NCBI RefSeq assembly: GCF_040412425.1
Contig: NC_089782.1
Location: forward strand, 20,090,622 to 20,154,621
From: Macrobrachium rosenbergii
Lineage: Eukaryota; Arthropoda; Malacostraca; Decapoda; Palaemonidae
Reading direction: 5' to 3'
DNA length: 64,000 nt
Shown here: one piece after another, positions 1-64,000 of the stretch
Layout: each line of letters opens with the position of its first letter
Numbering within the stretch: position 1 is the first letter of the stretch
Made by a program: the position numbers and the translations under genes
The notes under the pieces: generated by a model
Databases searched by the model: none
What the model was told of the DNA's origin: nothing
What the model saw: the letters and a program-made list of their open reading frames with translations, nothing else

Positions 1-978
1 TGCTGTGGAATACATGTAGTCAACTTTTTTTTTATCGCGAGAAAAGTTTTCGCATCCCTTTACTGTAGTTCCTGTGGCATCTTACTGAATGCTGTTGGAC
101 CCGTGTACTATATTATGTTTGCCGGTATCTGAATTGTTGTTAAGTAAAGAAATATACTGTAAATAACTAAAATGTTTAGGTTACGAAATCTGTAATAATT
201 AAAAGTCGAGTGGCTCTTGTTTGTCCTCTCCCGGGTAACAGTAGGGGAGATGTGACACAGCCCCCCTCCCCCTGCAAACCGGTTGGTCCGCCCCGGGTGA
301 GGGCGGGGTAGGTAGGGGTAAGGGAGACATCCACCCTCCTCCTGCAAACCTGTTTGTCCGCCCCGGGTGGGGCGGGGTCGGTAGGGGATCGGGAGGGTAG
401 GGGAGACAGCAGCACCGAGTTCCAGCGCGCGCGCACGCAAACAAGGTCGTCTCTAATGTTAGGCCAAAAAAGCACTGGGAAGTACAACTGCAAAGTGGTT
501 TTAGAACAGCGCAGAATTATATGACATGACTTGATGACAAAATGCAAAGGAGATTGCAAGTAGTTTTACCCTTTTAAACAAGGCAAACGAATATAAATGA
601 GGAAATTTTTAAACAGTTTACATCATCTTTCGTAATTACTGAGGCTTGTGAAATTTATGTAAATCACTAAAAGTATTTCATTTTTAAACTGGAGAATTAA
701 CTTGATATTGGAATAAATAACGACAAACTTCCTCTGTTTTCTTATTTTCTGTCCTATTCACCATATTATTTGTGTTTAGGATATAATTTCTTTATTTTTG
801 CCCACGCATAAACAAAACAACAGTCCTATCACTGCCTTTTGAAAACCATTTTTATATTTTTCGCTTGCGCATTAGCCAAAGTAGTTCGTACTATGCATAG
901 CTGCTTTTGTACCAAAACCTCATTCCTCCCTCTCTGCTTTTATCAGAAAAGTGCAAATGAGCCATGACTTTCCCGCAG
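1..978. other. Non-coding, probably opsin intron 5' of the first visible exon
   Basis: No exon was recognised here. A pyrimidine-rich stretch ending in CAG at 976-978 is the acceptor for the opsin exon starting at 979. The only distinctive content is the GC-rich duplicated block at 222-418. Short overlapping open frames in that block are composition artefacts. Confidence 0.6.
222..418. repeat. GC-rich imperfect tandem duplication (about 85 bp unit)
   Basis: Two adjacent copies share the core TGCAAACC, a G/T-rich spacer, GTCCGCCCCGGGTG and then GGCGGGGT followed by GTAGGGG, ending in GGGAGACA. The block is strongly GC-rich and CpG-containing, while its surroundings are AT-rich. No gene function can be assigned. 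Confidence 0.7.
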
Positions 979-1116
979 GGTGTGCTTTTCGGCTGCACTT
1001 GCGACTACCTCTCCGAGGACTGGAACGACCGGTCCTTCGTCATGATGCTACTCTGCTTAGCCTGGGCTTTCCCAATGAGCTTCATTCTCTACGCTTACTC
1101 TTACATCGCTCTCAAG
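979..1116 (+). CDS. r-type opsin, exon with extracellular loop 2 and TM5 (first of five visible exons)
   Basis: Light-sensing GPCR in the plasma or rhabdomeric membrane. This exon encodes 46 residues starting GVLFGCTCDYLSEDW. The Cys before TCDYL is the expected disulfide partner of the TM3 cysteine, and DYL..DW..RS is the loop-2 signature of arthropod r-opsins. A hydrophobic TM5 ending SYIALK follows. The acceptor CAG (976-978) and donor GTAAGA (1117) are canonical, and both ends are phase 0. All five exons join in phase: 979-1116, 9021-9092, 13106-13311, 15994-16104, 28572-29124, about 359 residues. The N-terminal exons (TM1-4) lie outside the window. The upstream Met codon at 964 is intronic. 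The family is seen clearly. The subgroup (Rh7-like or arthropsin-like) is inference from the CK.SAC.NP pattern in TM7 and the long tail. Confidence 0.9.
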
Positions 1117-1288
1117 GTAAGAGGCGAACTGCCTGCTGGGGGAGGGAGGTGAAACCTTGTTGCATGGTACAGGCCTCTAAGTGCATGGTTGTGGATTACG
1201 AGTTTGAGGGGAACCAGTACTATAGCGTAGCTACTCGACCGCGTTTTATGGTAGGTCAATATTTTTGTATGTTTATATTTTATATGTT

Positions 1289-1396
<108 letters not shown>

Positions 1397-2169
1397 ATAT
1401 ATGATTTAAGGTCGGTGAGAAGAAGCGTAACCTCATGCCCTTGTCTAGCCCTGGGCCGAAGAACACAAGAGGAGGGCTTACCGAATGCTGTGGAAAGCGA
1501 TATTTGTTACATATTATATTATTACACGTTTCAGTCTACATGTTCGTGAGGATCCAGGCTGTCTGAAGCTCATTGAAATTACGGTTTCACTTTCTTTTGG
1601 TTAGAATTAATAATTGTGTTTAGGTCAAGTTATGTAAAAGAGCAGCGCCAGGACTATTGCATGCATGTGTACAATCTAAGAATTTGCAGGGACCAGGAAC
1701 AACTCTGCTTCGTTTAGGTTACGTTAGGCTAGTTTATATGTATATAATTATGCATGCATCTTAATTTATACGCACTTCCAGTTTTAATTACAGATATTTC
1801 ACGTCTGTAGGCATGTTATTAGCCGGACTGTATTGACAAAAGTTGCATAATGTCTCTGCAGCTAAATGGTATTGTTTGCAAAAAATCTGTTTGCATGCCT
1901 TTCAAAATGCTTGTTGTATTGATATTAAGTACTCAGCTTATGACTTCATACAAACGCGGCTTGACTGCCCTTAAGCAATTCAACTGTATTTTACTAATTT
2001 ATTTATATTTTTATCTTAATTTAGTCATTTATTAATATATCTTTTTTCTCTTCTTTCTGTATTTCCTATTATCTTCTGTGACTTCTTTCAAATGAACAAC
2101 GTAATGTTTGGAAGCTTGAATTTCAAGTCTGTCCCCGTAGGCTGGTTCCTTATGAACAGTGTTTATCTT

Positions 2170-2172
<3 letters not shown>

Positions 2173-2235
<63 letters not shown>
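2173..2235. repeat. (AAT)n microsatellite, about 21 units
   Basis: Uninterrupted AAT/TAA trinucleotide repeat. The poly-Ile open frame on the minus strand is its translation. Confidence 0.95.
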
Positions 2236-2236
<1 letters not shown>

Positions 2237-2652
2237 GACGCAGCCATAATTTTTACTGATTTGTTAATAGGTCGTTTACGATATGGCTGTTTTAGATAAC
2301 TAAAATGTTGAGGTTGAACTTTTACGTTTCGTTAAAATTTGGAAAAATGTTTGAAATCTTTTTACATTAAAATACAAACAAGAATTTCGCATTTTGAGTA
2401 GAAAGGAGAGCACCTGCAACATTAAGTGAACACCGAATGCTGCAGGTGAAGAATTTCCCTATGCTTCATTGAATCCCCTTGTCTAATTTCTTTGCTCTTT
2501 TAAAGAGGCTTTAGGTATGCTGTTATAGCGTCAGAGCAGTTTATTATAAATTCTCTCTCTCTCTCTCTGTTTTCATGTGCTAGTTTTTTTCCCGGATATT
2601 CCCCCATGGATTTGTAAAGGCAAAATGTAGCCCGTCTTACCACACTGTGTGC

Positions 2653-2684
<32 letters not shown>

Positions 2685-3114
2685 CTGGCTGTTATCAGAT
2701 TTTGAAGTTGATAGATTAGTATCCATAAAGTCTACTTTGAAGTGAAGGGTGTTCAAGGAACTGATTATCGTACCATTGCTGTTCATGGTTCCGAGTCAGC
2801 TATTTTTTTAATGCTCTCTCAACCCCTCCATATGACAGTCTCAAGTATACTTCGACAATGACTCTCTGTAGCATATGTCGTAAGAATTACTTTAATCTTT
2901 CCCCATGGAAGCACAATTGCAGAAATGCCTTATTATTCATTATGAATGATTATGTCAATGTTTTGACTTGGGAATACTGGAAGAATTACGGTTGGAACGT
3001 TTTTTTTTCAACCAGATTTGACAAATTTCGTTATGGATTAAACAATCCTTTCGTTTTCCATGTATGCGCTGGTGAAATTTAATTTGCAAACATTATCTGG
3101 TGAGATGATTCCAA

Positions 3115-3470
3115 AAAAAAGAGAAATAATGAGGATATAGTTGAACAGAGGGATGCAACAACACTGGTTGGAGCAAGGATTAATGAGGTTGAAACTCTCA
3201 GATCATTAGGAACATTAATATCTAATACAGATTTGGATCTGGATTTTAACGAAAGACAAAAAACGGCAAAAGCAATGATGTGCAGGCTGAAGAAAATTTG
3301 GCATTCAAACATACTGAAATTGCATTGTATTGTCATACGGACTTAGGAGTGAAAATACATCTGAAAGATTGTCGATATGAGAAATGGGTTTTCAGAAGAA
3401 TATTGGGAGTCGGAAGGTAGGATAGAGTGAGGAATACCACAAGAGAAATACAGAATCTCTTTTAGTGTAT
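3115..3470 (+). mobile_element. LINE reverse-transcriptase 3' fragment (degenerate)
   Basis: The plus strand reads ...EVETLRSLGTLISNTD, then about 15 residues, then ..KTAKAMMCRLKKIW, followed after breaks by WVFRRILGVG and DRVRNTTREI. This matches the order YLGTLIS...A...L..IW...RRILG...D.VRN..IR at the end of the reverse transcriptase in many non-LTR retrotransposons. Frames are broken and flanks are not resolved, so this is a dead fragment. The clade (RTE-, CR1- or jockey-like) cannot be fixed by eye. Confidence 0.75.
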
Positions 3471-3701
3471 AGTAATGTATATGTAAGATTTGTTAGTATT
3501 CATTCATTTACATATATAATTAGGCGATTTATTAATCCCGATTATTAACCAAAGAATTCTCTCTCTCTCTCGTTTTCTAGTTTTCCATGATTTTCCATTT
3601 GTTTTTTTTATTATTATTGTTCCTATTTTTATCATGAAATTACACTGCTATCTTACAGACATAGGATATAGCTTTGCAATTGTGTATTTTTTCATCAAAA
3701 G

Positions 3702-3706
<5 letters not shown>

Positions 3707-3796
<90 letters not shown>

Positions 3797-3797
3797 A
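3707..3797. repeat. (TA)n microsatellite, about 90 bp
   Basis: Pure TA dinucleotide with one CA interruption near 3780. Confidence 0.95.
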
Positions 3798-4224
3798 AAT
3801 GAAGTATTAATGGGTGAATTTTTCGCGTCACATGTGGCCTAACCTTTGAATGTGTAATGTCTCAAATTGCCTGACAGTTTATTATCGCCAGAATGCCTGT
3901 TCACCAATAACTTAACAAGGCGACATTTTAAAAAGGACTATTATAGACTCCTGCTCTTCGATCGGCTCTCAGTCTTTTCACGCTAACGACAATCGAGAGA
4001 ATATCATTCCTTTTTAACATAACTCAAGAAATAAGTGTATGAGCAACTTTGCATATGCAGTAAATCGGTTGAACTAAGGAACAATGTTACATAAAGGTAG
4101 CTTTATAGGAGAACGAGATTGAAAAAGGTAACATCGGGTGTTTGGTTTTAAAGGTCATAGTGAGGACTTCGCATGTTCAAATTTTGGTCATCAGAGAAGC
4201 TCGGATGGTTAAAAAAAATAGCAT

Positions 4225-4650
4225 TAACATAGAATTCCAGTGATAACACCAACGGAATTTCAGTGATCAAAATAATTCCAGTGATAACACCAAAGGAATT
4301 CCAGTAATCAAAATAATTCCAGTGATAGACCAGATTAATTCCGGTAATAACAACAAAACTTTCCAGTTATAACACAAAAACAATTCTAGTGACCAAAATA
4401 TTCAAGTGAAAACACCACAATAATTCCAGTGATAACGACAAAATAATTCCAGTAATAATGCCAAAATAATTTCCGTGATAATACCGAAAAAATTCCAGTG
4501 ATAATACCAAAATAATTCCAGTAATAACTCAAAAATAATTCCATTAAGAACGCCAAAAAATTCCAGTGATAACACCAAAATATTTCCAGTGATGACACCA
4601 AAATAATTCTTGCATAGTAGCACAAGAATTCCAGAAATAACAGTAATATC
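4225..4650. repeat. Minisatellite, about 21-bp unit
   Basis: About 18-20 imperfect copies of a unit like AATTCCAGTGATAACACCAA, with variants (AATAATTCCAGTAATAAC and others). Because 21 is a multiple of three, the minus strand stays open as repeats resembling FGVITGIIL in two frames. These frames are repeat artefacts. Confidence 0.9.
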
Positions 4651-5447
4651 AGCGCAGTTACACCAAGAACCAAAGCAAACTTACGACAAACTGCAAAAGG
4701 ATAAACAAAGGCATTCCACGACGAAAAAACAAATACTAGTAACGCTACTCTTCTTCTGAAAGGCCATTGACATGGTTAACAAGCATCCGAAGCGTAGACT
4801 GCTGGCACGTTTAACATAATGAAGAGATGGGAGTAAAACTAAATCCAAGAGAAAATGAGTAAGAATATGAAAATAAAGTAACTTAATAAAGGCCACTAAT
4901 TATTACATACAAGCATTGTGAAAGACCCCTCCGGAACATACTTGACACCTCCAGGGAGAAGGTTCCATTGTTCTGCAACCATAGGGAGCCAAAAATCTCA
5001 TCCTGACACGGGCACCTCAACAAGAGGGGGTTAGCGTTCGAGAGAGACATAAGCACTGAGGGTGACAGCATACTTTCCGTTATAGAATACTGTCGAACAA
5101 AATACCCAAAAGATCATGAGTGTTACCAATCCAAAAGAAATCGTTAAATTGGTGCTGGGAGCGAAATGCGCTAAATAATGATGTCTTTGGGAACTACTTA
5201 CGTCCCATCCCATACCGACCACACTTACCTCCGGAAAGCCTGACAGGTACTTATTTTCGTAAAACTGCCTCCAAGTTTGCTTCATTTCCATACTGTTCAG
5301 TCTTTTATTAAAAGCAAACAGTCGTTTAGCTGTCAAGATTAAAATGACAAAGGGTCCTTTGAACGCTATCCTCGGGAAGAGGAGATATTTTCATCTTGCG
5401 AAACTTGAGGTCAACATAATCTAGTAGAGATTTAACTTGACGTGTGC

Positions 5448-5581
5448 CCTTAGAGAGAGAGAGAGAGAGAGAGTTGAAAAAATAAACGGCCGGAACTTTA
5501 TCAAGAAGATATGGGAATTTAAGAAGAAATCCGAGGACAGCAGAGTATTGGAAGAAGAAAAAAAAAAAGAAGAGGCAGGTA

Positions 5582-5623
<42 letters not shown>
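5448..5623. repeat. Two (GA)n tracts around a purine-rich segment
   Basis: (GA)n at about 5452-5473 and 5586-5622, separated by A/G-rich sequence. Open frames rich in Arg-Glu on plus, or Ser-Leu on minus, are artefacts. Confidence 0.9.
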
Positions 5624-5626
<3 letters not shown>

Positions 5627-8452
5627 GGTCGGGTGTTGTGGGGGAGAGGTATAGGAAGATGAGGAAGATGTCAGGAGGTGGTTATATGAGAGAGGAGACC
5701 ACCTCCTAAGCCAGGAGAGGGGGAGGGGGACGGCGGCGGTGGAAGGTTGGGACATTAGCAGTGGGGTATCGATGAAGATAATCCACTCATAATTATATAA
5801 AGCAGCTCCAGCCTCACAAATGTTACAGAAGCACTGCCTTGCTACAATTAGTATTTTCCTCGAAAGAGAGAGTGAGGTTGTTTTGCATTCTCACGCAACG
5901 AGGGATGGTTCTTGCCAACTAAAAGTTGAAAGCAATTTTTTATACGGTAATGAAATTGCGTCATTTACACTTGTGATGAAAAAAAAATACTTAGTGAATG
6001 TGTTGGATCATTTCGTTGCGTGGCAAGATGCATTTGTGATTAATGTTTTACTGAATTTTGTCTGTATTAATATATTCACGGAAACGATAATATATTAAAT
6101 GTATGAATTTCAGTGATAATAAAAAAATATAATAAGCGAAAGAGTAATGATATCACTCGTTTTAATTTACTGCAAAATTCAACAAGCGCACGATTCTTTG
6201 TCAGAAGTTTAAAAAATATAATATAAGCTACTGTAATCGTCATTTCTCATGGAAAAACTAAAGAAGACTGATTAGAAATAACAAGAAACTTCAAAAGACG
6301 ACTAAAGATTTATTCTGCAAATATTTATTTTATAAACTTTCCACAAAAGAAAAATAACATCCAAAATATCGTGAAAACAAACACAAGGAAATTTCTTAGC
6401 CTCGGGAAATCCGAGATGAAATCTGACAATCAATCAGCCAAGAGAGATGGCGATATTTTCTTACTGGGTGCGATAGATTTTTCACAGCGACTTCGGAAGC
6501 GTAGACGCAATTGCATTGAAATGTTTCTCCATGTCTGGCGAGGATCATCGCATATTTCATTTGATTATTAAATAATATAATAACCCAGTTAAAGATTATG
6601 GACCAAATCGAAACACAGTCATATGCAAAATATGATAAATGAAGATGGTATAAGACAAAAATAAGCACTTACTATTTGATCTTTTATGAAGAGAGATGAA
6701 ACTGATTAAGAATTAAGGTATGCGTACTTTCAAGCTTTCAATATTGAAATAATCACCGGCTCAGTTTGGTTGTCGGGCCACGGCCTCAGATGGCCATCTG
6801 CTTTTGAAGACAATACCTCCACCATGGAATTGGCTAATAATTCCCTTCAATTTCGATTCAGCCAAGGATATAGGGACTGACTGGTTTTCCTTATTTAAAA
6901 AAAATAACCAAGGTGTATCTTTCAAAAGAGAACGAGGATTTCACAGCGACAAAGGAACAACCGAAGGTTGACCAACCTGTTATTGTTGGAATATTCTGCT
7001 GTTACCTGGAACTTTCATGAAGACAGGTTGCAGATACTTTTACTTTTTTTCATAGATTTAATCAAGAAATTCATTTTTAAATAGTTTTACCTTGGGCAAG
7101 ACGGCAACGATAAATATCATATACTGTAGATGAAGGTAAAATGGGCACGTTTTCCAAAAAAAAAAAACCTTTGCTCTTTGCGAAAGTATATGTAGGAAAA
7201 AAAAAAGGGATAAAGGATTGAGAGCAGACAGCTCTGGTACTGTTGACATGGGTATGTTAGGCGTCAGATTTTGGTTGTTCTGGTGACTTACAGTAATTGG
7301 CGATCCTTCTTTCAGTGTGATTGAAAGATCTAGATAATTAGTAGGCCTAGTCTACATATAGGTCTAGACAAAACAGAGGCTCGAATCGTGGAATTGGTAA
7401 TGCTGATCTTGTGGTTCCTCTGATTCCCCACCCTTTCGCACACCAGCAGTTATTCACGCAACTGTGGGACATAGTGTAAGGAGGTCTTTGCCTCCCCAAG
7501 TAGATGGGTCTCAAAGGCGTCCATCACCTTCTTAAGGGTGCACGAAGTTCCTGGGGCAATAGACTAGCCAGTTTTGGGACATGGCAAGTGAGGTTTGGAA
7601 CTTAACAGTTTATCGCTTACGAACAAGTTTGTGAGTGTGAAACTTCTACATACAGGAACATAGATAGGTGCTGTAAAAGCAATAGACACATATGGAGAAT
7701 ATGAACAGTAGGAATTACAAGGGGGAATAGAAGTAATGAGCTGCTGAAGCTTCCTCCTCTTTCTGTTTTCCGAACTTACGACCTCCCTCTCTTAAGATGC
7801 TAAAAGGCCTATTGCTTTCTTGGCGGTTAAGCTCCTTGACCCCTCTTCCTTCTCATTTTCTTTTTCTGTTTTTCACCGGGCCTATGCTACCTGTAGTTTT
7901 AAGCTGTTCTGTTTAATGTCTCTCTCATATGTCACCCCTGGTCTTTTTAATTTCCCTTAGCCCTCTCTGACCCAGCTTCGGGACACCCCTACAAAAAATA
8001 AACAAAATGGGAATTAAACACCTATTTCACCAACTTATTCTCTTCCGTTCTCTCCATATGACCAAACCAGTTCGAAACACACAGACCAACTTTTTCACTC
8101 GTGCTAACCTTTACCTTAATGATACTGATATTATTAATATATATCAGTAGTAAAGGCATAGTAGTAGTAGTAGTAGTATTAGTAATAGTAGTAGCCCGGT
8201 TCTCTTTAATAAATTTTGTTTATTTAGGTAACTTTTTTTTATATACAAGACTTGGAATGGTTACTAATGAAACTGTATTTATTCCTATGTTTGCTTCAGG
8301 AGTATACTGCTTATCAGTTTCACTCATCACTCGTTAGGCTTACCGCACGGTCAGCGACAGACGGCTTAAAACAAGATCTAAATCTAAAGTTTAAGGATTT
8401 CATAAAAGAAGAAACCTCACTCCCACCCTCTCTCTCTCTTTGTGTATGTACG

Positions 8453-8900
<448 letters not shown>

Positions 8901-9020
8901 AAACACAGGCAGATATACATAACATCCTTCTAGCTTTTTAAAGAAGTGGTAATAGTAGTATTCGTCTAGAGAGAAAACTTCTTTTTGATAAATTGACTCA
9001 CTTTCTGTCGCCTGTTTCAG

Positions 9021-9092
9021 GTCAAAGCCAGTTGCAACGAGATTCGACGCATGAACAGCGCCTCGATCTCCTCCGCCACCTCACGAACTCAG
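9021..9092 (+). CDS. r-type opsin, third cytoplasmic loop exon
   Basis: A 24-residue exon, VKASCNEIRRMNSASISS followed by ATSRTQ, between acceptor TTTCAG (ends 9020) and donor GTAAAG (9093). Both ends are phase 0, matching the exons on either side. It encodes the basic, Ser-rich loop between TM5 and TM6 that would contact the G protein. An alternative donor six bases downstream (a second GTAAAG) would add Val-Lys. Confidence 0.85.
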
Positions 9093-10056
9093 GTAAAGGT
9101 AAAGTAACAACATGTCGTCTTTAACTTTCCATTCGAGAAGCTGGAGTAACCGCCAAGAATTTATTGCCTTTATTATTCACTTTCCATTTGTCTTTTTGCA
9201 TTGCATCTCTAATTAGAATGCGTATTCACCCTTGTCTGCCTGCTAATTTTAGCGGGATATCTCGAGACCGGAAGAGCGGGCTTTGAAGGCACTTGAAATC
9301 AGTCTTTGGAGGACCCTGGACCCATCTAAATGGTCAGCATTTTTCTGTGTCGAGATGGAAACCATTTTGTTTTTTATAATAAACCTGGCAAGCATACTCT
9401 GCAGTCGGGAAACCGAATTCATTAATAATCTCCTTTGACAACGAATTCTTACGACAATGTTGCCATCTCTCAACATGCAAAATTCCGTGCTGATCTGTAT
9501 GTCAGACTGGTTCTGGTGTACAAAAATGAGCGCACATAGGAGCTCTTACATCTGAACAGTCATATTATAGAATATATCTGAAAAGACGCCGTAACTGTCA
9601 GTCTGAGAATATTGCTAAAGCAATATATGCCATGTTATCAACTCTCAAAACAACACCGTCCCTTTGAGAATAATTTGATTGCTTGAATGGTGAAGATGAG
9701 AGTATTTTTCTTGCAAAGGTAGATGATGACAAATTTCTGGGCACATTTCTCATGATATTTTTTTCAACTAAGGCAGTATTTCTAAAATATTGCCCAGTAA
9801 CCGTCTGAATATTACCGATTTGAGTGCAGAGACAAACTAAGTCAGCAGCACACTAAATTCACTGACTGAATTGGTGGTAGCCAAGACTAGTTTACTATTA
9901 TATTCACCCGGATGTCGTTACGGCTTCTTAATTATCTTTCTTCCCCACCAGTATGAATTAAATTTTATTTTCATTTCAGTTTTAGTTTCTTAGATGGTAT
10001 CCATAACGTAACAATCGTAAGAATATTTTACTTCCTCATTTGTATCCTTACCAGAC

Positions 10057-10111
10057 TGGTCAGTTCGAGTGACTAATACTGTATCTAAGTGAAAGACCTA
10101 GCCTCGAATCC
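10057..10111 (+). mobile_element. Degenerate tRNA-like SINE head
   Basis: TGGTCAGTTCG resembles a Pol III box A, and GCCTCGAATCC 33 bp later is a weakened box B. The spacing and flanks (CTGTATCT.A between the boxes, CTGGC.A.GGCAGATGC after) match the better copy at 10488. No tRNA cloverleaf is evident. Confidence 0.45.
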
Positions 10112-10139
10112 TGGCTAGGGCAGATGCCTTACCAATCAT

Positions 10140-10251
<112 letters not shown>

Positions 10252-10487
10252 CACATTTATAATGTATATATTTAACTAATATAAAAAATTAAATATAAAT
10301 ACACTTTGGAACCAGATTTGGCGATCGACGAGATAGAATATATTTTAAAGAATAATTATGAGTATAAAAAAGCCGATCAGTCATCGTAGCGGAGATGGGT
10401 TGATGTCCGCTTTGGTACAGAGCCTGAATTTTACAGGAATATGCACAGCAGCGTCGATATCAGTTTGCGTCTCTCTTGAAAGCCAAA

Positions 10488-10542
10488 TGGTCAAGTCGAC
10501 CATCTACCACTGTATCTGAACCAATAGCCCCGGTTCGAATCC
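10488..10542 (+). mobile_element. tRNA-like SINE head with box A and box B
   Basis: TGGTCAAGTCG fits the Pol III box A consensus TRGYNNARNNG. GGTTCGAATCC at 10532-10542 is a perfect box B, 33 bp downstream. No folded tRNA was recognised, so a tRNA-derived SINE head is the better reading. The 3' end may be the TA-rich tract beginning near 10590. Confidence 0.5.
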
Positions 10543-10583
10543 TGGCCATGGCAGATGCAACTGTCAACTGTAATTCCCCTTGA

Positions 10584-10595
<12 letters not shown>

Positions 10596-10638
<43 letters not shown>

Positions 10639-10652
10639 TATATATATATATA
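10596..10652. repeat. (TA)n microsatellite
   Basis: Two TA runs separated by TTAAA. Confidence 0.9.
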
Positions 10653-10843
10653 TAAACATATACATATGTATATATAATATATATGTGTATATGTATAACT
10701 GAATCACGAAAATATGGAACGTGATGAATATATATAAATAAAGACAAAATCCATGAAGGAAAGAAAAGGACTATAAGTCGAAAGGCCTTGCAACACTACA
10801 TTGTTTCTCTTTCCTTCGGGGATTTTTTTCTTTATTTACATGT

Positions 10844-10848
<5 letters not shown>

Positions 10849-10927
<79 letters not shown>
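10849..10927. repeat. (TA)n microsatellite
   Basis: About 78 bp of pure TA repeat. Confidence 0.95.
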
Positions 10928-10929
<2 letters not shown>

Positions 10930-12600
10930 TAGGTATAGTGTGTACAGTATGCTAATGATAACCCCTCACCACGAAAACCAAATAGTTAAAAATGCAATCA
11001 CTGTTCCAAACCTAGCGCCATTGACTGGGACATAATTGCGACATCCTAGTAAAAAGTGAGACATTTTAAACGCTATAAGAATTATTGTAATTTGGAATGC
11101 TTACATCAGGTGGGATTATAGAGGATTTATCCTGTTCTGTATTTGTGATAAAGTAGATGATTTGTTGAAAGAAAAAAAAAAAAAAAGAGCTGTGGTCGAT
11201 CGATTTCTCCAATCCTTCACTTGGTTTTGATACTGGTTTGTTATTGGTAAAAATTAGTTATCTGATCTCTTATTTACGATTTCCCCACCCCACTCCTCTC
11301 TCTCTCTCTCTACGAGCAGATTTTATGCCGCCAGTGAGAACGTGCGTTTTATATTTGTTTTTGCTGTTCTTTACTTTTTTTTTTAATAATTCGATAAAGA
11401 CAATTAAAATCACCAGTAATATAATTATAGAATGTTTTAAATCTCGGGTTGGGAAATATATATAATTTTCTGCTTAGGTATAGTTCTTTCTGTGACGATC
11501 AATTCCAACGTGAAACCTACGCTTAAATAACCCGGACCTCGCCGTAATTCGTGATTAAAATAATGCAAATGCTTACTGGAAATTCATTGCATTCATCTAT
11601 ATCCACTCGTCGTACACAGCAAGTGTAACAGAATGTCTTGGAAATCATACAGGTACAGATTTTTCCTCACTTCTTTTGCTCCTGAAGTGCTTGACATAGT
11701 ATCCTTTAAAAAGCGAAATATTGTAAATTCATTTTATATACAGGTAGAGAACAGGAAATAGTACTTTCGGGATTAAGGTCAAAGCCAGTGATGGTTGCCA
11801 TGACTACTGTAACGTATTCTTCGGGTTGGGCTGAATATTTAACATTTTACATTCAGTTTCAGGCAGATTATCTGTGGTTATAATTAATGGCTGTTCACCA
11901 AGATTATTTCTTTGCCGAGTTAACGAAACTGTTGATAGAAAAGAATAACGTTTTCATTATTTAAAAGCATTGGAAAGTGTACAAGAATTGGAGTTTGTAT
12001 GATGCTTCATATGATTCTTTTTCTAAATCCATCTCAGTCAGTCAGTTGTCGCAGTGGAGTCATCAATGGCCTGAAATTTTATGTCAATTACCTTTTAAAA
12101 TCTTGATTTTCCTTGTTGCTGAAACCCCAGTTTCTAGATAAGAGACCAGGCTAATTTTCTTCCCCTCCATCTCTTTCTCCATTTTCCAAGGCTCTCACAC
12201 ACGCAGTTATTAACTCAACCCTATTAATTCTATTCTCCCAGAGCTGGTCATAACTCCAGCGGTGTACTGAACTTGTACCTGTTTTCTCATTTCACTCATC
12301 CTATTGAGCATACTTGAACGATTTTTTTTATATCTTCCAAACTTGAGTGCCTATTGCCACACGAATCACCGCAAGTGTACAGTTATTAGTTGTTGATTGC
12401 AGATACAATTTAATTTTTATAACCTCGCCCACCACGTACACTGGTAATTACACGATAGTTTATATTTTCTCTCAGTTTACTGAAACACCAAATCTTAATA
12501 TTGTTGGCAGTATTGCATTCAAATTCTAAGTTTAGATTGCCTCTTGCCAAATCATGCCCACTACATTTCATTACAAGTGAATGTTTCACAACGTAGATAT

Positions 12601-12677
12601 TCCCAGCCCGAGAAGAACCCTAAAAGAGTTCAGAGGTCTGGTTAAACAAATCATTTATAACTAACTAACTAACTAAC
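12601..12677 (+). mobile_element. Short retroposed 3' end with (TAAC)n tail and 12-bp target-site duplication
   Basis: A 77-bp insert ends in CTAACTAACTAACTAAC and is flanked on both sides by CAACGTAGATAT (ending at 12600, and at 12678-12689). About 67 bp of it is identical to 35045-35111. The direct repeat and the simple-repeat tail show target-primed retroposition of a 5'-truncated SINE or LINE end. Confidence 0.85.
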
Positions 12678-12732
12678 AACGTAGATATATTGCATTTCAT
12701 GCTTAGTTTTCCAAAATCATGTTTGCAGTGTC

Positions 12733-13010
12733 TCTTTGGCCCCTAAGCTGCAACAGCCTTTAAGCCTTTTACTATACCTCCATTCCCACTTGATTTCTTC
12801 AGTTTTGCTATCCAACCTCTCTATTACTTTTCAGTTCAACACTGTGGGATTTTCTTCCAGGTCCACCTTTAGATCTTTGCGCTGTACCTCATCTCTTTGC
12901 TGTCCACCCAAGTCGACTCCATCTTTTCACCATCTTGAGCGCTGAATTGTTGACAGTGCACCCGTGCTTGGCTTGACAGCCTGAATTCCATAAAATCAAA
13001 TCAGTATCTT
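12733..13010 (+). mobile_element. Degenerate copy of a SINE-like interspersed repeat
   Basis: Aligns by eye with the copies at 15075 and 56203: GGCCCCTAAGCTGCAAC, CCTTTTACT.TACCTCCATTC, ATCCAACC.CTCT, and near the end GAGCGCTGAATTG....AGTGC. It ends in AAATCAAATCAGTATC, resembling the AATCTATAAATCAATCAGT end of the 56-kb copy. Confidence 0.7.
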
Positions 13011-13105
13011 AAACTAATCTAAATCCCGGAAATTACAGACGATACATAATTAATAGCTTAAAAAGTGAACGAGGCGAGACAAATAAATCCTTGATCTACT
13101 TACAG

Positions 13106-13311
13106 ATAGAGAGCCGTGTCGTAAGGACTGTGGTGGCTCTTGTGTTCCTGTGGACAATATCCTGGACTCCTTACGCTGTAATTGTCCTACTTAATGTCAT
13201 TGGAAAACACGCTATAATCACTCCTATGGTGTCAACTATTCCGTCAGTGCTGTGCAAAGTATCCGCTTGTCTAAACCCATACATTTATGGGCTCTGCTTA
13301 CCTTCATTCAG
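13106..13311 (+). CDS. r-type opsin, TM6-TM7 exon with retinal lysine
   Basis: Encodes IESRVVRTVVALVFLW, then TISWTPYAV (the TM6 W-x-P toggle motif), a short outer loop, and TM7 STIPSVLCKVSACLNPYIYG. The Lys is the chromophore Schiff-base site. It lies six residues before the Asn of NPxxY, the invariant spacing in opsins. The Glu near the TM6 start fits the ionic-lock position. The acceptor is TTACAG (ends 13105) and the donor GTATGC (13312); phase is 0 in and 2 out (split Arg codon). Instead of the HPK(Y/F)R that usually follows NPxxY in Gq-coupled invertebrate opsins, it reads CLPSFR. The downstream frame into TA-rich intron is not coding. Confidence 0.93.
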
Positions 13312-13457
13312 GTATGCCATCTATAAGCTTCTCTTTGTTTCTAATGCTTGCCTATGTGCACAAATACACACTCACATTTACATATATATTGTACATTTGT
13401 ATATAATGTCATTTTTATACATTTGGTGCAGATGTGATTGATAATGAGTATCAGGTG

Positions 13458-13767
<310 letters not shown>

Positions 13768-15074
13768 GTGTGTTTGTGTCACAAGTATAATGACAAATTA
13801 AGGAGAGGGCATCCCCTTGATTAAAAGACCAATGTTAATATGATTTTCAAAATTGACTTAATTCTGAACTAATAAATTGTCTTATGAGGGACACAAATTA
13901 GAAATACAGAGTGCAAATTCAGTTTGTGTTATGATTTACATAATTTTCTATTATGATTACTAGTTTGGGAATACCTGTATTCTGTTCTCCTGTATTACAG
14001 TTTCTGAAATTGTTTCACCTTTTGTACGTCCTTACTTACATTCATAATCTTCACTACTGGCAATGCAAGGATATTCATAGTCTTCACTACTGGCAATGCA
14101 AGGATAGTCTAGATTGTAAAGCTGCAACAGAAACTCATATGGCAAAAGCTGAAGCCCAATGGTCTGCCTTTTCTTATATAATAGTTGCTTGAGAAGTTTT
14201 GACTGGATTTTATTTGTACTTAAATTATACTCTTGTTCTATATGTCAATACTTTCGTTTCATCTAACCCCACTTAAGGAGAAACCCTAATCTTGCTCTCA
14301 TTAAATGTTTTGCAGTATAACATTATAATGGTAATTTTTAGGCAATATGACTACCGTTTGCAAAAAAATACTGACAGTAATTTTAACAATATGTGAAAAA
14401 TAAATTCCACAAGTCATTTTGTATTAAACAAACTTCATGGTTTAAATATTGGATGGGATCATTAAGAGTACTCAACTTTTTCATTCAATTCTAAGTTTGT
14501 TATTAAGAAGTATTATCAATTTGACTTTATGAGTTAATATTTTCAGTAATGGATGGATGGATGGATGTAAGGTATTTTAGGGCCAAAACCAGGTACTGGA
14601 CCCATGACGAGGTTCATAACACATAGTAAACGTATTTCACTACTGCTAGCTCTCCTCTTCATTTTCCTAGGCACCTTATCACTTTACCACTTTCTTTACC
14701 TTTTTTTCCTGCATACTCCTATTGCCTCACCACATTGTCATCTCTTTGTCATTTATGCAAACCTTTAGAGTTTATTATACAGGTTCCTGACTATTGATAT
14801 GCATTTACATAGCACTTTAAGAAGCATGATGTATCTCTTAAGCCTGTTATATATTCTCTTGTTTAGCTTGCTTGACGGTCACTATTGTGATATATATACA
14901 CAAGATTTACATCTAAGAATCTTGTTAATAGGCATGCCAGTTTATGAGGAAAATAGGTCAAATTACCCTTTATTGTGACTTTTATCATTTCTCTTATTAT
15001 TGTAACCATGCCATCAAAAGTGACAGAAAAATCTAAATAAGCATTGCAACTCCACCAAGTACATTATTTATATA

Positions 15075-15377
15075 CCCCCGTAGGAGGGTAGTGCTGTCAG
15101 TGCACCTCACATGGTGCACTGTAGACATTACTTTAGGTTCTTTGCAGCGTCCCTTCAGCCGCTAGCTGCAACCCCTTTCATTCCTTTTACTGTACCTCCA
15201 TTCATATCCTCTTTCTTCCATCTTGCTAACCACCCTCTCCTGACAGTTGTTTCTTGGTGCAACTGCGAGCTTTTCCTCCTGTTATACCTTTCAAACCTTT
15301 CTACTCTCAATTTCTGTTTCAGCGCTGAATGACCTCATAGGTCCAGTGCCTGGCCTTTGGGCTAAATTCTCTTTTTC
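15075..15377 (+). mobile_element. SINE-like interspersed repeat, best copy
   Basis: Starts CCCCCGTAGGAGGGTAGTGC and continues with GTCAGTGCACCTCACATGG, TTTGCAGCGTCCCTTC, GTACCTCCATTC, CACCCTCTCCTGACAG and GCGCTGAATGACCTCATAGG, ending near GGCCTTTGGGCTAAATTC. A second copy with the same order lies at 56203-56515 and a worn one at 12733-13010, all on the plus strand. Size (about 300 bp) and lack of coding fit a SINE. Pol III boxes were not convincing. Confidence 0.8.
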
Positions 15378-15993
15378 TTCCTATTATTTAACAAGCCTTT
15401 GTTTATATCTCAGTCTTATCTCAAGAGATTTATAATAGAGCAATAAGTGGTGCATTTAGTATATGTGATTAGACAGTCTCATACTATGCCCCCACTCCAT
15501 GAATAACAAACACAGTAATGGGAATGTTTGAATATTTGACTGTTGGGCCTGTACAGTTGACTCAGTTGTTTTTGCTTGGTTGTTTAAAAATAATTCTTGT
15601 ACTGACAGGAAACTAGGGTTCAGATCTTTTGTTTCCCCATCTCTATAATTTTTTCATCTGCTTGCATGTTTGTAGCCTCTTGGCATCTTTGCTTAACTAG
15701 GGTTTTTTTTCCAAAACAATGGGAATCATGATTTAAATCAAATTTGTTAGATACATTTTTTTTTTATGTTAGCTGAAAATCATTAGGTAAATTTTCATGT
15801 TGGCATAACCTTAAGAGTACCAATCACTTACACCAACCAATTTCTTTGGTCCCAGCACAGAAATTCTCACAATTTAAGTTTCATACATAACACAGACTTA
15901 GGCCACATGCTTTTTAATACCAGTTTTGTTGCATTGTTTCATGGAATTCAATCGCCCTCTTCTGTTAAGCATAGACATTTTTCTTTCCTTCAG

Positions 15994-16104
15994 AAGAGAA
16001 CTGGCAAGAGCCCTTCTGGCAGGTCTAAAAGACACTAGAAATACAGGAAACTCCAACAAGAACCTACCAGCAGAAAGTACCATAACTCCAGATGTTCTCC
16101 CACA
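15994..16104 (+). CDS. r-type opsin, helix 8 / proximal tail exon
   Basis: The first base completes the split Arg codon. The sequence then reads RELARALLAGLKDTRNTG and a further hydrophilic stretch to ITPDVLP. This is an amphipathic helix 8 with Arg/Leu periodicity, followed by tail. The acceptor is TTTCCTTCAG (ends 15993) and the donor GTAAGT (16105). It ends in phase 2, matching the next exon at 28572 (CA+G gives Gln). The apparent stop in the open frame just after is in the intron. Confidence 0.85.
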
Positions 16105-17993
16105 GTAAGTATGCCTAAACTCATATTACACAGCTTATCATGCCACACATTTACAAGGGCCCGATTAAATTTGTATTGGTTGAACAAGTATATAGGAGTA
16201 GTGTTCCAATGGGATGTAATCATGAGGTTATAATTTACCTGGTATAAGTGGACACTAATTGTCATTGCATACATAGAAATGAAAGACAGTACAGTACTAC
16301 TATACTTGCTGTGAAAAATATTTCGTTTAAATTGTTTAAAAATCTACTTACGGTTAAAACTATACAGGGCATCACCACTGAGGATTTTCGCAAGCATTAT
16401 TGTTATAATTAAATTGACTGCATAGATGCTTTCATGTCTCATTAGTTTCACTGGCTAATATAATTTTTAGGATTTGCCCTAATGCTTATTAAAAAAAAAA
16501 CTTCAAAAACAAAACAAAAGAATCCCTTGTCAGTAAACACATTTCATTATAACTAAGAAATTGAGCCATCCTTCTGTAAGTTGTTTACATGTTACCCCAC
16601 TTGCGATACCAAGAGTAGGTCAAGACAAACCTGTCCTAATTATGAAGGGCACATGCAGGTAATTAAAGTTATTAAAAATAGAAATAATTTATTTTTGCTA
16701 CATATCAAGTGAAAAATGAGTATATCACACAAAGATTTACACCAGTGGAGCATGAAGTACTAAAGTTTCAGAAATGCTTTATTGTACTAGCCTTGGTAAT
16801 TTATTGCAAACTATCCAGGGGGAGAGTTGGCTTTTCATTGCTGATAGATCATTCCTGAGGTGCTCTTTCTGGCTGAAAATGGCTTTACATTTACAGAGCT
16901 GCTACATCCTCGAAAACCTTATTAATAAAAAAATACTACACACCACAGAAAATTTTAAACAAATACAGTAAAAGTTCATACTTATACTGTGGAGCTAACA
17001 TAGTATGAAAGAAAATTATGACTTGACGTAAAATAATCTTGAAACCTCCTAAGTTGCATAATTATGAACATGTTAATGGTGTACTACCATCCAAAAATGT
17101 CAAAATACTCTTTTTGAGGTAACTACTGCTAGGTTAAGAACAGCTTTACAGGATTACAGAAAGATGCTATAACTTTATTTTGTCTTGTGGTTCCAAACAA
17201 ACATCCAAGACACAACCAAGTTGAATTGTTAATTTTCTTCTGATTTGGGATAATTATTTGCACATACAAATATAAGACATTGTTTACTGCTTTGAACATG
17301 AGATCAAGTGTGGGTACACATGCACAAGAGCTTCCTGACTTCAAGCATTTATTGTGCATGTATATTTCTATGAGACTGTGATTATTGTTCACAGCAATAA
17401 CACAAGTGATTATTGCTCACAGCAATAACACAAGACAAAATTGCAGTGTTTCTTTTGATTTAAACTTGGGTAATAAACATTTTGTTTGTGCTAAGAATAC
17501 TTTACACTGAAGTATTCATTGTACAATTTTAGGTAAAATAAAATGAGCAGAGGTTATATGGGATTTATCAGTTTGATGCTTGGCTGCAGTCTTTGATAGT
17601 TATGGCAGCAATGGATTGCAATAAATGTGTGCATATAAACATATGCCAGTGCAGTGGCATATAAAAAGTAGTGACAGAGTTGTGCTATTACATACATATT
17701 TGTACCTAATTCAAGGACTGATGTATGTTGTCATTCAATATTTATTATATAGTTAGTCTTTTCTTACATAAAAATATGACAAAGCACTACAAATATGTGC
17801 CAGGAGGCTATCATAACATTTTTTCTCTAGTAATATAATGTTAAGTATATATTTTAATGGCAATATTGTTAAAACAATAAGAGAGTTGCCCTTAATGATG
17901 ACAGATCCAAAGTAATGTAATGGCCATATTTTAAATGCAGTGCTGTACTAGGAGGCAATCATTCACACAGTAATGTCAGATGTCATTACAAAA

Positions 17994-18363
17994 GTTGGAT
18001 CATGTCAAGATTAGCGAACCCATCTCCATGCCAAGAACAGCTAACCCAATGATCCCCATGTAAAGAATGGCTAACCATTTCCGGTCCAAACTCCAATTCC
18101 ACATGAGGGCTAGTACTAAACACGGCAAAACAGTGATTCACCTACGCTGTTTCGCATGTTTAGTACTAACCCTAGGGGTCATATGTATTTTGCCTTGTTT
18201 AGTACTAGCCCCTAGGGGATCAAATGTCTGGTAATGAAGTGTTCATGTCTAGAACAGTGAACCCGATTATTCCCATATAAAGAATAACGAACCCAGTAAT
18301 CTTCTTGTAAAGAATAGCGAACCCTGCTGCAAGTGGGTTCGTTAACCTTGACATGATCCCAAC
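17994..18363. mobile_element. MITE-like element with 29-bp terminal inverted repeats
   Basis: The left end GTTGGATCATGTCAAG followed by ATTAGCGAACCCA is mirrored at the right end (reverse complement GTTGGGATCATGTCAAGG, then TTAACGAACCCA). The centre is also palindromic (GGGCTAGTACTAAACA against TGTTTAGTACTAGCCC). Repeats of a unit like AAAGAATAGCGAACC run inward from both ends. No clear target-site duplication was seen. Confidence 0.75.
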
Positions 18364-19020
18364 AGTCGTATATAGAACCATTTACCATGTCCCCATGCAA
18401 TGTCTAGTGTACATACACACCTATAGGCAAACAAAATGAAATTGAATTTGATTTGTTTTATTGGTGCCTTAACAGTTAAGTGTGAATTTTGATAAAGTAG
18501 CCATTTATGTGGCGTACCATAAACAGTCTTTAACATGCAGTGATCAATCAATTTTCTACAGCAGGCGCTGGCATTCCTGGCAGAGAAAATGGTAGGTTTT
18601 CTCCCTTGATAATACCCATTGACCCCATCAGCCCTCTCTAGATGCTTGAAAAATTATCTCCCTGTGTAGTACTGAAGTCCTTCAATTTTCAAAGACTTGA
18701 GAAAAAAAAAAAAAAGAAACTAACTTGGAAGAGCTGGTTATTTTTTAACATCCAGTTAAGTCAGTACAATGTACATATGTACTGTACAGTAAATGTCATC
18801 TTTTTAATCATCTCAGTCTGAAAAATTAAACACTTAAAAATATATTTTGTTTTTCATATTAATTTAGTGAAAAGGAGAAACAACAGAATAACATCAGTAT
18901 TTATCTTCCCAAATGGAAGTATTCTTGAATCAATGCTGTGGTGCAGACAAGTCTAAAGAGGCAAGGCTTTTTAGAAATGAAACATTATGAGGCTTCCTTC
19001 CACTGTTAAATGCAAAAATT

Positions 19021-19146
19021 GTCTTGATTCATCTTATAAGGACAACAGCCCTTCTTTGATGTAACCTTTACCATGAATATTTTGTCTTGATTCATCTTAT
19101 AAGGACAACAGCCCTTCTTTGATGTAACCTTTACCATGAATATTTC
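19021..19146. repeat. 63-bp near-exact tandem duplication
   Basis: A unit beginning GTCTTGATTCATCTTATAAG and ending ACCATGAATATTT occurs at 19021 and again at 19084. Confidence 0.95.
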
Positions 19147-19789
19147 AAGAGGAAAAATTTTTTTAGAGATCCTTGCATTTGATACCTAACCTTACCAAGC
19201 GAGTTTGTCAGGAAGATTCTTCACATTCCCCTTTGTCTTGCTGTGGAGTTCAGTACAGTTGCTAATGCCTGGTATAGTACAGTAGTTCTGTATTCACTAC
19301 ACCCTTAAATTGTAACTCATTTTTTTAAATATAAATATTTAGATTTTAAGCTTGCTATCATTGTGAGATATTTTATTATAAAGATATTGATCCTCTGGTA
19401 GTTTGGGTATTTTGACTGCATGCCATGATTGAAGTTTACTAACCCATAATTGGAGCCCCTGCTCCAAAAAACCGTATAGTAATAACCTTAATATGACTTT
19501 AGACAATATATTAAGATAAGCACTTATTGACATAACTGGTACCGATTTCATCTCTTTCCAGAATTCACAGGTCTCCATACTTACCCTATACTGTTATACT
19601 TTGACCTGAGCAATTTGTTTAGCCCTCTTGAATGCATTAACCTTTTGCATTAACCCTCTGGATATGTATGTAGGCCTCAGGAGCCCCAGAGGTTATTGGA
19701 GGTGCACTGGAGTTCCAGCTTAAAAGAATCATACAGCTTTTAGGAGAAATTACTTAACTATGTTTGCCTTAAACTCTGGATATTGGCCA

Positions 19790-22700
19790 ACTATTGACAG
19801 GGGCTGTAGTTATTGCTCAAACAGCAGCAGCAATGGTGGTGTAAGTCATGGCTGCAGCAGTAGCAGTGGTAGTAACAATGTACTGATCCAGCAGTGTTAG
19901 TGACTAATACATCAGAAACAATTGCTCCAGGAGCAGCAACATGGGCAACTTTGCAAGCTGTAACCATGGCTAACAAGTAGCAGTAAGACAACTCTGACTG
20001 ACCTGGTGGTTTTAGTAACCACTGATCCATTTGCAATAAGAATTTTGGCAACAGCTACTGCTTGGGAATCAGCAGCAATAGGCTGCTACTACAGCAGCAG
20101 AATAGCAAGTGGAAGAGGCAGCTACTAGTCCAGCAACATCAACAAGCAGAAGAGGTGGCACTACTCCAGCAACAGCAAGGGAAGGTGACCATTACTATTG
20201 CACAAGCAGTGAAAGCAACATGTAAAAGAGGTGGCTACTACATTAACAGCAGCAACAACCAGAAAGCATGGACTAATAATTACAGGCAATAGAGATGATA
20301 GTTCCACCAACAATGCCTGGAGAAAGGGGGATACTATGGCAACAGTGACTGCTGCCTTGGCAGCAATGCCCACTGCTCCAGCGGTAGCAGTGGTATTAAG
20401 TAGTTGCAGAAACAACTGCAGTAGCAGCAATAGAATCAGTGACTACTTCAGCAGCAGCAGTGGTGGTGGCTACAACATACTGATACAGCAATGCTAGTCA
20501 TTACTCATGTGTAGGAAGCAACTGTGAAAGGAGTAGTACTTGCTACTTCTGAAGCTGCCAGCAGCATGGCTGCTGCGACTTGATTTAACCCATCAGTAAG
20601 AAAAATTAAAAAGCTATTGCTTAGGCTGCTGCTGCTTGAGCTGTTGCTTTCTATGCATAAATGGTCACTAACACTGTTGTATCAGTATGTTGTAGCTACT
20701 ACAATTGCTGCTGATACCAACTGATACTAGGAATTTCAGGAAGAAAGGGATACTACTGCAAGAGTGGCTACTGCAACAGTAACTATGGTACAGTTACTGG
20801 TAGGAGTTATATTATCAGCCACAATGGCCTACTGCTCCCGCAGTGAAGGTAGTGGTGGAATCTCCAACTACTGTTCCAGCAGCAGCAATAACAATGATGG
20901 TGTGAATGGTGACTGCAGCAGCAGCAATTGGTGATTGCAGCAAAAGTGGTATCAGCAGTAACTGCAGCTGAGGCAGCACCAATGGCAACAGTAGTTACTT
21001 CAGCAGCAACAGCATACTGACAATGCAGTGTCACTGCTTACTCATGAACTGGAAGCAACTACTCCAGCAGCAGCTGCAGAGGAGAAACTTTGCCAGCAGT
21101 AGTAATGGCTTCTTATGAAGCTGCCAGCAATGTGACTTCTATGACTGATCTGCTTGTACCTACTGATCCATTAGCAACAAAAATAAAGTAGCAGTTATTG
21201 CTTGGGCATCAGCAGCAACAGGGTTTTTTTACAGCAGGAGGATTAACAGGTGGAAGAGGCAGTTATACTTAAACACCATCAACAATGGGTGGTAAAGAAA
21301 GAGGTACTACTACTGCAGCAAGGAAAGGCAACCACAACTACAAGAGAGGTTGAAACACAACTGATGAAAAGGTGGTGATTACATCTCCAGCAGCAACAAA
21401 ATACTGGTTGACTAGTTGCAAGAGCACCTACAGTTCCAGTAGCAACAACAGGAAATAGTCTAATGCAAGCAAGGATTGCCATTCCACCAGCAATGCCAGG
21501 AAGGAGGAGATACTACTGCAACAGTGGCTATTGCTCCAACAGTAGTAGCAATGGCTAAATCACCAGTAGCAATAATGACTACTGCCCAGCAAGAGGCACC
21601 TACTACTGCTGTAGCACCAAAAGCCATATTGGCAGTACCCATTCCCACTGCTCCAGCAACTGCAGTGGTGGTGCAAATGGCCACTAAAGCAGAGCAGTGG
21701 TATCAAGCAACTATGTACAGAACCACTTCTGTTGCTGCTGTAGCCAACACGGTCACCCATTGCTTTTACTGCTACTGAAGCATTTATAGCTTTCCTTTGC
21801 TCTTGCATGAGTAGTACCACCTTTTCTGCCTGTTGTTGTTGCACTAGTACTATTCATCTTTCCACTTCTTGCTGATTTGCTGCCTCTTCCACCTGTCATT
21901 CCTTCTGCTGATGCCCAAACAGTACTTGCTACTAAGTTTTTGTTGCTAATGGATCAGTAGGTACCACTGGAGCAGTCACAGCTCACAAGCGGCTCTGACT
22001 ACTTAAGCATTGGGGGCAATTGCTCCAACAGCAACATGTCAGCTGTGACTGTTCTGGTAGTACCTACTGATCCATTAGCAACAAAAATTTAGTAGTAGGT
22101 ACTGCTTGAACATCAGCAGCAGGAATAACAGGTGAAAGAGGCAGCTACTACTACAGCAAAATCAGCAAGAGGTCAAAAGATGGATAGTACTACTGCAACA
22201 ATAACGAGCAGAAAAGGTGATACTACTCGTGCAATAGCAAAGGAAGGCAACTAATGCATATACAGTAGTATATGCAGCAAGTGAAAGAGGTGGCTGCTAC
22301 ACATACAGCAACAGAAGGATACTCTTTCAGCAGCAATGCTAGGCAGAATGGAATATTGCTTTAGTGGCTATTACTCTAGCAATACGTATGTGTGGCTAAA
22401 TCACCAGCAGCAACAGTAATTACTGCCAGCAAGGGGCTTTTCTCTTCTGAAGCACTGGCAGTGGTTGTGGTGCCAGAGTCTGTTGCTCCAGTAGCATTGG
22501 TTCCAAGTGATGACTGCAGCAGCTATGGCATCAGTGGCTACGACAACTGCAGCAGGGGCAGAGACGACATTCTGCTTCAGCAGTGACAGTGACCACTCAC
22601 AAATTGGAAGCCGCAGGTACATGGACAACTGTGTCATGGCGACTAAGTAGCAGCATGACAGCTGCAACTGACCTGGTAATTATCCCTTGATCCATTAGCA

Positions 22701-24330
22701 GTAAAAATCAAGTAGCACCGATACTACTCCAGCAACATTAGCAACAGGTGAAAAATGGACTACCACCACGAAGTAGTAAGCAACAGGTGAAAGAGGTGGC
22801 TATTACACCAGAAGCGGCAGCAGAAGCAATACAGTTACTGGTCCAGTGGCAGCTACTCATCCTGAGTGGCAAGAAGTAGCCACAATGTAAATGGCAGCAT
22901 ATGGAAGAGGCTGCTAGAACTCAAGTGGAAGAGATAAAGAGTCCTGTTAATGACCATGGCAATGAGAACTGTTCCATCAGCAACAATAATAGTAAAAGAA
23001 ATGGAAGCAGCAACTATTCTTCCTGTAGCCAAGATTAGTTGTCGAGCTTGTATTACTGCATCAACTGCAGATCAAGTCAGATTGGTAAGGGCTTTTAAAC
23101 CAAAATATCTGAGCCAGATGTGGCCACATCTTTCAAAAATATTGGTGGCGTTCATGCACAGATGACAATTTTGTTCAAGATCTTCAAATTTTCAGTGGCC
23201 TCACATCAACAGATAATTACACATACAAATTCTTTAGTGGCTGCTACTACAGCTTCAGTAGCAGAGATATCTGTTCCAATTCCCAACAGCTGTAGCTTTT
23301 GTTCAAACCCTAGTCAAAACACCGACTGCTCTAGTGCCTTCACTGCAGGTATGGTGTTATCCACGAATAATACTTCACCTCCTTAAACAGCATTGTAGTG
23401 GGCTAATAGAGCAGCATTTGTATCTATCCTCAGGATCAGAACAAACAGAAGCTAAAATTTAGGTAGCAGCAGAGGCCATGGAAGATATGCTATTGTTTCG
23501 GCCACCACAATGGATGTTTCTGCTACTATTCTTTAGGCTCAAGCCTCTATTTTCCTTCTAGCACTGCTGCTTTTGAGGGCCACACTTATTGATAACTTAA
23601 CACTAATTTACCTATCAGCCCCTTTATTATCAATTCTTCTGGCAAGAAAGTAGCTTTGGCTGCTACTTTTAGCAAGATCTTTAGCCTTTCATTAATGGCA
23701 GAACTAACTGGGTGCTGCTCCTTCTATAGCAAACAATCAGATGATCTTCAGTAGCTGCTTCATCTTACACAAGATCATGCATTTCTTGTAAGCACTTCCA
23801 TTCCAGGGGAAGAGAGAATGGTGAAAATGAGCCATTACTGAAAACTTTTTATTAGCTGAAAGAAAGTAAAAACTGTAATGCTAGTGATTTACAGATTTTT
23901 GTGTGAATAAAAGGCCTAAAAAATTAAACAATCCATCATCAAATTAAATTTCCAAGTCTGTCAAATTTAAGTAACTAAGCAAGAAGTAAAGAGATTGGAA
24001 GAAAACCATTTAGTAAAATATCAAACCATAAACGTTAAGGTTTGCTTGTGTTTTCTTTAGCTGTTCCCTCTCTTGCACTTGCTATTTATGCTTTGGGTTA
24101 ACACATTCATGCTGATTCCAACACTATTGTAGCTTGTTTTGTAGCTGGAGATGTGGCTCTTTTGACTATTGTTGTTTCCATTCCTTTTGTAACTCTTTGG
24201 TGATGCTTTACTAATTACTTAGTTGCCATCACTGTGGCTGCTGCCAATACTATAGCAAAGTGCTTACATTTACTCCTCCCTATGCAACACCCTTGAAGCC
24301 ACAACTGCTGCTGCTACTCAAAACACTTGA
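19790..24330. repeat. Degenerate CAG/GCA-rich long-period repeat region, about 4.5 kb
   Basis: A continuous stretch of imperfect AGC/AAC/ACT trinucleotides (CAGCAGCAGCAA, CTACTGCAACAGTGGCT and similar) on both strands. A longer unit recurs: CTGATCCATTAGCAACAAAA or close variants at about 20021, 21162, 22066 and 22687, plus an inverted copy at about 21938-21960. TGCTTG..CATCAGCAGC and GTGAAAGAGGCAGCTACTA follow in several. Many frames are open for 60-100 codons (Ala/Thr/Val- or Ser/Asn-rich), but none is supported as a gene. It behaves like a decayed long-unit satellite or amplified low-complexity sequence. Confidence 0.75.
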
Positions 24331-25002
24331 GCTGACTGTGTGGGTTTTCCTAACCATAAAGATAACAGCTGAAAGGGTAGGCTGGAAGACATTTGAATGC
24401 ATCACAAGAAATAACTATGTAAATATCAGTGAAAGAAAGACCAGATTAAACAAAGACTCATTGCCAGTTTAGTATTAAGAGAGTCCATGGGATGCCTTGG
24501 CATTATGAATATTGTTATTAAGAATTATCCTGCCATTCCAAGGTACAGTACTTCCCGTTTCCAGAAACTGAGCTAGACTCCTTTTGATCAATTAAATACA
24601 GGATATTTTCAATTCAGTAGCTGTAGGGTGATACTGGCCTCCATGAACTTTTGACTTACTTTATTTTCTTGCTGAAATTCTCTTAGAAAAACTGTGTTAG
24701 AAATAATTTCTGAAAATACTCGAATATAGGGCATTTCCAAGTCAACAGAAAACATTTTAAAGTCAAGTCATCACAGTCAAGATTTTACTTAAATCTAACC
24801 AGATTCTTTCACTGCACACAGTGTGATGAGAAAATAGCATTTCTACACATACTGTACAGTAACTTGTAATATACTTGTAATATACAAATCTTAAATTTGT
24901 TAACCACGTCATAAATAATTTAAGTGTTAAAGATTTCAAAACATCTGGAGGAATTCAATCTGAATCAAATTAATAAACACACTATATCTGTCTATCGATA
25001 TA

Positions 25003-27375
25003 CAGTAGAACTCCGGACCTTGACACTAATCTGTTCCAGAAGAAGCGTTGAGATGTGATTCAGTTGAGATACAGATGAATTTTTTCCTTAAGAAATGACT
25101 GAATATGGATTAATCCGTTCTTGACCACCAGTTATCATCTTAACCTTGCCTTTTTATACAAAAAATGACACAAATTACAATTAAATAAGTTCTGAGTTGA
25201 ATAACATACCGTATTAACCCTTTAACGCATGACCCTATTTACAAAAAGCGTCCCGTATGCGGGCGTTTGGTGAGTTAAGCGCTGAAGCGGAAAAAGTTTT
25301 TTCAAAAAATCACATGCACGCTTAGTTTTTAAGATTAACAGTTCATTTTTGGCTCATTTTTTGTCATTGCCTGAAGTTTAGTATGCAACCATCAGAAATG
25401 AAAAAATATCATTATCATATATAAATATTGGAATATATGACAGCGAAAAAAAACTTCGTATATAATTGTATACAAACGCTGTAAGCAAAACGCTTAAAGC
25501 TAATGAGTTAATTTTTTTAGTTGTATTGTACACTAAATTGCGATGATTTTGGTATATAACAAATTTTAAAACTATCAAAGCAACACAGAGAAAATATTAT
25601 CACAAAATGATGCATGAATTTGTAAGCACGGACGTAAAAAAATGTTTTTCAAAAATTCACCATAAATCGAAATATTGTGCTAGAGACTTCCCGTTTGTTG
25701 AAAAATGAAGCTAATTGATTGAATATTACTAGACTGTAAGTGTTTTAGCTTACAATTGCAGTTTTCGACCATTTCGGTCGAGTTAAAATTGACCGAAAGT
25801 CAATTTTTTCTATTTATCGTGATTTATATGGAAATATTTCAAAACTGATAAAAGGTACAACCATGAGTTATTTTTGTTGTATTGTACATGAAATTGTGCA
25901 TATTTTCATATATAAAACTTTATGTAACGACTAATTTAAAGCGGTGCAAATATTACGACAACGAGACGAAAAGAATTTCTGAGATGTTCGGCGAGTTACA
26001 GCGCAGGCGTAAGGAAAACTTTTTAAAATTCACCATAAATCGAAATATTGTGCTAGAGACTTCCAATTTATTGCAAAATGAAGTTAAACGATTGAATATT
26101 ACTAGAATGTAAGAGTTTTAGCACAATTGCGTTTTTGACCATTTCAGTCGAGTCAAAAGTTGACCGAAGGTTGAAATTTTGCAGTTATCGTGATTTATGT
26201 GAAAATATTTCAAAACTGATAAAGCTACAATCATGAGCTATTTTCTGTTGTATTATACATGAAAGTACTCATTTTCATATATAAAAGTTTATGTAACGAC
26301 TAATGTAAAATGCAACATGACGAAAGAATTTCTGAGATGTTCGGCCAAGTTACTGTGGCGAGGCGTAAGGGAAAAAATTTTTTTCAGAAATTCACCATAA
26401 ATTGAAATATTGTGCTAGAGACTTCCAGTTTGTTGCAAAATGAAGGTACATGATTGAATATTACTAGAATGTAAGAGTTTTAGCTTATAATTGCGTTTTT
26501 ACCATTTCAGTCGAGTTAAAATTGACCCGAAGCTTGAAATTTTGGCAGTTATCGTGATTTATATGAAAATATTTCAAAACTGATGAAAGCTACAACCATG
26601 GGTTGTATTTTTGCTGTATTTTACATGAAATTGTACACATTTTCATAGATAAAACTTTATGTAACAGCTAATATAGAACAGTGCAAAATTACGACAAAAT
26701 GACAAAAGAATTTATGAAATTTTCGGCTGAGTTACCCGTGCATAAGAAAAAGTTTTTCAAAAATTCACCATAAATCGAAATATTGTGCTAGAGACGTCAA
26801 TTTGTTGCAAAATGAAGGTACATGATTGAATATTAGTAGAATGTAAAATTTTAGCTTACAATTGCGTTTTCGACCATTTCGGTCGAGTCAAAGTTGACGA
26901 AGGTTGAAATTTTTTGTAGTCGGCGTGCGGGTGCGTCCACTCGGCACCCAACAGACAATTTTAGTCGACATATGATACGTTCAATAGGCGTTTAAGGGTT
27001 AAATGTGCTTTTTTATTTTAAAATGTTTGTATAAAAAACTGCCCTAAGTCCAATGCGGCTGTATTACCAATGGACGACCGCATAAGCTAGGCTAGGTAAT
27101 AAATATACTAGGTAGGCACAAAAATTTTTGTAAAAACTATAATTATTTCAGTAAATTAATAAAATATAAAAAAATAAGCCAAATTATATCTGTTATCAGT
27201 TTAAGAAAAACTGCTTGACAATACAGCAGTAGCTTGCCTTTCAGCCATTTGCCATGAGCAGATGTAAACAAACCTCAACGCTGCCCTGGTTAGACTATCA
27301 CGGTAAAACACAGACATTTACAACAGTAATATTTATGGTAAATTTCATTGTATACTGGAATGTACTATATTACCC
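25003..27375 (-). mobile_element. Tigger-type element, 3' terminal fragment (host of TTAA element A)
   Basis: Starts with TA then CAGTAGAACTCCGGACC and aligns, reverse-complemented, with the right end of the 45414-51581 Tigger copy. GGATTAATCCGTTC, GACCACCAGT, AACCTTGCCTTTTT and ACCGTATTA lie on the left side of the inserted element. TAGGCTAGGTA, AATAAGCC.AATTAT, GAGCAGATGTAAACAAACC and TTATGGTAAATTTCAT lie on the right side. It lacks the transposase part and the other terminus, ending near 27375. Confidence 0.85.
25218..26998 (+). mobile_element. TTAA-flanked element, family 1, copy A (1781 bp, about 370-bp tandem units)
   Basis: TTAA at 25214-25217 and 26999-27002 flank ends CCCTTTAACGC and GGCGTTTAAGGG, which are imperfect inverted repeats. 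Inside, the landmark CACCATAAAT(C/T)GAAATATTG recurs at 25658, 26031, 26393 and 26766 (spacing 373, 362, 373). Each unit carries TTTATGTAACGACTAAT-like, ACAACCATGAGTTAT-like and CATTTCGGTCGAGT-like segments. No transposase is encoded. The TTAA target and the C-C-C end fit piggyBac-like non-autonomous elements. Confidence 0.85.
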
Positions 27376-28571
27376 TCACAATAAGGTACACAATCCTTTA
27401 TCTGAAATCCTCGGGGCCAGATGTTTCGGTTTTTTTAATTTTTCAGATTTTGGAACTGGGGCCAAGAGCATAAACAAAATTACTGCAGCAAAGACAATTT
27501 TTTCCCTTTTTTCATTACAGTTATTTATTCATTATGGTATAGTTTATTATTATTTATATTAATACACTATTATAAGAATGTGAGATAATTAAAATCATCA
27601 ATAATAAATTAGTGGAACAATTAAGACCATATGTTCACTAACATTTTTTCAACAAAAACTTTCCATAAAATGCAAAAATATACACGATCAGAATAATTGT
27701 AATTCAACTTGTGAATTTTAACGATAAGTACAACTATAAAATATATCTCATCTTATCGATCTTGGATAGGATTGTTCTTTATTGTTACTAACGTCGTCAT
27801 CAGTTTGTGGTCATTAATTTGAGGTAGGTCCAGGAATAGGAGTCGCAAGTGATGATGCATCACTATGAGACTGTTGTGGGATTTTTCATACCACTCTATA
27901 TTTAAGTTAAAAATATTGTTAAATTCATGTTTTCATGAAGAAATAATTATATAAAACAAATTATTTTGTAATTTTTGCAAGCTTCAGTCAAATAATCACA
28001 ATCAAGGCAACGTTCTAACTTAGTGCCATACACACAGTTTTAGAATGAAATGTCTAAAAATAGAACAGAAGTCTAGGTCTCTCACTGACAACTAGCCAGC
28101 AAATCAGGTTTTAGCTGTACAGTATTCTGCCTGAGAAAGAACGTTTCACTCGCATGACGACATAAGTTTGTGTTTTAAATACAGTACAGTACGTAGTTTT
28201 AAATAGTTAAAAGATGTATTACCTGTACTACACATTTTTAAACATTATGAATACACACACTATGTGCTAATATCTATTAGTTAAAGAGATCAAATTAAGA
28301 GTGTGTGTTCATCTCTCGAGGAATGTTAATCCATTTGTTTTTAAGTGAATGACAACATTTTTGTATTCCAAAGAAATAATACCTGTACTTTACATTTTTA
28401 AAACATTATGAACACATACTGTGTGCATACCCAATGGAGAGAGATAGAGAGGGGGGGATATATATTATTTAAGACTCTAAGGCTTGGCAAATGTACAATT
28501 ATTTTATTATCTTGGGATTCTGACTGCTATCCGTACGTAATCTGTTTTAAACCTTTTTCCGCTACTTCTAG

Positions 28572-29124
28572 GTTCTCACAGTGCGATGACAGTCCAGTTC
28601 AACATTTTATGCTCCCAAGTGGAGACATAGTTTCAGGCAAATCATACGAGGAAGCAAAACAGAAGTACTTGAGGCAAAAGTATTCTCCAAAGGAATCCTC
28701 ATCAGAGTCAAAGAATACTGCAAAATTCAACTATCCATCTGTGTCTCACAGGACTTCTATGACTGCAGAGTACTCTCTCCAACTACCTCATCAGGAATCT
28801 CTCGAGTATTATCAGTTAAATGACTGGAACAGTAAGGAACAGCAAATAGTTCACTATTCACACACAAATTCCTCTGACCAATTAGGTCATTGTGTGGAAT
28901 CTGAGAGCAACTGTTTTTCTAGCAAGCTCAGCAGTTGCAACAGTGCAAACAAAGACCTGGATCAGTTTGAAGGCAGCACATCAAACCTAAAGAAGGCAGA
29001 TGATTGTTTTGGAATCCAAAATTCCAGTCTCATGAAAATCCCAGACAATTCCTTTCAAACTGCACCTGGAGGTTATAACCATAAAATGGAAAGAGATGAT
29101 AAAAATGGAATCTTTACAATCTGA
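28572..29124 (+). CDS. r-type opsin, last exon: long cytoplasmic C-terminal tail and stop
   Basis: Acceptor ACTTCTAG ends at 28571. The first G completes a Gln codon, then FSQCDDSPVQHFMLPSGD begins 183 residues to TGA at 29122-29124. The tail is hydrophilic and rich in Ser, Asn, Gln and Tyr. It has several Ser/Thr clusters that could be receptor-kinase and arrestin sites (inference) and no membrane segment. Assignment to the opsin rests on strand, order, matching phase 2, the intact frame and a poly(A) signal 53 bp after the stop. No homologue of this segment was recognised, so it carries less certainty than the TM exons. Confidence 0.72.
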
Positions 29125-29176
29125 TCTATAGCTATAAGACTATTCACATTATCATCACTTTCATCTTTTAGCTCTA

Positions 29177-29182
29177 AATAAA
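29177..29182 (+). promoter_or_regulatory. Poly(A) signal AATAAA of the opsin gene
   Basis: Canonical AATAAA 53 bp after the opsin stop codon, in an AT-rich 3' region. Confidence 0.75.
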
Positions 29183-30379
29183 CATATCATACACTTATGT
29201 ATATTACTATATTATATTATGTTAAAAGATATTTAAAAAAATACTGTACATATTCTAGGATGTATACAATGAAATGTTGTGCAAATGCAAATAAGCAATA
29301 TAAAGACAACTAACTCCATGATTATTTTATTTCACATCTGCTTCCTAGTTCTATTACTTCATTTCACTATTACATTTTGTTTTATTTATTCCTTCTTTTG
29401 TTCAGTGTTCTTCTCTTTGTGAATGCTTGATAGTTGTCACTTGTAAAAATGCAGTAACAGACTGATTGCGAAACTTATGGAAGTGGAGCTGTTCAGAAGA
29501 CACCCCCAAGCAGGACAAAGCTTAGGACACTCCACGGAGATCCAAAAAATACTTTTGTACAAAAAAAAAGGGGGCAGAGTTTCATGAGTTGTTACTGATG
29601 TCTGAAACTAATAAGTGTCTCAGCACTCTGAAGAGGGAGCATGGAATCTACTGCCCAAGCTGGTGCCTTTAATTGTGCTGGAAAGTATGTTGGTGCTATA
29701 GTTGGTGTTCCATGACATGGCAAACATCTCTAGCATGGACATATTCACTTGCCACAAAACCTTGCAGATGTCAGAATGAATAGACAACTCTATAGGAAGG
29801 CTCTTATGAGCACTGCTGAGATTACCAATAAAGACTACAAATCCTCTGAACAAACTGAGGTTAAGATAGTAGCCTTGCCCAGCCTCCATCTGAGGCATAC
29901 GAAAACATCAGGAGTTTGAGATTTTGCTGAACTAATGATACTTGTTACTAATGATACTAGTACTCTTTAAAGTAGCTTCTGTTGGTCCCATCACCAAAGA
30001 AGATTGTCAAGCAGTGTCTGTGGTTGGGATGCAGATGAATGGAGATATCATGGGGGCCTTCCAACGTGAAGGCTAAGAGGGAATAAGTGACAGAGGAACC
30101 AGCATCTCCAAGATACCAGGTGCCCTGTCAAAACTGTCAAGGCTTGGCTGTAGGTCAAGGGTGATGAGGAAACTCCCAAATTGCATTCTATACCCTGTCC
30201 CCAAAAAGCATCCAATAAAACTCCTCCTTGGAATATGTATAAAATGCAAGCTGTTACACACTCAAAATCTTAATCTAAAACCTATATATATACCCCAGAA
30301 TATCATAAATGACATGCAAAAGATATAAGATGTAAGGGTCCACACTTAAGCAATATACGATAGGTCCAAATCTACATCA

Positions 30380-31060
30380 GGCATAGAATTTGCAGCTGCA
30401 TCACCCAACAAAACATTATAAATTCCTTGCCAAACAATGACATTGTTTTCACAGCAGACTTATGTGCAACAGGATCAGCCACGAACATTACTGAAGATGT
30501 GCCACTTCAGAAATTTGTAATTTTGCTATAGAAACCTTTCGAAATTACAATCCAAAAAATACAATTTCACAACAACCAAAATTTTCACTTCACAAATTAT
30601 ATGGAAGATGGTAAGAATGTAGAAATAAGTTGGACTCCTGCCCATGTAGGCATTAAAGAAAACAAAGAAGCTCATAAAACAGCCAAAGCTGCCTGTTACA
30701 ATCAGCATCTCTAAAACTCATTATAATCAATAAATGGCAGAATATATATATGTGAAAATGATAGCAACATATTCAAAGAAATTAAGGCCAATGTTGGAAT
30801 ACATACAAGGAACTTTGACATCTTAGAAAATGTCACTCTTGTCTGACCCCAAGATATTTGATGACTATCCCACATAATGCAATCTCCATTATGTACAGAC
30901 TACAGAGTAACATTATTAACATTTAAACATACAATGTGAGAATGTCCAAAAATGCAATCTCCATTATGTACAGACTACAGAGTAACATTATTAACATTTA
31001 AACATACAATGTGAGAATGTCCAAAAATATAATAGACCTTGAATGTCAAGTTTTTTGGAA
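30380..31060 (+). mobile_element. LINE fragment encoding an RNase H domain end (degenerate)
   Basis: The plus strand reads VEISWTPAHVGIKENKEA then HKTAKAA at about 30619-30690. This matches the RNase H signature W.PGH.GI.GNE.AD..AK of jockey/CR1/I-type LINEs. Further on, PLCTDYRVTLLTFKH and then ECP fit the C-terminal C....T..H...C motif, with a stop inside. It is a dead copy, oriented like the opsin. Confidence 0.72.
30876..31026. repeat. 75-bp exact tandem duplication within the LINE remnant
   Basis: The unit starting AATGCAATCTCCATTATG repeats at 30876 and 30951 without visible mismatch, implying a recent event or an assembly artefact. Confidence 0.95.
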
Positions 31061-32340
31061 ACAAATTTTGTCAGTCTCCATATTCTACCAAGGATTTTAC
31101 AAAATTTTTAGAGGGCTGTAATTTATTAAAAAAAACCTACACCTTTTCATTAATAAAGACAAATCCATCAAGCACTGTGCGAGCTAAATAAAACAGCTCA
31201 GTGGTCTGGTTAATCTACTTAATAGTAATATCTCTGTGTTTTTGTCAATATGCATCCACAATAAGTTGCCCTGTGTGAAAGGGACAAGTGGGACTTCTCC
31301 AAAATGACTTGTAGGCTGAGGACCAAACCCTGTGTGAAGGGATCAGATGGGGCTTCTCCAAGTAAACCAATAGGCCCAAGGACTGAAACAAGTCCAGAAG
31401 AAGCTAAGGTGCTTCTTTAATTCCTCCCTAGAAAAAAAAAGGCAGTTATCCACATATGTACTTAAATGCAGACCCAGACAATAAGCCAAGGTGGCCACTG
31501 GGGCTGGAGTCCTGGTGAAGACCTGAAGGGCTGTATACAGACTGAAGCAAAGGGCTCAGAACTGGAAGATAAGGCCCTGCTATACAAAGGGAAGAAATTT
31601 CCTAGAGTGGGTGGATCGAGTTGTGAAAGCATGCATTCATCAGGTCTACTGAAGGAAGTTACAGTCAACAATACACACCAACCTTTTGTCAGAGAAACTC
31701 ATTGAGGTAGCCAAGATCTTTAATTGGTCCCCAACCACCTGAGACTTTAAAACAAGGATACACAAATTGTAGAATCTATGCTTCACTAGACTGGAGGGGA
31801 AAGAATCAAAGGTGATCAGTTAGGACAGCTGGGGAGGAATCATGTTGAACAGCTGGTAACCATTATGAAGAACCTTCAAAACTCATCTCTGTGCTAATAA
31901 GCTTCCAAGCTTTCAAAAAACTCAGAAGACAGATCCTGATCTGAACACTGGAGAGAAGACTAAAAGGGATGGTAAAGCTTAATCTTTGTTGGGAATCTCT
32001 ATCTGGAATTTGGCATGGAACTGGCGTTGGCCATTGTAATGAAAGGTTGACTCAGAACTGCACTCACTGCACTCTTCAAGATGGCAACTTATCTTCAGGG
32101 TCAGTGGAGCATCGGTTGGACATGTGCAGTGAACTTTTCTCCTTGCAAGCTCTTTCAAGCTGGTCTGACCAGATCAGTTTGCACTGAACACATTTTTACA
32201 ATTAAAATACATATTTTACAATTGTAGAATATGTGTTTTATTGCAATAACATAGTTTTACTTGAGCTTAACATCTAAATATCTAAACAATACCCTAGTGC
32301 TAAGTTTCAAGAACCAAATAATACAGATGTAACCCCTTAT

Positions 32341-32346
32341 TTTATT
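32341..32346 (-). promoter_or_regulatory. Candidate poly(A) signal for REV1
   Basis: TTTATT on the plus strand (AATAAA on minus), about 250 bp past the REV1 stop. Another lies at 32237-32242. Confidence 0.4.
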
Positions 32347-32597
32347 TATGTAAGGTACATGTGTGGGATTGTGGTTTTACATGTTATTTTAATGGCATGA
32401 ACAAAACTAAATGAATTAAATATTAAAAAAAAAAATTTACACTTAAAGATTAAATTAGTTAATTTGAACTATGTATTCCAAAACACATTTCTTTTACATA
32501 GTTATAAAGAGGTAGTACATATTATTGATTAATATCACAGACATGTTTCTATGCTAATGAATACCATATTAAAGCATGAAAAACTTAAACAGACCTT

Positions 32598-32730
32598 TCA
32601 AGATTCTTCTATCATAAGGGAGGGCACTTTCAGCTTTCCTTCATAATGATGTAACATAACACTCTGAACTCTGTCTACAACATTGTGGTATGCCAACCGC
32701 CACAGCCGATTACAGGTACGTATGACTTGC
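32598..32730 (-). CDS. REV1: REV1, last exon: end of C-terminal domain
   Basis: The first base completes an Arg codon from the previous exon. It then reads QVIRTCNRLWRLAYHNVV, continues through VQSVMLHHYEGKLKVPS and stops at TGA (32598-32600). The pattern W..A...V...VQ.V......GKLKV matches the final helix and tail of the REV1 C-terminal domain in animals. Acceptor TGTATTTCAG precedes it. The intron before it begins with GC rather than GT (see 33060-33211). Confidence 0.93.
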
Positions 32731-33059
32731 CTGAAATACAAACTCTTTAAGTAGTGTTATTCACCTCATATAAACCAGTCAAACGATTTAAATGCTATGC
32801 TGCCTTTATGATGTAGAATGGAAAACTATACAAAAGCTATAAATTGTTTTAATGGATTCAGCTGTCTACTAAATACAATGGACAGCTGCAAGTGGAGAAG
32901 GTTAAGAACTCTCAGTCATCCCTGTGTAGGATTACACAAGAGCAAATTAAACTTTAAGATATGTAATTTTATCTACTTTCAAATCATGGTACATAATTAA
33001 GTATAAGGATATGAAAATTACTTTACTAAGCTTTCTTGAAAATGTGAAAATTCACTTGC

Positions 33060-33211
33060 CTGTAAAAATACTTGATGAGAAGGTCAACTTTCTCTAGATC
33101 TCGAAAAATAACAAGGTTACTGTAGTAAGATGCTATTATATCCACATCTTCCTCTTCTGGATTAGGACAGGATGACACCCACTCACGAATGAAGTCTTTC
33201 ACCTCATTTAA
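33060..33211 (-). CDS. REV1: REV1, core of the C-terminal polymerase-docking domain
   Basis: Encodes LNEVKDFIREWVSSCPNP and then, after acidic residues, IIASYYSNLV and RDLEKVDLLIKYFYR. This is the four-helix domain by which REV1 binds REV7 of polymerase zeta and the short REV1-interacting peptides of Y-family polymerases. V..(F/L)(I/L)REW, P.EED and (K/R)DLEK.DL.IKY match known REV1. It is phase 0 at the start (acceptor TTGCAG) and phase 2 at the end. The donor is AG|GCAAGT, a GC-AG intron, supported because the next exon restores the frame and the homology exactly. Confidence 0.95.
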
Positions 33212-34079
33212 CTGCAAGAGATGCAATCAATGGGCAACATATACATATGGAATACATACATTTTTTCATTTAAAAATTCCAGTCTCAACACCTGATGGCT
33301 CTTCCTTTCTTTTACTGTTATTAAGCCTTAACCCATTATCTGGTCTTAAGTTAAAGTCCAAATACATTTATAACGGCTTCTATAACATTGTATTTTTTAA
33401 AAGATAAAATTTTATTTGTATATATTTTCTTTTGGCCTTTCTTTTATTTATATGTGATATACAAAGATACTGTACACACTTAATAATATGCTATGGAACC
33501 TTTCTTTGATTTTCTACTAAGTTCATGAAAAGCAAAAACTATTTCTAGACCAACACAGACATGCAAAACCAATACGATCAAACATAACCTATGATAAAAT
33601 GTGCCTTGATCTTGATACATTCTAATAATTTTGAGACTTCAACCATTTCAATGCATGGGAAAGAACCTAGTGACTGGCAAATAGCTGCATGTGCTTGAAT
33701 GAACTTGGAAAGCGATATTTTTCAATTTAACTGTTTGTTGTTGATATTCTTTACAAGATGATTTTTCAATATAAGGCAATGTAAAGCTTTCCTTCGTTTT
33801 CTTAGACAAATCATTGTTCTTTCCTTCGTTTTCTTAGACAAATCATTGTTCAAAGTCAAAGGGCTTCAGTATACTGCATGATAACCATAAGCAAGTTATA
33901 TTATTTCAAAATGATTTCCAGCCAAATACTAATGTAACAGCTTGATTAATCAGAGCCAAATGCTATTTAATATATGGACTGTTTGAAACAAATACATGAA
34001 TGAACAAAATACACATAATGCCAATGTTTAGGTAATTTAAATATTATATGAATGGCACTGCAGATGTTCAATGTCTCAC

Positions 34080-34352
34080 CTCTACTGCCCCACACAGCTG
34101 AGGAATTTCTTCAATTGGGTCTTGCAAATAAGTATTTTCTTGACAAGTTTTCTGATCTGACAACAGATTGTTAATGCTGCTATCAACAGCACTATCTTGA
34201 CTTGAGTTATCTTCTACATGTGTGGCACTAACAAACCCACCCATGATGACTTCCTTGGAGGATATTGAAGAGGTCTTCATCTTGGATTTTACAGGGCTTT
34301 TCTTGTTACGGTTATTTAGAGACTTAGGAGGTCTTCCCCTTCTCTTCCCACC
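34080..34352 (-). CDS. REV1: REV1, linker exon with basic AT-hook-like motif
   Basis: 91 codons, phase 0 at both ends. It opens GGKRRGRPPKSLNNRNKK, a basic stretch with an RGRPPK core, probably a nuclear-localisation or DNA-contact segment. An acidic, Ser-rich disordered linker follows, ending PQLCGAVE, which abuts the C-terminal domain as GAVE does in vertebrate REV1. Acceptor GGCTCCAG is on the high-coordinate side and donor GTGAGA on the low side. An internal ATG is not a start. Confidence 0.88.
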
Positions 34353-35044
34353 CTGGAGCCAAAAAAATTATGGAAAATCTTTTAGCTACAAAATCCTTCA
34401 GAAAAATGTAAAAACTAATCCTGATATAAATGGACTGCACTCATAAGTTTGTAAGAACACAAAAGAAGATTGAGAGATTCTAGAGTAAAGCTATATTTCC
34501 TTCTAATACACCAATTATGAAACCTAGGTGAGCACAATACAACATAAAACAAGCCATAAAATGAGTTTATATAGCAAGGGGTAAACAGACTGAATTTTCC
34601 TTAACCTCCTAGAAAGAATTAGATCATAAGTATTTTTACTTTTGCTGACACAGCACCCTAAAGGAACTATCACTACAATGTGAAAGGACCCTGCAGGTGG
34701 GTTTGATCAAGGTGCAAAGTTTCCTATACAGTTTACCCAACATAAGTATATATCACTAGTTTCCTTAGTAAACTCTGCACACAAATCCAATAACTTGTTA
34801 AAAATATAACATCCCAATAACAATCAAACATATCTTGATTGACTGTCCCAGATGGCAGCATGAAAGAAATACTTATTTACAAAATAAATCAATAAAAGAT
34901 ATTCTAGCTAAAGGTAATAACTTTTCAATTAATAATATTATTCTCTTCTAAAAATTAAATTAATAAATAAAATATAATTCGTCTCCCCCTTTTTTTCTAT
35001 ATTTATTCCTCCCCCTCTCTTTTATTCCTCCCCCTCTCTTTTTT

Positions 35045-35111
35045 CCAGCCCGAGAAGAACCCTAAAAGAGTTCAGAGGTCTGGTTAAACAAATCATTTAT
35101 AACTAACTAAC
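35045..35111 (+). mobile_element. Second copy of the (TAAC)-tailed retroposon end
   Basis: About 67 bp starting CCAGCCCGAGAAGAACCC are identical to 12603-12669, with a shorter (TAAC)n tail. A target-site duplication was not seen here. A duplicated CTCCCCCTCTCTTTT tract lies directly before it. Confidence 0.8.
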
Positions 35112-35157
35112 CAGCAGCATAGGGTATGTGATGAAGAAAATTACTTTTTTATAATAA

Positions 35158-35412
35158 AATAAAGTTTTATATATACTTACCAAGTAATTACATAGCTATA
35201 GTTTCCACTCGAACGGCAGCTTGAGATTCAAAATTTCGTGGGTAGCGCTTCAATATAGTTTGTGTAGGAGATCAGCCTGTCCCACTAACAGAATACTGGA
35301 ACAACCTAGCAAACAATTCTCATTCGTTTTATGCCTTACGTCCATCAGAGGGGAGGAGGGTGGGCTCCTATTCTGTAATTACTTGGTAAGTATATGTAAA
35401 ACTTTATTTTAT
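35158..35412. mobile_element. MITE-like element with about 40-bp inverted ends
   Basis: ATATACTTACCAAGTAATTA near 35171 is mirrored by TAATTACTTGGTAAGTATAT near 35375, and outward flanks AAAGTTTTA / TAAAACTTT extend the inverted repeat. The first 170 bp (35164-35333) are also repeated, inverted, at 42646-42816. Confidence 0.7.
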
Positions 35413-36417
35413 TAAAAAATTTAATTTTTATATACGTAACTTACCAAGTAATTACATAGCTGAATCCCACATTGACAGGAGGTGGGATACAACGACATAG
35501 TATTCTACTCCAAAAGCATTAAGTCATGTAATGAATTTGAAACAGAAAAGTTGCGAGCATTGAATACAATGCTTGTCATTCCTTATTAGTTAAGAGAGCC
35601 TGCAGTATAAAACTGCAACTGGTTGTCGCTCAACTTAACCTGTAGTGGCATGGCGGTAGAGCCAAGGGTCGCCTCTACTAAGTGGGAGCTTCGTAGTGAA
35701 GGAGTACTCCGATGGCTACCAAAGCATCGGTGGAAGTTATGCACCTAAGGAGTTATCCAATAGTTAGCAAAACTTTAACAGGTGCCCTTGCCCTGGGCAC
35801 AGTACCAATGTAAAAAATAACCAGATACAGTCACCTACAATGAAATAACACCACAACCCATCCACTGAGAGTGGTGGGTGCTCCAGGTACTTTGTACCTC
35901 CTGGCTCTTAAAAAACTCTATACCTTACTAGAAGGTGAAGAGATAGGAGAAAATCTTATAATTCAACCTGCCATACCACGCCAGTCACTATCCTGTGGTA
36001 CTGCAGAATTTACACGTTACTTAGCTAGTGCCAGTCTGGAGTTGGCGTCAGGCGAGCTGTGGAAGCTCGCAGATTGGTATAAATATCGCTGGTGCCAAGC
36101 GAGCTGGGTGCTAGGCGAACTGGGTGCCAGCTGAGCCGCTGGGAGATCACAGATGCCTTAAGCTCTAAAGTTGGCACCAGACTGTAGCTGGTGCCAGGTA
36201 AGCTGAGCACCAGGGAAGCCCGAAGCTCTGGGCGCTGGGGGCTCTATAGCTGGGGCCAGACTTGTAACTGGCGCCCGAAGAGCTGGGTGCCAGCAGAGCT
36301 AGAAGTTCAGGTTTCACTTCTTAAGACAGTGAGATGAGATGCAAAGGACGATTATACTTCCAGTTGGTCGATGCAGAATGGAAGTAATGGACATATGTGC
36401 CTGTGCGACGTGAAGGA

Positions 36418-38172
36418 CAATATGAGGTGTGTAGCATTAGAAGGGCCTTTCGCCACCAAAAAAAATTTTGAGTTATAAGCCATCAAAGTTTTGGAACTTG
36501 AACCTGCTGTAATTTCTTTATTTTTCAAGATACAAAGTTAAAATTTGTATGAGAGGAAGTATTTGTGATCAGAAATATAATAGTATGCATAAAAAAAATT
36601 AGGGTTCATCCCCACCCCTTTTTTGGGAAAAAGGGAGGGGAATTTTAAAGGTATAATTATGGTATTTTTTGAGTTTTTTGGAAACTTTTGATCACTTAAT
36701 CTTTACATATTGTGTGTAATGCTTATTACTTTATAATTATTAAGTTTTTATTGCAAATAATACGCTATTCTTAAACATACGGACGAAAACATTGAGCAAT
36801 CTTTATAACAGCTCTCTCTCTCTCAATGTTATCAGTATTATCATTGTATATTATTAGCATTATTATAATCATTATTGTTTTTCAATATTATTGCTATTGT
36901 TCCTACTGATGTTTTTGTAGCAATTTCCATAAACAAAAAAGTACAAACCCTGATACAAAGAGTATAAACAAAGAAAAATTTAATTGTAATGGAAAGGAAA
37001 AGGATTACACTCATTTTGTCAGTAACTTGTGATTGATGGCAGTTCCATAATTCCTCATTCATCAACAGCTATTAATTTTCTAAACCTTAGTCCTTTTCCG
37101 TTTCATGTTCGTCATCTATAGAGATAGGCCGTATGCAATGGTGACTATGGGTTAGAAACATTTTGCCACATTTTGTGCCCATTCTTTCTTGTTGGCAACA
37201 CAAACTCAGCCTGTTTTCTTTACTTTACCTTTCATGCTATTGTTAGGGCTACCACCACTGCTATCACTAGGCCTACCACTACTACTACCACTAAGCCTAC
37301 CACTGCTAATACCAGCACAACCTGCCTCTACAGACCTAAAATCACTATCTTTATCATCATCATCATCACCAATGCTCTCTTCTGAATTCACTGACATAGA
37401 TCAAGAATCATCCTTAGGCACATAATCGGGATCGTCTACGTCGTCGCTGGCATCGATGTCCAAAAATTCTTCATCACTCGAAACTTGGCTGCCATAAAAC
37501 GACACTAATTTTCGCATTTTTACATGGTCATTGGCCAGTTGGCTATTTACCCACAATTTCATTAGTGTTTCCTGACATAATGAATGCACACAAATATCAC
37601 TGAAGCTGCAAATTCACAAAATAATCGGTAAAAATAGTGGCAGAAATCACAGGATTTGTTTAAAGTTTACGCAGAAGGCTGAAACTACGGCCATTCGGTA
37701 CTAACTTGGCGTTCTCAGGAGCTGAGTGGTGAGAAGACGCTAATTTTCGCCTCTTCACACGATCACTGGGCACTTAGCTATTACCTACAGAATCACTAGT
37801 ATTTCCTGACATAATGAAGGCAAAAACAAGCTGCAACTTCACAAAATAATAAGTAAAAATAGCGGCAGAAACCACATGATTTGTTTATAAAGGCTGAAAC
37901 TACAGCCGTTCGGTACCAATTTGGCATCCCAGGAGCCGAGTGGTGAGAGGCCGTTGTGTTTTACAAACTACCACTCGATTGCAACTACTGGCCAGAAGGT
38001 TGAAAATCATACTCATAAAAGAGTATCATTTACCCTATGTTTTTGTATGGAAAGGGCCTCTTGCACCCTCCCATATGAAAGATAGATATGTTGGGAAGAT
38101 GATAAGGCAAAAAAAAAAGCCATTTTCAAAAGTTGTGGCAAGAGGCCCTTCTAATGCTACACGCCTCATATA
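36418..38172. mobile_element. Nested element with about 40-bp terminal inverted repeats
   Basis: The left end ATGAGGTGTGTAGCATTAGA and the right end (reverse complement ATGAGGCGTGTAGCATTAGA) continue as AGGGCC(T)..(T/C)GCCAC on both sides. A tandem pair of about 225 bp lies at 37505-37960 (shared TTTCCTGACATAATGAA, GCAGAAA.CACA..ATTTG). On the minus strand an acidic frame with one stop (37589-37206) reads SDEEFLDIDASDD and DDPDYVPKDD. This recalls the acidic N-terminus of piggyBac-type transposases, but no TTAA flanks were seen, so the class is open. Confidence 0.6.
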
Positions 38173-40974
38173 CTTCCAGTAGGCCGATGCCAAATGGAAG
38201 TAAGGGACATATGTCCCTGAAAGCTAAAGAAGTAGAGGCCACTCAGATGACCTAGCTTTCACTGAAGAAGGCAAAGTTGTTCTCCTGAATCTAAGTGTTT
38301 CAGAAATTCTCTTTAGGATGAAGGACAATGCGATCTTAATCTAAGGGCGAGGGATTCTTGACCAAAAATTAATGGATAAGAAGGCCCTCTAGATTATCAA
38401 GTCCTGTTTGAGGTAAATACCTAAAAATCTAATTGGACAGAGAGTACACTCTTTTCTCCCGGAGTTGGTGAGCGCTCTTGGGTGCTTGGAGCATGCGCTG
38501 GTGCAAGGTTGTAGCTGGTGTCAGGTGAGCTGGACACCAGGCAAGTTAGGAATTTGGGAGCTGGACGGAGCTCCTGGAAGCCAAGGATGTCCGTTAAGCT
38601 CTAAGGGAGAAAGAACGGATCCAGGTCTTGGATGGATCCTTGGCTACAATCAAAGGCCTTGAGAGGTCTTTGAGAAGAAGATGAAAGATCCAGGTCTCTA
38701 TGCATAACTAGAGATAAGCATAGATCGGTAATTCTTCAAGGAAGCGAGAGAACCTAGATCTTCTCAGAAACAAATAGGTAATCTGCAGAAGGGTCAGAGG
38801 TGTCTAAAAAGAAGAGACGAAGAGTTCAAGACACCAGCTTTCAAAGACGACCACTAAGTCTGGGAAACGGAGGAAGAGGGTGACTTCTGAATCTTGTAAT
38901 AGTCTCTGCAACACGTCTTGAAGACTCTTCAGAAGACAATCCTACGGACATTCCAGCGCTTGTCTGGGCAAGAGTGGATCACCCCTGGTAGTATCTCTGA
39001 AGCTAGGTTGTCTGAGAAGACACAATTTGGGGGAAAGATCTTGAAGAGTCCACCAACAACTGTAAGTAACTGGAAGCTGAGCCTGAGACTGTTCAGCACT
39101 TCCTCGATCATGTAGAAGGTTTCTTGAAGAGGCAAACAGGTTCAAGGGTGGCTTGCTTCATACAAAAAAAAAAAAAAAGATGATTCTGACAACTCAGGAT
39201 CAAAAGGCCATGATGGAAAGGACAAGCTTCTGATGGCCAAGTACGTCCTTCGACGCTTAGTTCCTGAATAAAACAAATGACAAAAATACTTGATTGATCT
39301 GTCAACAGAGGAAGAACTCTGCTCTTTGGTCGAGAGGGAATGCTGGATCCAGCTTCCCTGCTGAAGTAGATGTGTTAAGACTGACGCCTTATCCAAATAG
39401 ACTACCAAAGAGCTAGGGTTGAGCAGTACTAGAGCTGTAAGAGAAACGCTTTAGCTCTCCAAAGTATAAGTGAAGGTTCCTTTCTTCTTGGGGACAGGAC
39501 AGAGTCCTGGATACCTTCCCGGTTCTCCAAATGGGCTCCTTTGACTTAGATCTGGGGTGCTGAGAAGATGACTAGAACTAAGCTCAGCAGAAGAGAGAAT
39601 TCCCATGGACAAGTCATGTTCAGACAGCCACCACTGGAAATCTGACTAAAGAAACCTGGGTTAAGAAACAACATAGATGTCCAACTGTGTTTCCCTGTCC
39701 TGGTAAAGGTTACTGTCAAGAGCCTTTGAGCCCCTTTCTTCGAAGATAATGAAGAAGTCAGTAGACATGTAAAGACTGAAGTAATGCCCAGACAAAAGGG
39801 GAAATCAAATGCAGGAAGAGCTAGGAATCGGGAGAGGTCGAAGGATAGACCCCTGATTAGGAAGCCCTGTCCTGAAAGACAGAACTAAAAAGCTCTCTGG
39901 AGTTTGGACGGGGATCTGGAGGAGTGCTCCCTGCATATCCAAGCTCCTATCCAATCACCCTGGAGAATGGGTGAAAGAACTATCTGGATTGTCTCCCTCT
40001 TGACCTTCGTCTACTGTCTAAGAGAGAGAGAAATGAGGAACTGTGGTCATGAAGCCCATCATCAGGAGCCGAGTACTAGAAAAAATGTCGAGCACTCTGA
40101 AACTAGTGTCGGAACCACTTTGTTTGGGAGCGATAGTCCGCTGTAACTATGTGAATCTCACAGTAGAAGAGAGCACCAGAGATCTCCTTCTAGAGAATAC
40201 AAAATAAGAGCGTAAAAATCTCTAAAACCATAACTGTCCAAGTCCATACATGACAGGATATGGAAACAATCCAAGGCACCTAACCTCTGGCACTGGGTGC
40301 TCTGACACTAGACACTTGGGTACTAGACTTTCAGTGTATGGTGTAACAAGCCCAACAAATTATTAAGTTGGTGGTGAATGGTCCCCAACGAAGCATAGGA
40401 GTGGACGAAACTGACGTAAAAAGGTGAAGAGGTAGCATTTGTAGTACCACGTGTGGTGTTAAATAAATGACCGCCGACTTGAAACAGACAGGATGACGAG
40501 TGAACATATGACACAAGTGGATGCGTAAACATGTGAGCTTGGACACTGGGTGCTCGGATAGTAGTCGCTTGACCACTGTGCCCTCGGACACTGAACCTCG
40601 GAGGCCACTGAGCACTCAAACACCAGGATGCATACGGACGTTTGGCACCTGGGAGCCTGGAATTTGGGAGTTCAGAACTCAGGAGCTCGGAACTCAAGAG
40701 CACGGAACTCGGAACCTGGGCGCTCGGAAGTTGGGTGCTCTCTGACTCTGTCCAGATTCGAAGAGCAATGACGAAAACTACTGACGCACCAAGACTGGGA
40801 GATATATCTTTACAATGGATGAGATAAATAAAAAAAAACACCATTGGCGTCACTAGTCTACACTATGATACGTAACCAACCACACTGGGATCCCAAAAGT
40901 GTCAACGGAGCATCTTGTTCACACTGATCCATAAACCGAAAAAATGCCATCGGCGCCACTATGGCCAAGGCAAG

Positions 40975-41385
40975 CACACCTTTATGGACGTCTTTTCAAT
41001 GGCTGTCTGTTGAGACCTGCAGACAACAGGCTCGACTGACGGGTAACTATCCAGGGGCAAAACCCTTTCAGACTCCTATGGACCGACAGTATGCCTCCTC
41101 CCAGGTTTATGGGTGTTTGATAGGGATTGGGTTTATGAGATCTGATAGGGCCGGATAGCCACCTCCTCCACTACAAATCCATAAAGACGCCTTTCTAGTG
41201 GCTGTCCGCCGATACCTGGGACTGCAAAAGGCTCGACTGATGGGGGTAACTACCCTTGTGGAACCCCCCAACCTCCCTTGGACTTTGTTTGCCTCCTCCC
41301 AGGAATTGTGGGGAGTTTGACAGGGACCTTCTGTCTAGGAGCATAAGGGGATGAGTAGTCACCTCCTCCACTGCACTACACTTCA
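40975..41385. repeat. Imperfect tandem duplication, about 195-bp unit
   Basis: Two copies share GGCTCGACTGA.GGG, GTAACTA, GCCTCCTCCCAGG and CACCTCCTCCACT in the same order. Confidence 0.75.
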
Positions 41386-41739
41386 CTATAACAAGGTTAA
41401 CATCTGTTAACCAAGACACAACACTGGCAAAGGTATGGAAAGGGAAGTAAGGGAGCCAGGTGCGGAAGCAAGGGGTAAGACGGCTAGTAGGGGATAGCGC
41501 CGCCAAGCGCATGAGACAGGGTGCTGGGGGGAAAGATGGCGCCTGAGATCGGTGCCAGCAAAGCTAGCAGGTTAGCAGCGTGAGTTGGTTCTCGGCTGTC
41601 ACGAACGTCAACTTATAGCTGCCAACAAAAACCCCCAATTCTCTCCTTACTACTTTCTGCCAAACAATTTCAGTTCTGCAAAGGAAGGTGTGACGGTTAT
41701 GTCAAAAATTTATTTACTGGAGGCTTCCAGGAAGCATAG

Positions 41740-42440
41740 GTCTGGTAAATAAATCATAATTGCAAAAGTTACAGTCTTAGTGAAATGGCAAAATACCCAA
41801 GAACTACTTTCAAGGCAATTATTGGTGGCTCGCACGAAGCATAGGGCTGATAAAATCATAAATTGCCAAAATCATGGCCTAATGAAAGATAATAATGCAA
41901 TGTTGTAACATCTGAAAATTACTTAAGGCAAAACCATTATCGGCTTCTCGCCAGTAGCCGATGGTCAGTAAACAATTCATGAATTGCAAAAGCTAATGCC
42001 TAATAAGAAGGCGTAACATACACCAATTACTTAATAATGGAATACTGTAACATACGAGAATTACTTTTTAAGGCAAAACTATTATCTTCGGCTCGCTAGT
42101 ACATTAAGGCTGTAAAGCAATTTGTAAACTGCAAAGATTATGGCCTAATGAAAAGCCTAACATATACCAATTATTTTATAATAGTGTCTAGACCAATTAC
42201 TTTATAATGGAGTGTCATAACACTTGAGAATTACTTTCAAAAACAAAACTATTATCTGCTGCTTGCTAGTAGTTTATAGCTGGAAAACAGTTCATAAATT
42301 GCAAAGTTATGGCCTAATAAAAATGCGTAACCTGCAATTTACTTTTATATTGGAATTTCTAACACCTGAGAATTACTTTTAAGGCAAAATATTATCGGTG
42401 CCACCAGGAGCCGAACTGGTAAACAAACCATAAATGCAAA
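41740..42440. repeat. Degenerate tandem array, about 120-bp unit, about 6 copies
   Basis: Recurring order: GAATTACTTT(C/T)AAGGCAA, CTATTATCGGC-like, GTAAA.AA.TCATAAATTGC and ATGGCCTAATGAAA. Copies are near 41800, 41920, 42055, 42225 and 42365. Confidence 0.7.
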
Positions 42441-43182
42441 TGGCATCATTTACCGGCGACTCGATGATGACTGAATCAATGTAAAACAACATAAAGAAAA
42501 ACTCATCCTGAAAGATTTAAGCTTGAAGGCTACAATATACGCATTCTGATGGTTGATTTAAAGAATCCTCCATTGGAATCCGGTAAAATAACTGGAAAAT
42601 AATGAAAAAAGCTACTGCCAGACCAAGTGTTGCCACCATGGATGACACAAAATGAATGATAATTGTTTGCTAGGTCATTCCAATATTCTGTTAGTGGAAC
42701 GGGCTGATCACCTACACAAACTGTATTGAAGCCCTACCCGCAAATTTTTAATCTAAGCTGTCGTACAAGTGGAAACTATGGCTATGTAATTACTCGGTAA
42801 GTTACACATATAAAATGCTAACTTTATCCAAAATAATAAATGCTGTATTGAACACTAACTGCACTCCAGGTACTGAGATCAAAATCAAACCCACAATGAG
42901 GCCTTCATGTCAAGGTGTGAAGCATGAGCAAGGGAATATTCAAGTAAGTAAACAACTTAAGTATTCTTTTGTCTGTTTAAAAAATATTTATAAAATACAA
43001 CATCCACCTCATCTTACCTTGGATCTGTCAACATGAATAAAAAGATCTGTGCACTCTATAGACAGGCATTTTTTAAATCTTTGATTTTTTACCAATATAC
43101 TGTTTAATTAAAGGATAAGTAAATTTCTGGCTATTAATGCAGTAACGGATCCTGAAATAAAATAAATTCTTGCTTTCTTTAC

Positions 43183-43298
43183 CACGGTCTGCTGAGGCGG
43201 CAAACCTCTGCTACTAGATTTATCTAAAACGATCTTCCCAAGAGCATTTGCTCCTGTGTGACATCTCGAGTTGTGCTTCACTCCATTTCCAAAGACCC
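43183..43298 (-). CDS. REV1: REV1, linker exon after UBM2
   Basis: The first two bases complete a Gly codon. It then reads VFGNGVKHNSRCHTGANA, then LGKIVLDKSSS and LPPQQTV, for 38 codons. The acceptor is TTTTTCAG and the donor GTAAAG; phase is 1 in and 0 out, agreeing with both neighbours. There is no recognised domain. It is a basic, probably disordered linker, and its place in REV1 rests on phase, order and splice sites rather than homology. Confidence 0.75.
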
Positions 43299-43779
43299 CT
43301 GAAAAACAAAAAAAAGTGTACTTTTTTATTACATTAATTTTTACCAGTACAAGAAAATTCTGAAAGGTTATGAACTTCACATTCAGTTCCAAAGAAAATT
43401 ATATTCCATTTTTTTTTTCAACATGACATTAAATCTGTAAACAAAGGTACTGTATTATTCTTTGGTTGCTTCTCCAAATAAAATGAAACTGCCTTTACAA
43501 AAATTAATTTGATTATTAGATAAAAAAAAATTCCAAAGAGAGAATTTTGTCTTTGTCTCTTAACCCTTACAAACTTGGATAAATATACATTAACAATACC
43601 CTGAGACTGGGCAAACTTTAAGGCTGGCCAGTTTAAAAAAAAATACATTACTGCAAAGAAGAAAAATTGTAAAAATGCATGGTATATGAAAAAACACATT
43701 TCCTGTAACTTATGACATTTAGAGTAACTATTTTCAACCCTGTGCAGGGCCTCTTTTCCAAAATACTCTTACAAATACG

Positions 43780-44120
43780 CTATTTTATTGACATGTTCTT
43801 TCTAATAATATCTTTTTTTTTTAAATTTATTTTTCAAAATTACAATTACAGCTCACATACTATTGAAAAAGATATGAACTACAGTCAGCAATGATCCTGG
43901 AGTATATTTATGGAGAAATATTTAAAAGATGCATTGGGATGGGGAGGTGTAGTAACTTTTAGCGAGTTATACATGTTCTTTCTAATATTATTTGTACTTT
44001 GCAAAATTGCAATATTGTACTTTACTTCACAAAATTACAATTGTAGCTGACATACTATCTAAAAGATAAGAACTAAAACTGGCAACAATCCCCAAGTATT
44101 TTTATATGCACATAAGGTGC
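43780..44120. repeat. Imperfect tandem duplication, about 180-bp unit
   Basis: ACATGTTCTTTCTAATA, CAAAATTACAATT, CATACTAT and AAAAGATA..AACTA occur in the same order twice (from about 43790 and 43970). Confidence 0.75.
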
Positions 44121-44849
44121 ATTTTCTCGTTTGCCCATCTTTACACATCATGTGATTGGTAACTTTTTATCTTCAATTGCAAATCCAGAACTTAATTAAA
44201 CCTCCACGATTCAAAGGTTATTTGGCTCTACAGTACTGTAAACCCCCGTATTCGCATTCTCACGATTTGTGGATTTCTCGATGGAACATACATACACATT
44301 ATTCGCGGAAAATTCGCCCATTCGCAGTACTTTTCACTGAGAAATATTTACTGATGACTGTATTTTTCATTAATTTCATGACTAAATGCACTTTTTGTGA
44401 TAAAACTATTAAAATACTCAGGTAGCCAGGTAGTGCTCGAGTTACGATAATTTGACTTTGCGGTGGGGTAAGCAATTAATACCAATACGACAATATTTAT
44501 AAAATATTTTTAACTTTCGAGTGGGCGTAGGCTGCAGCGTACAATCAGGCAGCGAGAGAGACCAAACTACAGTAGACCAACTTCTTTTCCTCCATCTTTA
44601 TCCCATCTTCTAGTTAAAAAGTATAAGAGAATGATAAAAGTAATGTTAGTAATGTTATACTCTTGCATAAATGCACACAGTCATAAACTGAACAAGAAAC
44701 TGTTGTTTTGCTTATAACAGAATTGGATAGCAGCAGCCATTTTGCTTTTATTTCAACCATTGTACGGTAGTAAGCAATTACCGTAGTTGTTACAAATGAC
44801 ATTAGGTAGAATAGGACTGATAGATTTTTACATTATATCCTTATTTGCT

Positions 44850-44990
44850 ATGGATAAAAGATTAGCAAGGAAATATACTGCTAAATTCAAACTGCAAGTT
44901 GTAGCTGAAGCTAAGAAAAAAATGTTCAAGTTGATAATGTCTATAAATCATCGTGCATCATCAACATGGATGAAACTTGACTTTAATTAA
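44850..44990 (+). pseudogene. pogo/Tigger-like transposase remnant with internal deletion
   Basis: Opens MDKRLARKYTAKFKLQVV then AEAKKK, which resembles the start of the DNA-binding helix-turn-helix of pogo-type transposases (..YTAKFKL.V...A). After a few codons the sequence jumps, in another frame, to a motif NMDET (44963-44977), like the N.DET around the first catalytic Asp in the family. Most of the DNA-binding region and the rest of the catalytic domain are gone. It looks like an internal-deletion derivative. Confidence 0.6.
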
Positions 44991-45720
44991 AATCGGACAG
45001 AAAGTATTTTAATTGAAACTACTGGGCATGAAAGAACACACTGCTGCTGTTTTTACTCCGATAAACAATAAATACATTAAGCTCGTATTACGATGAAATC
45101 AAGTAGAAAAATAGTGAACGGAATCTTGATTTTTTTTTACACAACCCAACGTCATCTATTAACGAAAAAAATTGCTAAATTAATTTCACAAAGAGATGTA
45201 TTTAAGTTATATTTTGACTTGAAAAAACACTTCATATAATGAAAAATAACCTTGCCTCATATAAATAAAGTATCTAGAGATTCATTTACACTAACTAGAA
45301 GCAAGAAAAGTACTCTGAACCGAGTTAAATACGGCGAAATAAACTTACCACACAATCGATTTCCAAACCAAAATACTGATCGCAATTCATAATACAAAAG
45401 CAATATAAGAATACAGTAGAACCCCAGTCCTCGACCGTGTCAGAACTTGACATAATCGGATTTTGACGTGAAATGTTGAGTAAATTTTGCGTCAGAGCTC
45501 GAACAACAAACCAGAATCCGGCCCGATGAATCATATGATGTTTTTAAACAAAAGTGTTTCAGTCAGCCGCCACTAGTTGGCGCTGCTGTGGCGTTCTTCC
45601 CAAGCATATTTAAAAGCGTATAAAGCCCACACACGCTGCTGCTGTTGTTTGGAGTAGTACACGCTTGCACAGGTATATGATCAGTTTTTTCGGCTTTCTG
45701 CACTGCATTTTCATCAAATC

Positions 45721-47385
45721 ATGAGTCCCAAGACAGCCGTTGCTGACAAGCAGAAGAGAAAGACAGTAAGAACTACAATAGAACTTAAGAGATTATTGAG
45801 AGTGTGAAAGATGAATTCGTGTAACTGATTAAGCATCGCAGTTTAAGCTACCTAGGTCCACCATAAGCACATTTTTGAAGAACAAAGAGGCTATAAAAGT
45901 GCTAGTGTTGCTAAGGGGGTTTATGAGTTTGACTAAACAGAGGTCTCCCATAATAGATAAAACTGAGAAATTATTATTAGTTTGGATAAATGAAAAACAG
46001 ATTGCTGGGGATAGTGCATCAGAGGCTATGATTTGTGCAAAGGCTAAAAGTTCGCATGCTGACCTTATGAAAAACAGAGCCGGATCAAGTAGTAGTACTG
46101 AGCACCAGTTTATGGCCAGTAGGGGATGGTTCGACAGATTTAAGAAAAGAAGTGGCATCCAAAGTGTTGTACGGCATGGGGAGGCAGGGAGTGCTGATAA
46201 GAAAGCTGCAGAAAAATATGTTAAAGAATTTCAACAGTTTGTGGACGAAAATGCCAAAGAGGACCTACATTACTAAAGAAGAGAAGAAATTGCCTGGCCA
46301 TAAACCAATGAAAGTTTGGCTAACTTTGTTATTATGCGCGAACGCTAGTGGAGATTTGAAAATAAAGCCTCTGTTAGTTTGCCACTCAGAAATCCCTAGA
46401 GTTTTTAAGAAACATAAGGTATTAAAGACCAAGTTAAATGTGATGTGGAAGTCAAATGCTAAAGCTTGGGTAACAAGGCAAATTTTTAGAGAGTGGGTTT
46501 CTGAAATGTGTGCCCCCAATATAAAGAAATACCTTCAGGAAAAAGATTTGCCACCCAAGGCACTCCTCGTATGGATAATGCCCCTGCCCACCCCCAGACA
46601 TGGAACATGAGTTGGCAGGTGAGTTTAGCTGGCTGAAGGTCAAGTTTTTGCCACCCAGAACTACCTCACTAATCCAGCACATGGACCAGCAGATCATTGC
46701 TAACTTCAAAAAGCTCTACATAAAGGTGCTTTTCCAAAGGTGTTTTGAAGTTACCAGTGAAACTAGCCTAACTCTGACCAAATTCTGGAAGGAACATTTC
46801 CACATTCTGAGTTGTGTCAGGCTGATAAACAAAGCATGGACAGATATTTCTAAGAGGGCTCTAAGAGCAGCTTGGAGAAACCTTTGGCCTGATGGGGCTC
46901 CTCTTAGGGGCTTTGAAGGTTTTGATGCCCCTAGTCAGCTTGGAGATGACCCTGAAGCTGAACCACTTCCTCTGCCTGACCCAGATGTTGAGGAAATTGT
47001 TTCTGTGGCCAAGTCCATGGGCTTGGAGGTGAGTTCTGATGACATCAAGGAACTGGTGACAGAACACAACACTGAGCTAACAATGGAGGAACTCCAGGAA
47101 CTTCACGAGGAGCAGCAGAAGATTTTGGCTGAGGAGGTGTCTGGAGAGGAGGAGAGCAAGGAGGAGTCAACTTCTAAAAAAATAAAGGAGATGCTTCTGC
47201 ACTGAGAGAAATTCCAAGAGTTCTTCGAGAAGCATCACCATGACAAGGAACTAGTAAACCAGGCTATTGACTACGCTGATGATAATTTAGTCAATGTTTA
47301 CAGAAAAAAGCTGAAGAAACGGGCAACAGCAGACAACGCTGTTCAAGCTTTTGTCAAAAGAAGAAAGCCAGCCCAGTCCCAGTGA
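45721..47385 (+). pseudogene. Tigger (TIGD1-like) transposase, inactivated
   Basis: Starts MSPKTAVADKQKRK, with an early stop at about 45805 and a worn first helix-turn-helix. The CENP-B-type DNA-binding half follows (EKLLLVWINEKQIAGDSAS, ASRGWFDRFKKRSGI, SVVRHGEAGSADKKAAE). A deletion then removes the region of the first catalytic Asp, joining QFVDE to KMPKRTYITKEEK with a frame change. LTLLLCANASGD and WVTRQIF are intact. The second catalytic region (DNAPAHP in the family) is broken by a one-base shift near 46575. The C-terminal part (46600-47205) is open, with KFLPPRTTSLIQHMDQQ and acidic helices. It ends after another stop at about 47203. It resembles vertebrate Tigger1/TIGD1 closely along its length. 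At least three lesions make it non-functional. Confidence 0.92.
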
Positions 47386-47499
47386 AAAAAGGCTAAGGGA
47401 AAAACTCCTAAGAGCAGCAACCAGATTTTATGGAAGGAGATTCCCCCTCCAACCAATGACGCTCTCTCCATAGCTCCCCTCCACAGATCCACATCCTCA

Positions 47500-48160
47500 T
47501 TAATGTCAAGGTATGGGCCCTACTGTAGTTGTTAAAAACTTTTTTAATGTTTATAAATGACCTAGAGGTACAGTGAATAATATATTCATGCAAGTTAAAG
47601 CAATGAAAGAGGTCATAAATATTGAGTTATACTAACAGTACATTTCATTTTGTGTTTAATCCACAGGTTACTGTACAGTACTGCACTTCATTGAATGTCC
47701 TAGAGCCGCTCAGTCGTCCATAGTATGGACCCATGTTGTATTAGTTGTTAAAAACTTTTAATGTGCTTATAAATGACCTAGAGATGATTGTTAGATTGAG
47801 GATTTTGTTTATTATTACAGCTCATAACAGTAAATAATATTTCTACATTTCATTTTGTGTTTAATCCACAGATTACTGTACAGTATACACTTCATTGAAT
47901 GAAGTTCCTGGAGAAATTCAGTGCATGCTGTTTGAGGGGCAACTGCAATTATTCATCAATGTCAAGGTATGGGTCAAGCTGTACTAGCTGTGAAAAAGTT
48001 TTTAATGTTTATAAATGACTTGGAAATGCTTATAAGATTAAGGATTTGTGTGTAGATTACAGCTCATAACAGAAGTACAGTAACTAATATTTCTACATTT
48101 GATTTTTTGTTTATTCCACAGATTTACACTTCGTTGAATGACGGTCCTGGAGAAGAGCAG
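47500..48160 (+). repeat. About 210-250-bp tandem repeat, 3 copies, in Tigger 3' region
   Basis: Each copy carries TTAATGT-TATAAATGAC(C/T)T, TTTCTACATTT-like, GTTTAATCCACAG (47657, 47863; weaker at 48110) and CTTCATTGAATG. Confidence 0.8.
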
Positions 48161-48419
48161 CTGTGTAACATACAGTACAGAGAGTGTACAGTATATTTCA
48201 ATTTAGGTGTAGTAGCAGCAATGTGTACATAGTTTAAATTTCAATTTAGGTGTAGTAGTAGCAACATGTATGTATGTACAGTACTGTATAGCATTAATTA
48301 ATGTCTTTATATGTTTGTGCTAGTATTAAGGATTCCTTGTGTACAGTAGACTAGTTTTACTAATTATGTTAAGTACATACAGTAATAAAATGAAAAATGA
48401 GTTAATTTCAGGTTTTCTT

Positions 48420-48720
48420 ATTTATCCCTTTAATACTGCATAGTAACGGTTACACGAAGGCGGTACGCCTCTTAAGATTTTGTGTTGTCTATGTAGGGAC
48501 TATTCCTCTGTCCCTCAAAACTCCATTTTTTTTTTCCTCTTTAATACTGCATAGTATCGGGTACACGGAGGTGTAGGCCTCTTAAAATTTTGTGTTGTCT
48601 ATGTAGGGTTACTTTCTCTCTCCCTCAAAACTCCATTTTTTTTACCTTTTTACTATTGCATAGTACTGGGTACAGTACAAGAAGGTGGTAGACCTCTTAA
48701 GATTTCAGTTTGAAAGGTGT
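48420..48720 (+). repeat. About 118-bp tandem repeat, 2.5 copies
   Basis: Shared TTTAATACTGCATAGTA, GCCTCTTAA, ATTTTGTGTTGTCTATGTAG and CCCTCAAAACTCCATTTTTT. Confidence 0.85.
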
Positions 48721-49220
48721 AGAGCAAAACAAAGAGCATCGGAGGTTGTCCACTACTGCCGGGTGTATGATGAAGCAAAACATTGCTGGTTATCTACATT
48801 CAGACATTTGGATATTACGTATACAGTAGATGATAAAAAGTTAGTACAGTACATATAGTACGTATGTAACTTTTAATTTGGAAACAAGTGTAATCTCTGA
48901 AATACAGTACTGTACATAATGTTGTAGATGGGAAAGTGTTTACATGGCAACCAGGGTGTCATGCTAGATTTTTTTTTGACAGAGACGCACGTGTGCATTT
49001 CTGTAGTGAATACAATTTTTACGTGTGCTGTTCGGTAGTGAACGCCTTCTTAAGCTTCTCGGTAAAGAAGAGGTTAGCCTGAGGTTAACTCTGAGAAGCT
49101 GCTTACAAGGATATTTTATGGAAAAAAATATGTTAGGGTGTCTTAACATTTATTGAAAGATGTTTTACAGTAATTTTGTACACTATTCCAGTAGACTGTA
49201 TGAAATTTACCATAAGTTAA

Positions 49221-51018
49221 CCCTTTAACACCGAAGCCCTATTTACAAAAACGTCTCCCGTATGCCAGCGGCATTTGGTGAGTTAGCGCCCGGAAAGCGA
49301 AAAAAGTTTTTTCAAAAAATCACAGCACGCTTAGTTTTCAAGATTAGAGAGTTCATTTTGGCTCATTTTTTTTTGTCATTGCCTGAAGTTTTAGTATGCA
49401 ACCATCAGAAATGAAAAAAAATATCATTATCATATATAAATATTGGAATATATGACAGCAAAAAAAAACTCGCATATAATTGTATACAAATCAAGGCCAA
49501 AGCAAAACGGTTAAAGCTAATGACTTAATTTTTTTAGTTGTATTGTACACTAAATTGCGATGATTTTGGTATATAACAAATTTTAAAACGATCAAAGCAA
49601 CACAGAGAAAATATTATCACAAAATGATGCATGAATCAGAACGCCTGGACGTAAAAAATGTTTTTTCAAAAATTCACCATAAATCGAAATATTGTGCTAG
49701 AGACTTCCCGTTTGTTGAAAAATGAAGCTAATTGATTGAATATTACTAGACTGTAAGTGTTTTAGCTTACAATTGCAGTTTTCTCGAACCATTTGGTCGA
49801 GTTAAAGTTGACCGAAAGTCGATTTTTTCTATTTATCGTGATTTATATGAAAATATTTCAAAACTGATAAAAGCTTACAACCATGAGTTATTTTTTGTTA
49901 TATTGTAATGAAATTGCGCACATTTTCATATATAAAACTTTACGTAACGACTAATATAAAATGGTGCAAATATTACGATAACGAGACGTAAAGAATTTCA
50001 GAGGATGTTCAGCTTGAAAGTTACAGCAAGAGACGTAAGCGAAAATTTTTTTAAATTCACCATAAATCGAAATACAGCTAGAGACTTTCAATTTATTGCA
50101 AAATGAAGGTAAACGATTGAATATTACTAGAATGCTTAAGAGTTATAGCTTATAATTGCGTTTTTTACCACGTCGAGTTAAAGTTGACGAGCTTGAAATT
50201 TTGGCAGTTATCGTGATTTATGAAAATATTTCAAAACTGATAAAAGCTACAACCATGAGTTATTTTCTGTTGTATTGTACATGAAATTGCGCACATTTCC
50301 ATATATAAAACTTTATGTAACGACTAATATAAAACAGTGCAAACATTACGATAACGTATCTAAAGAATTTCTAGGCGCAGATGTAATGAAAAGTTTTTTC
50401 AAAAATTCACCATAAATCGAAATATTGTATAGAGACTTCCAATTGGTTGCAAAATGAAGGTAAATGATTGAATATTACTAGAATGTAAGAGTTTTAGCTA
50501 CAATTGCGTTTTTGACCATTTTGTCTCGAGTCAGTTGCCCAAAGGTTGAAATTTTGGCAGTTATCAGTGATTTATTATGAAAATATTTCAAAACTGATAA
50601 AAGCTACAACCATGAGTTATTCTCTGTTGTATTGTATATGAAATTGCGCACATTTTCATATATAAAACTTTATGTAACAGCTACTATAGAACAGTGCAAA
50701 AATTACGACAAAATGACGAAAGAATTTCTGAAATTTTCAGCCGAGTTACCATGCTGGGCGTATAAAAAGTTTTTTTTCAAAAATTCACCATAAATCGGAA
50801 TATTGTGCTAGAGACTTCCAATTTGTTGCAAATGAAGGTACATGATTGAATATTACTAGAATGTAAGAGTTTTAGCTTACAATTGCGTTTTTCGACCATT
50901 TCAGTCGAGTCAAAGTTGACCGAAGGTTGAAATTTTTGTAGTCGGCGTTTGCCAACATCCACTCGGCATTTAACAGACAATTTTAACGACGTTGCTACGC
51001 CCAACAGGCGTTTAAGGG
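49221..51018 (+). mobile_element. Level 4: TTAA-flanked element, family 1, copy B (1798 bp)
   Basis: TTAA at 49217-49220 and 51019-51022. The ends are CCCTTTAACACCG and CAGGCGTTTAAGGG. The CACCATAAATCG landmark occurs at 49675, 50058, 50408 and 50786 (spacing 383, 350, 378). Same orientation and organisation as copy A. It sits inside the Tigger element, so it is younger than that insertion. Confidence 0.88.
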
Positions 51019-52248
51019 TTAATACTGAACGTAAACAACATTTATGTAATTAGTACCGCGATACGCCACCAGGATGGCACTTTGGTTTGTTTACATCTGC
51101 TCAAGCCACAAGCTTCCTAATGCCGATGTAACTTAGGAAATTGTTCTTAAGTTTATGTTAGCAGACATAATTCGGCTTATTTTTAATATTTTAATATTTT
51201 ATTGTTAACAACAGTTGTTTTGTGTACCCGTTACAGCACACTCTAGTAGTGCCTATAGGCTACCTAGCCTAACCTATGGCGCTCGGTCTACCATCAGTAA
51301 TATGGCTGCACTGGTTGTGACCCAGTTTTTTTTAACAGTATGCATTTAAAAACAAAAAAGTTCATCTAATACGGTAAGTTATTTAACTCTGAACTTTTTT
51401 AATTGTTATTTGGGCAATGTTTTGTACAAAAAAGGCAAGGTTGGGGTAATGACTGGTGGTCAGGAACGGATTAATCCATTTTCAGTTATTTCTTATGGGT
51501 GAAATTGATTCGGAATTCGACTAAATCGAATCTTGACACTTCTCCTGGAACGGGTTAGCGTCGAGGACCGGGGCTCTACTGTATATACAATATTACTGAA
51601 TACAGTGAAGTAAAGCATAACATCTTAAAAATATCTATGGAAAAGATGCATATTCGTTATGTTGATGTTTGTATAATAAGATATTAATGTGCGAATATAG
51701 AGTACGGTATAATGTAGGCTAGGCTGCTGTATATGTATACGATATACCAAAGCGTAGGCTAAGTTAATTCTTGTTTGTTATTCAATTTCTCTCTGTATTG
51801 AATTATCATAAGTCACTCTGCATGGACCTCCAGAATTAGCTGATATTAATAATTACTATACCATGTATGTATAGAGTATACTTTATAGTGTAGGCTAGGC
51901 TACCATATATGTATACATGGCACTGAATACCCCAGTGTAGGCTACGCTATATTTGAGATAAGTTTTTTTCCAACAAATGATGGGTTTTTTGGAACCTAAC
52001 CCCATTGTAAGTAGGATAATACTATAAGCATATTTAGAGTTTTTTTTTTTTTTTGAACTATCAAAATAGGCAGTTCTAAGTGTCTTTTGAAGGGTTTTAA
52101 GTATTCACAGATTCTAGTTATGGGGGGGGTATGCATCCCTCGCAAGTATGGGGGTTTACTATACTATCCCCCGCGAATATGGGGGGCTTACAGTATTATC
52201 ATTGTCTGAAAGGAATTGAACTCCTTACCTCTGGGTCTACTCTCTTCC

Positions 52249-55093
52249 AAAGCCCATATGTTTTATCCCCCCTCCTAAAATCATGATTATGGCTATTCGT
52301 GATTAACCCATAAACGCCTACTGACGATCATACGATAAACTAAAAATTGTCTGTTGGTGTCAAGTGATTGCATCGCACGCCGACTACAAAAAATTTCAAC
52401 TCGTCAACTTTGACTCAACTGAAATGGTCGAAAACGCAATTGTAAGCTAAAACTCTTACATTCTAGTAATATTCAATCATGTACCTTCATTTTGCAACAA
52501 ATTGGAAGTTCTCTAGTACAATATTTCGATTTATGGTGAATTTTTGAAAAAACTTTTCCTTACGCCTCGCCATGGTAACTCGCCGAAAATTTCAGAAATT
52601 CTTTCGCTCATTTTGTCGTAATTTTTGCACAGTTTTATATTAGCGTTACATAAAGTTTATATATGAAAATGTGTGCAATTTCATGTAAATATAGCAAAAT
52701 ACAACCATGGTTGTAGCTTTTTATCAGTTTGGAAATATTTTCATATAAACCACGATAACTGCCAAAATTTCAACTTCGGTCTATTTTTTGACTCGACCAA
52801 AATGGTCAAAAACGCAATTGTAAGCTAAAACCTTACATTCTAGTAATATTCAATCATTTACCTTCATTTTGCAACAAATTGAAGTCTCTAGCACAATTTT
52901 TCGATTTATGGTGAATTTTTAAAAAACTTTTCCTTACGTCCGCGCCAGAAATTCTTTCATCACGTTAATACGTAATGTTTGCACCGCTTTATATTAGTCG
53001 TTACATAAAGTTTTATATATGGAAATGTGCGCAATTTCATGGTAGAATACAACAGAAAATAACTCATGGTTGTAGCTTTATCAGTTTTGAAATATTTTCA
53101 TAGAAATCACGATAACTGCCAAAATTTCAACCTTCGTCAACTTTACTCGACCAAAATGGTAAAAACGCAATTATAAGCTAAAACTCTTACATTCTAGTAA
53201 TATTCAATCATGTACCTTCATTTTGCAACAAACTGGAAGCCTCTAGCACAATATTTCGATTTATGGTGAATTAAAAAAAAAAAAAAAAAAACTTCCACGC
53301 CTGCACGCGTAACTCGCTGAACATCCTCAGAAATTCTTTTTCACGTTGTCGTAATGTTTGCATCGTTTACACTAGTCGTTACATAAAACTTTTATATATG
53401 AAAATGTGCGCCAATTTCATGTAGAATACAACAGCAAATAGCTCATAGTTTAGCTTTATCAGTTTTGAAATATTTTCACATAAATCACGATAACTGCCAA
53501 AATTTCAACCTTCGTCAACTTTTTAACTAGACCAAAATGGTAAAAACGCAATTGTAAGCTAAAACTCTTACATTCTAGTAATATTCAATCATTTACCTTC
53601 ATTTTGCAATAAATTGGAAGTCTCTAGCACAATATTTCGATTTATGGTGAATTTTTTGAAAAATATTTTCCTTCACGCCCGCGTAACTCGCCGAACATCT
53701 CAGAAATTCTTTTGTCACGTTGTCGTAATATTTGCACCGTTTTATATTAGTCGTTACATAAAGTTTTATATATGAAAATGTGTGCAATTTCATGTACAAT
53801 ACAACAGAAAATAACTCATGGTTGTAGCTTTATTAGTTTTGAAATATATTCATATAAATCACGATAAATAGAAAAATTGACTTTCGGTCAACTTTAACTC
53901 GACGAAATGGTCGAAAACTGCAAATTGTAAGCTAAAAACACTTACAGTCTAGTAATATTCAATCAATTAGCTCATTTTTCAACAAACGGGAAGTCTCTAG
54001 CATAATATTTCGATTTATGGTGAATTTTGAAAAAAACATTTTACGTCCAGCGTTCACATAATTCATGCATCATTTTGTGATAAATATTTTCTCTGTGTTG
54101 CTTTGATCATTCTACAATTTGTTATATACCAAAATCATCGCAATTTAGTGTACAATACAAAGAAAAAAAAATAACCCGTTAGCTCTAACCGGTTTGCTTA
54201 CAGAGCGATTTGTATAAAATTATATATGAAAAATTTTTTTTGCGCTGTCATATATTTCAATATTTATATATGATAATGATATTTTTTTCATTTGTGATAG
54301 TTGCATACTAAACTTCAGGCAATGACAAAAAGGAGCCAAAAATGAACTCTTAATCTCCAAAAACTAAGTGTGGTGTGATTTTTGAAAAAACTTTTTTCCG
54401 CGGCAGTGCTAGCTCCCAACGCGCGGCATACTTGAGCGTTTTGGTAAACAGAGGCTCGGCGTTTAAGGGTTAACAGATTTCTATAAATGAAAAAAAAAAT
54501 TAAAGCCCATATGCTTTATCCCCCCTCCTAAATCACAATTATGGCTATTCATGATTAACAGATTTCTATAAATAAAAAAAAAAATCAAAGCCCATATGCT
54601 TTATCCCCCCTCCTAATTCATGATTATGGCTATTCATGATTAACAGATTTCTATAAATAAAAAAATCAAAGCCCATATGTTTTTTATAACCTCCTAAATC
54701 ACGATTATGGCTATTCATGATTAACAGATTTCTATAAATAAAAAAAAAATCAAAGCCCATATGCTTTATCCCCCCTCCTAAATCACGATTATGGCTATTC
54801 ATGATTAACAGATTTCTATAAAAAAAAAAAAAATCAAAGCCCATATGCTTTATCCATCCTCCTAAATCATGATTATGGCTATTCATGATTAACAGATTTC
54901 TATACATAAAAAAAAATCAAAGCCCATATGCTTTATCCCCCCCTCCTGAATCACGATTATGGCTATTCATGATTAACAGATTTCTATAAATAAAAAAAAA
55001 AAAAAAATCAAAGCCCATATGCTTTATCCCCCTCCTAAATCATGATTATGGCTATTCATGATTAACAGATTTCTATAAATAAAAATAAAAATC
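52249..55093. repeat. 84-bp tandem array, interrupted by TTAA element C
   Basis: The unit begins AAAGCCCATATGCTTTATCC and continues CCTCCTAAATCATGATTATG and CATGATTAACAGATTTCTAT, ending in an A-rich run. Starts are at about 52249, 54502, 54587, 54668, 54752, 54836, 54919 and 55009 (period 81-90). The first unit is split at its TTAA by the element at 52307-54469. Confidence 0.93.
52307..54469 (-). mobile_element. TTAA-flanked element, family 1, copy C (2163 bp, inverted)
   Basis: TTAA at 52303-52306 and 54470-54473. The ends are CCCATAAACGCC and GGCGTTTAAGGG. It is the reverse complement of copies A and B, with five tandem units: the landmark TTATGGTGAA occurs at 52531, 52906, 53271, 53642 and 54014 (spacing 375, 365, 371, 372). 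No coding capacity was recognised; short frames are repeat artefacts. Confidence 0.92.
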
Positions 55094-55620
55094 TACAAAC
55101 CAAGAAATCATAACTTGTAATGCCCTGCTCCCTTCCTACTCTCTCAGATAGATGTTGGCATTAGCGGTGCAATGACTTGTGGGACCATTGTGTCAGCTGT
55201 GCATGAAAAGTAGGACTTTTCTTGTTAGTATGACTGGGTTAAATTTCACATGGAGTAAGGCTATTTACAATTAATTAATGGGTTCACAGGAAAGTATTCA
55301 TTGTAAAATTATTGTCCTTTACTTAAGGATAATGAGTTTTGTGGATAAATGCATATGTGTACCAAACAGTCTTAAAGAAGTGAGTGAGACATCAAAATGC
55401 CAATTCACAGTGCTACCTCCTACTGGCAACAGAATACATGACAACTGTTCAAAAGCCTTTTTCACTGGAAAGTCACTAGTATCTGAAATGGCAACAAATG
55501 AATAAAAAACTTAATGAAGTGGCGGCCATGTTAAAAATCCCCATATATCCCTTACAGTAACTGATACAGAGATTTAATGAATGTTAACTGTGCTTTGTTT
55601 AAATGATCAATTATGAATAC

Positions 55621-55850
55621 AGGCAGTCGCTGGTTATCAGCGATCCGATTTTACAGCAATTGCCTAGCAATGAAAATTGGCAATTTTCAGCAGAAAATCA
55701 CAGATTTCCGCTTATCAGCACCGATACACACCTAACAGAGGGACCAATAACCGAAAATCAGTGGTTTTCGCTGATTTTCGGCGCCAATAAGCACTGATAA
55801 TCACCGAAAAACACTGATTTTCGGTTACCTCACGCTGTCAGAACAGAATC
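55621..55850. mobile_element. MITE-like fragment with palindromic ATCAGTGGTTTTCGC segments
   Basis: Starts TA then CAGGCAGTCGCTGGTTATCA, similar in type to the CAGGCGGTCCCCGGTT end at 63700. The interior has palindromic GAAAATCAG/CTGATTTTC motifs several times. The opposite terminus was not identified. Confidence 0.5.
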
Positions 55851-56202
55851 CTGCCAATAACATGTGGACTGCTTGTAGTATGAATATGTGCAATAGATAA
55901 CAATGAATATGGTAAATATGAAAAAGTACCCTTCCAGTAATTTTTGACAGGTGATCAACTTATTGTATGCTTCCTGTTCTATTTTTCCGATGCAGTAACT
56001 CATAAGGATAATTTATGATTTTTTTTTTTTATGAATTTTTTTTTTACTATGTACTGTATGCACTTACACCCACTATTTAGAGGAGAGGGGTGCCACCTAC
56101 AGTTTGCCTTTCACTGCCCACTGTAGATGGCCCAGCTGAATAGCTAACTGCCTTTTACTTTCCATCTGTTCCCACTCTTCCCTTTCCACTTCCCCACCAA
56201 TC

Positions 56203-56515
56203 TCCCGTAGGGGGGGGAGTGCCGTCAGTGCACCTCACGTGGTGCAATATAGACATTACTTAAGGGTCTCTGCAGCGTCCCTTCGGCCCCAAGCTGCAAG
56301 TGCTTTCATTCCTTTTACTGTACCTCCGTTCATACTCTCTTCTTCCATCTTACTATCCACCCTCTCCTAACAATTGATTCATAGTGCAACTGCCAGGTTT
56401 TCCTCCTGTTACACCTTTCCAACTTTTACTGTCAATTTCCATTTTAATTCAGGCCTTAGTTGCCCAAGTGCTTGGCATGTATGCCTAAAATCTATAAATC
56501 AATCAGTACCTTTCC
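56203..56515 (+). mobile_element. SINE-like interspersed repeat, second copy
   Basis: Same order as 15075-15377 (CCCGTAGGGGGG, GTCAGTGCACCTCACG, TCTGCAGCGTCCCTTCGG, CACCCTCTCCTAACAATTG), ending AATCTATAAATCAATCAGT. It ends directly next to the TTAA element starting at 56522. Confidence 0.82.
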
Positions 56516-56521
56516 ACTTAA

Positions 56522-58631
56522 CCCTTTCCTATCTGTTTAGTTATCACATCACTGAGGCACGTGAGTCCCAATGTGTCTGGGAGCGCTCGATAGTGCGAAA
56601 AAATAATTATTTCGAAAATTCAGCAAAAATAGAAATTTTATGCCAACAACGTTCATTTTGCTGTCCTTTTTTCTAAATGCTTATATTTTATGGGAATAGT
56701 CAGAATAAGAGTCCCAGCCCTCTAAATATGAAAAATGTGAGTTATTTAATAAAAACAAAAAAAATTCTTTACTTATTTTTATTTTCGTTCAGTAACCCAA
56801 AACTATGAAAGTCAGACGAATTAATTATTTTTTTTTATGAGAAAGCCAACAAAATTCCCTAAATATTGACATATAAAACAATGGAAAACGAATAAGTCCA
56901 GTTGGTGAAAAATTGATAAGAAAGAGGATAAGAAACAGAGCGCTCTGTCTCGGCCTATGGTGAGAATTATTGCTAAAAATTTTTTTAAGAGCTCTATCTC
57001 GGTTATTTTTCATAGAAATTACTGTAAATATACGAAAATGTAGAGGAAAAGTTGAAGAATAAAGGGAACATCTCAAGAAAATGGCTTTGGTAACGGCAAC
57101 AGTTTCATTTTGACGTTATAAAACTGATCAAAAAACAAAAAAAATATTACCGTTGTCAACATTATCGCTCAGAGTCTCAAAAGCTATAAGAGTTAGCGAA
57201 TTAATTATTTTTTATGAAAAAAGCCAACACAATTCTCTAAATATTGACATATAAAACAATGAAAAACGAATAAGTCCAGTTGGTGAAAAATTGATAGAAA
57301 GAGGGTAAGAAACAGAGCACTCTGCCCAGCGTATGGTGAGAATTATCGCTACAAAAAAATTTTTTGAAGAGCCCTATCTCGGTTATTTTTCATAGAAATT
57401 ACTTTGTAAATATACGAAAATGTAGAGGAAAAGTTGAAGAATAAAGGAGAGTTAAGAAAATGGTTTGCCACGCAAAGTATCATTTTGATTATCAACGAAA
57501 AAAAGTTACCGTTATGTCAACATTATTGTTCGAGCTCAAAAACTATAACAGTTAGGCGAGATAGATTATTTTTTTTATGAGAAAGCCAATAAAATTTCTA
57601 AATATCGACATATAAAGAATGAAAAACGAATAAGTCCAGTTGGTGGAAAATTGATAGAAAATAGGGTAAGAAACAGAGCGTGCTGCCCGGCATATGGTGA
57701 GAATTATCGCTAGACATTTTTTTTGAAGAGCCCTAGCTCGATATTTTTCATAGAAATTACTTTGTAAATATACAAAAATGTAGAGGAAAGGTTGAGGAAT
57801 AGAGTGAGAGTCAGAGAAAATGGCTTTGGTAACGGCAACAGTTTCATTTGACGTTATAAGTTGTTCAAACGAAAAAAATGTTACCCGTTGTCAACATTAT
57901 TATTGTTCGTAGCTCAAAAGCTATAACAGTTAGGCGAATGAATTATTTTTATGGAGAAAGCCAACAAAATTCTCTAAATATCGATATATATAATGAAAAA
58001 TGAGATTCAGAGCCCTGCCTAAAATCCAGACGTCTCTTATGTGATGCACTAACGCGTCTTCCGCTAGTTTTACCGTGAAAACTTTGTGAAAGCATGTTGG
58101 AAACCGTTCTCGATTGACGTCACTGTATGTAAACAGCCACACGTGTTTACCCAACCTCGACGCATGGTCTCTGACAGAAGTGGCCTGCCAGGCCTGCGTG
58201 GGTGGATCAGCTGTTGTCACAGAGAATTTTTACTACGCCAGGATTTGCGATGCACAGTAGAGGAAATCCTAAAAATTTATAGAAAAGAGGGTCTGAAACA
58301 GTGTGTTTCCAATAATGTAATCCTACATTTTATAAAAAACAAGATACAAGAGAGAAGCGTGGTAGGATCAGCTGGATTTCATTGTGAGAAATTTACTATG
58401 CCAGGATTTGGCGCATGCGGTATAGAACTGCTTGCCTGGCGTGATGGATGCCTGAGTTACACGGTCCAAAGGTGCGCTTAGCTATGGAAACCACCAACTG
58501 TCCGAAAATAAAAAAATTTACCCCTATCACACGCATTTAAAAATGTTGGTAAATTTACGAAATTACATCAGTCAAAAAGAAGGGGGGTTGGGTGATATTG
58601 CGTAATATGACGTCAATTGGATAGGAAAGTG
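56522..58631 (+). mobile_element. TTAA-flanked element, family 2 (2110 bp, about 372-bp tandem units)
   Basis: TTAA at 56518-56521 and 58632-58635. The ends are CCCTTTCCTATC and GGATAGGAAAGTG, inverted with one or two differences. The landmark AAGCCAA(C/T)A(A/C)AAT recurs at 56843, 57221, 57583 and 57958 (spacing 378, 362, 375). Each unit contains ACGAATAAGTCCAGTTGGTG and ATGTAGAGGAAA(A/G)GTTGA. The last 550 bp is unique and has a 131-codon frame with no recognised motif. Its sequence is unrelated to family 1, but size, target and unit length agree. Confidence 0.8.
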
Positions 58632-58786
58632 TTAACTGATAAACATTTTTAACTTCACACCACTGCAATTTTCACCTCTTATTTAAGCACAAATCCTTCC
58701 ACTGAGCCCTATGACACCTAGAAATGTAACTGATTTTGTTAAACTAAGAAAACTTGTATTGCAAACTCAACTGTGATACCCATGTA

Positions 58787-60348
58787 CAGTAAATTTTTTG
58801 ATCTTTACACGATTCGAAAGTTGCGACGAATTCATAATACACGAACTTTCACTGAACCTAACTAATGGGCATATGCGATTTTTCACAGACACACTGTAAA
58901 TTCTCGAGAAACCCTGCAGAAGTGGGCGTTTAATTTTTTAAGTAATTTACAAGTTTTCATGCTTTTATATGTAAAATCTGTATGAAAATGCATTTCATTA
59001 TTTTATGTGTAAAATCTGTATGAAAATGCATTTCATGCTTTTATGTAAAATCTGTATGAAAATGTATTTCATGTTTTAATGTGCAAAATCTCTATGAAAA
59101 TGCATTTCATGCTTTCATGTGTAAAATCTTTATCGAAAATGTATTATTTTTATTTTTGTACATGCATAAATATGATGCAAAGGTAATTTCAGCACATTCA
59201 CTTAGTGTACTTTTACAAGATGTGATGCCATTTGCAAAGTTACTACACTTTTCAAAGATGATACCCTGCAGAAAATGCTTGTTTAATGTTTATACATTTA
59301 TAAGTTTTCATGCTTTTAACTGTAAAATCGATATGGAAAATTTATATTTATATTTCTGTACATAAATATCCATGGCAAGTATTATGTCCATTTGCAAAGT
59401 CTTTGTCACAAGGACTTTATATGACCTTGAGATGAGGTTGTTCAGTCGCTCATTTGATAAAATGAATTGTTAATATAATATCAGAGATGTAACTAAGAGT
59501 TGTATAAGTGTCATTCTTTGAAAATTACTCTGTTCACCTCGGAGAAAAGTGCTGGTGCAATCCGTATATGCATGTAATTACAGCACGTTCAGTTGGTGTA
59601 CTTTACAAGATGTGACCCTTTTAGTTACTGCATTTTCAAAGATGATACCCTGTAGAAAGTGTGTTTAATCTTTAAGTTTTAGTGTTTTTAGGTGTAAAAT
59701 CAGAATGGAAAATTTGTATTTATATATCTTGAATAAATACGATACAAAAGCAGTACAGTTACTTTATTGCAGTATCTCTCTCTCTCTCTCATTCGTAGTT
59801 AAGCGCTCAAACATACTTTTACAACTTATTATTTCTCTGGTACGTCATTACCTGTACAGCATATAATTTTAAATTGATTGAATTTTACCTGTACTGTACT
59901 ACCTTCTACGAACATTATGTACATGTTTTCGATGTTTTATGGAATTGTACTTTGTTGACTGTGACGTTTTGCCTAGTGACACAAAAAGAAAACGGCTTTT
60001 ACTCTAGTGACAAAGAAAACGGCATCCCATGAATTAGGGGTAACATTAGTATACGCACCTACTGTAAATGAGCTATTATGAAACTGTGCAGTACTCAATT
60101 TTTATGTCAACCATTTACTGTATTCCTTTTAAGGGTAATAAGCTAAATTTTAAATATAATTACACTAACTTTAGTTCATTTAAAAGTTAACTAATACTTT
60201 GGGAGCATGATTAGGGTCATATTTAGTACTTAAACTCTGGAAATAAACATTTATTAGCACTTTTAAAGACCATGCCAAACTTACGCAAAAATTCACCTTG
60301 CACGAGGGGCTCCGGAACCTAACCTCGCGTAATTTTGAGGTATGACTG
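58787..60348 (-). mobile_element. Tigger-like non-autonomous element, long copy (1562 bp)
   Basis: TA at 58785-58786 and 60349-60350. The right end GAGGTATGACTG and the body align, inverted, with 62827-63697: GGAGCATG.TTAGG, GGTTCC/GGAACCTAAC, TAACTAATGG and GAGAAACC.TGCA.AAGT. Inside are about 45-bp tandem copies of TTTTATGTGTAAAATCTG, then TATGAAAATGCATTTCA (about 58951-59150). No transposase was recognised. Confidence 0.78.
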
Positions 60349-60381
60349 TAAAACAATAGTTTGATCAATTGAAAAAATTAC

Positions 60382-60508
60382 CTGGTTGCTTGTGTTGCTG
60401 TGGATGTGACAATGATGGCACTGTCGCAAGACGCTTTTTGTGTTCAAAATCCATACGTAACTCCTCACGCATCTCAGCAGGAAGTGCAGCAAGAAAACTG
60501 GAGTCAAC
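60382..60508 (-). CDS. REV1: REV1, exon with second ubiquitin-binding motif (UBM2)
   Basis: Reads VDSSFLAALPAEMREELR, then MDFEHKKRLATVPSL and a His/Gln-rich end. The ALP.EMREEL core is the REV1 UBM, which binds ubiquitinated PCNA at stalled forks. The acceptor is AATTTCAG and the donor GTAATT; phase is 0 in and 1 out, matching the neighbours. It lies next to the 17-kb intron. Confidence 0.93.
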
Positions 60509-61282
60509 CTGAAATTAAATTTCTACCTCAACTTGCGCATATCATTTACCAGAATAATAACCAGAAACTGTTTCACTGCTACCACCTCCATCAGCCATTA
60601 AAGGTACTGATGTAATTACCAGGATCATGACTCAATCATCACTTTCATTTCCATTATAGTCTCCAACATCAAGGTATATTCTAGTAAAAATTTAGTGACT
60701 AATACAAATTTTCCCTTTCAAATCCATTGTGATTCGATGCCCTACCCATATGTAATACACAGCAGTGTAAGATTTACCACAATAGTTCCAGCACACACTG
60801 ATGTAGAGCCTTCAATTAAAACATGCTGAATCTGATTCACTTTTGGCAACTATGAAAAGATCAGTCTCAATACATCTATCATCTTTCTCAAACCGATTTG
60901 AAAACGGAAAAGAAATGGTGTATTCAGAGTGTAACATATAAATAAGAATGGCAGGATTATCTTATTCAAATACAAGGTGAGAGGCTTACAAATTTCATAA
61001 TCCTGAGCACATACAACAAAAGAACCTCTCATCTGATTCCTTCTATACAGAATTCCAAAATCAGAATTAAAGCGAGAGGCAGTATTGACAAAATGGTATG
61101 CAATACAAAGGAAGGAAAAGAAGCTAAAAGGGACACTGGATAATTCAGGAAAATGGCAAAACTCAAACATTTAAGAGTAAATTATTGACCTTATTACAGT
61201 ATATTTCAATACTAAACTAGACTATGAACTTTACAAGCTTTAAATTTTTTTCATTACAACACCACAGAATACACAAACTTAC
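60509..61282 (-). other. REV1 intron, 0.77 kb
   Basis: AT-rich and without recognised features. Splice sites GTAAGT (high side) and AATTTCAG (low side). Confidence 0.7.
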
Positions 61283-61888
61283 TTGAGAAAAACTTGTTAC
61301 TAGTGCTTCGTCATCACTTAATGCTTCAGATATTGTTGATGGATGAATTTCTTTTTCCTGCTGAATAGTTTTCACACTACTTTCTCTGGTATCTTCTGGC
61401 TGACCTTGGCTTTTGACACATCCTTCAAAATTAAATTCATGCAAGGAATTTGAAGTGCCAGGCTGTGGAACACTATTCACTGCCTTAACAGACTTAGGGA
61501 CTGCATATCCCTGCTGGCGGTATTCAGCTATTACTTGTTCCCGCATATCCTCAGGTAATGCCATTAATACCTCTAAGTCAATTGTTCCTTTATCTGCAGA
61601 AGAGTTTTTATTATTTATCAACAAAGGTTTCACAGATCCGGAAGCTGGAGATTTCTGCACACTTGTAGAAGGCTGTGGACTTTTCCCTGGTTCAGCTTCA
61701 GAATTCAAATTTCTATCTATAGCAGTGAGACATATACTGGTAGATAAGCTAGATCCTTGTTCTTTCCTCTTTTCTGAACCACTGGGCAAAGTGTTTTTAT
61801 GTTTTGCCTTAGCAGACAGCATAAAACTCTTGATTGAAGCACTGCCAGAACTTGCACCAGAACCATGATGCCCCTCTAACCTTGAGAC
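61283..61888 (-). CDS. REV1: REV1, exon with first ubiquitin-binding motif (UBM1)
   Basis: 202 codons, phase 0 at both ends (acceptor TTTTTTAG, donor GTAAGT). It begins VSRLEGHHGSGASSGSAS, continuing from RGVGIQ of the previous exon. A long Ser/Pro/Lys-rich disordered stretch follows, then IDLEVLMALPEDMREQVI and AEYRQQG, the first UBM (LP..M...V). It ends in another acidic linker (SDDEALVTSFSQ). Two UBMs on consecutive exons is the normal REV1 arrangement. The internal ATG at 61822 is not a start. Confidence 0.93.
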
Positions 61889-62051
61889 CTAAAAAAAAAA
61901 AAAAAAATCAGGGTACTGCAATTTTTTAACTAATTCAATGGCAAATCAAATACAGTATATCAAAAAATATGTATCACAATCTCAATGGAATGTACAAAAA
62001 AATAAAAAAATCATGATCCTCAAGCACATAACTCATGTAAGAGCCCCTGAC

Positions 62052-62118
62052 CTGTATTCCCACACCTCGGAAGTCTTGTGGAGGTACTTTGATTTGACGG
62101 AGTAGAGTCATTACTTCT
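62052..62118 (-). CDS. REV1: REV1, exon at the end of the polymerase core (RGVGI motif)
   Basis: 22 codons after a split codon: EVMTLLRQIKVPPQDFRG then VGIQ. The (M/F)RGVGI(Q/H)V pattern is the end of the REV1 little-finger (polymerase-associated) domain. The acceptor is TACTTTTAG and the donor GTCAGG. This is the most upstream REV1 exon seen. The BRCT and catalytic exons are beyond 64000 or in unrecognised sequence to the right. Confidence 0.88.
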
Positions 62119-62377
62119 CTAAAAGTAGACAAAAGGCAAATGAGATTGAAGCTAAAAATGGAAAAATAAAGGATACATGAAAACAACCACATAATACAAA
62201 AAACCTATAAAATATCAATTAAAAATACACTTGAGTAAACGTGTACATTTTCAAACCCCAACAGTATCTTGACATTTATCATAGTTATCAATAAGATTAC
62301 CCACTTACACTTTTAACATCTGTGTAATATAAAATCACTCTTGGAACATTTCTATGATAAACATATGGTTTTCAGTA

Positions 62378-62724
62378 CAGTGAACCCCAGATTCGCGGGG
62401 ATGCACAATTTCTCCACCCCCACAAATAGCTAAAATCTATGAATACTTAAAACCCTCTAAAACACTTTTGAACTGCCTATTTTGATAGTTCAAACACAAA
62501 TAAATCTCTAAAAATGCTTTATACTGAGTATTTTAACAGTTTTATCACAAAAAGTGCATTTAGTCATGAAAATTATATGAAAATACAGTAATTAGCGAAT
62601 ATTTCTGTGGAAAATACCGCACACGGCAAATTTTCCGCGAATGATGTGTACATACATTCCACAGAGAAATCCGGGAATAGGTGAGTCCGCGAATCATGAG
62701 AACGCGAATACGGGGAGTTTACTG
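62378..62724 (+). mobile_element. Intact Tigger-like MITE, 347 bp
   Basis: The ends CAGTGAACCCCAGATTCGCG and (reverse complement) CAGTAAACTCCCCGTATTCG are inverted, with TA before the left end. The interior is homologous to both halves of the split MITE at 44236-44424 and 52023-52161. Confidence 0.88.
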
Positions 62725-62826
62725 TGCCTGTTTATTCAAGGATGGCTATACTTGACTGACACTCATATTTTAGCAAATAGTTAAGTACCAGTACAAGGTG
62801 ACCATGATAATGTACAGTACAGTATA

Positions 62827-63409
62827 CAGTCATACCGCGAACTTATGTGAAGTTAGGTTCCAGAACCCCTCGCGCAGGGTAAATTTTTGTGTAAGTTTGG
62901 CACATTCTCTAAAAAAGGTCATAAATGCTTATTTCTAAAGTTTAAACACTGAATATAATCCTAACCATGCTCCCAAATTATTACGTTAACTTTTAAATGA
63001 AATTAAAGTTACTGTAATTTCATTTAAAAGTTAGCTTAATACATTAACCTTAAAAAAAAATAAATGGTTGACATAAAAACAGAGTTGGAAGAGAATTTCT
63101 GTCTCCCCCCTTCCGACCGATCTATTTTTAGAAGTCGTCTCAACCTCTTTTTAATAACTTCTTTATTCTGAGTCTCTTTCTCTTTGTTCTGAAATGCTTT
63201 TTCATGAACAAACACTGTTTTTTATTTTGACTAATACAACTCTTAGTTATTATGTGTCTGTTTTAAAACATATTTGCAACACTAGCGCATTTACACTTCG
63301 TAGACGGTACAGGTAAAATTAGATCAATTTAAACTATCTACTGTACTGTGCAGGTAAAGACGTACAGAGAATTAATAAGTTGTAAAAATGTGTGTGAGCG
63401 TTAACTATG

Positions 63410-63495
<86 letters not shown>

Positions 63496-63697
63496 TACTT
63501 TTAATATCGAATGTTATTTAATTTACACATAAAAGCTTGAAAACTTATAAAATTACATAAAAATTAAACAAACACTTTTGCACGGTTTCTCGTTTATTTT
63601 GCGTTCTGCAGGAAAACTCGTGTATAACCATTAGTTAGGTTCCAATGAAAAATTTGTGTCTGAATTCCCGCAACTTGAAAAGTTTGGGGTATGACTG
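62827..63697 (+). mobile_element. Tigger-like non-autonomous element, short copy (871 bp)
   Basis: The left end CAGTCATACCGCG and the right end GGGGTATGACTG are inverted repeats. TA flanks at 62825-62826 and 63698-63699. It is a paralogue of 58787-60348 in the opposite orientation. It contains the GA tract 63414-63492. Confidence 0.85.
63414..63492. repeat. (GA)n microsatellite, about 79 bp
   Basis: Pure GA repeat within the Tigger-like element. The paralogue at 58787 has only a short CTCTCTC tract at the matching place (about 59776-59790), so expansion followed duplication. Confidence 0.97.
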
Positions 63698-63699
63698 TA

Positions 63700-64000
63700 C
63701 AGGCGGTCCCCGGTTTAACCAGGCCAGAACCCGAAAATCGTTAAGCGGAAAATCGTCGAAAATCCTCAAAATCATAAGAAAACCTTACTTTAATGCTCTG
63801 GGTGCATTGAAAACGATAAACTGCATTATTATTGAGCATAAAAACTTCAAATTATGATTATTCTGCCGTTTAAATATATTTCTTCCATTCGGTAACCCCG
63901 GAACATAAATGCGTAAGTCGGGAAATAATTTCTGATGAATATATTTGAAAAGCCGTCAGAACCTCGAACGTCGTAAGTCGGAACCGTGAACCGGGGACTG
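63700..64000 (+). mobile_element. MITE with CAG-GTCCCCGGTT termini, reaching the window edge
   Basis: The left end CAGGCGGTCCCCGGTTTAAC and the last bases of the window (reverse complement CAGTCCCCGGTTCACGG) form inverted termini about 300 bp apart. It abuts the previous element with only a TA between. The interior has AAATCGTTAAG and CGTAAGTCGG motifs. The outer target base pair is beyond the window. Confidence 0.75.

Follow-up and report, generated by a model that had tools for sequence, protein, structure and literature searches.

The window, i.e., the whole stretch of 64,000 nucleotides of Macrobrachium rosenbergii DNA that was analyzed, contains three copies of one repeat family, here called A, B, and C. 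The copies, their target duplications, and the sites related to their insertion lie as follows.

25214..25217, unstranded: TTAA target duplication, left of copy A
25218..26998, plus strand: copy A, 1781 bp, with units 1 and 2, a hybrid 3/4 unit, and partial unit 5
25657..26913, plus strand: tandem units of copy A with a 373-bp period (TRF)
26999..27002, unstranded: TTAA target duplication, right of copy A
27149..27373, minus strand: related empty site for B, 67% identity over 245 columns, TTAA not kept
49217..49220, unstranded: TTAA target duplication, left of copy B
49221..51018, plus strand: copy B, 1798 bp, with unit 1, a hybrid 2/3 unit, unit 4, and partial unit 5
51019..51022, unstranded: TTAA target duplication, right of copy B
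51156..51586, minus strand: related empty site for A, with TTAG in place of A's TTAA, 72% identity over 435 columns
52303..52306, unstranded: TTAA target duplication, 3' end of copy C
52307..54469, minus strand: copy C, 2163 bp, with all five units (1 to 5), the form seen most often in the genomic sample
54470..54473, unstranded: TTAA target duplication, 5' end of copy C
54470..55093, plus strand: 84-bp minisatellite, host of the C insertion, with an unfilled single TTAA in its other units, 90 to 93% identity across the joint

TTAA stands immediately outside each end of all three copies, as the initial annotation of this DNA had placed it. The tetranucleotide occupies 0.81% of the 4-mer positions in the window (516 in 64,000), and the chance of finding it on both flanks is about 6.5e-5 per copy and 2.7e-13 for the three together. 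The inverted ends that had been proposed are present as well, with a length of 12 bp and one mismatch between the family ends CCCTTTAACGCC and CCCTTAAACGCC. Copy A ends in CCCTTTAACGC / CCCTTAAACGCC, copy B in CCCTTTAACACC / CCCTTAAACGCC, and copy C in CCCTTAAACGCC / CCCATAAACGCC; certain ends carry individual mutations, e.g., in copy C, whose 3' end reads CCCA. Matches to the unit's core motif number four in A, four in B, and five in C and are 350 to 383 bp apart, which confirms the reported numbers of head-to-tail units with two refinements. The last unit of the array is partial, comprising ∼150 bp followed by a 3' tail of ∼90 bp, and a further degenerate unit lies within the 5' 440 bp (score of 97, versus a mean of 36.6 and a maximum of 63 in 200 shuffles of 2-base blocks). 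No transposase had been seen inside the copies, and in agreement with this, A, B, and C contain no internal stop-to-stop frame of at least 110 amino acids. Searches of the window with Rfam and ARAGORN gave no matches.

For the empty-site test, the joined flanks of A, B, and C were each compared with the window. A and B are inserted at different points of two diverged copies of a host repeat, which stand in inverted orientation. Since both hosts are diverged copies of one repeat, each locus carries the other's unfilled site. The empty sites of A and B are old, at 72 and 67% identity, and this counts as a limit on the transposon reading. The minisatellite around copy C offers the same kind of comparison at higher identity.

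A search of the 3.18-Gb assembly (78 contigs) with copy C yielded 7863 first-look candidates, 40 of which, C among them, were scored. Of the 39 that remain without C, 33 were fetched: the 20 next-best (L018 to L037), L062 and L063 with extra units, and 11 partial matches (L064 to L074). This sample was picked for likeness to C and therefore favors five units. Three further copies at the fetched loci are left out of the 33: the second copy at L018, which is cut by the stretch; the second copy at L033, in which the 5' end and one unit are followed by other sequence; and the first copy at L037, with five units and a 3' TTAA and a 5' end cut by the stretch, which is kept in the unit tree described below.

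Two findings would speak against a mobile element according to the initial annotation, namely, a lack of TTAA-bounded ends in most genomic copies and a continuation of the array beyond the TTAA at other loci. In the sample, TTAA is found at both ends of 27 of the 33 copies, at one end of 4, and replaced by another matched 4-mer in 2. The next-best copies carry it on both sides in 17 of 20 cases and on one side in the other 3, L063 has it at both ends and L062 at one, and the partial matches comprise nine copies with TTAA at both ends, one with TTAT/TTAT, and one with TAAA/TAAA. Departures from the CCC start include a single mutated end in L019, in L066, and in L071. The bases beyond the joints differ between the copies read. 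Units run past the element ends in none of the 33 copies, and at three loci a separate neighboring copy is present.

Five units are counted in 27 of these copies (20/20 of L018 to L037 and 7/11 of L064 to L074). The others are L064 with five irregular units, L069 and L073 with four, L065 with three or four, and L062 and L063 with six. A second sample, the first five of 1239 exact right-end matches in listing order, was taken regardless of likeness to C. TTAA follows the right end in all five; the left end is visible in three, each time with TTAA, while one copy is without its first ∼200 bp and the left end of another lies outside the stretch. Their unit numbers are, in order, 5, 2, 5, 3, and 6, the copy with three units being interrupted by a foreign stretch. 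Copies read with both ends have between 2 and 6 units, in most cases 5. Divergence of the copies from the majority sequence amounts to 3.2 to 10.2%, with the maximum in L030, its inserted stretch included.

The 16-mer of TTAA plus the left end, TTAACCCTTTAACGCC, has 1462 exact matches in the genome, compared to 2 for the reversed control, and the right end, GTAGGCGTTTAAGGG, has the 1239 matches mentioned above, compared to 1 for the control. When the first 100 left ends that match exactly are paired with the 85 exact right ends of the same 230 Mb, five pairs result at spacings of 1248 to 2190 bp, sizes that fit ∼2.5 to 5 units. Capture-recapture gives ∼1700 copies in the 230 Mb and ∼23,000 genome-wide, although five pairs allow no more than an order of magnitude. 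On C2, two other pairs of ends on the same strand are 12.2 and 13.7 kb apart. Long arrays between these ends were considered and rejected, as four 2.5-kb stretches read between them show no match to the element, and the ends are taken to belong to separate copies.

In the 20 best copies, the four spacings between units are 374 to 380, 367 to 408, 328 to 361, and 372 to 382 bp. A loose sixth motif match, located in the 5' part, was dropped from L021 and L026 before counting, and one such match was likewise dropped from L062, L063, L066, and L072. A tree built with 118 units of 24 copies groups the units by their position in the element and not by copy. Support is 100/99 for position 1, 97/71 for position 2, 99/96 for position 3, and 100/97 for positions 4 and 5 jointly, with a bootstrap that had not settled for this large tree; the tree does not resolve position 4 from position 5. 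The position labels require 4 changes, the minimum possible, versus a mean of 67 when shuffled. A tree of the three window copies alone forms a firm group for unit 1 only. Assignment of single units to a position is correct in 93 of 110 cases, with every miss going to partial unit 5. No homogenization of units within copies is seen in the unit tree.

These results bear on the reading of the family as a chromosomal satellite, in which recombination or circular DNA would have scattered short arrays and the TTAA and the likeness of the ends would derive from shared flanks. Head-to-tail units of ∼375 bp and a variable unit number are what a satellite would show. It is contradicted by sharply defined ends that the copies share, where a 4-bp duplication is followed by bases that differ from copy to copy, by the existence of empty sites, and by the grouping of units by position instead of locus. 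Two hallmarks of satellite DNA are also absent: long arrays unbounded by element ends are not found in the copies read, and units are not more alike within arrays than between them. The satellite reading is rejected on the common ends and the position-specific units and is considered extremely improbable. The genomic copies support the earlier view that the array moves as part of the element.

Columns separating units 2 and 3 and units 3 and 4 identify the hybrid unit of A as 3/4 and that of B as 2/3. The six-unit copies L062 and L063 contain other mixed units, distinct from those of A and B. Judged from these sequences, A and B look like separate losses of one unit each from the five-unit form. 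Because the hybrid units differ between copies, a five-unit founder is the simplest starting point, and the number shifts by exchange between neighboring units in single copies.

Such exchange, which includes gains to six units, could also be the beginning of satellite seeding, in which arrays grow inside copies, shed their ends, and become free satellite; a model of this kind is in print for miDNA4 of Xenopus, as outlined in the accessible part of a review. None of the copies read holds an array of more than six units or one without an element end, no match to the element lies in the stretches read between the far-apart ends on C2, and the units are not homogenized within copies. Satellite seeding by this family is therefore regarded as very improbable. 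The initial annotation had spoken of a satellite array and of seeding satellite DNA around the genome; this part is not supported for arrays of so few units with position-specific identities and, in the copies read, no occurrence outside the element. With no long array and no homogenization in the copies read, a role of the family as a source of satellite DNA is not supported.

A family with a TTAA duplication, inverted CCC ends, many insertion places, related empty sites, and no coding frame in its window copies is very probably a non-autonomous cut-and-paste DNA transposon with piggyBac-type ends. In the available sections of the literature, piggyBac elements are described with a TTAA target and ends of 12 to 19 bp beginning with CC[C/T]T (PMC2872659, PMC5601938). 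The present family conforms to this description, with TTAA duplications in 3/3 window copies and at both ends of the majority of genomic copies and with inverted ends of the required length and start. Kolobok elements offer another reading, that of a Kolobok-type non-autonomous element as in Xmix/T2-MITE with Xstir, which has the TTAA duplication and the plan of an internal tandem array in common with the family, as far as the passages available from PMC6004289 go. According to the same passages, Kolobok inverted repeats start with RR (often AG), and those of T2-MITE start with AGGRR (PMC6004289), while the ends here start with CCC apart from a few mutated exceptions. A Kolobok-type origin is rejected on these ends and is very unlikely. 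The attribution of TTAA choice and CCC ends to piggyBac in the initial annotation is thus supported.

The partner that would mobilize such an element is expected to encode a DDE_Tnp_1_7 transposase and to have matching ends. Search of the genome gives at least 117 matches to piggyBac transposases, with 116 of 4696 candidates scored, and long open frames are present in many of them. The flanks of 12 of these matches were read over 0.9 to 1.8 kb per side for TTAA-flanked inverted ends, with a reporting threshold of 11/16 bases. Good pairs (13 to 16 of 16 bases) are found beside 4 of the 12, and three of the four are CCTGTTAAGCGTC with 15/16 bases. The transposase locus C1:21.5 Mb has two candidate pairs, CCAGACCACTGAGCTG (16/16) and CCCCTTACAAGATTAA (13/16). 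A weak pair, CCCGTTATAGCCC / CCCATTAGCGCCC, is present at C8:84.6 Mb (11/16), and these ends have no subterminal sequence in common with the family. No end pair lies beside 7 of the 12 matches. An autonomous piggyBac relative with the same 12-bp ends, which had been suggested as a target of the search, was not encountered, as CCCTTTAACGCC ends occur beside none of the 12 of at least 117 matches read. L046, L051, and L060 were rejected as partners; they show single-sided matches with two mismatches, and the family's other end is not paired with them.

The proposed history begins with a founder that would have carried one degenerate unit and five units of ∼375 bp, of which the fifth was partial, flanked by a short 5' end and the ∼90-bp 3' tail; the unit tree supports this form. 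The array would have been copied together with the element, and exchange between neighboring units would later have altered the unit number. A piggyBac transposase from another element of the same genome probably acts in trans, cutting the ends and inserting the element at TTAA. The repeats are putative passengers and may at most serve as spacers. Alternatively, the array could be kept because it aids transposition. Every unit would then offer the borrowed transposase, or a host factor, one more site for binding or looping, and a number near five would reflect selection on transposition and not merely descent; this is considered unlikely.

No published account of this family was found in a literature search, most subscription papers being outside its coverage, and the passages available from a crayfish repeat paper (PMC7859515) contain no mention of TTAA or MITE. 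The earlier statement that no family with this sequence has been described is thus uncontradicted, but the kind of element is already known. The family is a new one of a described kind, i.e., a tandem array riding on a TTAA MITE, here with piggyBac-type ends. A close parallel in plan is the Xmix T2-MITE of Xenopus, a non-autonomous element carrying the Xstir tandem repeats (PMC6004289; reviewed in PMC12628747). In the accessible portions of these papers, it shares with the present family the TTAA duplication, inverted ends, and an internal array of tandem repeats that arose from the element's interior and differs in its AGGRR, Kolobok-type ends. Xstir also forms tandem arrays and composite structures, which are not seen here; the two systems are likened by description.

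CMITE and AmiPB1 to AmiPB6 of Acropora resemble the family in TTAA, in CC[C/T]T ends, and in the co-occurrence of non-autonomous and piggyBac-like elements within one genome, following the sections available from PMC2872659. CMITE differs in its length of ∼100 bp and in forming tandem arrays of whole elements, not of internal units (PMC2872659). The left end of AmiPB2, an autonomous piggyBac of the coral, is CCCTTTAACGCCC, the first 12 bp of which are identical to the best-kept left ends here, whereas its right end does not match that of the family (PMC2872659). The Tc1/mariner MITE miDNA4 of Xenopus tropicalis likewise has a variable number of internal satellite monomers; in the available parts of the reviews, it belongs to another superfamily and proceeds from a single monomer to an array.

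Elements of the Helentron type are not known to have inverted CCC ends or a TTAA duplication. The CgHINE Helentrons of the oyster are comparable in that central tandem repeats are spread by a non-autonomous element, as stated in the accessible passages of PMC9659126 and PMC7492417.

With its empty sites and end counts, the family provides a clear case of a TTAA transposon spreading a tandem array in a decapod genome. It also shows that a repeat finder reporting tandem repeats at numerous loci has not necessarily detected satellite DNA. Here, the position-specific identity of the units distinguishes an internal array that was inherited from a satellite that evolves, and gains and losses of a unit are marked by hybrids.

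Outside the genome of M. rosenbergii, a 25-mer of the unit has 0 matches in a viral collection, and a 37-mer has 0 matches in prokaryote genomes. The viral collection contains 9 exact matches to a 16-mer, which are expected by chance for so short a word in a collection of this size by estimate, not computation. Elsewhere in the window, a frame resembling REV1 (61220-61867) yields 8 relatives in a protein search, the sole named one being a REV1-like protein of Homarus americanus with 32% identity.

The host sequence around the three element copies in the window contains two kinds of repeats, one present in two copies, revealed by sequence comparison within the window, and a tandem one.
about 24998-27373 and 49170-51586: host repeat, two diverged copies in mutually inverted orientation
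54470-55093 and 52248-52306: 84-bp minisatellite, parts on either side of copy C
Each copy of the host repeat is struck by a different element copy. The minisatellite array is interrupted by copy C, and its units contain TTAA.

Elements fetched from the same genome for their likeness to copy C show further variation. The copies L064 and L069 carry matched 4-bp flanks other than TTAA, namely, TTAT and TAAA, which may be non-canonical transposase targets. Another copy, L028, contains TACGTCGACT twice in its 3' subterminal stretch at a spacing of about 44 bp, as judged by eye; this is a possible transposase-binding site. The copy L030 is interrupted close to its 5' end by an inserted stretch that, by eye, reads like a tRNA-derived SINE.

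Reading the flanks of piggyBac transposase matches elsewhere in the assembly (G000) gives the following elements.
C12:61953038-61955279, C13:24355792-24358010 and C1:71523758-71525996: piggyBac elements of about 2.2 kb each, with CCTGTTAAGCGTC ends, TTAA flanks and a transposase frame
C1:21533335-21537893: stretch around the best transposase match, with two candidate end pairs
The frames of the three CCTGTTAAGCGTC-ended elements encode 582 to 587 aa, with a domain match free of stops. At the best match, the outer candidate pair is CCAGACCACTGAGCTG, inverted (16/16) and TTAA flanked, and the inner candidate pair is CCCCTTA.

Other features of the window comprise transposon remains with broken reading frames and two exons.
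45833-47205, +: Tc5/pogo-like transposon remains (HTH_Tnp_Tc5 and two DDE_1 pieces)
61217-61888, -: REV1-like exon with a ubiquitin-binding motif
13013-13441, +: rhodopsin-type receptor exon
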